NCBI GenBank assembly: GCA_008694505.1
Contig: VZDJ01000843.1
Span: forward strand, 62,001-126,000
Direction: 5' to 3'
Source: Cyanoderma ruficeps
Taxonomy: Eukaryota > Chordata > Aves > Passeriformes > Timaliidae
DNA: 64,000 nt
Of this stretch, positions 1 through 64,000 are shown one piece after another (the first letter of the stretch is position 1; each line of letters starts with the position of its first letter). Below the pieces are notes generated by a model that saw only the letters and a program-made list of their open reading frames with translations, ran no database searches and was not told where the DNA came from. The position numbers and the translations under genes are program-made.

Positions 1-1886
1 CCTGCTGACCATAAGGGGGATTTCTGGCAGTGTGGACATGTGGCAATGATGTGTTTTGCGTCTGCCATGGAGATGTTGCATTTTTTCGCCAGTGCCTTTG
101 CCCCTACGTGGAGCGAATCGTGCAATTGCTGGGCAGTCTGTAGGGTCCACAGGTTTTTGGCGGCTGCGTCTGCCCTGTCATTCCCGAGCTGGAAATATCC
201 TTTAATAGGGCTGTGGCTGTTGATGTGGATGACTGTTATTGTCCCTTGACGTGCTTGTAGTGCTTCCTCGATCATGGCTGCCGCGGGTGAGTTGGAGATA
301 CATGGATGGGACATTGCCTGGCAAAGCTTGGCTGCAAACATGGAGTCGGTCACGATGTTGAGGTGATCTTCTTGGAACAGGTCGCAGGCCATGGCCACTG
401 CTGACGCTTCCAGCATTTGCACTGAGAGGGTCTGGTCTCTCATCTTCACACACTGCCATCCTTCTTGTCCTTGCCAGACTACCACTGCTGTGGAGGTGGT
501 AGATGACGCATCTGTGAACACCGTAGGTCCTGGTTGGGGTCTGTCCAAGACCTTTGGTGGAAGGTCGATGTCCACTGCGGCGATTAACTTTGTCCACGGG
601 GGTTTTGCTGCGTAGCAGAGCTCTCCCCCGTACCCGAAGAGCGCTAAGGCGAGGTGTTCGGAGAGTGATACCGATGCTGCTGGGAACTGCTTGCGAAAAG
701 GTAGGTATATTTTTGTTGGTTCGGAGCCTAGATGGTTTAACGCAAGTTTTCTGCCCTTCATGATGGTATTTCCGAGGCACTCAATTCCGGGGGTGAATGC
801 TCGTTGGGACTTTCCAAGGACTACCCATTGGACTGGCTTCGCTGATTCTGTTGGTCCTTGGGCCAGGGCTCCCACTCCTCCGTCTTTGGTGAAATGTACA
901 TATAGGTCTAGAGGCAAGTCTGGATCCCACCTGGACAACGCGGCTTTTGGTAACTGCTCTTCGATGTAGTTGAGCGATTTGTTCGCTTCCTCCGTGATGG
1001 CCTTGGGCTCCCATGGGTGTTTCCCTCTCAAGAGGTCATACAAGGGGGTCATGACCTCCGGGGGGATGAGGATGGTATTTCGGAGCCACTGCAGGGATCC
1101 GACGAGCTGCTGAGCATCGTGCAACGTTTTGATGTCGCGTCGGATTTTGATGGCGGGTGGTGACACGTGCGACTTCTCGATCTTCACTCCCAGGAAGGTC
1201 ACCGAAGTGCCCTTCTTGATTTTTGCCTCTGCTACTTCGAAGCCGTTGGTTTTTAGAGCGGTGGAGGTCTCTGCAATAATTGTGTCTACTTGCTCGGATG
1301 TCGGAGCGGCGATCAGGATGTCGTCCATATACTGGATGATCGTCGCCTTGGGGTTCGCGGACCGAACTGGTTCCAGAGCCTTGCTGACCACTATCTGGCA
1401 GATCGTGGGGCTGTTGATCATGCCTTGCGGTAACACTGTCCACTGGAACCTCAGGCTGGGTTGCTGGCCATTCGGGAAGGTGATTGAAAATGCGAACCTC
1501 TCTCTGTCGTCCTCGTGCAGGGGAATAGAGAAGAAGCAGTCTTTTATGTCAACGACAGCACAGGGCTGATCTTTCGGCACAAAGGAGTTGCAGAGAAGTC
1601 TGGTTTGTACTGGTCCCATGGGTTTAATTTTCTTATTGACCGCCCGCAGGTCGTGCAGCAGACGGAAACCCTCACCACTGCGCTTAGGGATAACGAAAAC
1701 TGGGGTGTTCCATGGTGAGACGGATGGTTCTAGGTGTCCTTTCTCAAGCTCTCTCTTCACCAATTGTAGTAAGGCTGATCTTCGAGGCTCGGGGATGGGC
1801 CACTGCTCGACGTACACCGGTTCTGATGACTTCCAGCTTAATTTAATTGGGAACGACGGGTACGCCGGAGTGGCCCTAAGGGTAAA
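1..1886 (-). CDS. pol: ERV A pol (reverse transcriptase, RNase H, start of integrase), partial
   Basis: Pol is entered by -1 frameshifting at 1883-1889 and stays open for about 629 codons to the window edge. Read on the minus strand it contains, in order: the reverse transcriptase start (VEQWPI region), an LPQGM motif, the YMDD catalytic box, the RNase H TDASS motif, the conserved glutamate, a TDSMF motif with the catalytic aspartate kept, and the integrase H-H-C-C zinc domain ending in CPHC. Copy B has asparagine in place of the TDSMF aspartate, so A is the better enzyme copy. Whether the integrase core is intact cannot be seen. The call rests on motifs and on base-by-base similarity to B and D. 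Confidence 0.88.
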
Positions 1887-2515
1887 TTTGTTATTTTCAT
1901 CCCCAGGAGAGCTTGGGCATCGCGTCCCAGCAGTGGTGGAGTGTTGGACAAAATGTAAATCGGGACTGAGATTGGCTTTTCAACTCCGTCCGGAGTGTAG
2001 ACTGTGATGGTTATTAAGTCTGCGCTTTTCAGCGCGTTCTGAATCCCGCCAACTCCCAGGACTGGTACAGGGCCCTGCAACTGCCAACTCGGGGGCCAGT
2101 GGGTGTCTGGGATCACGGTGACGTCCGACCCCGTGTCGACCGTAAAGATGAGCGCGACATGGCAGTCGTCTGTGCGGTGCGCTCGCCTACACACGCCCCA
2201 TACCTCTGATGGGCGTTCCGAGTTGCAGTTTATGGCCAGGGCCACCCTAGGGATCTCATTGAACTGGGGGTTGGTTGCGGCGTGAGTTGTGTTTGAGAAT
2301 TGTCCTGCGTGGTGTCCTGTGCCGCTGCTTGGGGGATGGGCATCTGTGGTGCTGGTGATCATGGAGCCTGAGCCAAGAAGTTGGTCAGCTCTCTCGGGGG
2401 TAAAGGAGTAGGAAGGTGTTCCGTTCCCGAGGGTGTGACATAGGTGGGCCGCTGGCTGTTCCAACGGGGAGAGGGTCGTGTGTGGCCAGACTGCCCCCTC
2501 CCCCGCCCGTTTCCC
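1838..2515 (-). CDS. pro: ERV A pro (retroviral aspartic protease)
   Basis: This frame is -1 relative to gag, overlaps the end of gag, and stops at 1838-1840. It encodes a retropepsin-type aspartic protease with the DTGS active-site box, a flap-like region, and the LLGRD motif typical of retroviral proteases. The stop lies downstream of the AAATTTA heptamer (1883-1889), so ribosomes that shift there would continue into pol. C and D use the same three-frame arrangement; B has lost it. A free protein start is not expected, because translation should come from Gag by frameshift at 2509-2515. Confidence 0.85.
   Translation of the reverse strand, partial: GKRAGEGAVWPHTTLSPLEQPAAHLCHTLGNGTPSYSFTPERADQLLGSGSMITSTTDAHPPSSGTGHHAGQFSNTTHAATNPQFNEIPRVALAINCNSERPSEVWGVCRRAHRTDDCHVALIFTVDTGSDVTVIPDTHWPPSWQLQGPVPVLGVGGIQNALKSADLITITVYTPDGVEKPISVPIYILSNTPPLLGRDAQALLGMKITNLPLGPLRRTRRSQLN
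1883..1889 (-). promoter_or_regulatory. pro-pol -1 slippery heptamer of ERV A
   Basis: AAATTTA on the minus strand, in phase with the pro frame as A AAT TTA; the -1 frame opens into pol. This is the heptamer used by avian leukosis virus for its gag-pol shift. I did not identify a clear downstream structure. Confidence 0.65.
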
Positions 2516-4512
2516 TGATTTTTACGAGAACAGCAACGGGCGATGTGGCCCTTTTTGCCACACACCCAACATGGACCCCTCGGTCTTGGTATGGAGTAGT
2601 CTGGGCCTGGCTGCTGGCTCGGAATGCCGCGGCCCTGGAGAGCCATTACTTCTGCTACTGCTGCTCCTACAGCTGCAGGAAGTGGGGCCATCGCAGCACC
2701 GACCGCTGCTTGGACTGGGGCTAGGTTTTCTTCCTTGACCACGTGTTTTATGATTGTGGCCAGGCTAGCACCCGGGGGTAGTGAGCGCAACAGCTCTTTG
2801 GTGGTCTGGTTGCACTGCTGTCTCAGGCACCCCTCTAACACAGGCCCTTTCGCCTCTGCTGGCAGATCCGAGGCGTCTACTGCTGCTTGGAGGCGATCTA
2901 TAAAGGTGGTAAAGCGCTCGCTCTCCGCTTGTCTAATGGTGGTCCAAGGCGATGGCTTTGCGACCACTCTACAGGCCGCACGAATGGCCTCTCTCGCAGC
3001 TCGTGTTGTAGCGGCAATCTCTGAAGCCCTCAACTGCTGGGCTTGTGCTTGGGGGCTAACCATTCCTGGCTCCCTCCCCATCAAGCGCTGCACGCTCGTG
3101 TTGCGTAGGGGGTGGTGATCTCCTGTGACTTTTGTTAACATTTTCTCTAGATTGTCCTCCCACTCTTGCTTAAATACGATCATGCCCGCACCATCGAATA
3201 TCATACGACATGTTTGTTTAATGTCGAAGGGAAGCATGTCGTCGTTGCCGAAGAGGCCGTCGATCAGGGTGGAGACCATGGCAGAATTAATTCCTTTTTC
3301 GGCTATGGCTTTAACTATGGCTTGTATGTCCTTTGGGTTGATTGGGGAATAGACCGGTAGGTTATTGTCCAGTCTCTTTACCGGAAAGATCCGCGCTGCT
3401 GTTTCTGGCAAATCTGCCAACGCAGCTTGGACCTCTTTCCAGTCTGTCAGTGGAGTGGTGTTTGTTTTGTGTGTGTCTGTCCCTGTGTGTTGTACCTTGT
3501 ATGTGTACCATGGAGTTTGCCTTTCTAGCTTTTTGAAAATGGGTGGCATGCAATATGAACTGTCCGAATCTGAATCTGAACTGGAACTACAACTGGGATC
3601 GGGGTTGGGAGAGTATTGTCTGTTGTGTCTAGGCCTTCTCCCCTGTTTGGGCTTCCTCCGGTAACTTGGGCCTAGTTCCGGATGTGTGCCAGCCTCCTCC
3701 TCCGACTGAGAGGAAGTGGACTGGTCGGAGGTTTTCGGCTGTCTGTGGGTTTTGTTACGACTCCGCCCTCTGAGATCTCTGTTGGCGGTGACAGGAGTGG
3801 CTAGTCCACTCCGCCTCTTTCGGGGGAGTGTCTTGGTGTCAAGGGGAGGTGCACTCGACCGCAGTTTATGATTGGGTTTGGGTTTTCCCGCCCAGCCGAG
3901 CACATCCCCCTCCCCGGGATCTGAACCGCGCATGTTCGTGGCGGGAAGCGGTGTCTGGTCCCGCCCTTCTTCTTCGTCCCCGGCGCCATTTTGGGGAGCA
4001 TAGGGTGGAGGTCTATTTTGTAGTTCGTCTTTATTAATTTCACCGCTTAGGGAAAAGGGGAAGTTCTCGGGTTCAGGAAACGGGTTGTGGTTAGGTTCGG
4101 GGTTGGTGGCGGGGTTTGGGGATGGGGATCGCGACCGCGGAAGGGTGTTAGTTTCCGTTAAAGGCTTTATTTCTGTAAAATCGTTGTTAGTCTGCGTCGC
4201 TGCCCCAACTCCCAACTTTGGAACTATTCGGAGGCATTGCTGTGCTGCCTTCCACGTCTCCTGCTCCTCCAGAGCAGATTTCAAGAAATGCATAACTTTT
4301 CCCCAACTCTTCAGGGGCTTTCCCGTGCCTGACGTAAAAACGTCCTTGGCGAGTGCAGCTGTGCACTTTTCCCAATTCCCCTCGTGCAGGACGTCCACAG
4401 GACGATCTATAACATCGAGCGCAAGCAGTCGCCTGATTGCGACATCGAAATCCTTAAACCTGCACTTAAGTCCCCACTGTTCGTAAATCTCTGAAATTAC
4501 CTTGCCGAGCGA
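2359..4512 (-). CDS. gag: ERV A gag, 5' end lost at an assembly N
   Basis: Open frame from the N at 4513 to the stop at 2359-2361. The first codons are missing, but the sequence next to the N matches codons 3 to 6 of gag in B, just before the GTAATT splice donor. Visible parts in order: a matrix-like domain with the WEKCTAAL and LKSWGKV motifs that recall avian leukosis virus matrix, a PPPY late-domain motif, a serine- and arginine-rich stretch, a capsid with the KGINSAMVSTL region, and one CCHC zinc knuckle (CWVCGKKGHIARCC). No frameshift or nonsense codon was found. Function: virion assembly and RNA packaging. The first methionine in the visible part is internal and is not the true start. 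Confidence 0.9.
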   Translation of the reverse strand, partial: SLGKVISEIYEQWGLKCRFKDFDVAIRRLLALDVIDRPVDVLHEGNWEKCTAALAKDVFTSGTGKPLKSWGKVMHFLKSALEEQETWKAAQQCLRIVPKLGVGAATQTNNDFTEIKPLTETNTLPRSRSPSPNPATNPEPNHNPFPEPENFPFSLSGEINKDELQNRPPPYAPQNGAGDEEEGRDQTPLPATNMRGSDPGEGDVLGWAGKPKPNHKLRSSAPPLDTKTLPRKRRSGLATPVTANRDLRGRSRNKTHRQPKTSDQSTSSQSEEEAGTHPELGPSYRRKPKQGRRPRHNRQYSPNPDPSCSSSSDSDSDSSYCMPPIFKKLERQTPWYTYKVQHTGTDTHKTNTTPLTDWKEVQAALADLPETAARIFPVKRLDNNLPVYSPINPKDIQAIVKAIAEKGINSAMVSTLIDGLFGNDDMLPFDIKQTCRMIFDGAGMIVFKQEWEDNLEKMLTKVTGDHHPLRNTSVQRLMGREPGMVSPQAQAQQLRASEIAATTRAAREAIRAACRVVAKPSPWTTIRQAESERFTTFIDRLQAAVDASDLPAEAKGPVLEGCLRQQCNQTTKELLRSLPPGASLATIIKHVVKEENLAPVQAAVGAAMAPLPAAVGAAVAEVMALQGRGIPSQQPGPDYSIPRPRGPCWVCGKKGHIARCCSRKNQGNGRGRGQSGHTRPSPRWNSQRPTYVTPSGTEHLPTPLPPRELTNFLAQAP
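2466..2515 (-). promoter_or_regulatory. gag-pro -1 frameshift signal of ERV A
   Basis: On the minus strand the heptamer GGGAAAC (2515-2509) lies in the gag frame as G GGA AAC, followed by a GC-rich stem whose 3' arm is at 2466-2475. The same heptamer and stem occur in B, C and D. GGGAAAC is a known retroviral slippery sequence. Confidence 0.75.
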
Positions 4513-4513
4513 N
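4513..4513. other. Ambiguous base (N) at a likely collapsed gap
   Basis: The only N I noticed. It joins U5 of the LTR directly to the third codon of gag. By comparison with B (15427-15631), about 205 bases are missing here. The single N therefore stands for a gap of unknown size or a misjoin, not one unknown base. Confidence 0.85.
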
Positions 4514-4722
4514 CTTACAACCTGGCCGGACAGAGCACACGTGACGCCAATGTGGTGAACGGTGCAATGCGTTTATTCGACGTAGGCGCGCCCTTAAATA
4601 GTTTTTCAGGGTGCCCACGTCACTTCCCTTGTGGTTACATAACTGACCACAACCAATGGAGAGGAGGGGCCCTGAGCTCCTCGTGACACCTCGAGATCTT
4701 CCGAGCGCGATTGCTAACTACA
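4514..4722 (-). repeat. 5' LTR of ERV A, U5 end missing
   Basis: About 209 bases of a roughly 265-base LTR, on the minus strand from TG at 4722. It shares the start tgtagttagc, the CCTCTCCATT block, a TATA-like segment, AATAAA, and the R/U5 segment ending ttgtaag with the LTRs of B. The rest of U5 is absent at the N. Confidence 0.88.
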
Positions 4723-7154
4723 ATAGAGGCATTAATATTCCATCTAAAAATTAATATTCTATCTAAAATATTTCCAATCCTAGATAAAATATCTCAGTTT
4801 TGAAGATCACTCTTGGGAGCAGGAGAAGAAAAATCAGAAAAATTGGCCTCACCAAAAAAAAATTGAATATACTGTCTTAAAGAGTTTTCAAACAGTTCTG
4901 CTTGCTAAGATTTCCACAGTAAAGGCTGCACAAGACTTGTATTTCAAGATAGAGCTTGAAATCATTGGTCTGTGAAGAGAAGTGGATCTAAACAAAGTAA
5001 TGGGAAGAAGGCAATGAAGTGCCTTCAGACACAAGATTTTGATGATGATTTAATGAGCAATTTCCTAACTAAACCATGGCCCTCTTAGCAACAGATGCAG
5101 TTTGCTGTATACAATGATGTTTTAAATAACATTAATTTGGACTCATGTTATATGTCTGTTACTTGAGATTTTGTTAGGGTGAAGATCAAGAAACAAATAT
5201 GGGCTTTATCTGAGCTGACTGAAACACAGGATAATCTCTCCTTTGATACCACCAGACATTGCTTTTGATCATAGTGTACATCAAAATCTTTAGTCTGAAT
5301 ACCTAAAGAATGGCAGCAATTAGAATAGTAACACCCCATCTATCTTACAGCAACATCAAAAATATGCATTTTGTAAGTTATATCATAGAAAATACAGTAT
5401 GTTTTTAATTTCACTTTCCTAATTTAAAAAAAAAAAAGTTTACATAAGAAATAACTTTTACTTAGCCCTTATATTACCTGGGTATACTTTATATAGGCTA
5501 GGCACAGATTTAGATCTGAGCCTATCCACATCTTAGTGACTTGGTATACATTTGCCAAGTCACGTTATGTCAGTGCCTGGTGACCAAGCCAGCTCCACCC
5601 TGGTCCCATGTCCCAGCCTTGCCTTTGTTATCCCCAGGGAGGTGTCTGATATCCTCAACTGATCTGGCTGGGATGGCTGGGTGGGTCCTGGCTGCCAGGC
5701 CCCGCTGTGCTTTTCCAGGCAGCCCCCGCAACCTCTGGCTCCCCAGCCCCTCGAGATTTTGATTGTGATACTGACACAGCAAACCACGGATTGGAATCTG
5801 ACTTGAGCTGCAGAGGATCCAGGTGATTAGAAATTATAAATTAAATTGTATTACACATTCCCTACAGTGCCAGTTACAGAGTGCATTGTATTGACTCTGT
5901 AGAAAACCTGGGGCATTCTAATAATAAATTCTCTTCTATATCAATCGTAGCATCCTGTTAAGAAAACAAAGTTTTAATGTTGTACCCATGGTTTAGTGCC
6001 ATCCTCACTGTGCCAATATCCCCAAGAGAACCTATCTGTGTTGGGTGACAATGTCACTCCGATAACAGTGACATGTCTATTAATCAATAACCTCATGGAG
6101 CAACAGGGAACATTTTCACAAGTGTGTGAAAAGGGCTGGATGTAGTATTTAGGAAATTGAAAGGGATGGTATTCTGGGCAATTGGACTCTGGATGCTGAG
6201 AAAGTTCTCCGTTGCACACCGTGGCTACCTTGCTCAAGGGAATATTACTAAATTAAAACTTCCTGCTTGCAAATTAAGTTACTGTTTGTTTTGTTGGTGG
6301 GTTTTGAAGGAGGTTAATTGAAAAATGCTGTGGCTAAATGTTATCTAGAAGGAGGTTTTTCCCTTTTTTCGTCAATTGATTTTGGTCATTTGGTAGCTTT
6401 TTATGCAGTGACTTAAGCTGTTTTCTACTGGAAAACTATTTGTAGTTAAATGTAGAGAGGTTTGGAGTGCTTTTCCTATTGTTCAACACCTAATTTAAGG
6501 TAGACATGACTTTCAGAGATCACATGTACCTAAGTGTCCTGTTGATTTGATGGAGAGTCTGAGGAGTCCAGCATCTCTGAAACTCAGGTGTCTCCTGGCC
6601 ATCCTTCAGAGATGTCAGATTTTGGGTACATAAATGTTGGAGATTAAGTGCGGCTAGTAGTGCTACAGCATTGTTATTAACATTTGCATTGACTGTCTGG
6701 TGTATGCTTATTTGCATTTAGAAATCAGGGCATTATGGAAAATTTATATTGTGGAATATAGATTAATATTGAAAAACTACAGATTCATTCTACTTATGTA
6801 CCAGGGACACTTCAGGCAGAATCGTACTTTCTGCTGCGCAGCATAGTTTGTGTTTTAAATGTGAGGGGTTTGGCATCTGAAATTCACATTCTTGGCTGTA
6901 GGAGTGCCACATAATTCGCAGCAGGCACAGGGATGTGACTGCAATTTAGGGTATTGCTTTCCAACTGATGTGATGTGTCTTTTTAAAAAATTAGATGGGC
7001 ATCATGATACAAACCAGCAAGCTCAGCTGGTTTTACAGTTTGCATGCCATACCACAGCTAGGATACAGCATGTTAAAAATACATATTGTATTATTGGCTT
7101 TTTGCAAATACTAAGATAAATGTATATGTAAATGTATATGTATAATATGCATTA
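4723..7154. other. AT-rich non-coding DNA, no gene seen
   Basis: Upstream flank of MCC. Short open frames here show no recognisable domain. A poly-A run lies near 5427-5438. A segment around 7060-7120 resembles, at an estimated 70 percent, the reverse complement of about 46080-46130 (shared core: ttggct then ttgcaaata), so both belong to one old interspersed repeat. Confidence 0.6.
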
Positions 7155-7758
7155 TGTTATGAATACATATTTTAAAGTTGGCTTTTCGCAAATATTAAAA
7201 TGAATACTATATGTATCATTGTACTGTATTATGTTTTATTAATAGAGTTTAGAAAGGCGCTTGCTGAATCTATTTTCTAATTGTGACGTAGTTTTAATAG
7301 TAAAAAGACTAGTTTTTTTCTCTTTGTAATAGCTAAACTGACCAAACCAGAAGATACAGAAAGAGAAGGTCCTTCTGCATTCCTGAAATTGATAAGATCG
7401 AGACATCGGTGAAACAAAGGCTACAAGAGCGAGTTCATTGATCTTCTGGCATCAGAAAAACTACCGGGCACCAACTAGGACTTTTATCTAATAAAATGCT
7501 AGTTTAGTACAATGGGGCAAGTTTCAAAGGGAGGGGGGCCAAAAACCAAAAGGACATCTGGACTCAAAGGAATGTTTGAAAAAATGCATATGCAAAAGGT
7601 TAAGCCTTGAAATCAAGGATTTTGAAAGAGTGAGTGTGCTTTCCTGGTGAGGCATCCTTGGCAGAGATACCTATGCCTTTCTGTCTCCTGAATTGTCTAT
7701 TTTTATTTTTTTATTAAACTTACAAATTTTTCTAAGAGAGTGAAATGCGCTTTTCACA
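7155..7758 (+). repeat. Solo LTR-like element, possible 5-base TSD catta
   Basis: About 604 bases beginning TGTTATG and ending TTTTCACA, flanked by catta at 7150-7154 and 7759-7763. The 3' part has the layout of a polyadenylating LTR end: a T-rich stretch, TTATTAAACTT, then the terminal CACA. The 3' part resembles 8220-8298. There is no internal coding DNA. A 5-base match in AT-rich DNA is weak evidence, so the left boundary could be wrong. Confidence 0.45.
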
Positions 7759-7869
7759 CATTATATGTATTATGTTGGAATAACTTTTCCGTATGAATAG
7801 TTTTTATTTCTGCTATTAAGGAAACTTGGTAGTGGGAAAAATGATGTATAGTTATGCTTGTAATTGAAC

Positions 7870-8298
7870 TGTGCTTGGTTGAGATAACATCCAGTGAACA
7901 TATGAGGACCCTGCTGCTGACATGTTAACTATCAGCACCTGCTGTCTGTGGAAAGTATGGACCAAAGCCCAAACTGGAGGCGATAATAAAAGATGACCAA
8001 AACCACAGACAACACTCATGCTCGAGAAAGGCGGACTCGAGGACAGGCCATGCAAAATAGTTCCTCAAATAGGTAAAATAGTTTGTGGGAATGTATGAAT
8101 ATGCCTAAGGGGCTATGAATATGCAACGGGATGATGTAATGGAAAAGATACTTAAGGAGTATTGCGGAAGATGATCGGTGTTCTCTTGGCTGAATGCCAA
8201 GCATCTGGCCCTTTAAGCCTTTGCTTTTTCTCTGTCTCCTGTTGTCTTTTTATTAAGCCTGTTAAATTTAACCAGGAAATTGAGCCTCGTTTTTCACA
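7870..8298 (+). repeat. LTR-like fragment related to 7155-7758
   Basis: Starts TGTGCTTGG and ends TTTTCACA. The terminal 80 bases (tctgtctcctg, then ttattaa, then ttttcaca) match the end of the preceding element. No target duplication was found, so the left boundary is a guess. Confidence 0.35.
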
Positions 8299-10084
8299 GC
8301 CGTTGCTATCAGCTAGGAGGAACTGGTGTAGGTGATTTGTTGTCAGGGAAAGTCAGAAACCACCACACCACTGGTGCAAATGCAAAAAAGTTAACTACAG
8401 CTGAAAAGATAGCAGGAGAAATTGTTCACAATGAGCACAGAGAAGATAAGAAATGTATAATAATATATAATAATGTAATAATAACTTTTGATCCACAAAG
8501 CTACTGTGTGAAGCATGCAGCTAAGATGAGAACAAAAGATAAAACATTATCTAGATTAGAGGAGAAGTGGGAGATTAGTTTAAAAAGGTGAGAACTGGCC
8601 AACTGTGAGGCTTGGCAGATAGCATCAGGATGGAGAGAGATTGTTCTTGGAGATTCTCCCTGCTGTATTTTGGATCTGATCTTGCTCCATTGATACTGGT
8701 AGCCTTGTCAGGAAACACTGTTTTAGAACCCTGTAAAGAACAACAGACTCAAAGAATATTGTAAGATGAAAGGGATGCATATGAATGCGTGGAGTCCAGC
8801 TCCCTGTGGTTAAGAATTTTCATTCTTAGTAAGAAGCAGTGTGTACTATATTTGCCAAATGTGTGCAACAATTCTTGTGTGTGGTATTGAACAATCTATG
8901 GGAGCTGTCTGAAGAAAATTGTTTTGTGACTTCACATCTCCTCCAGTCCTCAGTGTAAACAAACAGCTGCAGTAATCAGCTGGTATCACACCTAAGTAAC
9001 ATCCTGCCTAGGACTGAAAAAGCATGTGCTAGGACTAAGAGTCAGATCACTGTGGGTCAGGAGGTGGAACATCTGAAAGGATAGTTGCAATATTCTCTGA
9101 TTTCAGTGCCTTGAAAGAGTATGGAAGTGTGGTGGCTCCATACTACAATGCCCTGGTCATCCAGCAAGAATTAATGTGCGCAACATAATTTGGAAATCTG
9201 CAAAGGCCGAGACAGTATGAGAGTGAGTGTATGCATGCTTACACTTGCAAGTAGCTTTAGTTAATAAAATGCCAGAGGGCCTCTTTCCCTTGTATCACGG
9301 TACAATATTAACAATTAGAACTGTTGCCATCAGTTAATGTACTTAAAAGGCACTGTGCAACAAGTATGATAACTTTGCTGAATTTATATATTCATTAATC
9401 TTTGTCAGCAACAAGGAAGATCAAGATATTTTGTGGCATGAACTGGATATCTTCAAAGATTTAATTAATAGGTGGAGGATAATACGTGATACTATAAGAG
9501 AAATGTATGCCCTTAATAACAAGGTCTTATTTTTTTCAAATACAGAAATAGGTTAGGAAAAAAAAATAGTTGACCCAAATGAATCACAGGATGATGGGGT
9601 AAGAAACATAATGCGTATGTAAAGTGAAATGCTGTTCTAGACTGTTTCAGAATACCTGTTTCCAGCAGAGATAAAACAGATCGGTGCTGGTGCTGTATCA
9701 CTTCTTTTCACAGGAATAAGAATAAATAAGCACTGAATAAAACTTAAATAGGTATTGAGAAGGGTGTCAAAGATACTAAAGGAAATGAAGAAGCTGTACT
9801 AGACAGGCACGATTTTATTTTTTTCATCTGGCCACATGATGTCTGCAAAGAAAACTTTGCTTTAAATGAAAGGGAGACCAACAGACAGGGAAGGGTATAG
9901 GGCACAAACATGTTCAGGGACAGAAAAACGAATTGTTGATTTCGCAGGTAAAATTTGATCAGTGGAAAGGAACAAGGGCAAGACAAGAGGGGCTGCTGCT
10001 CTGCGCTTCAAAATGCTTTTACCTGACCAATACCCCATCAAACAGCCTGGAGTGCAAACGCAGGGCTACAGAAAACACTGGAGT
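8299..10084. other. Non-coding flank, no gene seen
   Basis: AT-rich sequence with only short frames and no recognisable domain. GC content rises from about 9960 towards the MCC exon copy. Confidence 0.5.
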
Positions 10085-10523
10085 TTAGTATCGGCCAATG
10101 CCGCAGCCAAAGCAGCACCCCCGGATGAGGGAGCCGGGCCCTGCCCAGCCCAAGGAGACCAAGTGACCCTCGGGGCGGCTTTGGGTCATCCGGCACTCAG
10201 TGACCCCCGGCAGAGAGGGCAACTGGCCCCAGGCCGGTGACACTACCCACTTGCTCCCGGTGGGTCTCGCTGTGATCCCAGCACCGGACGATGCCGTCCG
10301 CAGGCGGGAGCTCCGACTCTCAGCTGTCCTCTTCTCGCTCGGAGCCCCGGCAGGGACCCGGCCCAGGTGTCCCTTTGTGTGCGGTGGGTGCGGGGCCGGC
10401 AGGGCTCCTGCCCTGGCCTTATGCTGCCACTCGCACTTTGAAGGCGTGACGGGACCGGGAATCACGGACACCCAAGGCAGCCTCATCTCCTCCTCTTCCT
10501 CCTCCACCTCCAGAGCGGGGCAC
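10085..10523 (+). promoter_or_regulatory. GC-rich upstream region of MCC long-isoform exon (copy 1)
   Basis: Marked rise in GC and CpG content just before the ATG ATG of the MCC-like exon, consistent with a CpG-island promoter and 5' UTR. From about 10437 the sequence is shared with 43865 onward. No TATA box is evident. Promoter activity is inferred from composition and position only. Confidence 0.5.
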
Positions 10524-10634
10524 ATGATGGCGGCAGCCACTGTAGCAGAGGTGAGCAGCGCCGGCAGCAGCAGCACCGACACCTCCAGCAGAGGCAAGGA
10601 GGAGAGGATGAGGAGCCTTTTCCAGACCTGCGAC
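10524..10634 (+). pseudogene. MCC: MCC long-isoform first coding exon, copy 1, cut by element E
   Basis: An open stretch of exactly 37 codons starts at tandem ATGs, has an alanine start, a serine-rich segment, and then the EERMRSLFQTCD stretch that leads into the EF-hand of long MCC isoforms. It ends where the E LTR begins (TG at 10635), so the rest of the EF-hand loop and the splice donor are missing. The second copy (43865-44084) has the donor but carries a one-base shift. MCC encodes a coiled-coil protein linked to cell-cycle and Wnt signalling control. The identity is supported by the independent short-isoform exon at 62702. Copy 1 cannot be spliced normally as it stands. Confidence 0.65.
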
Positions 10635-11424
10635 TGTAAGAAATAAAGGTTAGAGCAACTGCACAAGTTACAAATTACGGAGAAGGTTAGGGTAAAATTG
10701 TTACGAAGTTAAAAATGTACTGAGTTAAAGAGTTGATGTTTGCCATATTGTGAGAAATACCATAATATGAGTTAATGTTTGCTGAATTGTTAGAAAACCC
10801 CACTCTGTATCCCAAAAGTCTCTTTCCCTCCCCCTTAGAAATCCCCACTTACCTTGTTCCTTGTCCCACCCTCGCTCGGGCTGCGGGTCTTCTTGTAACA
10901 AGTTAACTCTTCCTCCGCCGCTGCCTACATGTCAATCAGCCTCCACACACGGTTGCTTGATACAAGGTAACTCTTCCTCCAACGCTGCCCACGTCAGTCA
11001 GCCTCCACTCCATCTAGTATGGAAAATCATGGAGACTCCCATGGGACTTTGTTGCAGACTGGACCCAATTAACACCGGAAGTCCCTAGCTGAGACGAGCC
11101 AACACAGAATCCAGACTACAAAAAGACAGCATTGAACCGGGAACACTCTAAGGTAGTTGTGGACAGTCTCCTGTACCTCGCCATGACCTAAGAGATACTA
11201 AGGAGCGAAGACACCCCTAGACTGAGAACGAGCCAACCGAGTTCCTATACTCCCGTGAGGCCGGAATTCCGGATTCTGCAGCCCCGGCAGCAGACTCCAT
11301 TGCACCTCCTCCTCAGCGTGGAGCGACAGTGGCGTAGGGCACTCCCTTGAGCCTACCCTATATAAGACCTGGAAAATAAAGGCATATAAAGGAGGAAACC
11401 TGGTCTCCTGCCCTTTTTATTACA
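10635..11424 (+). repeat. 5' LTR of ERV E
   Basis: Starts TGTAAG directly after the cut MCC exon and ends TTACA three bases before the primer site; about 790 bases. It has a TATATAA box at 11359-11365 and AATAAA at 11375-11380. No second copy exists in the window, so the 5' boundary rests on the break in the MCC exon. Confidence 0.82.
10898..11008 (+). repeat. Imperfect direct repeat in U3 of ERV E
   Basis: Two units, 10898-10946 and 10962-11008, share acaagttaactcttcctcc-like starts and a cagcctccac end. Duplicated U3 segments are often retroviral enhancers; that role is inferred here. Confidence 0.7.
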
Positions 11425-11427
11425 ACT

Positions 11428-11445
11428 TGGGGGCTTGTCCGGGAT
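11428..11445 (+). other. Primer binding site, tRNA-Pro type (ERV E)
   Basis: TGGGGGCTTGTCCGGGAT matches the complement of the tRNA-Pro 3' end with one mismatch and lies just after the LTR end. This is the usual primer of gammaretroviruses. Confidence 0.92.
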
Positions 11446-11570
11446 AAGCCACGCCCAGAAGAGGACCAAGACGAGAGGACAACGCTCGACTTGGACTCCT
11501 GGACAGCTGGCCGCCCCGGATTGGAGGACATGGCTCGCCAGCATCGAGGGACCGCTCTGAGGAGAATCGG

Positions 11571-11576
11571 GTAAGT
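11571..11576 (+). other. Candidate 5' splice donor of ERV E leader
   Basis: GTAAGT at 11571-11576, preceded by CGG, about 125 bases after the primer site. It is a near-consensus donor at the position expected for spliced env RNA. Confidence 0.5.
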
Positions 11577-11939
11577 ATAACCCGGTGGCGGGAGTGGAGG
11601 CGAGTGAGTGTTGAGTGAATGAGAGGGGGGCCGGCAGCTCGGACCCCCCCAAGCAAGTGAGGACTCCTTAGTACCGCGGTTCCACACCCCCGCAAGGGGG
11701 CTGGCCGGGAACAGGAGGAAGCGAAAGGAGATAGTGCGAGAGAGGTGTCTCCAGGGGCGTAGTGGGCCCCCCTCCGGACGTGCGGAGGAGTCAGAGTGCG
11801 AGTGGCACATCATAGGGCGATAGGAAAGTTCGTCCCTGAGTGTAGGAGGGCAGACCGACTAGGCCCAATTGAGCACGCGGTAGGGCCTAAGGAGTGGTAG
11901 GCGTGCGCCACACCGTCTGGGGTTACGGCTCGGGGGCAG

Positions 11940-12560
11940 TACGAGCGCTGGCTGCGGTAGTCACCCAGGTGCTGACTGCGGTAACTCGCATACCGGGTTG
12001 CTTTCGGGGGCTTGCGGGCTACTTTCGGGGGCTTGTGCTGACTGGCTGAGGTAGCTTACAAGGTGTGAGGAGAGAAAGAGGGTACTGGCTGAGGCTACGG
12101 CCTGGGGTAGCCCGGGTGCTGACTGCGGCAGTGGCTCAAGTGCTGGCTGCAGTAACCCGCGGGATGCGAGGGCCACTTTTGGGGGCTTGCGGACCGGGTT
12201 GCTTTCGGGGGCTCGGGAACTGCTTTTGGGGGCTCGCGTTGACTAACTGGGGTAGCGGACAGAGTATCGGTGTGAGAGAGCTGTGCTGGCTGAGGCTGCA
12301 AATCCGGAAGTAGCTACCGGGGACAGGGTCACGAAAGTTAGGGAAGGAATCTCAAGCGTAAGAGATTCCGAGTAGGGAAAGAGTGAGTTACACATTATAT
12401 ACCCAAGTGCTGGCTGTGGCAACGCACGAGATACACGGGTGCTGGCTGCGGTGGCGGGAGAGGTCCCCTTCTCCTAGGACCACTATCAGGGGCCTGTTAT
12501 CCAGGTTGCTTTCGGGGGCTTGGGGTATATAAGGAGTGGTTGAGTACTGGCGGAGGTAGC
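11940..12560 (+). repeat. Interspersed two-motif repeat array in ERV E leader
   Basis: Two short motifs alternate irregularly. Motif one, like gtgctggctgcggtag, occurs about eleven times (near 11947, 11969, 12036, 12083, 12116, 12139, 12235, 12281, 12409, 12438, 12543). Motif two, like tttcgggggcttg, occurs about six times (near 12000, 12020, 12176, 12201, 12222, 12505). Motif two contains GGGGGCTTG, the core of the element's own primer site. No long open frame is present. Confidence 0.75.
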
Positions 12561-12789
12561 AACTGAAACTCAAAAGGGGGGGATTGTCAGAAGTTACCTA
12601 CGGAGTACAAGAGGCCGAATGAGACTTTTAAACTTTAGTTGCCCGTCTGTATTTCTTTCCATTCGTGTAGGGGCACCTTAAGAGGTTTAAGTTAGAGAAA
12701 AGGGTCGGAAATTTAGACTTGTGTTGCTCTGTTTTAGAATTTCCGTTTGGGTAAGAGCACGTTGAGATTTTCTTTTTGACCCAGTGAGA

Positions 12790-13071
12790 ATGGGAGGGTG
12801 TGTGAGAAAATCGAGGTTACAGGAGGAGGCTGTAGGTAAAGGGAGAAGCATTCCTCCAGGAAGTCCTTTAGGACAGATGTTGAAAACCTGGAAGAGTAAC
12901 GAAAACACCAAGAATTTAGACCAGGTCCGAATGGTGTATTATTGCGTTGAGGTTTGGCCTACTTTAACTCTTCCTGACAAATGGCCTTGGGTTGGAACTC
13001 GAGATCAGTGGATGTGTAGGCAGTTATACCAGCACTTATTATCACACGGAAGAGAAGTAGAGCAAGTCCGC
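12790..13071 (+). pseudogene. gag: ERV E gag, part 1 (matrix start)
   Basis: Begins MGGCVRKS with glycine at position 2, the myristoylation pattern of gammaretroviral matrix. The region around residues 25 to 80 has a hydrophobic and tryptophan pattern (VYYCVEVWPTLTLP, WPWVGT) like gammaretroviral matrix. Open for 94 codons up to the exact point where ERV C is inserted (TSD gtccgc at 13066-13071). The next part lies at 28906-29170 in the same phase. Function: membrane targeting of Gag. Alone it is a truncated fragment. Confidence 0.8.
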
Positions 13072-13344
13072 TGTAGTAAGATAGGGAATAGCCGTGCGGA
13101 AGAATATCACGCTGTACGGGAAAGATAGGGATCCTCCCCTCCCTAGTTCAGGTCACCCAATAGAGTTTTGTAATGATGTCAGTAGGTGGACCAAGCAGTG
13201 GTCACAAAAGGCCATGAAAGCAAGAAATAAACGCCATTTCACCATCCATCACATTGGTGTCAGTGAGTGATTGGCCCGAGTGGCAAGTAAGGGTAGCCAC
13301 CGTGTCTTTCCTGAACCAGGTCGCAGCTTGCAGAGAAAGCAACA
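13072..13344 (+). repeat. 5' LTR of ERV C
   Basis: TGTAGTAAG to GCAACA, 273 bases, with AATAAA near 13227. The primer site follows after two bases. Confidence 0.93.
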
Positions 13345-13346
13345 AG

Positions 13347-13364
13347 TGGTGCCGAAACCCTGGG
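13347..13364 (+). other. Primer binding site, tRNA-Phe type (ERV C)
   Basis: Begins TGGTGCCGAAACCC and matches the complement of the tRNA-Phe 3' end with a few mismatches at its end. B and D use the same primer type. Confidence 0.82.
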
Positions 13365-13482
13365 AATCGCCCCCCTACCCCTGGGCTGGTGCGACCGTGA
13401 CATCGGGAGTCACCTGGACGGGTGAAAGACGGCTGAGGCGGCAGGACCAGCCCAGCGGGGAGGACGCTCCCGTACCGGCGAG

Positions 13483-15220
13483 ATGGAGGCGCTCGCCAAG
13501 GTAGTGTTGCAACTGCATAAGCAGTGGGAAATTAAGTACCAGTCTAAAGATTTTGTCCGAGCAGTCACGAGACTGCTGCACTTGGGTGCGATAGACCGTC
13601 CGGTGGATATACTCCACTCAGAGTGCTGGGAAAAATGCACTAAGGTCTTGGCGGATGATGTGATAGCCTCAGGCATTGGGAAATATTTAAAATCTTGGGG
13701 GAGGGTGACACAAGCTTTACAAAAAGCACTGCAAGAACAAGAAACTTGGAAAGCAGCCCAGAGCTGTTTGCGAGTTATCCCGAAACTAGGAATAAGTGCA
13801 ACTACACAAACTGCAACCCAGCCTTCGGCTGCCGGCGATGCTGCTGAATCTATTGATTTGAAGAGTGAAAAAGGGGAAAAGAAAGGGGAGGTGTTGTGCT
13901 CGCAGTTTCCCAGCCCAGCTTGTGATTTGTCTGAGCAAAAAGAGAAACAAAAAAGTGATGTTGTCAGTTTGATTGAGAAAGTCGATTCAGAGGTACGTGT
14001 TGAGGATGATTCGAGTTTAGAAAAAGTTTTAGAAAGACCTCCACCCTATGCGCCACAAAATGGCACCGGTGTCCAAGAAGAAGGGGGGAGTATAGAAATT
14101 TGTCCTGCCACAAGGTCGTGTGAACAAAAGAATGAAAAGAGTTGGGAGAAAAATGAAAAGAGTTGGAGAGAAGATGAGAAAAGTCAGGGGGAGGAGGTCA
14201 CGGCGTGCTGCCAAGAGTCAGCAAGAACTATGTGTGAAGGTCATAAAGCTAATCTGGGAGTGCGTCCAAAAACACATCCAGCTAAGGCAAGGACTGCCTC
14301 AAGCAGGAGGCGGAGGGACCCCAGGGGGAGAGAAAAGCCAGTCCACAGGAGGGGGCAGACGGGGCGGAGCTGAACAAAATGGGAGCGGAGCCCGGAACTC
14401 TCGAGTCAGTCGACTTCCGGCTCTGACTCAGATAACAGCTCCTATGAGAGGCCGTACGATTGGCTCTCAATCCCGAGCGGCTCAGACACAGACTCTGAGG
14501 ATGCAGTAAGAGTAAATGCCCTCAAAAGCCTAGTCCCTTTGCCCATGTCTGTAAAAAGTCGTGCAAAAGAGCTCCCACTCACTGATTGGAAAAGAATTCA
14601 GACTGCATGTGCCAATTGGGTCCCACCGAAAATCTTAGCCTTTCCAGTCAGAATAGAAGGAGAACAAAGAACATATTCACCAGTTAATCCAATAGACATA
14701 CAGGCAATTGTGAAAGCTATTGCAGATAAAGGAATCAATTCAGCAATGGTTTCAACCCTGGTAGACAGTGTATTTGGGAAGGATGACATGCTGCCATTAG
14801 ATATTAAACAGACATGTCACATGATTTTTGATGGAGCAGGCATGATCGTTTTTAAACAAGAATGGGAGGAAAACTGCGTGCGAGAATTAGCACAGGTGGC
14901 AGGAGAACAGCACCCACTGCAAGGTTCCAGCCTGCAACGGCTCATGGGGACCGATCCTACAATGATCACCCCACAAGCACAGGCTCAAAATCTAAGAGCC
15001 CAAGAGGTTGCCACCACCACCCGTGCAGCTAGAGAGGCCATTTGCACAACATGCAGAGTGGTTGCTAAGCCAACCCCATGGTCCACCATAAAACAAAGCG
15101 AAAGCGAAAGTTTTACGAAGTTTGTGGACCGCCTCTAGGTGGCAGTAGACTCATCAAATTTACCTGCAGAGGCCAAAGGTCCAGTTGTAGCAGAATGCCT
15201 GCATCAGCAATGTAACCTAG
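13483..15220 (+). pseudogene. gag: ERV C gag, part 1
   Basis: Begins MEALAK, followed directly by the GTAGTG donor at 13501. The matrix has WEKCTKVL and LKSWGRV as in A, B and D; a PPPY late motif lies near 14040; a charged lysine- and glutamate-rich spacer follows; then the capsid with KGINSAMVSTL. One frame throughout with two nonsense codons: TGA 14371-14373 in the spacer and TAG 15136-15138 in capsid. It is interrupted at 15220 by insertion B and continues at 23048 in phase. The matrix start resembles avian leukosis virus Gag, whose first six codons are also followed by a splice donor. Confidence 0.85.
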
Positions 15221-15485
15221 TGTAGTTAGCAAAACGCTCGGAAGATCTCGGGGTGTCACAAGGAGCTCAGGGCCCCTTCTCTCCATTAGGTGTGACCAGT
15301 TATGTAACCATTGAGGAAGTGACGTGGGCGCCTCAAAGTTATTTAAGAGCATGCCTACGTAGAATAAACGCATTGCACCGTTCACCATATTGGCGTCACG
15401 TGTGCTCTGTCCGGCCAGGTTGTAAGTACGCCGTGGTCCCCTCTGGACCAGGTCGTCACTGCCTTCACTTACAGCCAAGGTAACA
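15221..15485 (+). repeat. 5' LTR of ERV B
   Basis: TGTAGTTAGC to GGTAACA, with a TATA-like tatttaag (about 15341) and AATAAA at 15363-15368. Two bases separate it from the primer site. Confidence 0.95.
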
Positions 15486-15487
15486 AG

Positions 15488-15505
15488 TGGTGCCGAAACC
15501 CGGCC
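15488..15505 (+). other. Primer binding site, tRNA-Phe type (ERV B)
   Basis: TGGTGCCGAAACCCGG matches 16 of the 18 bases complementary to the tRNA-Phe 3' end. This primer is best known from intracisternal A particles. Confidence 0.88.
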
Positions 15506-15626
15506 GGCGCTCGCCACAACACGTGGGTGTTCGAGCGCGGCGGGCGACGGGAGGCTCGCTGGAGGAGGGGACGACCGGAGCAGCAGGACTGACTTCGGTG
15601 GGGAGGACGCTCCCAGTACCGCCGGG

Positions 15627-17930
15627 ATGGAATCACTCGGCAAGGTAATTTCTGAAATTTATGAGCAGTGGGGACTCAAGCGCAGGTTTAAAGATTTCGA
15701 TGTCACAATCAGGCGACTGCTCATGTTAAATGTTATAGATCGTCCTGTGGACGTCCTGCACGTCGAATGTTGGGAGAAGTGCACAGCTGCACTCGCTCAG
15801 GACGTGTTCGCGTCCAGCACGGAAAAGCCCCTGAAAAGCTGGGGAAAAGTTATGCACTTTCTAAAATCCGCTCTGGAAGAGCAAGAAACTTGGAAGGCAG
15901 CACAACAGTGCTTGCGAGTAGTTCCCAAATTGGGAGTTGGTGCTGCAACACAGACAATGACTAACGATGATTTTGCAGAAATAAAATCTTCGTCGGAAAC
16001 TAACACCCTTCCGCGGTCGTGATCCCCGTCCCCAGCCCCCGCCACCAACCCCGAAACTAACCACAGCCCATTTCCTGAGCTTGACAGCTTCCCCTTCTCG
16101 CAAAGTGGCAAAATAAATAAAGATGAAATAAAACTTAGACCCCCACCCTATGCACCCCAAAATGGAGCCGGGGATGAACAAGAAGGGCGGGTCCAGGTAC
16201 CGATTCCCGCCACGAACATGCGCAGTCAAGATCGCGAGGACGGGGACGTGTCCTGCGGCTGGGCGGGAAAACCCAAACCCAATTACAAAGCGCGATTGCA
16301 CGCACCTCCCCACGACACTAAGAAACTCCCCAAAAAGGGGCGGAGTGGACTAGCTACTCCTGTTGCCGCCCACGACAATCTTAGAGGGCGGAGTCGAAAC
16401 AAAAACCACAGGCAGCCGGAAACCTCCGACCAGTTCACTTCCTCCCAGTCGGAGGAAGAGGCCGGCACAGACCCGGAACTAGGCCCAAATTGCCGGAGAA
16501 AGCCCAAACAGGGGAGAAAGCGTAGAAATAATAGACAACACTCCTCCTGTTCCAGTTCTAACTCTAGTTCAGATTCGGATTCAGACGATTCATACCAAAT
16601 GCCCATGATTTTCAAAAAGCTCAGTAATCAAATCCCATGGTACACACATAAGGCACAGAACACAACAAGCAACACACACGAGACAAACACCCCCACACCT
16701 TTGACAGACTGGAAGGAAGTTCAAGCCGCGCTGGCAGATTTGCCGGAAACAGCAGCGCGAATCTTCCCCGTAAAGAGACTAGACAACAACTTACCAATTT
16801 ACTCAAATTACCCAAAAGACATACAGGCCATCGCCAAGGCCATAGCTGAGAAGGGAATCAATTCCGCTATGGTCTCCACTCTAATTTACAGCCTCTTTGG
16901 CAACGATGACATGCTCCCCTTTGACATCAAGCAGACATGCCGCATGATATTCGACGGCGCTGGCATGATTGTTTCCAAACAGGAGTGGGAGGACAATTTA
17001 GAAAAAATGTAAGTAAAGGCCACAGGTGACCAACACCCACTGAGAAATACAAGCGTGCAGCGCTTGATGGGGAAGGAGCCAGGCATGATTAGCCCCCAAG
17101 CACAAGCCCAACATTTGAGAGCTTCAGAGGTCGCTGCCACAACTCGGGCTGCGAGAGAGACCATCCGCGCGGCCTGCAGAGTGGTCGCAAAGCCATCGCC
17201 CTGGACCACCATCAGGCAAGCGGAGAGCGAGCGTTTTACTACCTTAATAGATCGCCTCCAAGCAGCGGTGGATGCCTCAGACCTGCCATCTGAAGCAAAG
17301 GGGCCAGTGTTAGAGGGATGCCTGAGGCAACAATGTAATCAAACGACCAAGGAACTGCTACGATCACTGCCCCCAGGTGCCAATCTGGCCACCATCATAA
17401 AACATGTAGTCAAAGAAGAAAACCTGGCCCCAGTCCAAGCGGCGGTTGGTGCTGCAATGGCCCCACTTCCTGCAGCCGTTGGTGCAGCAGTGGCAGAGGT
17501 GATGGCCATTCAGGGTCGCGGCATTCCCAGTCAACAATCAGTTCTAGAATATTCCACATCAAGGCCAAGGGGTCCCTGTTGGATATGCGGCAAAAAGGGC
17601 CACATCTCCCGATGCTGTTCCCACAACAAGAACCAGGGAAACGGGCGGGGGAGAGGGCAGTCTGGCCGCGCACGACCCTCTCCCCGTTGGAACGGACAGC
17701 GGCCCAGCTATGTCACCCCCTCGGGAACGGAGCATCTTCCTACCCCATTGCCCCCGAGAGAATTGACCAACTTCCTAGCTCAGACCCTGCCCAACATGCA
17801 GTCACCAGCACCGCAGATGTCAATTCCTCAAGCAGTGGCACAGGACATCATGCACAGCAATACCCAAGCGCAACCCACACCGCGACCAGCTCCCAGCTCA
17901 GCGGGATCCCCAGGGTGGCCTTGGCAATAA
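15627..17930 (+). pseudogene. gag: ERV B gag, two nonsense codons
   Basis: Begins MESLGK followed by the donor GTAATT at 15645. Matrix with WEKCTAAL and LKSWGKV, PPPY late motif near 16140, serine- and arginine-rich spacer, capsid, and one CCHC knuckle (CWICGKKGHISRCC, about 17577-17618). It is in one frame with two nonsense codons: TGA 16020-16022 (CGA in copy A) and TAA 17010-17012. It overlaps pro-pol by about 290 bases and ends at 17930. The N-terminal 60 residues resemble avian leukosis virus matrix more than beta or gamma matrix. Confidence 0.9.
17636..17685 (+). promoter_or_regulatory. gag-pro -1 frameshift signal of ERV B
   Basis: GGGAAAC at 17636-17642 in gag phase (G GGA AAC), a 5-base spacer, then GGGGAGAGGG (17648-17657) perfectly paired with CCCTCTCCCC (17676-17685). 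Spacer and stem length match known -1 frameshift sites. Confidence 0.82.
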
Positions 17931-20875
17931 ACTGTGACTCGGAGCGCCCCCCTGAGGTATGGGGCGTGTGCAAGCGAGCACGCCACCCGGACGATTGTTT
18001 TGTTGCGCTCATCTTCTCGGTAGACACGGGGTCGGACGTCACCATGATCCCAGACACGCACTGGCCCCCAAGCTGGCAGTTGCAAGGCCCTGTACCGGTC
18101 CTGGGAGTTGGCAGAATCCAGAATGCACTAAAAAGTGCTGAGTTAATAACCATCACGGTCTATACTCCGGACAGAGTCGAGAAGCCGATCTCATTGCCGG
18201 TTTACATCCTGTCTAACACCCCACCACTGCTGGGACGTGATGCCCAAGCTCTCCTCGGGATGAAGATAACAAATTTACCCTTAGGGCCACTCCGGCGTAC
18301 CCGCTGTTCCCAATTAAGCTGGAAGTCAACGGACCCGGTGTACGTCGAGCAGTGGCCCATCCCCGAGCCTCGAAGGTCTGCCTTGTTACAACTGATAAAA
18401 AGAGAGCTTGAAAAAGGGCATATCGAACCATCTGTCTCACCGTGGAATACCTCAGTCTTCGTCATCCCAAAGCGCAGTGGTGAGGGCTTTCGCTTGTTAC
18501 ACGACCTGCAGGCAGTCAACAAAAAGATCAAACCCATGGGGCCTGTGCAGACCAGGTTTCCCAGCAACTCCTTTGTGCCAAAGGACCAGCCCTGCGCTGT
18601 TATCGACATCAAGGACTGTTTTTTCTCCATCCCCTTGCATGAAGACGATAAAGAGCGGTTCGCCTTTTCCGTGACATTCCCGAATGGCCAACAGCCCAAC
18701 TTGAGGTTTCAATGGACAGTGTTGCCGCAGGGCATGATCAACTCGCCTACAATTTGCCAAATAGTGGTCTGCAAAGCTCTGGATCCGGTCCGATCAGCAA
18801 ACCCCAAGGCGACGATCATCCAATACATGGATGACATTTTGATCGCTGCCCCGACATCCGAGCAGGTGGACACCATCATAACGGAAGTCTCGACCGCCCT
18901 GAAGAGTAACGGCTTTGAAGTGGCAGAAGCAAAGATAAAAAAGGGCTCTTCAGTAACCTTCTTGGGAGCAAAGATCGAAAAGTCGCATGTGTCACCACCT
19001 ACTATCAAAATCCGGCATGACGTCAAAACATTGCATGATGCCCAGCAACTGGTTGGATCCCTGCAGTGGCTCTGGAACACTGTTCTCATCCCCCCGGAGG
19101 TCATGACCCCCTTGTATGACCTCTTGAAAGGAAAGCATCCATGGGAGCCCAAGGTCATCTCGGAGGAAGCGACCAAGTCGCTCGATTACATCGAAGAGCA
19201 GCTGCCAATAGCCGCGTTAGCCAGGTGGGACCCAAACCTACCTCTAGACCTATACATACATTTTACCAAAGACGGAGGAGTGGGAGCCTTGGCCCAAGGA
19301 CCAACAGAATCAGCAAAGCCAGTCCAGTGGATAGTCCTCGGGAAGTCTCAATGGGCTTTCACTCCCGGAATAGAGTGCATCGGAAGTGTCATCATGAAAG
19401 GAAGAAAACTCGCACTGAACCATCTAGGCTCCGAACCGGCAAAAATATACCTACCTTTCCGCAAGCAGTTTCCAGCTGCATCAGTGTCGCTTACAGAGCA
19501 CCTTGCTCTAGCACTCTTTGGGTACGGGGGAGAGCTCGGCTATGCAGCAAAACCCCCTTGGACGAAGTTAATTGCCGCAATGGACATTGATCTCCCGCCA
19601 AAGGTCCTGGACAGACCACAACCTGGACCTACCGTGTTTACCGACGCATCATCAACCACCTCCACGGCAGTGGTCGTGTGGCAGGAACAGGACAAATGGC
19701 AATGTGTAAAAATGAAAGAACAATCCCTCTCGGTCCAGATGCTGGAAGCGTCAGCGGTGGCCATGGCTTGCGACCTGTTCCAGGAAAACCATCTTAACAT
19801 TGTAACCAACTCCATGTTCGTAGCCAAGCTCTGCCAGGCGATGTCCCACACAGGTATTTGCAGCTCACCCGCAGCCCTGATGATTGAAGAGGCACTGCAA
19901 GCGCGCGGAGGTACGGTAACAGTCATCCACATCAACAGTCATAGTCCCATCAAAGGATACTTCCAGCTTGGGAACGATAAAGCAGACGCAGCCGCCAAAA
20001 ATCTGTGGACTTTACAGAGCGCCCAACAATTGCACGACTCACTTCACATAGGAGCGAAAGCGCTAGCAAAGAAATGCGACATCTCCATGACCGATGCAAA
20101 ATATATTGTGGCCACATGCCCACACTGTAAGAAATCCCCTTTGTGGTCAGCAGGGGTAAATCCCAGAGGTTTGAAACCATCGGAGATCTGGCAAACAGAC
20201 TTCACCCTATGCCAGCTGCTGAAGCCACAGGCGTGGCTCGCGGTCACCGTTGATACATTCAGTGGTGTCATCGTGGGGACCCAACACGCCAAAGCCAATT
20301 CAAAAGCAACCATACAGCATTGGCTGACAGCCATGGCTTGGCTCAGAGTTCCCAAACAAATAAAGACGGATAACGGAACCCACTTCACATCCAGGGCGGT
20401 TCAGGAGTTCGCCAACAAATGGGACATTGTTTTGAAGCAAGGCATTCCATATAACAGTACCGGACAAGCCATAGTAGAAAGGGCAAACCAAACCCTGAAA
20501 ACCAAACTAGAAACCTTAGCAAAGGCAGAAGGGTTCTCGGGAGCCATTCCCCCGTCGGAGCAGCCACGGCTGCTCGCGACAGCCATGCTCCCCCTGAATC
20601 AGTTTGTCAGGGGGGACCAGAGCCAAGCCCCCTCACAAAAACATTGGACAGTAAAGGCCTCGCAGGAGGGTCTGCCGGTTAGCGTCAGGAATGAGCTGGG
20701 GGAGTGGGAAACTGGGTGGAAACTCATGGTAACGGGCAGAGAGTACGCAGCGGTGCAGAAAGATGGAGATATCAAGTGGTGCCCTTTAAAATCAATAAAA
20801 CCTGTCCTACCTGATAAAACTAACAAATGCTCTGAGTTTCTCTCCGCAGGTTCTCTCCCACAAAACACTAACTAA
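17642..20875 (+). CDS. pol: ERV B fused pro-pol (protease, reverse transcriptase, RNase H, integrase)
   Basis: One uninterrupted frame, -1 to gag. Protease DTGS at 18023-18034; LLGRD; reverse transcriptase from about 18330 with LPQGM and YMDD at 18824-18835; RNase H with FTDASS near 19640, the conserved glutamate, and asparagine at 19808-19810 where A, C and D have the catalytic aspartate of TDSMF; integrase with an HX3H...CPHC domain (20029-20130), IWQTDF, KTDNGT and QAIVERAN as the D,D-35-E core, and a GEWETGW C-terminal domain. In A, C and D pol is -1 to pro; B lacks five bases near 18310-18320 (caattaagctgg against caattaaattaagctgg in A), which joins the two frames. The frame is coding-length, but RNase H is probably inactive. 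Confidence 0.9.
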   Translation, partial: RAGERAVWPRTTLSPLERTAAQLCHPLGNGASSYPIAPERIDQLPSSDPAQHAVTSTADVNSSSSGTGHHAQQYPSATHTATSSQLSGIPRVALAINCDSERPPEVWGVCKRARHPDDCFVALIFSVDTGSDVTMIPDTHWPPSWQLQGPVPVLGVGRIQNALKSAELITITVYTPDRVEKPISLPVYILSNTPPLLGRDAQALLGMKITNLPLGPLRRTRCSQLSWKSTDPVYVEQWPIPEPRRSALLQLIKRELEKGHIEPSVSPWNTSVFVIPKRSGEGFRLLHDLQAVNKKIKPMGPVQTRFPSNSFVPKDQPCAVIDIKDCFFSIPLHEDDKERFAFSVTFPNGQQPNLRFQWTVLPQGMINSPTICQIVVCKALDPVRSANPKATIIQYMDDILIAAPTSEQVDTIITEVSTALKSNGFEVAEAKIKKGSSVTFLGAKIEKSHVSPPTIKIRHDVKTLHDAQQLVGSLQWLWNTVLIPPEVMTPLYDLLKGKHPWEPKVISEEATKSLDYIEEQLPIAALARWDPNLPLDLYIHFTKDGGVGALAQGPTESAKPVQWIVLGKSQWAFTPGIECIGSVIMKGRKLALNHLGSEPAKIYLPFRKQFPAASVSLTEHLALALFGYGGELGYAAKPPWTKLIAAMDIDLPPKVLDRPQPGPTVFTDASSTTSTAVVVWQEQDKWQCVKMKEQSLSVQMLEASAVAMACDLFQENHLNIVTNSMFVAKLCQAMSHTGICSSPAALMIEEALQARGGTVTVIHINSHSPIKGYFQLGNDKADAAAKNLWTLQSAQQLHDSLHIGAKALAKKCDISMTDAKYIVATCPHCKKSPLWSAGVNPRGLKPSEIWQTDFTLCQLLKPQAWLAVTVDTFSGVIVGTQHAKANSKATIQHWLTAMAWLRVPKQIKTDNGTHFTSRAVQEFANKWDIVLKQGIPYNSTGQAIVERANQTLKTKLETLAKAEGFSGAIPPSEQPRLLATAMLPLNQFVRGDQSQAPSQKHWTVKASQEGLPVSVRNELGEWETGWKLMVTGREYAAVQKDGDIKWCPLKSIKPVLPDKTNKCSEFLSAGSLPQNTN
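18271..18277 (+). promoter_or_regulatory. Relict pro-pol slippery heptamer of ERV B
   Basis: AAATTTA is kept in pro phase. Because of the 5-base loss downstream, a shift here would leave the pol frame, so the site is no longer useful. Confidence 0.65.
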
Positions 20876-22650
20876 GATCCCAATCCAGCTCCTGCGTGTC
20901 TGCGTCCTGCTGTCCGCGCTCCGCTTCTGCGCTGGACACCATCCATATCAGCCTCAAATGTGGACGTTCCGAAATTTCATCACGGGTGCCATCATAGGCC
21001 AAGACGAGACCAACGCACCAGCCTGGACCGTAAGACTGCAAGACATCTTTACGGATGACCGGTCAGGTAAAACCCACCGACCCATCGAGGCGGGAACATA
21101 TTGGTGCCCAAACATAAATCCGGGGAAGAAGTCCTGTGTCCACCCACGATATTGGTTCTGCGGCCATTGGGGGTGTGAGACGATAGTTACGGGCAAAATG
21201 TGGAGACCCCCCACAAAAGATGAATTCCTAGAAGTGACAGAGTGGCCGGACAAATGTGTAATAAGTAAAACCCGTCAGGGCTACAGGCCAGGAACTTGCA
21301 CACACCTCACGATCACAGTTCTAAAGGCACAGGACCCATCATGGGCGGTAGGCCGACTGTGGTCGGTCTATGAGCGCAAGGACGACTCTATCATCTGCGA
21401 CCCCGATAGAGGCACTGTGGTGCAAATAATTAGATCCCCATCGCCCACACGATATACAATCATGGGCCCAAACGAATTGGCGGCTCATCCCCGAGCCAAA
21501 ACAGAGTGTCACCCGCACAATGGCCAAAGGGTCGCTCACTGCCACCGTCCTGCCTGAGCCCGCGCGGGCTGCTCCCGCCTTAGAGACACCTACACAGGGA
21601 CAAAGTCTGTTCGTCAGGATGCTGTACGCTGCTTTTGTGTCCCTGAACAGCACACAACCAAACCTGACGGAGGCCTGTTGGCTGTGTTTCGACTCTAGAC
21701 AACCCTTTTATGAGGGAGTGGGCTCCAACAGGACCTTTGAGTACTCCTCGGACGCAAACCCGAAACAGTGTAGGTGGAATGCCTCCCGCGGGGGAATCAC
21801 CTTAGGTATGATCTCTGGTCAAGGGATGTGTATAGGGAACAAAGACGCAAAAACGCGAGGCGAGGAATTGTGCAGTTCCATCACTCGCCTGAACAGACAA
21901 AAAATGTGGGCCATCCCTGCCCTAGGAAACATGTGGGCCTGCCATACCACAGGGCTCACCCCCTGTGTTTCCATAAAACACTTTAACGAAAATAACGATT
22001 TCTGTGTACAAGTCATTGTCGTTCCCAGAATACTTCACCACACCAACGAAGAGGTCACACTGCACTTCCAGACTGAGCCGCATCGAGTACGGTGGGAAGC
22101 GATAACGGCAGTCAGTTTAGCAGTGCTTCTCGCCCTTGGGGGAACAGGCGCGGCCACTGGAGTCACCGCGTTGGCGACGCAAAGGCAAGGACTGCAACAG
22201 TTACAGAAAACCATCGATGAGGACCTTCTCCGAATACATGAGAACATTTTGAAACTAGAGGAATCCTTGTTTTCTCTATCAGAGGTAGTCCTCCAGAATA
22301 GACGGGGACTTGATCTTTTATTTATGCAGCAAGGAGGACTGTGCGCAGCGTTGAATGAGGAGTGCTGTACTTATGTGAACCATTCGGGCTTGATCAGAAA
22401 GTCCATGGCAGAGCTCAAAAACAGACTAGAGCGTCGCAACCTTGAGCTCAAACAACAAAATTGGTTCAATAGTCTCTTTAGCCAATACCCGTGGATTGCT
22501 CCAGTTGTATCGGCCTTAGTAGGCCCTGTTATCGTTGTACTGCTTGTTCTAATATTTGGGCCATGCCTTATTAACAAAGTAACTCAATTCGTTAAGGCCC
22601 GGCTAAGCCGGATCGATATTATGGTTCTACAACAGAAACAGTTGACCTAA
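20850..22650 (+). pseudogene. env: ERV B env, one frameshift
   Basis: Follows a splice acceptor (tttctctccgcag, ending 20849) in phase with the gag leader 15627-15644. A hydrophobic signal segment lies about 20886-20933. The surface subunit has YWFCGHWGCET and CWLC (21675-21686). A frameshift between about 21480 and 21525 separates it from the rest. The cleavage site reads RVRW where D has RTKR. The transmembrane subunit has a GGTGAATG fusion peptide, [12 protein letters not shown]6CC at 22342-22368 and an anchor ending FGPCLINK. The pattern is that of gammaretroviral and type-D Env. The damaged furin site and the frameshift suggest loss of function. Confidence 0.88.
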
Positions 22651-22763
22651 GAGTTGTAAGACCGCTACGGTCCATAACCACTAACCGCAATGTTTATGCA
22701 AATTACTAACAGATACTAACACAGTTCCTGTTATTGCGTTTTAGTACACGTTTGTCCGTTCAT

Positions 22764-22777
22764 GGAGAGGGGGGAAA
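22764..22777 (+). other. Polypurine tract of ERV B
   Basis: Purine run GGAGAGGGGGGAAA directly before the 3' LTR. Confidence 0.88.
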
Positions 22778-23042
22778 TGTAGTTAGCAAAACGCTCGGAA
22801 GATCTCGGGGTGTCACGAGGAGCTCAGGGCCCCTCCTCTCCATTAGGTGTGACCAGTTATGTAACCATTGAGGAAGTGACGTGGGCGCCTCAAAGTTATT
22901 TAAGAGCGTGCCTACGTAGAATAAACGCATTGCACCGTTCACCATATTGGCGTCACGTGTGCTCTGTCCGGCCAGGTTGTAAGTACGCCATGGTCCCCTC
23001 TGGACCAGGTCGTCACTGCCTTCGCTTACAGCCAAGGCAACA
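22778..23042 (+). repeat. 3' LTR of ERV B
   Basis: TGTAGTTAGC to GGCAACA, 265 bases; differs from the 5' LTR at six positions by eye, all transitions (about 2.3 percent). Followed by the TSD cctag. Confidence 0.95.
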
Positions 23043-23047
23043 CCTAG

Positions 23048-23643
23048 CCACCAAAGAAATCCTGCGATCCCTACCAGCAGGTTCTAGCATCGCTGCAATG
23101 ATCAAGCATGTAGCAAAAGAAGAGCAAGTAGCTCCCATTCAAGCAGCAGTTTGTACAGTCATTGCCAGTGTAATGGCATGTTTCAAGTGTGGGCAACCAG
23201 GCCACACAGTGCAAAATTGCCCAGAGGCAAACAACCCAGCACCAAGCCCGCAGCCATCTCAAGGCCATCCCAGAGGGCCATGTTGGGCCTGTGGGAAAAA
23301 GGGGCATGTTGCCAGAGAATGCAGATCTAAGGTACAGGGAAACGGGCGTGGGAGGGGGCAGTCGGGCCGCATGCGTCCCCCTCCCAGTTGGAACATCCGG
23401 CGGCCCTCCTATGCGAATTCCAAGTGGGGCGGGATGCTCCCACATCCGCTGCCCCCCCAAGAGATGACCAACTTCACGGTGCAGTCAACGCTCTCGAACC
23501 CGCTGCCCCCCCAACAGGCGACGAACTTCATGGTGCAGCCAATGCCCCAGCAAGAACCAATCCCACCTACAAACCAGCAAGATGGCTTGGGAGAAGGAAC
23601 CCCTGGGTGGCCCTGGCAATGGGATGCGACAACCCCCCAATAG
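23048..23643 (+). pseudogene. gag: ERV C gag, part 2 (capsid end and nucleocapsid)
   Basis: Resumes the C gag frame after the TSD cctag. It has the end of capsid and two CCHC zinc knuckles: CFKCGQPGHTVQNC (23179-23220) and CWACGKKGHVAREC (23281-23322). A, B and D keep only the second. A proline- and glutamine-rich tail follows, ending at TAG 23641-23643. By chance the same frame is open backwards through the B LTR, so a naive gene call would start at about 22810; that start is wrong. Confidence 0.85.
23337..23385 (+). promoter_or_regulatory. gag-pro -1 frameshift signal of ERV C
   Basis: GGGAAAC at 23337-23343 in gag phase, six bases, then GGGAGGGGG (23350-23358) pairing perfectly with CCCCCTCCC (23377-23385): a 9-bp stem. 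The pro frame is -1 to gag. Confidence 0.78.
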
Positions 23644-24011
23644 TATGGGGAATTTGCAGGCGGTTTGTAACACTACAATACCACCTAAAAAGAGCCTGCC
23701 ACCCTGCTTTCATCCTAACAACAAGGTCATCGGTACTCTATTTTTGCTTGATACCGGAGCGGACGTCACCGTTCTTCCACCAAGATTCCACCGTTCTTCC
23801 ACCAAAATTAGAAAAAGCCCCCGATGTAGGTGGAATCGCAGGGTACTCTACTGCCAAAAAAAGTGTAGAACCAATGGCTATCACACTGTACCCAGAAGGC
23901 AAACCTGAAAAGACTGTTGTGCTTCATGTGTATGTCGTGCCCAAATCCCCACCCCTGCTGGGACGAGATGCTCTTGCACAACTTGGAGTTAGACTGACAA
24001 ATTTACCCTAA
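23343..24011 (+). CDS. pro: ERV C pro (aspartic protease)
   Basis: The frame is -1 to gag, open from the shift site to TAA 24009-24011. It contains a DTGAD active-site box near 23751 and LLGRDAL near the end. In contrast to A, B and D (DTGSD) the active site reads DTGA, the form also seen in ERV E. A short duplicated stretch (ttccaccgttcttccacca) occurs near 23773-23803. The stop lies just after the AAATTTA heptamer. It is the only apparently unbroken frame in C, but expression would need an intact gag upstream. Confidence 0.68.
23999..24005 (+). promoter_or_regulatory. pro-pol -1 slippery heptamer of ERV C
   Basis: AAATTTA in pro phase (A AAT TTA). The zero-frame stop is only one codon further on, and the -1 frame opens into pol. 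Confidence 0.7.
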
Positions 24012-26630
24012 GGGCCACTGCCGCATACCCACCAGCTCCAATTAAATTACACTGGATATTATCAGACCCAGTGTGGGTCGAGCGGTGGCCCATCCCAGAG
24101 CCTCGAATGTCAGCACTTCTTCCACTAGTAGAGAGAGAATTACAGAAAGGACACATAGAGCCTTCGACCAGCCCTTGGAACACACCAGTCTTTGTCATCC
24201 CCAAGCGAAATAAAGAAAGTTAACGTCTGCTTCACGACCTGCGTGCAGTCAACAGAAAAATCCAACCAATAGATCCAGTTCAAACGTTGCGGCCCACAAA
24301 CTCAATGATCCCAAAGAACCAGCCCTGTGCAGTGTTGGACATCAAAGACTGCTTCTTTTCAATACCGCTGCACGAGCAAGACAAAGAGAAATTGGCATTC
24401 TCAGTGGTATTTCCAAATGGCCAAAGGCCAAACCTACGCTTCCAATGGACGGTTCTTCCCCAGGGCATGGTCAACTCCCCTAGTATCTGCCAGATCACAG
24501 TAGACCGAGCCTTAGCACCAGTTCGAGCAGCAAATCCGAACGCCACCATCGTTCAGTATATGGATGACATCCTTGTCGCAGCACCATTGGCCGACCAGGT
24601 AGATCACCTTGTAACAGCCATTTCACAAACCCTGAAGTCCAACAGTTTCGAAATTGCAGATGCAAAAATAAGAAAAGGACCCTCAGTAACCTTCTTAGGT
24701 GTGCAAATTACAGGCTCTCATGTAACACCCCCATTGGTGAAGATCCGAAGAGACATCCGAACGCTTCACGTTGCGCAGCAACTGGTCGGATCCTTGCAAT
24801 GGCTCAGAAACATCGTCTTGATTCCTCCAGAAGTCATGTCACCACTGTACGAACTCCTCAAAGGAAAGCGACCATGGGAACAAAAAACCCTGACCAAAGA
24901 AGCAGCACGTTCCCTCGATTTTATAGAACAGCAGATGCTCGTAAACGTGCTTTCCAGGTGGAATCCAAGTCTGCCACTCGATCTCTACGTGCACTTTACA
25001 AAAGAGGGAGGAGTAGGAGCATTGGCACAAGGACCCCCTGACACAGCTAAGCCAATCCAGTGGGTCATCCTTGGAAGAGCATCACGTGCCTTTACTTCAG
25101 GGATCGAATGCCTTGGGAACCTTAAAATGAAAGGCAGAAAGCTTGCATTAAGTCATCTGGGTTTTGAACCAGCAAAGATCTACCTACCCTTCCGCAAGCA
25201 GATCCCAACCTCGCAGTAGCAGTCTCAGAGCACCTGGCTCTGGCTCTATTCGGCTTCGCAGGAGAACTTTGCTACGCCACAAAGCCACCGTGGACTCAGT
25301 TGCTAACATTAGTGGACATTGACCTTCCACAAAAGGTCAGGGACAGACCGTTGCCAGGAAAAACAGTTTTCACAGATGCATCCTCAGCTACCACTACCGC
25401 AGCAATAGTCTGGCAACCCGAAGGAGAACAATGGCAGTGCGTCAAAATGACCGACAAATCACTTTCCGTTCAACAATTAGAAGCATCAGCAGTAGTGATA
25501 GCATGTGGACTCTTTCAGCTAGAGCATCTCAACATAGTGACAGACTCCATGTTTGTCACAAAACTTTGCCTTGCCATGTCCAGACCGGGAGTCTCAGCAT
25601 CCAGTACAGCAGTTATGATTGAAGAAGCACTCGCCTCAAGACAAGGCACCATTTCAGTTATCCATGTCAACAGCCACAATCCAGTCCAAGGATTTTTCCA
25701 AATTGGCAACAACAAGGCTGATGCTGCAGCAAAAGGACTGTGGACTCTGCAAAGTGCTCGACAACTACACGAGTCACTACACATTGGAGCAAAACCCTCA
25801 CGAAAAAGTGCAGCATTTCCATCACAGACGCCAAGCACATCGTCGCTTCCTGCCCTCACTGTCAGAAAGCACCCTTGTGGTCAGGAGAAGTCAACCCAAG
25901 AGGCCTCAAAGCCTCAGAAATCTGGCAAACAGACTTTACTCTCTGTCAGTTGTTAAAGCCAAGAGCATAGTTAGCAGTGACTGTAGACACCTACAGCAGC
26001 ATGATTGTGGCAACACAGCATGCCAAAACAAACTCTAAAGCAACCATTCAACATTGGCTGACCGTCATGGCATGGCTTGGTATCCCCAAGCAAATCAAAA
26101 CAGATAACGGCCCAAACTTCACTTCTAAATCAGTCCGAGAATTCACCTCCAAATGGGGTATCACATTGACACATGGTATTCCCTACAACAGTACGGGTCA
26201 AGCCATTGTTGAAAGGGCAAATCAGACATTAAAAGCCAAGTTAGAGACACTAGCCGGAACAGAAGGCTTTGACAAAGCCATTCCGTCAGCAGAACAGTCA
26301 TGCCTGCTAGCCACAGCCATGTTAGCCCTAAATCAGTTCTCTAGAGGAGAAAAAAAGCACTGTCCAGTCAAAAAACACTGGGCCACTCAAGCAATGGAGA
26401 AAGGCCCACCAGTTTCAGTTAGGAACGAACTTGGGGAGTGGGAAAAAGGGTAGAAACTGATCCTGACAGGTCGCGGGTATGCTGCTTTTAAAAAAGACGG
26501 GGAGATCAAATGGTGTCCGCTCAAGTCGGTTAAACCAATTTTATACAGCAAAACTAATGAAAGCTGTGAGTTTCTCTCAACAGGTCAGAAAACGCAAGCG
26601 CCCTCGCAGCCCTCGAACTCCGACGAGTAA
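24006..26630 (+). pseudogene. pol: ERV C pol, broken
   Basis: Reverse transcriptase with YMDD (near 24559), RNase H with FTDASS and TDSMF, integrase with HHCC, IWQTDF, KTDNG and GQAIVERAN. Breaks: TAA near 24221-24223, a frameshift near 25210 with stop TAG 25217-25219, a frameshift near 25795, TAG 25968-25970 in integrase, and TAG 26451-26453 near the C-terminus. The last two replace tryptophan codons kept in sister copies. The integrase C-terminal half (PVKKHW, GPPVSV, GEWEKG) strongly recalls alpharetroviral integrase. Not translatable as one protein. Confidence 0.88.
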
Positions 26631-28437
26631 GCAGACCAGAACAGATGACGTCCCTGTGACCCTTGGAAAACCGATGATAGTAAAATTACATCTCTATGTC
26701 CTATTGTTCCAGGCACTGACCGTCGTAACGCAGGCGAACCCGGAGTATCACCCATATCGACCATATGTATGGACCCTCCGTGACCCCACAAGCAATAGAG
26801 AGATAGCCAAAAAGATCGTAGCAGGTACCCCCAGCTTTGTAGTAGAGCCCCAACACCTATTTTACTCATGGAGACCAGAGTGGGCCATGCATGGAACCTA
26901 CTGGTGTCCAAGCTCAAACCCAGGCAAAAATTACTGTACCTACCCAGGGTATTGGTTCTGTGGGTACTGGGGATGTGAAACCATTGTTACCAGCAATGTG
27001 TGGAAACCACCTAAGAAAGATGAGTTTCTGGACGTCAAATATTGGCCACATGCATGCAAACCACCCAAGTTCAATTGGCAAGGCAGTTGGGTTCAAAGCG
27101 GAACATGCACTTCGTTAGAAATAGTAGTCCTGCAACCGCAAGATAAAAGTTGGGCCACAGGTAAGATGTGGTCAGTGTTCATGCATATGCCATCCAAAGA
27201 TTGGAGTGCAGTTGTTCAGGTCATACGAACCCCCTTGTACACACCCACAAATCCTGAACCCAACCAAGAAGCCGCTGCTAGAGTCCAAAGTGCGAGTCGA
27301 ATCAAAACAACACCCAAACCCATTCAACACCACTCCCTGATTGCTCCCACCACACACCCACAAGATGTCCAAAAAGCAGCCCCTTACGATCTATTTTACC
27401 ACATGTTAGACACTGCCTTCCAGTCACTGAACACGTCCAAGCCTAACCTCACCAATTCATGCTGGCTTTGTTATGACACTAACCCACCATTTTATGAGGG
27501 AATAGCCCTTGACACACCGTTCACCCATTCCAATGACCTTGCGCCAAAGCAATGCCGATGGAACACCCCCCGAAAAGGAGTTACCCTAGGGCTCATTACA
27601 GGACAAGGAATTTGTGTTGGTAACCAAAAATTAATCAGAGAAAACAGATATATGTGTAAAACCAAAGTAGTCCTTAAAAAATCATATTCTTGGGCAATTC
27701 CCTCAGCCTCAGGATTATGGGCTTGCCACCAGACAGGCGCCACCCCTTGTATATCTATTAAGCACTTTGACTTTGCTAACAATTTCTGTGTTCAAGTTGC
27801 AGTTGTTCCCAGAGTCCTGTACCATACCGACGACGAAATGAACCGGTATGTAGAAGGAGACATACATCTGCAAAAGAGGGAACTGATAACAGGTGTCACC
27901 CTTGCATTCCTTCTCGGCCTAGGAGCAACAGGCACAGCAACAGGAGTGTCAGCTCTGATAGCATAAAAGCAAAGCCTGAGGCAGCTCCAGATGACCATTG
28001 ATGAAGACCTCCAGAGGATCGAGTAATCTATTTCCCTTTTAGAAAAGTCCCTCTCATCTCTCTCAGAAGTAGTATTGCAAAACCGGCGCGGTTTAGACCT
28101 CTTGCTCATGCATCAGGGAGGTTTGTGCGCAGCGTTAAAAGAACAATGCTGTTTTTATGCCAATTACTCAGGTGTAATCCGAGATTCAATGGCAGAACTC
28201 AGAGAAAGATTAGCACAACGAGAAAAGGACCTAGACGCACAACGTGGATGGTTTGACTCATTTTTTAGCCATTCACCTTGGGTTCTTCCTCTTCTATCCA
28301 CATTAATGGGACCAGTTCTTACTATCCTGTTTGTGCTGATTTTCGGTCCCTGTGTGCTAAACAAAATAACCCAATTTGTCAAAGCTCGCTTAAGCAAAAT
28401 TAATATTACGTTTTTAGAGCAAAGACAACTAACCTAA
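26584..28437 (+). pseudogene. env: ERV C env, two nonsense codons
   Basis: The frame follows an acceptor (tttctctcaacag, ending 26583) in phase with the six-codon gag leader at 13483-13500. After a basic stretch a hydrophobic signal segment (about 26690-26735) precedes the surface subunit, which has YWFCGYWGCET and CWLC. The fusion subunit has KREL at a weak cleavage site, a fusion-peptide-like GLGATGTATG segment, the [10 protein letters not shown] immunosuppressive-type segment, CAALKEQCC (CX6CC), and a membrane anchor ending FGPCVLNK. Nonsense codons: TAA 27964-27966 and TAA 28024-28026, both just after the fusion peptide. Gamma-type Env by motif. Confidence 0.85.
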
Positions 28438-28611
28438 GCAGCTTTTACCTCAAGCAGCCTTATGCAGCAACTCAGGTAAATACAAAGTACTACTGCCATA
28501 ACTGTAATTATATTTCCTAATGCTACCTCTATTTTGCTACTAACGCAATTAGTAACAATTTCCAATACGGGTATTACTATTCTAACACCTTATGTATTTT
28601 CATTTAGTCAT

Positions 28612-28626
28612 AGAGAGGGGGGGAAA
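28612..28626 (+). other. Polypurine tract of ERV C
   Basis: AGAGAGGGGGGGAAA immediately before the 3' LTR. It primes plus-strand DNA synthesis in retroviruses. Confidence 0.85.
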
Positions 28627-28899
28627 TGTAGTAAGATAGGGAATAGCCGTGCGGAAGAATATCGCGCTGTACAGGAAAGATAGGGATCCTCCCCTCCCTA
28701 GTTCAGGTCACCCAATAGAGTTTTGTAATGATGTCAGTTGGTGGACCAAGCAGTGGTCACAAAAGGCCACGAAAGCAAGAAATAAACGCCATTTCACCAT
28801 CCATCACATTGGTGTCAGTGAGTGATTGGCCCAAGTGGCAAGTAAGGGTAGCCACCGTGTCTTTCCTGAACCAGGTCGCGGCTTGCAGAGAAAGCAACA
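28627..28899 (+). repeat. 3' LTR of ERV C
   Basis: TGTAGTAAG to GCAACA, 273 bases; about 6 differences from the 5' copy. Followed by gtctgc, the mutated target duplication. Confidence 0.93.
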
Positions 28900-28905
28900 G
28901 TCTGC

Positions 28906-29170
28906 TATGCAGAATGCTGGTTGGAAGGGGCACACCAAAGGGAAACTACAAAAATTTGTAAACTTAAGGAAAAGGGAAAAACAGATGAGGAAAAGCGAGA
29001 AGAGGGGAAGTCAGAAAGTGAAAGAAAATGGGATCCTCTTGACCATTTACCACCACCACCATTATACCCTGACCTCCCCCAAATACCTCCTAACCATTCC
29101 CCTACCCAACCCGCTAGTCCACCTACTTTGCCCGTTAACCCTATCTCAACACCCCCAGCTGTGACACCCC
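28906..29170 (+). pseudogene. gag: ERV E gag, part 2 (matrix end and late-domain region)
   Basis: Continuation of the E gag frame between insertions C and D. It has a lysine- and glutamate-rich stretch followed by a proline-rich segment. At 29056-29076 the residues PPLYPDL combine a PPxY motif and an LYPxL motif that overlap by two residues; in gammaretroviruses these recruit NEDD4-type ligases and ALIX for budding. The segment is open and ends inside the proline-rich domain at the D insertion (TSD cacccc at 29165-29170). Confidence 0.78.
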
Positions 29171-29432
29171 TGTAGTTTGCCCAAACACCGGCTGGAAGAT
29201 CTCGCGCTGTCACGAGGAGATAGGGCCCCTCCTCTCCATAGAGTTGCTCAGTTATGTAACACCAAGGAAGTGACGCGAGCACCCCGAAGCTATAAAAAGG
29301 GGCGCCCGCAGGAAATAAACGCATTCCACCATTCATCATATTGGTGTGAGGAGTGGTTTGTCCAGCCAGGTTGTAAGTTCGCTGTGGTCTCCGTCTAAAC
29401 CAGGTCGTCACCGCCAGCCGCCGCTGGCGACA
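29171..29432 (+). repeat. 5' LTR of ERV D
   Basis: TGTAGTTTGCCC to GCGACA. TATAAAA at 29291-29297 and AATAAA at 29314-29319. Confidence 0.95.
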
Positions 29433-29435
29433 AAG

Positions 29436-29453
29436 TGGCGCCGAAACCCGGGA
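29436..29453 (+). other. Primer binding site, tRNA-Phe type (ERV D)
   Basis: TGGCGCCGAAACCCGGGA matches 17 of 18 bases complementary to the tRNA-Phe 3' end. Confidence 0.92.
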
Positions 29454-29611
29454 AAAGCGCTCACGCACAGACATCCATCAACCCATTCTGAGCGCCCCCC
29501 GACACGCGGTGTGCATGTGCTCCGGGTATCAGGAGTCTCGCTGGAGGAGGAGACGATCGAAGCAGCTGGTCCTGACTTCGACGGGGAGGACGCTCCCAGT
29601 ACCGCCGAGGA

Positions 29612-31854
29612 ATGGAGTCCCTCGGGAAGGTAATTTCTGAAATATATGAGCAGTGGGGAATTAACTGCAAATTTAAAGATTTTGATACCTCCGTTAGGAG
29701 GCTGTTAGTATTAAATGTCATCGATCGCCCCGTCGACATTCTGCATCCAGAATGTTGGGAGAGATGTACAAACGCCCTAGCCGGCGACGTCCTCACTTCT
29801 GGGACGGGAAAGTGCTTGAAAAGTTGGGGCAAAGTGATGCAGTCGCTGAGATTAGCAGTTGAGGAACAAGAACCTTGGAAGGCTGCCCAAAAATGCTTAA
29901 GAGCCGTTCCCAAGTTGGGAGTCGGAGCCGCAACCCAAACAGCAACAAATAATGAATTTGGGGAACAGAAACCCCTTTTGGGAACTGACCGTATTTCGCG
30001 ACCACGATCCCCAACCCCAAACCCACCCTCGGCCCCCAGCACAGAAACTAACTCAAACCCGAACCCTAATGATCGTACTAACAGCCAACACATATGCGCC
30101 AAAAAATGGCGCCGACATCGAACAAGAAGGGCGGGACCCAAAGTCCTTTCCCGCCACAGTCATGCGCGGTCGGGAGCGCGGGGAAAGGGGCGCAGCCGAA
30201 AGTTGGGAAGGGGGATCGGGAGCCAATCAAAAAACCTATTCGCCAATACCACCCCTCAAAGCAAAGAAGCCCCTAGAAAGAGGGCGGAGCAGAGCTAGGA
30301 TCACTCCCACCGCCCACCGAAAGTCCAGAGGGCGGAGCATAACAAAAAGGCTCACACAGCCGGAAACCTCCGACCAGTCCACTTCCTCCCAGTCGGAGGA
30401 TGAGGTCGAGAGCGGCAGTCGGAGGCCTAGCCCCGACTACTGGTGGGAACATGAGCGGCTGATAAGGCCCAAAAATAAAAAGCAGCACCCTCACACAGAC
30501 ACTAGCCCAGACACCGATACAGACTCTGACCCAGACCCAATACCAGCGGCCTTTGACAAACATATAAACCAAAGCCTGCGGCACACAAATAATAATAAAC
30601 GCCCAAAAGCCATGCCACTGACTGACTGGAAAAAGATCCAAAGAGCGCTTGCAGATATACCGGAGGTAGCAGCTAGAGTCTTCCCCGTAAAAAGAATGGA
30701 TAACGGTTTACCGACATACTCACCAGTAAATCCCAAAGAAATACAAGCCATTGCCAAGGCTATCGCGGAAAAGGGGATTAATTCCGCAATGGTATCTACC
30801 CTCATAGACGGCCTCTTCGGGAATGATGACATGCTCCCCTTTGACATCAAACAAACGTGCCGAATGATTTTTGATGGGGCGGGCATGATCATCTTCAAAC
30901 AGGAGTGGGAAGACAATTTAGAGAAAATGCTGGCAAGAGTTAATGGAGATCAACACCTTTTACGCAATATCAGCGTACAGTGTCTGATGGGTAGGGAACC
31001 GGGACTGATCAGCCCACAAGCTCAGGCGCAACAATTGAGGACTTCAGAGGTCGCTGCCACAACCCGTGTGGCAAGAGAAGCAATCCGCACAGCATGCAGG
31101 GTGGTGGCAAAACCATCGCCATGGACCACAATCAGGCAAGCTGAAAGCGAACGGTTTACTACTTTCATAGACCGCCTCCAAGCAGCCATAGATGCCTCAG
31201 ATTTACCCGCAGAGGCTGAAGGGCCAGTGCTAGAGAGATGCTTGAGGCAGCAATGCAATCAGACCACTAAAGAATTGTTGCAATCGCTGCCTCCCGGCGC
31301 TAACATCGCCACAATAATAAAACGTGGTCAAAGAAGAAAATCTAGCCCCAGTCCAGGCTGCAGTTGGAGCTGCAATGGCTCCACTCCCCGCAGCAGTCAG
31401 CGCGGCCGTGGCACAGGTAATGGCTGCCCAAAGCCACAACAGTCTCAACCCGCGAGCATCTAATAATTATTTCACATCCCGACCGAGGGGACCATGCTGG
31501 GTTTGCGGCAAAAAAGGTGATATAGCCCGCTGCTGTTCTTACAGTAAGAATCAGGGAAACGGGCGGGGGAGGGGGCAGGCTGGCCGTGTGCGACCCTCTC
31601 CCCAATGGAATATCCCGCGGCCGAACTATGTCACACCCTCGGGGACAGAGCACCTTCCAACGCCACTACCTCCCAGGGAGCTTACCAATTTTGCAGCACA
31701 GACCACGTCCAGCACTCCAACCCAGACACCACCTCCATCAGCACCCATGGCACACATGGTAACGCGGGACCCGAAGCAGGACGATACACAGGCACAGAAG
31801 CCAGTGCTAGCAACCCCGAACACAGTGGCATCCCCCGGGTGGCCCTGGCAATAG
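29612..31854 (+). pseudogene. gag: ERV D gag, two frameshifts
   Basis: Begins MESLGK with the GTAATT donor at 29630. The matrix matches B and A. A frameshift falls between about 30030 and 30070; the next part runs through the serine- and arginine-rich spacer and a well-kept capsid (to about 31325). A second frameshift near 31325-31335 precedes the nucleocapsid with one CCHC-type knuckle, CWVCGKKGDIARCC, in which the histidine is replaced by aspartate. The PPPY late motif of A, B and C is absent; the region reads TYAPKNGA. Ends at TAG 31852-31854. Both lost motifs would impair budding or RNA binding. Confidence 0.87.
31554..31603 (+). promoter_or_regulatory. gag-pro -1 frameshift signal of ERV D
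   Basis: GGGAAAC at 31554-31560, a 5-base spacer, then a 10-bp stem (31566-31575 with 31594-31603) containing one G-U pair. Confidence 0.78.
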
Positions 31855-32246
31855 ACTGCGATTCACAGCGCCCCCCGGAGGTATGGGGAGTGTGTAGACG
31901 GGCACGCCACCCTGATGATTGTTTTGTCGCACTCGTCTTTATGGTGGACACGGGATCTGATGTGACGGTGATCCCAGACACGCATTGGCCCCCGAGTTGG
32001 CAGTTACAAGGCCCAGTGCCGGTGCTAGGGGTCGGCGGAGTCCAGAACGCCTTGAAAAGTGCAGAACTAATATCCATCACGGTGTACACCCTGGATGGAG
32101 TCGAGAAACCGGTTTCAGTGCATATCTATGTCCTTTCCAACACCCCGCCCCTGCTGGGACAAGATGCTCAAGCTCTCCTTGGCATGAAGGTAACAAATTT
32201 ACCCATAGGGCCACTCCGGCGTACCCGTCGCTCCCAATTAAGTTAA
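31560..32246 (+). CDS. pro: ERV D pro (aspartic protease)
   Basis: Frame -1 to gag, open to TAA 32244-32246. Contains VDTGSDVT, a flap region and LLGQDAQ in place of LLGRDAQ. Pol is -1 to this frame via AAATTTA at 32195-32201. The protease itself shows no break, but gag upstream has two frameshifts. Confidence 0.7.
   Translation, partial: RAGEGAGWPCATLSPMEYPAAELCHTLGDRAPSNATTSQGAYQFCSTDHVQHSNPDTTSISTHGTHGNAGPEAGRYTGTEASASNPEHSGIPRVALAIDCDSQRPPEVWGVCRRARHPDDCFVALVFMVDTGSDVTVIPDTHWPPSWQLQGPVPVLGVGGVQNALKSAELISITVYTLDGVEKPVSVHIYVLSNTPPLLGQDAQALLGMKVTNLPIGPLRRTRRSQLS
32195..32201 (+). promoter_or_regulatory. pro-pol -1 slippery heptamer of ERV D
   Basis: AAATTTA in pro phase; the -1 frame is open into reverse transcriptase. 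Confidence 0.68.
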
Positions 32247-34746
32247 GCTGGAAGTCAACGGACCCGGTGTACGTCGAGCAGTGGCCCATATCAGAGCCTC
32301 GAAGATCAGCACTGCTCCAGCTCGTCAAACGGGAACCGCAAAAGGGGCACATCGAACCATCAGTCTCACCGTGGAACACGCCCATCTTTGTCATCCCTAA
32401 GCGCAACAGTGAAGGCTTCCGTCTGCTGCATGACCTTCGAGCCGTCAACAAAAAAATCCAACTGATGGGGCCTGTGCAAACAAAACTGCCCAGCAATTCC
32501 TTTGTGCCAGTTAACCAGCCGTGCGCGGTGGTGGACATCAAAGACTGTTTCTTTTCCATCCCCTTGCACGAAGAAGACAAAGAGCGGTTTCCCTTTTCTG
32601 TCATCTTTCCAAACAGCCAACAACCCAGCCTTCGGTACCAATGGAAGGTTTTGCCTCAGGGCATGGTCAACTCACCCACCATCTGTAAAATCGTCGTTAG
32701 CAAAGCCTTAGCTCCGGTCAGAGAGAAAAACTCAGAGGCGACCATCATTCAATACATGGACGACATCCTGATCGCAGCTCCCACGCCAAACCAGGTAGAC
32801 ACTATCATCACAGAAGTTTCGGTTGCCCTGAAAACAAACGGCTTTGAAATAGCAGAAGCAAAAAAGGGGACTTCTGTCACCTTCTTGGGCGTGAAGATCA
32901 ACACCACCCACGTGTCGCCTCCTGCAATCAAGATCCGGCGTGACGTTAAGACCCTGCACGACATCCAACGATTGGTAGGGTCTTTGCAGTGGCTGCAAAA
33001 CACCATGCTCATTCCACCGGAAATCATGTCCCCGCTGTACGACCTCCTAAAGGGCAAACATCCCTGGGAACCCAAAAATATCTCAGAGAAAGCCAAAGAG
33101 TCGTTTGACTACATTGAAAAACTATTACCAACAGCCACACTCGCCAGATAGGATTCAAACTTACCCGTGGACCTGTACACACACTTCACCAAAGAAGGAG
33201 GAGTCGGTGTACTAGCCCAAGGACCACCCAAATTGGTGAAACCGGTCCAGTGGGTCATCATGGGAAAAACACAGCGAGCCTTTTCCCCTGGAATGGAGTG
33301 CATCGGCAGTGTTATCATGAAAGGCAGAAAACTAGCCCTGAACCATCTGGGCTTTGAACCAGCGAAGGTATACCTTCCTTTCCGAAAACACATTCCAGTC
33401 GCCTCAGTAGCTATCTCAGAACATCTCGCTCTGGCTCTATTCGGTTACGGAGGAGAACTCTGTTATGCTGCCAGGCCTCCGTGGATACAGTTGCTGATGA
33501 TAACAGACATAGATCTCTCACCTAAAGTCATCGACAGACCTCAGCCTGGCCCGACAGTATTCACTGACGCCTCTTCAACAACATCAACAGCAGCAGTCGT
33601 GTGGGAAGACGAAAACCGATGGCAGTGCATAAAAATGAAAGACCCATCCCTGTCGGTCCAGCTACTGGAAGCCTCAGCAATAGCACTAGCTTGTAATCTA
33701 TTCCCAGCAAACCATCTTAACATTGTTACGGACTCTATGTTTGCAGCAAAGCTCTGCCAGGCAATGGCGCAACCAGGTATTTCCGGCTCACCAGAGGCCG
33801 TAATGATCGAGGAAGCTCTGCAAACACAACAAGGCACAGTAACCGTCATCCACGTTAACAGCCACAGCCCAATCAAGGGGTACTTCCAACTAGGAAACAG
33901 CAAAGCCGATGCCGCCACAAAAAACCTGTGGACTGTACAGACAGCCCAACAACTACACGATTCCCTGCACATCGGGGCGAAAGCTCTAGCAAAGCGCTGT
34001 GAGAGCTCGATGGCAGATGCCAAGCACATTGTGGCCACCAGCCCTTATTGTCAAAAATCCCCTCTTTGGTCCTGCGGCGTAAACCCTAGGGGCCTAAAGC
34101 CCTCCGAAATTTGGCAGACCGACTTCACCCTATGCCAATTGTTAAAACCCAGAGCGTGGCTAGCAGTCACAGTGGACACATTTAGCGGTGTCATTATAGG
34201 AACACAGCATGCCAAAGCCAACTCCAAAGCTGCAGTACAACATTGGCTGTCAGCCATGGCTTGGCTTGGTATTTGAAACAAATCAAAACAGACAACGGCA
34301 TGCATTTTGTGTCAAGAGCCACCCAGGAATTCGCCGCAAAATGGGGCATCACACTAAAACAAGGTATCCCATACAACAGCACAGGTCAGGCCATTGTAGA
34401 GAGAGCAAATCAAACCCTGAAGACAAAGTTAGAAGTTTTAGCAAAGGCAGAAGGGTTCACGAGCACTATCCCACCAGCAGAACAATCGCGCCTGCTTGCA
34501 ACCGCCACGTTCGCGCTCAATCAGTTCCCTAGGGGAGATCCAAACCAAGCTCCATCTCAAAAACACTGGGCAGTAAAGGCAACCAAAGAAGGACCCCCTG
34601 TTAGTATAAAGAATGAGTTGGGAGAGTGAGAGACAGGATGGAAACTAATAGTTACCGGCAGAGGGTATGCGGCAGTACAAAAGGATGAGGACATAAAATG
34701 GTGCCCTCTGAAATCTATAAAGCCCGTTCTACCCAGCAAAAACTAA
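32202..34746 (+). pseudogene. pol: ERV D pol, broken
   Basis: Reverse transcriptase with LPQGM and YMDD (near 32753), RNase H with FTDASS and TDSMF (aspartate kept), integrase with HHCC (second zinc box reads SPYC, so a cysteine is lost), IWQTDF, KTDNGM and GQAIVERAN. Breaks: TAG 33149-33151 in the connection region where sisters have tryptophan, a frameshift near 34274, and TGA 34627-34629 where sisters have tryptophan. A six-base gap relative to B removes two lysine-region residues near 32862. Not translatable as one protein. Confidence 0.87.
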
Positions 34747-34770
34747 CAAACTCTGAGTGTCTCCCCACAG

Positions 34771-36572
34771 GTTTCTCCTTGCAGGTCATCAGCCGAGCGT
34801 CCAGTCCAACTCTGGCTCTTCTGCTTGCTGCTAGCAGTGTTGTCTTACCCCAGCGACAGCCACCATCCCTATCGGCCCCACGTGTGGACATTCAAGAACT
34901 TCATCTCCGGCGCTGTGATAGGCCAATTGGAAACCAACACCCCAGCATGGACAGTGCGGTTGGCCGACATCTTCACAAACGACCGGTCGGGTAAAACCTC
35001 TCGTGACATCGCGGTACAGACATATTGGTGTCCAAGCCATAACCCCGCGAAAAAACAGTGCACTCGACCAGGTTATTGGTTTTGCGGGCACTGGGGGTGT
35101 GAGACCATCGTAACCGGCTACCGCCGATGGAGACCCCCCAGAGAGGATGTGTTCTTAAAGGTGACAGGTTGGCCTCATGACTGTGTCTTTGGGACCAAGT
35201 ATCAAGGCAGGAAAATAGGGACATGTACACACCTTACAATTACGGTCCTACAGCCACAGGACCCTTCATGGGCGATGGGCAGATTATGGTCGGTGTACCA
35301 ACATGATGATGCACCCCTTATCAAGGACCCTGACCTAGGCACAGTGATACAAATTATTAGGGCTCCAACACATAAAAGACACATAGCAGTAGGCCCGAAC
35401 GAACTAGCCACCTTCATGAAAAACACACCGTCCGCGACCGTCTCCCCAGAAGGAGAAAGGTCGTCAGTTACTGCTACAGTGTTAAAGCCAGCACGTGTCA
35501 TTCCCGCACCAAAAGACCAAGCACAAAACTTGTTCACCAGAATGTTATATGCCGCCTTTCTATCTCTCAATGCCTTACAGCCAAACCTTACAGAATCCTG
35601 TTGGCTCTGCTACGACTCCAGACCATCCTTTTACGAAGGAATAGGCTCCAACAGGACGTTCCAGTACTCACAAGAAGCAAGTCCCAAGCAGTGTAGATGG
35701 GACACCCCGAGCAAAGGCATCACATTAGGGATCATCTCAGGACATGGGGTCTGTATAGGAAATAAAAGCACAAAGCCCCAGAACACAGAGTTATGCAAGT
35801 CCCCTGTCAAATTAGACAAACAAAAGGAGTGGGCCATTCCAGCGCCCGGAAATATGTGGCCATGCCACACCACCGGTCTTACCCTTGTGTCGCTATCAAA
35901 CGCCTTGATGAGACTAACGATTTTTGTACCCAAGTTGTTGTCATCCCCAGGATCCTGTATCACACAGACGACGAAGTCGTGGCGCACTTTGAGACCAACG
36001 CACACCGAACGAAAAGAGAGATAGCCACAGCCGTCAGTTTGGCACTTCTCCTGACCCTAGGAGGAACCGGCGCAGCCACAGGCATCACTTTGTTGGCCAC
36101 ACAGAAACAAGGCTTAGAGCAGTTGCAGAGAACCATAGATGAGGGCCTCCTCCAAATACATAGAAACATCCTGAAACTAGAGGAATCCCTGTTTCCTCTG
36201 TCGGAAATGGTCCTCCAAAACAGGCGAGGCCTAGATCTCCTCTTAATGCAGCAAGGAGGTCTGTGTGCAGCCCTAAAGGAAGAATGCTGCACGTATGTAA
36301 ACCATTCAGGCCCAATTAGGCAGTCCATGACGGAGCTAAAAGAAAGGCTCGAGCGCCGCAGTTACGAGCTGCAGTGACAAAATTGGTTTAATTCCCTGTT
36401 CAATCAGCGTCCCTGGATTGCTCCTGTGATTACGGCCCTAATAGGTCCCGTTATCGTCATAATTTTGGCCCTCCTGTTTGGCCCTTGTATGCTTAACAAA
36501 ATCGCCCAGTTTGTCAAAGCCCGCTTGAGCAAAATTGAAATTATGGTCTTGCAGCAAAGACAGCTGACCTAA
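34771..36572 (+). pseudogene. env: ERV D env, one frameshift and one nonsense codon
   Basis: Follows an acceptor (gtctccccacag, ending 34770) in phase with the gag leader 29612-29629. A hydrophobic signal lies about 34815-34850. The surface subunit has YWFCGHWGCET and CWLC and is open to about 35880, where a frameshift occurs. A good furin site RTKR lies near 36011-36022, followed by a GGTGAATG fusion peptide, [19 protein letters not shown] and an anchor ending FGPCMLNK. TGA 36375-36377 interrupts the membrane-proximal part. Of the three env genes of this family in the window, D best keeps the cleavage site. Confidence 0.88.
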
Positions 36573-36690
36573 AATGGCTGAGAGACTAATCCACTCGCTC
36601 ATTAGCATCTCAATTTGTCCCCGCGTTACTAACTGTCGTTCACACAGTTCACAGTTCTAACGTTCATACTAATCCAGTGTAATAGTTCAT

Positions 36691-36704
36691 GGAGAGGGGG
36701 GAAA
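36691..36704 (+). other. Polypurine tract of ERV D
   Basis: GGAGAGGGGGGAAA directly before the 3' LTR. Confidence 0.88.
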
Positions 36705-36966
36705 CGTAGTTAGCCCAAACACCGGCCGGAAGATCTCGCGCTGTCACGAGGAGATAGGGCCCCTCCTCTCCATAGAGTTGCTCAGTTATGTAACACCAAG
36801 GAAGTGACGCGAGCACCCCGAAGCTATAAAAAGGGGCGCCCGCAGGAAATAAACGCATTCCACCATTCATCATATTGGTGTGAGGAGTGGTTTGTCCAGC
36901 CAGGTTGTAAGTTCGCTGTGGTCTCCATCTAAACCAGGTCGTCACCGCCAGCCGCCGCTGGCGACA
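36705..36966 (+). repeat. 3' LTR of ERV D
   Basis: 262 bases, about 4 differences from the 5' LTR (1.5 percent). Its first base is C where T is expected, so the terminal TG is mutated. Followed by the TSD cacccc. Confidence 0.95.
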
Positions 36967-36972
36967 CACCCC

Positions 36973-38246
36973 CTTTCTTACCACTACCTCCTCCCCCAGC
37001 TGACCTCATACTAGGAGCCTCTCCTACTACTACTCCGTCCCCATCTGTTCCTGTGATGTCACCGGATTTATCCTTCTCCGGAACTAATCCTTTCCATTCA
37101 TCGAGCACTCCTATTGGAACCCCCGTTGACAGCCCTAGGCCACCTTTGCCGTCCACCGTTTCTTCACCTCCTCCCAACTGGGAATTAACGGCATCAACCT
37201 CAAATAGTGAGAGCGCGCCCATTCCGGAAACCTCTGAAGGGCCATATCAAAATACTAGATCAAAAACTAAACTATTTCCATTAAGAGAAGTACCTATGGG
37301 TGGGGCAGTAGGCGGAATTGGTTTCGTAAACGCCCCATTAACTGCCTCTGAAGTAAGGAGTTTTAAGAAGGAATTGGGAAACTTAGTTGAAAACCCTATA
37401 GGAATCTCAAACCAAATCGATCAATTTCTGGGCCCGAGTATATACACGTGGAGTGAAATGAACTCCATTATGAATATCCTGTTTAACCCGGAAGAGGTGA
37501 GGTTGATTTGAACAGCCGGTGTCCGCATTTGGGAGAGGGAAAACCGGACGGGGCCTCCAGGGGAACAAAAATTACCAACAGCCGATCCTGAGTGGGATCC
37601 AAATAGAGAGGAAGATAGAAGAAATATGGGAGAATATAGAAGTCTCATGGTTAGCGGTATTAGAGAATCAGTCCCGCGAAATAATAACACAAAATTGGCA
37701 TTTGACGGGGCGCAAGAGAAGGATGAATCCCTGGCAGCTTGGTTGGACAGGCTTAGGAGGAATTTTCAACAGTATTTGAGCATTGACCCGGATAGCTTGG
37801 AGGGACAGGGATTTCTAAAACTCCAATTTGTAACGAAATCATGGCCGGACATAAGGCGAAAATTAGAAAGACTGGAAGATTGGCAGGAAAAGAGCGTGAA
37901 TGAATTGTTAAGGGAAGCGTGAAAGGTGTACCTACGTAGAGATGAAGAGAAAACGAGGACCAAAACCAAGATGATGGTTGCAGTTGCCAGGGAAAGTGTA
38001 AGAGATTTAGTAAATCCCCCAAAAGAAGGAGGCGAAAAGCCTTCAGGAAGAAAATCAAAAACTACAGACCCCCGACCGTGGGTTGTAACACCGCGAGAAG
38101 GAGAAATAAGGAGATGCTTTTATTGTGGTCAAGTGGGACACCTAAGACGGGAATGTAAGAAGGAGGCTTTCGATAAGGCTATAGTGAAGGAGCAAGAAGC
38201 TCTCGAGAGAGCTCTTAGAGGAGAGGCAGATTCTAATGGTGACTAG
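36973..38246 (+). pseudogene. gag: ERV E gag, part 3 (proline-rich end, capsid, nucleocapsid)
   Basis: The frame continues after insertion D through more proline-rich sequence, a capsid with LREVPMGG near its start, a major-homology-like stretch (ESLAAWLDRLRRNF), and one CCHC knuckle (CFYCGQVGHLRREC, about 38116-38157). Two in-frame nonsense codons interrupt it: TGA at 37509-37511 and TGA at 37920-37922. There is no frameshift inside this part. The domain order is that of gammaretroviral Gag. It ends at TAG 38244-38246, and pro-pol follows in the same frame. Confidence 0.82.
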
Positions 38247-38249
38247 GGG
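38244..38249 (+). promoter_or_regulatory. Gag-pol amber codon with TAG-G context (ERV E)
   Basis: The gag frame ends in TAG followed by G, and the protease frame continues in the same phase. Gammaretroviruses make Gag-Pol by reading through such an amber codon with help from a downstream pseudoknot. I did not verify a pseudoknot. Confidence 0.7.
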
Positions 38250-41200
38250 TGTCATGGGCTCTTTCCTTTAGGGGACCCTGAAAACCATCCTGAAGAGCCC
38301 ATAGTAAAATTGATAGTGGGTCCCCTCTACCAAGAGTTAGAATTCTTAGTAGACACTGGTGCGGAAAAATCAAGCCTAAAACAACTCCCGTTAGGCACAT
38401 GCGTAGGGAAGAAATTACGTGACGTACAGGGAGCTGAGGGAAAGCCTTTTAAAGCCTCAGTCATAAATAATGTAGAAATTAGGGGCAATTCAAGGAAATG
38501 TACAACCGACTTGATTTATTTGCCCAACATAGATTCCAACCTACTTGGAAGAGATTTGCAGGTGACTTTAAACATTGGGGTCATACCCAGAGAGGGCAAA
38601 ATGATAGTACAGCTAATGAAGTTAACGGCAGAGAACCTAGGGGAAATTAATCCAGAGGTCTGGGCCGAGGCCGGGAAATACAGGTTTCTAAACATCCCCC
38701 CTATAAAGATCAGAATGCAGAAAGGGATAGCCCCTATAAGGGTCAAACAGTACCCCCTCTCAGTAGAAGCAAGAAAAGGACTTTCATCGATTATTACCCA
38801 CTTGTTAGCAGCAGAAATCCTAGAGCCCTGTTTGTCACCCCACAATACCCCCATCTTGGCGGTCAAGAAAAGGGAGAATAAATACCGACTGGTCCAGGAC
38901 CTGAGAGAAGTTAATAAAAGAACCATCTCTAATTATCCTCTCGTGGCTAACCCTCATAATTTGTTAAGTCAAATCCATCGAGAACAGGGGTGGTTCACGG
39001 TGATAGATCTGAAAGATGCTTTCTGGGCCTGTCCGTTGGCTCCAGAAAGTAGGGACTGGTTCGCCTTTGAATGGGAATGCCCGGAGACTCAGAAGACAAC
39101 AGCTAAGATGGACACGCCTCCCGCAAGGGTTTTCGGAAAGTCCAAATTTATTCGGGAAGGCCTTAGAGGAATTGATACAACAATTCGCCCTGAAAGATAA
39201 TTGTCAAATTTTGCAGTATGTAGATGACCTGTTAATCACTGGAGAGACTCAGATAGAAGTAAAACAAGTCAGCATCAATGTTCTGAATTTTTTGGGGGAA
39301 AAGGGTCTCAGGGTTTCTAGAGAAAAATTACAATTTGTAGAACAGCAAGTCACTTATCTAGGCCACATAATCGGGAAAGGGTATAAGAAGCTAACGCCGG
39401 AAAGAATTTTGGGAATAATAGCTATTCCGGCCCCAACATCAAAAAGGGACGTGAGAAAATTGTTAGGACTATTCGGATACTGTCGAATGTGGTTAGATAA
39501 GTATTTGCAGAAAGTTAAGTTCCTTTATGAGAAACTAACCCAACCAGAACCAGTCATGCGGACCGAGGGAGATGAAAAACAGTTAGAGAGTCTAAAGACC
39601 GAGCTAACGACAGCCCCAGTCCTGGGACTCCCGGACCTCAGGAAAAAGTTTGACCTATTTATAAATGCTGAGGAAGGGGTAGCGTATGGGGTGCTCACTC
39701 AGGAATGGGGGGATAAGAGGAAACCCATCGCTTTTCTTTCCAAACTCTTAGACCCAGTTGCTAGGGGGTGGCCCACCTGCCTCCAAGCAATAGCAGCCAC
39801 TGCATTACTCCTCGAAGAAGCAAAGAGGTTGACCTTACAGGGAGAGATTATAATACATACTCCACATGGTTTAAAAACAGTGTTAAGCCAGAAAGCCCAT
39901 CAATGGTTAACAGACCCTAGACTCTTACAGTACGAAGTGATGTTAACCACTTCGGAAAATTTAAAGTGGATCACTTCAAAAGTCATGAACCCCGCTCAGT
40001 TTCTGTCAGGAGAACCTTCCCCAGATCTAGAACATAGCTGTATAGAAATTATAGATCTACAAACAAAAATCAGAGAGGATCTCGAGGATACCCCATTACC
40101 TGATGGGAGAATTTTGTTTACTGATGGGTCTTCCTGAGTAGTGGAAGGGAAAAGACTATCGGGCTATGCAGTGGTGGAAGAGGTCGGGGAAAGTGATCTG
40201 CAAGTAATCGATAAAGGAAAACTCCCAGCAAACTGGATTGGATTTATTGAAAAAAGATAAAGGCACTATTTACACTGATTCACGTTATGCTTATGGGGTA
40301 GCCCATACATTTGGTAAAATATGGGAGAAGAGAGGATATTTAAATTCAAAAGGGAGAGACCTAATACACAAACAGTTAGTAAAAGAAGTGTTAGATTCCT
40401 TGCAGAAACCCGAAGAGATAGCTATAGTGCATATCAAAGGCCATCAGAAAGGGGAGTTGCTGGAGATAAGGGGAAACCGAACTGCAGACTTGGCTGCCAA
40501 ACTAGCCGCCCCGAATTCTGAAGAACCAGTAAAACTTTTCACCTTGAACAAACCCTCAGAGGAGAAGGTGGAGAATCTAATTTTTAGCCCTACAGAAATA
40601 GAGCTAATAAAGGAGATGGAAATACACCAGGGGAGCAAGGGGCAGTGGGTGACACCAGACGGGAGGAAATTTTTGAACAAAGCCATAGCCAGAGAAGTGT
40701 TAAAGGAAATACATAACTTGACCCATTGGGGTGCCCAAGGGCTATGTGATCACTTTCTGAGAGAGTACATCTGTGTTGGAGCTTATAGCTTAGCAAAAGC
40801 TATCACGGAAGGGTGCCCAATTTGCCAGAAGGTAAACCAGAGGGTTATGAAGAAGGTTAAGACAGGAGGAAGGCCAATAGCACTAAGACCATTTCAGAAC
40901 GTGCAGATTGACTTTACAGAAATGCCCTCAGTACAAGGATATAAACACTTACTAGTAATCGTGGACCATCTGACCCATTGGGTTGAAGCCTTTCCTACCA
41001 AAAAGGAAACGGCTCAAACAGTGATAAAAATATTGTTAGAGCATATTGTTCCACGCTGTGGGCTAATAAATAACATAGACTCAGACTGTGGCCCACACTT
41101 CACTGCGCAAGTGTTACAAAAACTGGTACAAGCTCTGGGAATCAAATGGCGTTTGCACACCCCTTGGCATCCACAAAGCTCGGGAAGGGTAGAGAGGATG

Positions 41201-41776
41201 AATAAGACCCTCAAAAATACACTGACAAAATTAATCCAAGAGACAGGCATGAATTGGCTTAAATGCCTGCCTTTGGCTTTATTGAGAATCCGAGTATGAC
41301 CCAGATCGGATATCAAAGTGTCGCCGTATGAAATGTTATTTGGACTCCCCTTCCTGTTGACCCCATATAGTTCAGCGGATTATTTGGACGGGAAGGCGGA
41401 AGTCCAAAATTACATAATGATCATTGGGAATACATTGGCAGAACTCAGAAAAAAGGGGCATCTTCCTCAAACCTCTCCCCTTGATGTGGATGTTCACCAT
41501 ATAAAACCAGGGGACTGGGTGCTGATTAAATCCTGGAACACTCCCTCACTAACCCCTAAATATGAAGGTCCATTTCAGGTCTTACTTACCACCCAGATTG
41601 CAATAAGAACTGAAGAAAAGGGTTGGACCCATGTTTCCTGGGTAAAGGGGCCCTTGCCTTCTCCAAGTGATCCATCGAACTCGAACCCAACCACCACTAC
41701 TTCTTCCAACTGGACTGCAGAGAGAGACCCAGAGACATTAAAGATAACCCTCAGAAAGAGAGCCACCGCGCCTTAA
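38247..41776 (+). pseudogene. pol: ERV E pro-pol, broken
   Basis: Protease with DTGA at 38352-38363 and LLGRDL; reverse transcriptase with LPQGF and the YVDD box (39217-39228); RNase H with FTDGSS, TDSRYA and a GNRTADLAAK end; integrase with an HHCC domain ending CPICQK, IDFTEMP, a DCGPHF box, the glutamate in GRVERMN, and a C-terminal SH3-like part. YVDD and the integrase pattern are gammaretroviral. Breaks: a frameshift near 39085 in reverse transcriptase, TGA at 40136-40138 followed by a frameshift before 40238 in RNase H, and TGA at 41297-41299 in integrase. The 280 bases between pol and env hold no frame, whereas gammaretroviral env usually overlaps pol. No intact enzyme is encoded. Confidence 0.88.
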
Positions 41777-42057
41777 GATCCTGAAGTACAGAACTGATGT
41801 TGCAGAGTGTAAACAGATAATAGAGGTCATTGTGTGATAGAGTTTCATAATACTAAGTTGTTCTAAAGTTTTTTTGTGGGAAATACGTTGTTTCTGAAGT
41901 TTAGTGAGGCATACTTCTCTTACAGGACATTAACATAAGGCGACAAAAAGGTGTAAAGAGTAGGAGTGAGTGAAAAGATGCTGCAGAAGGGCCAAATAAT
42001 ACATTCTAGGTACCACCATATAAAACCAAGAGGCAAGACTGGGCAGGATCGAGAAAA

Positions 42058-43865
42058 ATGGTCTGTACCGGACTCTTGGGAAAGCTGGTGATCCTTATGC
42101 TATTCAGGTATAGCTGGGCCCCTCCACTGACGAGGAGGGGAGGGATAAGTGTTCCCACACTAAAACCTGAAGCCTGGATGAAAGACGTAGTAGGTACTTG
42201 TTCAAAATGTTATCAACCCATCTATGATGGAGAATACCCTCAAGCGTTGATTACAGTTCACACTCACGTAAATCCTACATGTTTTGATAAAACCCAACTT
42301 TCCATCTGCCAGGAGGATGGGAAGAAATATTGGATAACTAAAAATACTGCCAATTATAGGCAGTGCCTCTTAGGGGAATGTCCTGTCAGAGAGTGGTTCT
42401 GTTTCGAAAAGTTGAATAATCCAGATGGAGTTGCTGATTTGGTAAAAGAAAAGCCATTGAAAGTAGAAAGAAATAATATAGAAGGACCCCTCGGGAAAAA
42501 CCTGTTCATAGATCTAGTTGAGAAAATTAGTCGAGAACTAAACATTACAAACTGCTGGATTTGTGGTAGCACTCAAATGTCAGATATTTGGCCGTGGGAG
42601 GGAACAAGCTTAACCCCCGTAGATATATTAAGATGGAAGCTTATGCAACAGGAACCCATAGAGGAAGGAGAAAGACGGGTAGAACAATGGGACCTAAAAT
42701 CACCCATTGTGGGAGAGGAATGCATACAGCGATCTGGAGCAATGTACAAAGTTTTTGTGAGAAAAATGGTCTGTAAAAGATATCTGATAGTAAAGAGCGA
42801 ATCAAAAAGATGGATACCTCGGAAACCCGAAGTATACTGGACCATTGATAAACAAGAGACAAAATGTATCTATCATGAAGGGTACAGGTTGTACCAATGT
42901 GCCAAGGAAAATTCCAATCCATTCTGGGGAATTAAGGAAATATCTAAATATTGGGAAAATCCTACAGACACCCAAAGCGAGTTATTCTGGAAAGCTCCAA
43001 AACTCCTGTTTTGGATCTGTGGAGATAAAGCGTACACTCACCTTCCAGAGGATTGGTCCGGTAGTTGTACAATTGGGATTATCAAACCGGCTTTCTTTTT
43101 ACTTACCAGGGAATCTGGGAACAATCTTGGAATTCCCCTCTATGATACCCTTAAGAAAAATAATGAAAGAAAGAAAAGATCTGTAATCGATATGGGTAGT
43201 TCTCAGAAGTAGGGAAGGAAGGTCTGGACCCCTGAGGAGATAATAAAAACATACGGACCAGCTACATGGACGCAGGACGGGTCCTGGGGGTATCAAACCC
43301 CAGTTTACATGACAAACTAAATAATTAGCCTCCAGGCCGTACTAGAGGTAATATCAAACAAAACTGCGCTAGCCTTGGACCTCATCAGTGACCAATTAAC
43401 CCAAACCCAAGCAGTCATTTATCAGATTAGATTGGCAGTAGATTACTTATTAGCAAATGAGGGCAGCATTTGCGGAAAGTTCAATTCATCAGAATGCTGC
43501 CTAGAGATAGATGATAAAAGTGAAGTCATTAAAAACATCTCAAAGGAAATTCGAAAAATCACATATGTAGGTACCCAAAAATGGACCCCTCTTGCGTCCT
43601 CAGATTGGTGGAAAAATTTTTGGTCTTTTCAAGGGGCTGGGTGGAGAAAAATTGCTTTTATCATAGGATGTTCGCTAGCTAGTCTCCTTCTGTTCCCTTG
43701 TTTAATTCCATGTCTCATCCGAATAGTAACTTCAGCTGTTCAGTCTAGTCTTCAGAGCCAAGAAAAACCAAACTCTATAATGAAATTAGAAGTCCAAAAC
43801 ACCGAACTTAGCTCAGCCGAAAAGATGGTTAATCAATATTATGACCTAAAAGGGAGTTCCTCAGT
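42058..43865 (+). pseudogene. env: ERV E env, gamma-type, two nonsense codons
   Basis: Starts with ATG and a hydrophobic signal-like segment. The surface subunit contains CWIC (42553-42564), the CXXC motif that isomerises the disulfide to the transmembrane subunit. A furin site RKKR lies at 43168-43179. In-frame stops follow: TAG 43210-43212 and TAA 43318-43320. The transmembrane subunit has a cysteine motif at 43471-43500 with seven residues between the first cysteine and the CC pair, not the usual six, then a tryptophan-rich region and a membrane anchor (about 43650-43740). The frame runs into MCC exon DNA at about 43865, so the natural C-terminus is uncertain. Function in family: receptor binding and membrane fusion; this copy is not translatable in full. 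Confidence 0.85.
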
Positions 43866-44084
43866 ATTGAAGGCGCAACGGGACCGGGAATCACGGACAC
43901 CCAAGGCAGCCTCATCTCCTCCTCTTCCTCCTCCTCCTCCAGAGTGGGGCGCATGATGGCGGCAGCCACTGTAGCAGAGGTGAGCAGCGCCGGCAGCAGC
44001 AGCACCCGACACCTCCAGCAGGGGCAAGGAGGAGAGGATGAGGCACCTTTTCCAGACCTGCGACGGCGATGGCTTCATCAGCAG
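43866..44084 (+). pseudogene. MCC: MCC long-isoform first exon, copy 2, with splice donor
   Basis: 5' UTR and coding start shared with copy 1 (about 8 substitutions and one indel over roughly 200 bases by eye). Tandem ATG at 43953 and 43956, serine-rich segment, then the EF-hand start and a donor CAG|GTAGCG after 44084, where human MCC also has an exon boundary shortly after the EF-hand loop. An extra C near 43.01 in the serine run (AGCACCCGAC) shifts the frame before the EF-hand, and the calcium loop reads CDGDGFISR, shorter by two residues than the mammalian DGDGDG form as I remember it. Either a decayed copy or one with sequencing error. Upstream DNA is ERV E env rather than a promoter. 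Confidence 0.62.
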
Positions 44085-44425
44085 GTAGCGACAGCAGGAG
44101 GCAGCTCTTTGCTGGTACAGAGCTGTCCCGTCCTTCCCCTCGCCCCGCGTTCCCCAGCGCTCAAGTTGTGGGCAAGTTGGGACAGTGGGAACTCCACGGC
44201 TCCTGCCCCTGGCAGTGGCACCGGAGTCAGGGGCTCTAGCGGGGCTTCGGCACCGAGAGCGTCCTGGGACAGCGGGCGAGCCCTGCCGCAGCACTTTCAC
44301 ATCTGCTGGGGCTGAAAGGTGATGCCTCTGTTCCTGGATTTTATCACCTTGTGCTCCGGGCAGGTGGTTTTTGCAAGTAAACACACAAAAAGGCGGACAT
44401 GGGTGATCTAGGAGAAAACTCGTAC
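44085..44425. other. MCC intron 1 start, no further gene seen
   Basis: GC-rich for about 230 bases after the donor, as expected next to a CpG-island exon, then AT-rich. Confidence 0.5.
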
Positions 44426-45057
44426 TGTTCTCCCGGATGTTATGATTTTGTTTTGTCGGTATGCTTTAATCAATACTCTTGTTACACAGTTTTGTTATGG
44501 GGAATATCTGTATAAAATAATTCGTGCTAGAAATAAAGTAATATAAAAGGTAAAAGAAAAGACAAAAGCCGATTCTGGGAAAGCTGGTCTGCACCCGTGA
44601 GGGGACAGATAGCTCCAAGAAGGAGAAAAGAAATCAACAACTGAAAGGGGAATCGCAACCACGGAGATGGGCAATCAACGGTGGCACCCACACATCAAGA
44701 CTGATCGAATCGATGATGGCTTCTCGGAAATCTCATCTGTTCATCAGCTCAGCCCAGAAACCTATTCAAGAGGCCTGGAATCTCAAAAGAGGACACATGA
44801 ATACACAATCTGAGCAAAGGTGGACAAAGAAACCCTGCCTCGGGAAAAATAAACTGTATAAAAACTGGACTCTTGGTGGCGAGACTTTGTGAATGAGAGG
44901 GGGATAGGCGCAATAGAGGCCTGTCCTAACGTTCACCCAGTGTTGATCCCGGGATTGAGACTGTCCTTTTTTTCATGGCTTTCCATGTTCGTTGTTACAC
45001 GAAAAAATAAATTTTATTTTCTTTTATTTTTCAAATTCGGCTGTCTCATTTATAACA
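44426..45057 (+). repeat. Solo LTR (same family as 56663-57288)
   Basis: Ends ATAACA and shares its 3' third with 57010-57288: TAAACTGTATAAAAACTG, then GGGATTGAGACTGTC, and a terminal TATAACA. TATA-like TATAAAAA near 44857 and AATAAA near 45005. The start is either 44426 (TGTTCT) or 44438 (TGTTAT). No target duplication was found. Confidence 0.65.
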
Positions 45058-47176
45058 GTTTCATTTAAATTCCTCTGCTGGTGCTCAGAGAGTTTGAGGA
45101 GTTTCACCCAGGCTGATGGATTTTGGTGAAGAAGGGTGAGCTTGTACATTTCCAGTAGGTAGTTGGAAATGTTTATGTGTTTGGAAGCACTGGCAGTGTG
45201 TTTTGGTCAGGAGTTGGTTTTGTGGCAATGGCATTTCTGAGCTCTCATGCCATAATTTAAAAACTACTGAATTTCAAAAGGCAGGATTTGCTAGAGGAAA
45301 CTTGCATTTTCAAAATGAAACTTGTGCTATTGCTTGCAATTAGCAAGTGCCTCTAGAGAATTGGGACAGTGAGGGAATTCCTTAAGTCTGCCATTTAACC
45401 TGTGTTAAAAATGACCCTATAATATTTGCTTTCGCATTTGTGTCTTAATCTTTATATGTGGCTATTGGTTGTAAGTATAGCACAATTTATAGTCCCTTTT
45501 AGCTGCTTGCTAATATAACCTAATTCCTCGTTTGAAGTATGCACTGTATAGCTCATGGAAATAGTAGTGTGATGACTATATTATGTTCATGTGTACACCT
45601 TATAGCTGTGAAAAACGGAGTTCACTTTCCTGGTAAATTTTAAGAAGTAGGTTTAATAATAAAAAATAAGGCAATTAGGAAGCAAAAAAGCAAAGTACGG
45701 CCAGGTGACTTGGCATTTAGCCAAGTCAACAACCTGCTATTGCAGAGGCCTTCTTTAAATACCCTTTCTATTGCATCAGTCTTGTTGAATATTCAAACTT
45801 TTCTACAAACTAGTTTTCATATCCAAGGAACTATTTAGCATGGCCCCTCCTTGGGTCCCCCTTTTTAGAGCATGTGTGTTTCTTGGCTGTGTCTTCATTA
45901 TCACCTCCAGCTTGGGCCTTGGTCTATAATTTCTTGAGGTGGTAGATGCTAATAGTTGGTATATCAATAGCAGGGTCTTCTTTACACGTTTACTGGGTGT
46001 TATCCTGGCCAAACAGATAGTTTAAGCACACTATATTAATACAAGGTAACTTTCTAATATAACACATAAAGTATTCTTTTCAATATTTGCAAAGAGCCAA
46101 TCATATAATATATGTTTATTACATAGCTTATAGAACTAATTCTCTGATGAATGCATTGTACTGTTGGTTTAGCAAGATATAAAATGTTAAATATTTCTAT
46201 GTAACCAGGAGAACTGTGTAAAGCAATTAGGTTGTTTCCCACATCTGCTGACTGACCTCTCCAAGTGATAAGGGTGTCACAAACCAGAGCACCAGAGGAG
46301 AATTAGAGAAAAGTTTGTTAACTATTCTTATCCGGGAAGTGTAAAACAACAGGATGCAGCTACAAGAAGGAATAAAATATATTGACCTGACCTGCAGGAT
46401 ATCATGTAGATGGACCAGAGTGGAAAACCAAAACAAAGAAAAGTTTCTACAACTTCAAAAGCTACCAAGAATGCATGAAACTTATGAATATCTATGTCCC
46501 CTAGTAAAGTAACAGTATATAGGTAACAGTATCTCAATGTACTGGTGTGTTCGTTCGTTGGCTGATAGCCAGGAACACCCCAGCACTGGACATTGTCCTT
46601 TTTTATTCCCTTATTAAACTTTTCAAAAATATTCTGAAATTGAATTTTCGTTTTTTTAATACCTGTAACCTACAAATAGGACCCCACAGAAAGGCTAAGT
46701 AAACTTCAATCCCCACTGCTATCTCTTTGGAGCCAGAAAGTTGTTGAAAATCTGCAACAACTGGCAGTCACTTAAAAAATAAAGTTCAAGGGTTGTGATA
46801 TTTCTTATCAAAAGTGTTCCCTGAACACTGTTTTCCCCTCCTCACTCAAATGATTATTTTGACAGTTGTGATTTTGAAATATTACCTTTGAAAATGTGTA
46901 CTTTCCAACGACTGTGCTAAGACTGCTTCCCTTTCCATTTGTTTACGGTCTTCATGGAATTTATTCTGTTGTCTGAAAACTTGTGATGTTCTCGTAAAGT
47001 GTGCACTGTCTCCTTAGAGCACACTTGCTCTTCTGTACTGTCACGTGTAGCAGATTTTCTGAGAGAAAGAGGGCACGATCTGTATTTAGAATAAGACAGT
47101 GAACTACCCAGCTGAAGCCCACCTGGCTGAGACCTGACCCTGAGGCTTGGCCTTGAGGCCCTGAGGTCTTGGGGCC
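45058..47176. other. MCC intron DNA, no gene; LTR-like fragment near its middle
   Basis: AT-rich. The segment 46540-46660 ends like the LTRs at 7758 and 8298 (TTATTAAACTTTT, then GAAATTGA), so an old LTR fragment of that family probably ends near 46660. The segment 46080-46130 is related in reverse orientation to about 7060-7120. No coding potential recognised. Confidence 0.45.
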
Positions 47177-47502
47177 TGTTGCGCAGTTAAAATTACTTGT
47201 GGTGCAGCAGAAATTAGATGTTAAGGTATTAATGTGAGATAGTGGGTTTTCTAGAGGTCAGTGAGTGCAATTATTAGTGGGCATGCTTTAGCCACCTTAA
47301 GAATAAGTTAAACAGTGTGAGTTTGCATTTTTCTCTGTGCTGTATGCCAATGAAAGTGTTGCTTTATCTATAAACTATACAGAACTGTATATAACCTGTC
47401 ATCTTAAGCAGAATAAACAGAGAACGTGTGATTTACCATATTGGTCGGATCTGCGTTGCTCTCGGCTCAATCCCTCCTTATTTTTGGGGGTTCCGTGCTT
47501 CA
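47177..47502 (+). repeat. Putative 5' LTR of ERV F
   Basis: TGTTGCGCAG to GTGCTTCA, with TATATAA near 47392 and AATAAA near 47412. The right end is set by the primer site; the left end is a guess because no second copy exists. Confidence 0.5.
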
Positions 47503-47505
47503 TTC

Positions 47506-47523
47506 TGGCACCTGAAAAGGGAC
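47506..47523 (+). other. Primer binding site, tRNA-Lys3-like (ERV F)
   Basis: TGGCACCTGAAAAGGGAC differs at three positions from the tRNA-Lys3 complement used by mouse mammary tumour virus. Confidence 0.65.
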
Positions 47524-47908
47524 CTGACGCTTAAACGTGGACTGTTTAAATGCAGATTTATGTTTGAACCTGGGACTCTATGCCTGAACACGGTTGTCTG
47601 ATGCGGAGCTGCAGGTTTGGACCCTGCCGCAGATTTGTTGATGCAGAGCTGCAGATTTGGACCCTGCAGTGGATCTGGATTCGCCTAAACGCAGTTGTTT
47701 GATGCATCAGTTTGTTTAAATACGTAACGGCTGGTTTAAATGTGGGACTGAAAGACTCCGCTTGGTTTGGGACCCTAAAAGACTGAACCGAGATGCAGAG
47801 CAGAGAGGTTGAGACCACGGAGATCCTCTGTCTCGAGCAAAGAGCGACAGCACCACCCCGTGGGAGAAGGTAAGCCGCTGTGGGGAACGGAGACACTCAG
47901 AATTAATC

Positions 47909-49640
47909 ATGGATGCTGACATGAATGTGGCGGTGCAGCTGCTTTTGAATATCCTCTGTAAGAGAGGTGAAAAGGTGAAGGAAAGTGATCTAGAACAGTT
48001 AGCCCTGTGGGCCAGAAGTAAAAGGAAATTACATAAGTCGTCCTTAGTGTTTAGTGCTGCAGAATGGCAAGACCTTGGAGATCTTTTGTGGGATGCAGTG
48101 ATTTCCAGTGGGAAGGATGGCAAAATTGCTCAGGAGCTGGGTGCCACGTGGAAAAAGGTTTTACAAACCTTGGTAGCTGTTTCCTCTGAGAAAAAGGCAG
48201 CTGAAGCAGCCATCCAGGCTCTGGAGGGAGCGAGGGAGGAAACGAGAGAATTTGAAATCCAAAAGCCTTCCAAAGTTGCAAAATTTTTTCGCGTTTGTAC
48301 GCGTCCGATGAAACGTGTTACTGCCCCAGTCAGCTCGACCCCGCAGGATATCGTCGATGATGTGATTCAGGCGGAGGAAGTGTCTCCGTCGCTGCTGAAC
48401 AGGAAGTAGCGCAGCCGCCCGACTCTGGGGGCGTGGTGAAAGACGAGGAGGCAGGCGGAGCTGAGGGCGGAGCAGGGCTGGCCCCGGTGATGCGGCAGGG
48501 AGGCGGAACGCAAGGCGGAGACGGGAGTGAGGCGGCGCAGCCTCCTCCCTCCCCCGAGAATCAGGAAGTGGGAAGTGGCGGAGCCCGCGCGGCGTGGAAA
48601 GGGGGGCGCAGTCTCAGACAGCAGCGGCGGCAGAGGCAGCGGTGGCCCGGCCAGCAGCCCATGCACAGCGCGCCACAGCAGCGGCACAATGTCCTCTCCC
48701 TCAGGACTCTGATTCAGAGACTTCAGAGATTGAAAGTCCCATTTCCAATTCCCAAGGCACACAGCGGTCACAGAAAAGATTGCAATGTGCAAATGAATTA
48801 CAACAGATAATAACCAATCTCATTGAGCTTTCAAGCCGACAAGACTAATTGGAAAAGCGAACCACTGTCAATCCTCAGCCTTGGTCTCAGGGACAACACA
48901 ACCCCCTCTCTTTCTTGCCCACAGCTCCCCCTGCACTGTCAGTCTTTCCTTCAGCACAACAGGTGTTGCTGCCAGCAGTTCCAAAAAACCCAGTTGAGAG
49001 ATGCTGGACTCCAGTTGTTAAAGATGCTGTTTAGGATGGAGACTGGCAAGCCGCTGGTGCCCTTTCCTGTCCTGTGGTGGTCGGGAATGACACTGCCCGA
49101 CGGGAGCCACATGAGTGGAAGGTGTTGGAGCAGGCCAAACAGACTGTCTCTACATATGAAATTCGATCAGAGGCCGCAAAGAACATTATTTAGTACATTT
49201 TTACTGCTGACATTCTTTGCCCAGCTGCGTCTCTGTCAGCATTGCATCTCTGCTTCTAATACCTTCACAGTTTCTCATTTCTGAGAGGGAATGGAGGCGT
49301 TTGGCTGTGGAAGAAGCCAACAAGCATCAAACAGCAAGAGATCCTTTTATGCCATCCATCCAGATATACTGACAAGGCACGGACCATATGCCACATCATT
49401 ACAGGTGCCTTGTCAAGCAACGAAAACAAGAACTCCAGCCACAGCAACAAGATTCCATGTCTTCGCAAACCAACTAACATCACCTGCTTCAAATGTGGTG
49501 AGACAGGCCATTTTAAACAAGCCTGTCAAAAATCTGTGTGGTGTCACAAATGCAACGTTGATGCCTATGCCACTGAAGCTTGCCGCAAATCGGGAAACTC
49601 CAAACGCAGCGCGCTGAGGCACTGTGCGAGGACGCAAATC
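47909..49640 (+). pseudogene. gag: ERV F gag remnant
   Basis: 47909-48409 is open for 166 codons and reads as a betaretroviral matrix domain (helical, ending near VSPSLLNRK). A glycine- and arginine-rich GC-rich stretch follows with shifted frames. Capsid fragments lie about 49060-49390, including a FTADILCP stretch. A CCHC knuckle CFKCGETGHFKQAC is at 49485-49526 and a second, degenerate one (WCHKCN...C) follows. Several frameshifts and stops; not translatable as a whole. No PPPY motif was seen. Confidence 0.7.
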
Positions 49641-49737
49641 GATGCTCTGACCCAGAAGATCCCCAAAAAGGCTTTTAAATCAATAACAAGCCCGCCATTT
49701 GGGGAAGCCTTGGCATGGATGTGGGAACAGTCATGAC

Positions 49738-49934
49738 ACATTCCATCAAAATGCAAGAGCCCTGCACCGACAATTTCATATTCCCCTGAATGATGCACAA
49801 GGAATTGTGTGTGCCTGCTCTCAATGTAGTCATCATGGGCCTGGCTTTGGTCTAGGCACAAACCCAAGGGGACTGAAAGCTTTAGAATTGTGGCAAATGG
49901 ATGTAACTCATGTTCCAGAGTTTGGAAGATGAAA
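49738..49934 (+). pseudogene. pol: ERV F integrase N-terminal fragment
   Basis: Open stretch with FHQNARALHRQF, CACSQC and a GTNPRGLKALELWQMDVTHV-type core start: the HHCC zinc domain and the first catalytic aspartate of a betaretroviral integrase. Stops soon after at 49932-49934. Upstream pol is deleted and nucleocapsid lies only about 100 bases before it. Confidence 0.8.
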
Positions 49935-50859
49935 TATGTCCATGTCACTGTAGATACTTATTCAAAGTTTATTTAGACAACAACACAAAGGTTCCCGATT
50001 CCCACTCCTTATCCAGGAGAAGAGATGCCTGAAATACCAGTAACCCTCGGATCAGAAGGAAGTGGATTCATGTTTTAGCATTCTGTGGATATTAGAAGTA
50101 ATTTCTATGTGGTTTGTTTTAGGTTTAAGTATAAGTTAAGTATAAGTTAATTTATAAGTTAAGCATAAGTTGAACTTAAGTTAAGTTTAAAATAATAAGC
50201 TTTAAGTAAGAAGTACTGTGAATTTGCTAGTTTTCTATATTTGGAGTTGACCTTTTTATATGTGTTTTAACATCTTTTCTTTGTAATTATCTAAAAGATA
50301 TGTATCATGATACATTTCAGGATTCTTCTTTATGTTCTTTAGTTGTTTAAGCATTTTATAATTACTGTTGCTATGAGCTTTGTTCTAAAAATTTATTAAA
50401 GGATATCACTCTAGATAAAGCCGGGTCTTGGCCACGCCTTGACTTTAACTAGAGGAGATGTATTTATCAACAAAACCAGATGTTTTCTGCACCAAAAAAC
50501 TACATACAAGTCACTTTGACTTGACGATTTGATCTCATCAATAACAGCTGGACAGACTTTTAAAGTGAACTTGGGAGCCTTGCTCGAGAAAGGATACTAA
50601 AATCTTCACTAGAAAAAGATTTTTCAGCTGTTGCAGAATCTGGACAATGAAACAGCATTTTGATAATTGAAAATCATTTAAATTTACATGTGTTGTTGTT
50701 CACAATCATAAACTATTTGTCATTTGAAGCATTTTAAAGTGTTGGGTTTGAACTTCTGCCTGAAAGATTTTAGTTTTAACAAGAGTTATGCATTTTCCAT
50801 CAAAATACACCTTTTCTCTAACCTATGGGAAAGAGCTTGTTTGTGTTTCTGTAGATACA

Positions 50860-51249
50860 GAACACAGGCGAATTCCTGTGAAGAGCGTGGAAATCATGTC
50901 AAGTGCAGATCCTCTGACAGCCTCGAGGATCAAGAAGTGAGCACACAGAAGTGAACCAGTATCAAGACTGCAACCATCTTTTCGTTCTTTGTGCAAGGAC
51001 TTTTGAGCTTGAGTTGTATGAATCTGCCTGACCGTTCTCAATCAATCTACAAGCAGCTCTCACAGCTGAGAAGTAACATGGGAAAGCTTGTGGTTGTTAA
51101 TACTCTTTTTGACAAGTAGATCGATTCATGGGGTTTTGCTGGTTGGATCAAGGATCTCATCTATTTTGGTGTAATTGTTTTTGTTATTGTAGTTATTTTA
51201 GTTGTTATGACTTGTTTGTTAAAATGTATGCAAAAATTAGTTGGATGAA
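50860..51249 (+). pseudogene. env: ERV F env fragment with membrane anchor
   Basis: Broken frames reading ADPLTASRIKK, then LSQLRSNMGK, one stop, then WGFAGWIKDLIYFG followed by a hydrophobic anchor and a short basic tail ending at TGA 51247-51249. This matches the end of betaretroviral transmembrane subunits. The surface subunit is not recognisable; 49935-50859 holds AT-rich DNA including a degenerate ataagttaag-type repeat near 50130-50210. Confidence 0.6.
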
Positions 51250-54124
51250 ATGACAGAAATTAGAGTGTTTGCCTGACAGGTTGGGAAGTGACTTCATGGC
51301 GTGAAAATACTGAAGGATGGAAAGAAGGATAAAGTGTGAACTCCCAAGGAGACGGGTCAGGTCAAGGGTGTGACTTTTTTGGTGGATTGAGTAGCTGAGG
51401 AAGAGTGAACAAGTGAGAGTAGCTGATTGAAGTGCTCTTTTGAAATTGTATTATTGTAGATATATGATCTGCTTCAGACTAATCAAGATGGTTTGATTGA
51501 AGGAAAAAAATATTTGCTCATGTTTTCTTCAGAGACAGAGCTTCATTTTTCAGTATAAGGTTACTTCCAATCATTTCAAATGAGTTGGATTTTTTTTCTC
51601 TCAGCTTAGGTGGATAACCATTACTGTCAGTAATGAGAACAGTTTGCATCATGAACCTATCATCCCTTTCAGCCTCTCCCTCTTAAATCACAGTGCATTA
51701 GTGCTATTGAATAAAGAATTTCCTGGAAACCTCCAAATATTTATTGAATTTCTGTTTCCAAGTTTAGCTCTCATGCTAATCTGAGTGCTATTTTCTCCAT
51801 GGAAATTTGGATTTTGGCACTATGCCAGTGTGTTTTGTACAAGAATGAGAAGAAACAAAGAATGTACTCAAATTGTTTGTAGTAGATTTGCAATACTAAC
51901 AGATGTGATTTATTTGTATGTTGGATTGTGCAGAGTTCTGCTCTAAGTGTATTGATGATACTGAAACAAAAACCAGGAACTAAATGCTCAGTGGACTTCA
52001 ATTAGTTGCATTTCAATTACAGAGCTAATTTGACAGAACCAACCAAGAAGGCCTTATTTCATGCATCCTGGATTTGTGATCAGCTAAAAGGTGCATGTTG
52101 CATGCAGAGTCAAACTGCTTCTCAGAAAATGGCACATACGGCACATACTATGCTGAAAAATACGTGACATGCACGTACTTAGTAGATAATTACTTTTATA
52201 CTGTAGTTTTCACTCTACAGCTGTTGAAACAAGGAAGGAATATTCATGTGTGCAAAATATGACATATGCTCCAGTAACTGTAAGTAAATAGACTATTGTA
52301 ATTACTGAGACATATTATGAGGGAGAAGTCTTATAAAATAACGGTATTTGTGGCACTTTCAGAAGTACAGGTGAGAAGGATGACAGAGTTGTCAGCTGTC
52401 CCAAAAGAATCCTTTCACACCAGATGATAGAGCAAGTCTTATTAAATGCTTCTTCAGATACAATCAATAAACTAGAAATCCTCAGTGAACCTCAGACATA
52501 TGTCAATGGCTCTTTTTCTATAGCTGAATGAGAGTAAACAAATGAAATAGAGTGGCCATATAGGATTATTAGTTCAACAACCTGCAAACTGGCCATACTA
52601 ATGGTTGTTGCTGTATAATTCTGAAATTATCTTGAGAAGAATCTGTCAGTGCAAATGCACTTACCACAAGCAGTATGTGCATCATGTGTGCTTTAGAGAT
52701 ACATAGAGGTACATAGGGCGGTAATGGATCAGAAATGCCCTGCAATTGAGTGGAAGCCCAGGCCAATCTCTGTCTCAGACAGAAAATGTGTGGTGGAAAT
52801 AGTTTCTGAAAGCCTCTTGACAGTCAGGTTTGTCCATCTTCTTGTTACCCACTTCTTGTTACCTCCTCCACACCAAGACATCCACTGACACTGTCATCTT
52901 GGGCTAAGAAAAATCTGCAGTTTAAGAGATTCTTCTTCCCACTCCCCTTCTGGCCTGTAGAGGCTAAGAAAAGGAGGCAGGAACAAGGCTGAGGGTAAGG
53001 AAGCATTTCTGTCCTAGGCAGGAAACTGATGTCACAGAGGGAGAATGAACAGTCAGGTGCCAAACAAAAGAGAGGGGCTGAGTCCAACAGCCCCCTCTCT
53101 CACAGGGTCACAGGGTCCTCTGTTCATTTCCTGGCAATGCAGAATTGGCATACTTGAGGTTTTGTTTGCTTTCAAGCCTGCCTTTGGCAGAAGCCAGTGA
53201 GAAAATATACTTTGGCTTAAACAAAGTTCTTAGGACCCTGCTGTTATATTAGGTCACTCTCGTGTTTGGAAATGGTGAAACAGCCTGCGGAGAGCTGGGC
53301 AGGTCTATCTGGGAATTTGATTTCATGATGTAACATTTTCATTTGGTTAGTTAATGGACTTGGAGAAATGCTAGACAATAATGACATTTCACACAGGAAC
53401 AAGTTCTACATCTTCAGATGTTCAGCATATGTTCTTGATGCTCCAGTTTAAAAAATGTGATATAATAGTAACTATTTTAGAAGAATTACTAGATTTATTC
53501 TTAGCTAGCCCTCCACAGTAAAGAAGTACCTGCAAAAATCATAAGGATGTTGAAGCAAGTGTTGGCAGTTTTTAGTGGTTAGTTAACAACTGATGCTTTC
53601 CAACTAGAAATGTCTAATCCCATACCACTCAGTGAAAATATGCAGAGGTTGCAATGGGAGTCAGCTGACATTAAAGTAAAATCATTTTTCATCAAAGTTT
53701 GGTTTAACCATTTCATTCATCTGCACATGAGTTACAATTAATTTTTAAATTTTAAATTAACTTTGTTCTGGAAGTACCTGAATGTATCTCCCAGGGTCTT
53801 AGGCATATTTGAAGCTATGAATTCTGATGTTGTTTTTCAGTCTCTGTCTCTTTCTATCATGTTACTAAATAGAGTAGGAAAAAGGTAGAAAAAAAAATCC
53901 TGTATAACGTATGGGTAGAATGCATGGTGGATCTAGTTCAGATCCTGAAGTGTCCTGCACTGTGACAGCTATAGCTGGCCTATAGCTGCACAGATAGATT
54001 GGCCTAACAGGCAAAAACTTGACCAGCCTAGCTTGTTGGAAGTAAACAAGTCCCCAGGCATATTACTGAAAGGTCAGATTCAAACTTAAACAGGGAACCC
54101 CAGCCAATCCCTTTGAACCATAGA
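51250..54124. other. MCC intron DNA, no gene seen
   Basis: AT-rich, no recognisable domain or terminal repeat. Short frames are consistent with chance. Confidence 0.5.
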
Positions 54125-54130
54125 TGCACC

Positions 54131-54469
54131 TGTCACAGTGGAGTTGGAGACAGGGATGCGACATTAACACACTGAGTTCACGCAGCAACAACCCACATTT
54201 ATTGTCCGGAAGCTCCTTTTATAGGGCTTTCAAATTCCCCGCGCTCACAGACATGATTTGGTCAAGGGTCTCAGCTCTGCCTAGCTCACTGGTCAATGAT
54301 ATGGGTGCATCCGTGCTTCAAAGGGGTTGGCTGAGGTCCTCTGTCTGGGTTTGAATATGACCTATGGTTGTCATGTCCAGGGACTTGTTTACTTTGAGCT
54401 AGGCTGGTTGAGCTAGTGTCTGTTAAGCCAAATTATCTGTGCAGCTATAAACCAGCTTTATCTGTCACA
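54131..54469 (-). repeat. 3' LTR of ERV G
   Basis: 339 bases, TG to CA on either strand. About 300 bases match 59590-59915 almost exactly. The polypurine tract lies immediately right of it. Confidence 0.93.
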
Positions 54470-55405
54470 GTTCCTCCCCTCAGTTTTAATAAAAAGGCAA
54501 AGTGTTCTGTTTTATTTTACCTACAAGGGCCCTTTGCAGATAAGATGACAGGACAGCATGATGACACATATGATTCTATCTAACTCAACAAGCCTAGCCT
54601 CTCCCAGCCAGTAATGCATCCCACATATCATTGAAAATGTTACATCTGTTCCCAGGAGCTATCAGACAGGATTACCAACAATACAAAATTTCAAATTGGC
54701 ACATGGCAGGCTTTTTACTTGGATGCTACAAACTTAGAACTTAACTCTATGAACAAGAAACATTTCAACTTTAGAACTGCCGGGGAACCAAATAACAGGG
54801 AAAGCAACTTATCAAGTTCAGGTTTTTACCTTGAATGAACTTGTCCCAGATCACCATGTATCAATTGTACAAGTCATTTAACTCACTGCTCTACCACATC
54901 TGCTGCAGCTTCATCAGGAAGATGTTGTTTCTGGTCCTGAACAGGATGTAGAGGAGGACAAACACACCTGGCCATCGTGTTCCAGTGTCCGTGGAAACAC
55001 AGGCATACCCACATCCCCATGTAATGAGGTCCCGTGGACTTTCCCACTTGTCTCTGATAATGTCTTTTACCATTACTTTAGGTTTAGATGACTGAGCATC
55101 TCCAGAAGACTGCAGTCATGGGACATGATTTAAGATTACTGGGTTTTGGGATTGTTCAGGTGCTGTTAAGTGATTCAAGGTGTAAACAGCTTTTGCTACT
55201 CTGCTCTGTGGGGTTTCACTGCACATTCCCCCCTTTTGTTTACCTAAGATGCATTTTAAAGTCCCATGTGCACGTTCAACAATGGCCTGTCCAGTTGCTA
55301 AATATGAGGTATACCAGTTTGGTGTGACACACCCCAGAGCTATAGAAGTTGTCTAGATTTTTGTGATGCGTATGCAGGTCCATTATCTGTTTTGATGTTA
55401 TGAGG

Positions 55406-55936
55406 TGTGGGAAATAGAAAAAATAAGAAGACTTTCAGAAAGTTGTGAAAGCAGGCCTCAGAAACAGAAAGAGCAGAGAACTTGGAGCTAGCTGCAGCTG
55501 CAACATCTGAAAGTAGAAAAGTTCCAATAATACAGCAAGCAAAGACATGAAACAATAGTTTGAGTTTTTAGGTTTGGCTAGGATAGACCTTCAGACTGCA
55601 GAAAAATATACCTAGCAAGATACTAGAAGGTTTTAAGCTTAATAATGGAGTATTGTGTATTATTAATAGAAAGCATACAAGCAAGTATTGTTTGAAGCAG
55701 GTGTACATGTGCTTTTAGTCATTGTCTAGAACAATTGTTTGTAAGCTTTAGCAATATGTTATTGGCTGGAAAACTTTTTAAATGCCCTGTAACAAAGACA
55801 TCTTTGGGTGCTGCTGGCAAGACATGAGCTGTTCCCATCTTTCAATTGTCTCAACCTGTAATAAAAATAATACTGCAATAAAGCTCAAGGAATGTATCCC
55901 AGCAGTCTCATCACATTTGTGCAAACCTCCAACACA
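55406..55936 (+). repeat. Solo LTR in G integrase, TSD atgagg
   Basis: 531 bases from TGTGGG to AACACA, flanked by atgagg at 55400-55405 and 55937-55942. AATAAA near 55877. It splits the integrase core between the first and second catalytic aspartates; the two halves become adjacent when it is ignored. Confidence 0.85.
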
Positions 55937-56662
55937 ATGAGGGATAGCCAAAGCAGAAAAGGCGATTAGCGATGGCATCCCGGCCTTTTTCTCCTGAGTG
56001 GGCTGATGCCCATATGGCAGAGGAGAAAGTATCAATTGATACATGCTCATATTTTAATTGTCCAAACTCAGGAATATGGGTGACATCAGTCTGCCAGATT
56101 TGTAAACCTTTTAAGCCATGGGGATTAATTCCCATCTGTGGTGGTGCTGTGTGGCCTTGGCAGTCATCACAAGTATTGTCTATGTTACAAACCTCTGTGT
56201 TCAATAGCAGAAATTGCCTCTGCAGAGCTCAAACACCTTGATGAAAGAAGTCATGTAAGGCTTTTGCTTGTGCCAGCATGTCTGGCTGTGGTGCTGTCCA
56301 GGCACAGCTAGGTAGGTGATCTGCTTGTGCATTGCCCTCTGTAATAAAACCTGGGAGATTTGTATGGCTTCTAGTGCGTAGAATGTAGTACAGGTGATTT
56401 CTTGTCTGGATGGTATGTCACTTAGTAGGTCAAATAGTTGTGCATTGGCAATTTCTTTCACAGAGCTCAGTTTAATCTCTGTGTTATGTCAACAACGGAG
56501 GCAGAGTCCCTGACAATATTTAAAGGGGTATGGGGAAAAGGCTGAAAAGCCATAGCTACAGCTTGTATCTCCACCAGCTGAGGTGACCCATTCTCATAAT
56601 CTTCCAGTGTTTGCCATTAGCTATCTTCCTTCCATGTCACACGTGCCTTTCCTCTTTTCCCA

Positions 56663-57288
56663 TGTGGTAGGTGTTATAAGATAAAGTCGTGCTTCAAACT
56701 AATGTGGTGTGATATATGACATATATATTAATCTGTGCTTGGAAATTAAACAATCCAATACTGTAGGAAAACCCTAAGCAGGAGGCAGATTTGCGGTTGT
56801 GAAACATGGGTGGCACCAAGGAAGACTTGAATTTACAGTGGAAAAGAAGTGGCTTGGTCGGAGATGGCTCCTTACCAGGGTTGGGCCGGAACACACCCAG
56901 TGATTGATACTCGATGTGCATCTGCGATAAGACAGTCACACATGTGCGTCCCAATGCCGGATTCCCCTAAATCGAATCAAGCCCTCATCCCTGCCTGGAA
57001 AGAGGCTTCGAAGAACCAAATGCAAGAGAGAAGTTACATGAATATGCAAATTGAACAAGGGTGGACAGAAGACCCTGCCTTAAGGGAAATAAATTGTATA
57101 AAAACTGTCCCCCAGAACACGGAGTTTGTGAACGGGAGGAGTTCGGCTCGATTGAGGCTGTCTCTTTGTTCACCCAACAGTCAATTCCCGGGATTGGAGT
57201 TGTCTCTTTTATTGTGGCTATCCGAGATCGCTTTTCATAGTGAAATAAAATTGCTTTATATTAAATTGGCTACAAATCTTTTATAACA
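56663..57288 (+). repeat. Solo LTR in G RNase H, TSD ccca
   Basis: 626 bases from TGTGGTAGG to ATAACA, flanked by ccca at 56659-56662 and 57289-57292. When the LTR and one ccca are ignored, the RNase H frame of G continues in phase after TDGSG. A 4-base duplication is usual for gammaretrovirus-like elements. Related to 44426-45057. Confidence 0.87.
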
Positions 57289-58024
57289 CCCAGAACCATC
57301 AGTAAACACAGTAATGCCTTTTATGGGTGTGCAACTGTTCAGGGGTTTTAGGGACGATGCAGTGGTTTGACACATTTGCAGTAATGCATTACTCAGTAAA
57401 TGGCAACTGATTTGCCCTGAATAAGGCACTTTGCAAAGCAGTGCTGTTGGCATAACACCGCTCAAATTCATCTTGTGTCACAAGTATAATGATTTTTGAA
57501 GGATCTTTTGCAGTCAATTGTAAACACCTTTGACGACAGTAGTTGAACACCTGGCAGGAGCTAGGTGCTGCCTCAGAGTGACTGGGTGTGGTCTCAGGGG
57601 TCTGGCAGATAGGACAAAGTACAGCGCAGCAAAGCACCGAGTGGCAGGCACAGCTAGGCAATAGCCTGGCAGCAAACAGCCAGTAGCAGGTGCCATTTTG
57701 CAGTGGCTGGCAGTAGGTGTGGCGCTGCAGCCGTCATACGTAATGCAGCTGCTGAGCATGGTCTCCCAGCTGCTGGGGGCAGTCTCAGGGGTTTCTGCTG
57801 GTGTGGCCAGACATGGGGTGGCAGAGCATGGGGTGGTAAAGTGGCCAGTTGCAGTTTTAGGGATCTGGACAGATGCAGCACAGCAGGGTTTGGCTGTGAT
57901 ATGTTTTGCCAGCAGTGCATCCCCTCCTGGGACAGTGGCAACATTCTGGGTGACTGGGGCATGCTCCGCTGGGGAGACTATCTGAAGGGGGTGGCAGCGA
58001 GATTCCAGGCAGTTTCGCAGCACA

Positions 58025-58053
58025 CTTCGTAACTTCGTAACTTCGTAACTTCG
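58025..58053. repeat. Short tandem repeat (cttcgtaa)
   Basis: Three and a half copies of the 8-base unit cttcgtaa. Confidence 0.9.
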
Positions 58054-58524
58054 CCGCCTGTCCTCTCACTTGCCTTGTGCGGCATCTGCACCCCCACCCC
58101 CTCCCCCAGCACCATGGTTTTGCCACTCACTTCAGCGGGTGGTGCCAGTGGAGATCCCTCTCCCATCCTTGTGTCCCGCTCTCTCTTGAAATATTTTAAT
58201 AAATTCATGATGAGCCTCTAGGGTATTATAATGTTAATGGTGGTTTCTTCACCTGTCGAGGCTACTGAAAGGATATGTTGGCCAGCCTGCCCCCACATTT
58301 TTACATCTAGGGGGCTCCTTCAGACACATCCAATCCATGGCTCTCATACCACATTATTAGGGCTACTAAAGCCCGTTTGTTGTACTTTTCCCATTTATTT
58401 TTTAAAACAAGTGTTAATAGCTGTAGGAGGGAGTCATCCGGTGCTGAAGACTGTGCCCCCATGTGCCTGACATTGTCTCTAATCCACAAAGGCGAGTCTA
58501 GACCCATGCTGCTTTTCCTGCCGT

Positions 58525-58740
58525 TCCTCTTTGCTGCCCGCAGCACTCTCTGCCACCTGCAGCTCTCTTCACTGCCACAGCACTCTTTGCTCCCTGCAGT
58601 TTTTCTGCCACCTGCAACTCTCTGCCCTCAGCTTTCTGTACTGCCCGCAGCTCTCTGCTGCCCACAGTTATTTTGCAAGCTCGCAACTCTCTGCCCGCAG
58701 CTTTCTCTACTGCAACTCCCTGCTGCCTGCAGTTTCTTCT
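58525..58740. repeat. Degenerate minisatellite-like repeat (ctgcccgcagctctctgc type)
   Basis: Irregular units built from ctgccCgcagctctctgc and ctgcctgcagtttctgc; further units occur at about 59420-59520 in the same element. Similar to VNTR-like repeats; unit length varies from roughly 18 to 30 bases. Confidence 0.75.
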
Positions 58741-59575
58741 GCTGAAATGGGGGTGGAAAGAATTCCACAACTAATAACAGTTGTTAGAGAGGTGTGTGTA
58801 TATAATCAACGCCAAGATGCATGGGGAATAATTTCACTAAAGACACATATGAACACCAGAGAGCTTGGCCGCCTTATTAGGCCCTGAGATTTTACATATA
58901 CATGACATTGCACAATCCCCGTGATACATATTAATTCCCTGGCCCCGCCCATCCTTGCCTTGTGTGGTAATTAACTCCACGCCCCTTCTGGGCATGCTCA
59001 GTCCATCGTGGTGGTCTCTCGGCATCTCCAAAGGATGAATGAAACTGAGTCTTCTTCAGTGAACTCTTCACCTTTATCTCTCTCGTGTGTGCTTTGGCCC
59101 TCCTGGCACTTTTTCAAGGGAGAACTCACTTTCGGCTGTCTGAGAGTCTGTGTTCTTATCTTTATCTGCATTCTTAGTCCTGTTATCCCATGGTGTTTAG
59201 GTTCACTCTTCTCATTATCACTGAAGGGCTCCAGATGCTTGTATGGTTTAAAACATGTAAAAGGATAACAAGCACAGCGTTCAGTATTCACTAAATACCT
59301 TCTAAAATGCAATTTAATACATGTTCTGAAGCACTATTTGAAATACATTCTATCATGTAGTGCATGTTCTTAAGTTCGCTATAAAGGATCAGCTAGAATT
59401 TTCAAATCTGTTTCATCTACCACCCACAACTCTCTGCCTGCAGCTTTCTCTACTGCCCATAATTCTCTGCTCACAGCTTTCTGCAGCCCAACAGGTTGCT
59501 GGCAGCAAATTTTGCCGGCCCCCGTCTCTCCCAATACCGTGGCCTCTTGTTGCTATCACTTCAGGAGGTCGGTAG

Positions 59576-59915
59576 ATGTCGCTGCAGAGCCAGAGACAGG
59601 GATGCGACATTAACACACCGAGTTCATGCAGCAACAACCCACATTTATTGTCCGGCAGCTCCTTTTATAGGGCTTTCAAGTTCCCCACGCTCACAGACAT
59701 GATTTGGTCAAGGGTCTCAGCTCTGCCTAGCTCACTGGTCAATGATATGGGTGCATCTGTGCTTCAAAGGGGTTGGCTGAGGTCCTCTGTCTGGGTTTGA
59801 ATATGACCTATGGTTGTCATGTCCAGGGACTTGTTTACTTTGAGCTAGGCTGGTTGAGCTAGTGTCTGTTAAGCCAAATTATCTGTGCAGCTATAAACCA
59901 GCTTTATCTGTCATA
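59576..59915 (-). repeat. 5' LTR of ERV G
   Basis: 340 bases; the outer end reads TCATA in place of TCACA. No convincing primer site was found left of it; the sequence there is repeat-rich. Confidence 0.92.
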
Positions 59916-59921
59916 TGCACC

Positions 59922-61799
59922 CACATCATTGGCCAGTGAGCTGGTGGAGCTGAGACCTTTAAACAATCCTGTTTGTGAGTTTGTGAGTGCAGGAAATTTG
60001 AAGCCCCTATAAAAGTGGGTGCCCAACAATGAAACCCTGGCTGTTGCTGCATGATCTCAGTGTGTTCTTGTCGCTATCATCAGTGACACTGCAGCATTAT
60101 GCTTGGGATATAGTACCGTGTGCTCTGTCTGGTGTGTCTGATGGCGGGTCTGCCAGAAATGGACAAACAATGGTGAATTTTGAAGAAAACAAATCTAAAC
60201 TTTTAATTTCTGAATGCCTGTTCACAGTCAGCAGGGAAGTATTTCTCAGTATAGGGATAGAGCATGGGAAGTGCAGTGTATGGACCCATAATTAATATAG
60301 CCTTTCCTTTAGAAAAAGAAAACCTCAGAACTTTATTCTTAGTATTACTACTGAGGCTCAACCCTCTGCTGCTAAACCTGATAGATGGAATAGAATTGGA
60401 CGAAGATAAGATCAGAGCAGATTATAAATTAGAAAATAAAGTTAATATGGGTAGCAATACAAAATACAAAAGACTTCTTTGTTTTTGAAGGCATTGTTTT
60501 GAAAAGATAAAACATTTTAAAATGTACTGTGTTAGCCACCAGAAGTTTTGAATGGAGGTTGTTGGGGATTTAACTTACCTATGAAAAATGAGCTAAGTCA
60601 CTATACAGCACCTTTTTTTCTGGGTACAAATTCAATAATACGAAGTGTTAATCACATTTTAATGAACAGGAGACCAGTTTACAACACTGCAGTTCCCATC
60701 CTGCAGCCTGGAGGAGCCTGCAACCCCCTGGCTCGCTATGCGCTGGAGGGGACAGCACAGTCTGTCCCAGTGTTGCCTTGTGCCGTGACACACTGTCCCT
60801 CTGCCAGCAGAGCGCAGTGCAGGCCTTCACTGGGACTTCAGGGGCCATAACTGCAAACATATGTGGGAAACAAAGCGTTTGGTAAGGAGGAATATACACA
60901 GAAGCACTGAGCACAGAGGCAGACCTGAATATGAAGGTGGGACATGGAGGATGCACTCGATGGGGAAAACAACAGAGTGGAGGCGATGCAAGGTGGGCAT
61001 GAAAATAGGAAGAGAAACCCGAAAATATAGACTGGGGTAAAGTAAACTGAAGACCTGAAGGGTGAATGTAAAACATCTTGGAAAGAGATTGTGGCATTCC
61101 TGTTACTCTGTGAACCACAAAAATGTTGCAGTTCCTGGTGGTGGGCATGGAGGAAGGACAGGGACCCAGGATGTGCAACCACTCTATAGTACCATAGGGC
61201 AATATAGATGTTCTTTTCTTGGTTCTAGATCCTAATGCACTTCTTGTAGTGAATTGGGGTGAATTATTCTTATGTTGACATGCTGACACTAATCTGTGAC
61301 TAACAGAGGAGAAAGAAAAGCTCACACAATTGTTTTCAAAATGGTGCTCTTGGAGTGCATTGTTTCCCATGAAAATGTTTTTGGCAGAGTGCAAGGATAG
61401 AGGCACAGCTTGTATAGCATTTATTCCTGATTCTTATATTTGGGGTGGGGTTTTTTCTGAACTAATTTGGCACTTTAATAATATATTGAGATGATCAGAA
61501 AAATTTCGGCTGCAGAGGACTGTGTTTCGTACATCTGATTCGAGAAGTAAATCAGAATCCAATCAAAAAGTGTGTCACTGTGGGGCTGTCACTGTGTTTT
61601 AGGGAACAGAGGGAAGGGGGAAAGGAGTCATCATTTCTTGTAATGGGTACAACATGTCCACAAATCCAGTTCATTAAAGATTATTTCTCGATTTGTAGCA
61701 GAATGTTGAAAGCAAATGCTTTTTTCTCCCCTTCTTCCAGTACCATCTCCTGAACTCTTTGTAAAATGTCAGTCTGTTATGTAAAACCCGCAGCACTCT
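59922..61799. other. MCC intron DNA, no gene seen
   Basis: No recognisable domain or terminal repeat. A GC-richer patch at about 60690-60850 has no clear identity. Confidence 0.5.
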
Positions 61800-62395
61800 A
61801 ACGGTGCTTTCAGGCTTACTGTGACCTTTTGAAATCATTACAAACCACGCCCCCTACAACCCCCATTCTTCCTTACTTAATTGCACCCAGGAAGAGGGAA
61901 ATAGGAATTCAATTTCTTGTTATCCAGGTGGCATTTCCTGTTACCTAGTTTAGTAGTTTTCTGTATAGTAATTAGTATGCAGAAAACTGGAGAGAGGTCT
62001 GTGGTTCCAAAATGAACCCTCTGTGGCTCTCTCCCTCCCTCTCTCCCTCCCACTTGCGCTCTGCTTTTGGCACCGCCCCTTCCATGCACCCTTTCGCCAG
62101 CAGCAAGACAGCTGTGTTTGATCATAAACCACTTAAACTCCAGGCTCACGGGCAGGGGAAACTTTAGCGTGAAGTGCAGCATTGGTTTCTCTCAAGGAGT
62201 GGAGCTTTCTTCTGTTCTCCTTTCTGCCTCCCCAAATACTGAGGACTGTAGCAGCACTCTGCTTTGAATTTCTTTGTGAACTTGTGTGAAGCTCGTCAAT
62301 TTTTTCTGAGCATGTTCAGCAGCATTGGGAGATGCCCTTTAATAGTCTTATGGAAAAGAACAGCATAAAAAGCAGACGGCACAGATGAAACATGC
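61800..62395 (+). promoter_or_regulatory. Candidate alternative promoter of MCC (short isoform)
   Basis: Contains CACGCCCCC (about 61846) and ACCGCCCCTTCC (about 62071) GC boxes, a CTCCCTCC-rich run, and a TATA-like CATAAAAAG at 62364-62372, about 30 bases before a likely first exon that ends in GTAAGC. Promoter function is inferred from position and motifs. Confidence 0.5.
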
Positions 62396-62429
62396 CTTGT
62401 AGATGGACTAAGACAGCCCCGGGATCCTG
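62396..62429 (+). other. MCC: Likely MCC 5' UTR exon with splice donor
   Basis: Follows the TATA-like box by about 25 bases and ends CCTG|GTAAGC at 62429/62430. The start is estimated. It contains an ATG at 62389-62391 or nearby with no long frame, consistent with a leader exon. Confidence 0.4.
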
Positions 62430-62701
62430 GTAAGCACTTCATTCCCTGCATTCTCTGAGCATTTCACATTATTAACAAGTCTCTTGCAGTAATGGATTAT
62501 CTGTGAAGTGAAAACGAGTTTGGCTCTTTTAGAAGATCTTGCATCATTAACTTAAACTCTCAATGTGTAGTAAAAATGGCTGTCTAGAGCAAAATGTGTA
62601 CGAGAGAAAAATTTTGGAAAAAAAAGTATTGAACAAAGAATTGAACAAAGCTTTGAAGCATTAAAAATTGCAGAAATTGTCAAGCCCTGAGAAGTCTAAT
62701 A

Positions 62702-62758
62702 ATGAATTCTGAAGTTGGTATGAAATATGGAAATGACTCCCCTGCAGAGCTGAGTGAG
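62702..62758 (+). CDS. MCC: MCC short-isoform first coding exon
   Basis: Nineteen codons from ATG 62702, reading MNSEVGMKYGNDSPAELSE, then a donor GAG|GTAAGC after 62758. As I remember it, the human short MCC isoform starts almost identically, and its first exon ends at the same phase-0 point before a coiled-coil region. MCC is a cytoplasmic coiled-coil protein implicated in cell-cycle and Wnt/beta-catenin control. The exon shows no damage. Downstream exons lie beyond the window. A possible acceptor (ttgcag, ending 62673) precedes it, but its pyrimidine tract is weak, so the 5' end of the exon is uncertain. Confidence 0.8.
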
Positions 62759-64000
62759 GTAAGCAGTTTCAGTGCCCTTCTTTATGCTTTAAAAAGAAAC
62801 ATTCCCCATTTGGGCTTTCAGTCCGCAAGCAATGTAATTAAAAATTAATAGAATGTGTATCCTGCTATAACTTGCTGTGCCAGTCAGGAAATGACCTGAA
62901 CTTTTTTGCTGCTTTGCTCTGAATGAGTGGTGAAAAGCTAACGATTGCAACCATGTAGAGACATTTTTCGTGTTACCCTGCAGCAGTTATTGCCTTCCCT
63001 CTGAGAGCTGTGTTTATACCCAACATTCATCTTTGCAGTAGGGAAAATATGGAGATCTCAGCTGAGATTAAACAGATGGTGATTAATATAGGAGGGAAGT
63101 GAGGTGAGTGGAAAATGACAAATATTTATTGGTAAGACAACAACATTGCCAGAAGTTGTGTTTGCTTGTATTTAGCCAAGGTGATACTGTTTAGGTTAGA
63201 TGAATTAACTTACTTTCCTTCATTGCCAAAAAGAAAACAAGTTATGAGAAACTTCCTGCTTTTCCACTGGAAACCATAGCAAAGCCGTTATTTCTTATAG
63301 TTGTGGGTATGGTTTTTTTGTGTAACATGACTGTGTGTGTTTTTAATAAATTCGATATTAAAGCTATACTTTGTCAGTTACCGAAATGTCTTAGATGCGT
63401 AATCCTTACGGGCTTTACTGACAACTGCCAATTTAGTTATGCTGAAATCCCAATCATTTTATTAAGGTCATTTTGTAGGAAATTGAATCTGAAATCTGTC
63501 TTGTCCCAGTTTAACTGAAGTGCTTCTCTGTTCCTTTTGCCCATTTCTTTGATACACCTTTTACTGTGACATATCCTTTATATGCTCAGTTTTTAAAGGA
63601 ATATTAGGTAGGATATGCTTGTCAGAATACAAGAGTTAACAGTTCCTGGAGTTAATTGTATAGAGAAAGGAGACACCAAGGTATAGAATGGAATAATAAT
63701 ATAAATGGAATAAATCAGTAGGCCAGTGAGGGAGACAACAATGTAGGGGGAGTGCTGTACCTTGCCATACAAAAGGACAGTAGTTTTGTGACTGGGAAGT
63801 TCTGGCAAAAAAATATCATAAATAATCCTCCTTAACGTAAAAGGAGTTAGTTTTCATTATTTCTGTGTTACTTTTCTCAAAGTATTGCTTAGAAATTCTA
63901 TATTTGCATTGCAGCGTAAGTGAGGTTCATAAATTCAGCATAAAAACCTGGGTTACTTTTGGTCAGTTTCTGGCTATGGTTGTATTGATGGTGATCACTG
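62759..64000. other. MCC intron after short first exon, no gene seen
   Basis: AT-rich non-coding DNA with no recognised repeat. Confidence 0.55.

What the first reader, a model, noticed from the sequence alone, without database searches (positions are those of the whole stretch)
10437..44084. MCC long-isoform first exon is cut by a retrovirus and present in two diverged copies
The sequence 10437-10634 recurs at 43865-44065 with about 4 percent difference. Copy 1 has the GC-rich upstream region and an open frame but ends at the E LTR; copy 2 has the splice donor but is shifted by one base and follows E env. Neither could make the long isoform as it stands. This is far longer than a retroviral target duplication, so a duplication, recombination or a Z/W or haplotype mixture must be involved.
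Basis: partly seen in the sequence, partly recalled or inferred. Interest (0 to 1): 0.85.

Follow-up and report, generated by a model that had tools for sequence, protein, structure and literature searches.

The report
Botched retrovirus insertion duplicated a dead exon
A retrovirus inserted into an already decayed copy of a songbird gene's first exon, probably with only one of its two ends joined normally, leaving 198 bases of the exon duplicated on either side; the event is well preserved but of a known kind.

Summary
10438-10634 recurs at 43867-44064 with 8 substitutions and one inserted base. It is MCC exon 1. Copy 1 ends exactly where the 5' LTR of gammaretrovirus-like provirus E begins (10635). 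Copy 2 runs through that point to a splice donor (GT 44085) but is joined on its 5' side to E's env, near the end of env. E has no 3' LTR in the window. Younger proviruses B (containing C) and D are nested in E.
Best reading (0.6): aberrant one-ended integration. Integrase joined the 5' LTR end; the truncated env end was joined by host repair 198 bp upstream, duplicating the DNA between. HIV vectors (PMC5041404) and human HML-2 6p25.2 (PMC5488345) show the same anatomy.
That the virus broke a working exon is not supported: both copies share T23R and E25K, seen in none of 94 MCC proteins scored, so decay predates the duplication. This also argues against a mixture with an intact Z copy. An oscine-type residue (T18) points to a songbird-specific MCC relic; W linkage is untested. 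Misassembly is not excluded without reads. New member of a known kind.

The parts
10386..10437 (+). native MCC 5' region upstream of copy 1 (GC-rich; matches the N-terminal extension of Prinia P0133 and, from 10404, Heliangelus P0093/P0097)
   Evidence: tblastn
10438..10634 (+). copy 1 of MCC exon 1 (5' part, then ATG 10524 and 37 codons), cut by the E 5' LTR
10635..11424 (+). 5' LTR of provirus E (TG...CA), followed by a tRNA-Pro-like primer binding site near 11428 (label recalled); no second copy of this LTR in the window
13072..28899 (+). provirus B nested in E (LTRs 13072-13344 / 28627-28899, 6 of 273 differ; flanks GTCCGC / GTCTGC); contains provirus C
15221..23042 (+). provirus C nested in B (LTRs 6 of 265 differ; CCTAG flank repeat)
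29171..36966 (+). provirus D nested in E (LTRs: 3 of 261 differ in the stretch compared, plus the first base; flanks CACCCC / CACCCC)
36967..43866 (+). rest of provirus E: open pieces of gag (Gag_p30), pol (RVP, RVT_1, RNase H, rve, MLVIN_C) and env (TM part 43321-43866), truncated near the end of env; no 3' LTR
43867..44064 (+). copy 2 of the duplicated exon segment, joined on its 5' side to env; extra base at 44005
44065..44084 (+). remainder of MCC exon 1 present only with copy 2 (GDGFIS and the first two bases of the next codon), then donor GT at 44085; one DG of the EF-hand loop missing

Best explanation
Provirus E is a fossil of a one-ended, aberrant retroviral integration into an already decayed copy of MCC exon 1 in a songbird. 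The U3 end of the 5' LTR was joined to the exon at 10634|10635 in the normal way. The other end of the viral DNA had lost its 3' LTR and probably the last codons of env, and was joined by host repair 198 bp upstream of the integration point, so that 198 bp of host DNA now lies on both sides. Later, provirus B (with C inside it) and provirus D inserted into E. Shown: the anatomy, the order of nesting, the unusual residues shared by both copies, the absence of a 3' LTR in the window. Inferred: that the duplication arose in the integration event itself, that host end-joining did it, and that the locus is a non-functional extra copy of MCC (W-linked, germline-restricted or other).
For: Copy 1 stops exactly at the LTR's TG, and copy 2 carries the uninterrupted sequence across that point. 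The other viral end is truncated: env passes into exon sequence near its end, and no second E LTR was found, only matches of 12-25 bp at E 0.5-6 apart from the self match and an internal repeat. The duplicated segment is bounded on one side by the integration point and on the other by the truncated viral end; the 738 bp upstream of copy 1 and the 636 bp downstream of copy 2 have no counterpart in the window beyond matches of 12-28 bp. PMC5041404 (section 10 read) states that in most cases aberrant proviruses have one normal end, an often truncated other end, and most commonly a duplication of host DNA at that end, usually much larger than 5 bp, up to hundreds or thousands of bp. PMC5488345 (sections 12-13 read) gives a germline case, HML-2 6p25.2: one LTR, truncated, 111-bp duplication. 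Decay before insertion: T23R and E25K in both copies against 94 of 94 T and 93 of 94 E (one D) in the MCC proteins scored.
Against: No reads or second genome were available, so the env|exon junction may be an assembly join. Copies differ by 4.1% (95% interval 1.8-8.0%), not significantly more than the pooled nested LTR pairs (15 of 799, Fisher p 0.11; with D's first base 16 of 800, p 0.12), so the expected greater age of the duplication is shown by nesting only. The same anatomy could come from a normal provirus that later lost its 3' end. Copy 2 also lacks 6 bp of the DG repeat beside the integration point, which this model does not predict.
Confidence: 0.6

Rival explanations
1. E integrated normally, with two LTRs and a short target duplication. 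Later an illegitimate exchange with an empty allele or sister chromatid, or a deletion between two pre-existing duplicated exon regions, removed the 3' LTR and joined env to a second copy of the exon.
For: Gives the same final anatomy. PMC5488345 discusses a duplication-then-deletion alternative for 6p25.2.
Against: Needs two events, one of them illegitimate. Upstream of the shared segment the env side and the copy 1 side show no similarity; whether there was microhomology at the join cannot be told, because E's own continuation is unknown. No trace of a duplication beyond the segment that ends at the integration point.
Confidence: 0.2
2. The tandem arrangement is an assembly artefact: a contig with copy 1 and E was joined to a different haplotype or paralogue beginning at copy 2.
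For: The window has one likely assembly scar, a single N at 4513 at the edge of another provirus where LTR and leader sequence is missing. ERV-rich DNA misassembles readily (general knowledge). The two copies are 4% apart.
Against: No N at either junction. Copy 2 is not an intact MCC exon: it shares T23R and E25K with copy 1, which contradicts a mixture of a decayed copy with the functional one. As alleles, E would have had to stay polymorphic while B, C and D inserted and their LTR pairs diverged by 1-2%.
Confidence: 0.15
3. The exon was the host's working MCC exon until E inserted; the shared unusual residues are normal for this species.
For: Copy 1's frame is open over its 37 codons. The host species and its own MCC were not identified.
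Against: T23 and E25 are fixed or nearly so in the bird, reptile and mammal MCC proteins found, oscine songbirds included; none of 95 has SSRG, GKEERM or SSTGKE. Codon 31 appears to have changed separately in each copy.
Confidence: 0.12

Closest known systems
Aberrant one-ended integrations of HIV-1 and Rous sarcoma virus vectors (PMC5041404; the RSV work is cited only through it)
   Same: One normal LTR junction, the other viral end often truncated and joined to host DNA, host duplication of hundreds of bp or more
   Different: Those were caused in culture by drugs or mutations; this one is in a genome, old, and built over by later proviruses. The cause of the one-ended event here is unknown
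HERV-K (HML-2) 6p25.2 truncated provirus and other HML-2 loci with long target duplications (PMC5488345)
   Same: Endogenous; one LTR; truncated at the far end; 111-bp duplication (7p21.2 has 250 bp; 206 and 450 bp at other loci are putative)
   Different: HML-2 in primates, short remnant and nearly identical duplicates; here a gammaretrovirus-like element in a bird that keeps gag, pol and env pieces, with duplicates 4% apart and nested proviruses
Z-to-W transposed genes of songbirds (PMC7692361) and pseudogene fragments on the germline-restricted chromosome (PMC10387091)
   Same: Decayed genomic copies of genes in songbirds, which the oscine-type residue T18 and the ERV density would fit
   Different: MCC does not occur in the main text of either paper (supplements not searched); linkage of this window was not tested

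Membership tests
Aberrant one-ended retroviral integration with long host duplication | one normal LTR-host junction | tested here: met
   LTR begins TG at 10635, directly after exon sequence that continues unbroken in copy 2; processing by integrase itself is inferred
Aberrant one-ended retroviral integration with long host duplication | other viral end truncated or abnormal | tested here: met
   env passes into exon sequence near its end; no second E LTR in the window
Aberrant one-ended retroviral integration with long host duplication | host DNA duplicated by far more than 4-6 bp at the abnormal end | tested here: met
   197/198 bp
Aberrant one-ended retroviral integration with long host duplication | duplication made in the integration event itself | not testable with these tools
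   needs related species or populations
Conventional two-LTR provirus | two LTRs flanked by 4-6 bp target repeats | tested here: not met
   E has one LTR in the window
Class I (gammaretrovirus-like) ERV, for E | Gag p30, MLV-type integrase C-terminus, TLV-type env TM | tested here: met
   PF02093 E 1.3e-19 and PF18697 E 1.3e-7, above their cut-offs; PF00429 E 2.5e-4, 20.3 bits, just under its cut-off of 22.5; env relatives
Functional MCC long-isoform exon 1 | open frame to the donor with conserved residues and the DGDGDG loop | tested here: not met
   copy 1 has no donor; copy 2 is frameshifted and has DGDG only; both have T23R and E25K
Z/W mixture with an intact Z copy | one copy equals the normal MCC exon | tested here: not met
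W-linked or germline-restricted relic | female-only or germline-only linkage | not testable with these tools
   no reads by sex or tissue

The most novel reading that the evidence does not exclude
The break in E near the very end of env, next to where the polypurine tract and 3' LTR should begin, would be the mark of plus-strand synthesis that stopped before copying the 3' LTR, leaving viral DNA with one complete end for integrase and a frayed end for host repair. One-LTR proviruses with long duplications would then be a distinct germline class with a predictable breakpoint. Lacking a partner LTR they could not collapse to a solo LTR and would persist as platforms for nested insertions, as here, on a songbird-specific MCC relic.
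Probability: 0.2. Interest if true: 0.55.

Novelty: new member of a known kind. Interest (0 to 1): 0.35.

Why it matters
In the papers seen here, long host duplications at retroviral insertions come from drug-treated or mutant HIV and RSV vectors and from some human HML-2 loci. A bird element of another retroviral class with the same anatomy, and with younger proviruses fixing the order of events, suggests that such events reach germlines more widely. It also warns that a long flanking repeat around an ERV need not mean misassembly or segmental duplication, and that an ERV inside an exon need not have killed the gene: here the exon seems to have decayed first.

Tried and rejected
Degenerate 3' LTR of E in the window: none; apart from the self match and an internal repeat of the LTR, only matches of 12-25 bp at E 0.5-6. 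Relatives of the env piece in IMG/VR: 9 stretches matched a pattern, none confirmed, so the DNA position of E's polypurine tract could not be fixed. Rfam and tRNA scans: nothing. Host genome search: not answered in five tries of one request. Papers linking MCC to bird Z/W or to songbird relics: searches gave no papers; one search listed 10 of 12, and the three of these that I searched for the word MCC had no occurrence (PMC7599627, PMC8662655, PMC7757076); one search listed 6 papers, none holding 'MCC gene'. These are limited full-text searches of an open-licence library, not proof of absence. A search for nested passerine W proviruses gave no papers. Varadarajan 2013 and Oh 2006 are not held and are cited only through PMC5041404.

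Considered and rejected: transduction of a host exon by the virus (copy 2 runs through the donor into further DNA, so it is genomic); processed pseudogene (donor and upstream DNA present); use of the copies' divergence as a clock (5 of 8 differences are CpG-type by inspection of the table, and the excess over the nested LTR pairs is not significant).
Full report
Observation. A self-comparison finds 10438-10634 and 43867-44064 at 95.5% identity, E 6e-86; the alignment has 8 substitutions and one base inserted in copy 2, placed at 44005. Copy 1 ends at 10634 and the next base begins an LTR (TG, 10635). Copy 2 reads without interruption through the same point, GAC|GGC, to AG|GT at 44084|44085.

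Identity of the exon. A search with the exon's 44 residues gave 95 proteins with E up to 1 among 105 candidates; by the names given, all but one (an unnamed product of Coccothraustes) are colorectal mutant cancer protein or MCC, and the best full-coverage hit is Camarhynchus parvulus at 85%. By tblastn at E 0.01 all 95 match both copies and nothing else in the window, so no other MCC exon was detected. P0133 (Prinia) and P0093/P0097 (two isoforms of Heliangelus), which carry an extended N terminus, also match upstream of copy 1, from 10386 and 10404; P0148 (a bat) matches from 10491. So copy 1 is attached to native upstream DNA, copy 2 to the native end of the exon and its donor.

The virus. 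E has a 790-bp 5' LTR (10635-11424), a proline-tRNA-like primer site (label recalled) and open pieces of gag, pol and env with Gag_p30, MLVIN_C and a weak TLV_coat match. Provirus B (containing C) and provirus D lie inside E; flanking repeats GTCCGC/GTCTGC and CACCCC/CACCCC indicate that the E pieces on either side were contiguous. E's LTR has no second copy in the window.

The right junction. The env piece 43321-43866 matches env-like proteins of birds and other vertebrates (Hirundo rustica P0001 and P0002, 64% over 97-99%; syncytin-2 in the PDB, E 1.7e-7). After the aligned Tyr-x-x-Leu position E has 6 residues before the exon sequence begins. Counting by eye the nine relatives printed, P0001 has 13, P0002 7, P0005 12, P0006, P0007 and P0009 11 each, P0011 8, P0010 36 and P0014 only 2. 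So E's env is cut about 1 to 7 residues before the end in seven of nine, 30 before it in one and past it in one; the tails are variable, so this is approximate. The env frame runs on into copy 2 and stops at 43956. E therefore lost the sequence beyond, including the 3' LTR. The distance to the polypurine tract could not be measured.

The exon was already decayed. Of 95 MCC proteins, 94 matched the anchor used for counting; P0150 was dropped because it has ERMK in place of ERMR (its T23 and E25 are the usual ones). T23 is T in 94 of 94; E25 is E in 93 and D in 1; R31 is R in 93 and S in 1. The loop DGDGDG is in 95 of 95. Both copies have R at 23 and K at 25. At 31 copy 1 has AGC and copy 2 CAC, each one step from an inferred CGC. 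Copy 2 also has DGDG only and the frameshift. None of 95 has SSRG, GKEERM or SSTGKE. The simplest history is loss of constraint, then duplication with E, then separate decay. A6T is shared too, but that stretch is variable among MCCs and I lean on it less. Copy 2 keeps a downstream in-frame ATG (44038) reading MRHLFQTCDGDGFISR to the donor, so a shortened start is conceivable, but with a damaged EF-hand loop and no native promoter next to it.

Host. The residue before DTSST (or its variants) is T in 12 of 95 sequences and S in the other 83; all 12 are songbirds by the species names (their placement as oscines is recalled). T18 in both the window's copy 1 and these songbirds, with env relatives in songbirds, places the window in a songbird. 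At least 38 of 64 kb is ERV (E with its nested proviruses, plus 1 to about 4722). That fits published W chromosomes, with TE density above 55% against below 10% genome-wide (PMC8310711, abstract and passages), but proves nothing about linkage. MCC lies on Z in birds by recall, not by a call. T18 argues, on one residue, for a copy that arose after the oscine split rather than an ancient gametolog. Z-to-W transpositions in songbirds are documented (PMC7692361: first part, passages and one section read), and pseudogene fragments on the germline-restricted chromosome too (PMC10387091, passages).

Mechanism. PMC5041404 (passages and section 10 read) reports that when one viral end is not inserted by integrase, host machinery can join it, the end is often truncated, and most commonly host DNA is duplicated there, by up to hundreds or thousands of bp. 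PMC5488345 (abstract, passages, sections 12 and 13 read) describes HML-2 loci with 111 and 250 bp duplications, putative ones of 206 and 450 bp, and the one-LTR truncated provirus at 6p25.2; its authors caution that some may be pseudo-duplications made by rearrangement. The anatomy here meets each feature of the one-ended class that could be tested.

Timing. LTR pairs differ at 6 of 273 (B), 6 of 265 (C) and 3 of 261 (D, whose first base differs as well); the exon copies at 8 of 197. The order E before B and D follows from nesting. Divergence alone does not establish it (Fisher p 0.11), and CpG-type changes make up 5 of 8 differences between the copies (by inspection) and 11 of 15 in the three LTR pairs.

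Limits. No reads, no bird genomes and no answer from the genome search. An assembly artefact keeps 0.15. A single N at 4513, at the edge of another provirus, suggests that the assembly is not free of joins.

Noticed in passing
4513: The window's only ambiguous base (N) lies between a minus-strand provirus's LTR (4514-4722) and its internal part (1-4512), where part of the LTR and the leader are missing relative to provirus C: probably an assembly or gap-filling scar.
   Followed up: partly
1-4722: Minus-strand relative of provirus C (82% over 4.5 kb), with one long gag frame of 736 residues (Gag_p24, Gag_p24_C, and Retro_M below its cut-off).
   Followed up: partly
54147-59913: Direct repeats of 321 bp, 98.1% identical (6 differences), 5.1 kb apart, with inverted partial copies near by; they do not begin with TG, and three open frames tried near by (56831-57283, 57514-58062, 60648-61430) had no Pfam match. 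Nature unknown.
   Followed up: partly
49260-49733: Open frame with a CCHC zinc knuckle in a GC-rich stretch, perhaps another gag remnant.
   Followed up: no
43321-43956: E's env tail frame runs into the exon copy, giving an env end fused to 29 host-encoded residues. The preceding open stretch in the same frame ends at a stop at 43212; that stretch had no Pfam match.
   Followed up: partly
10438-10634 and 43867-44064: 5 of 8 differences between the copies are CpG-type by inspection, found in both copies, which would fit germline methylation of this former CpG-rich exon after the duplication.
   Followed up: partly
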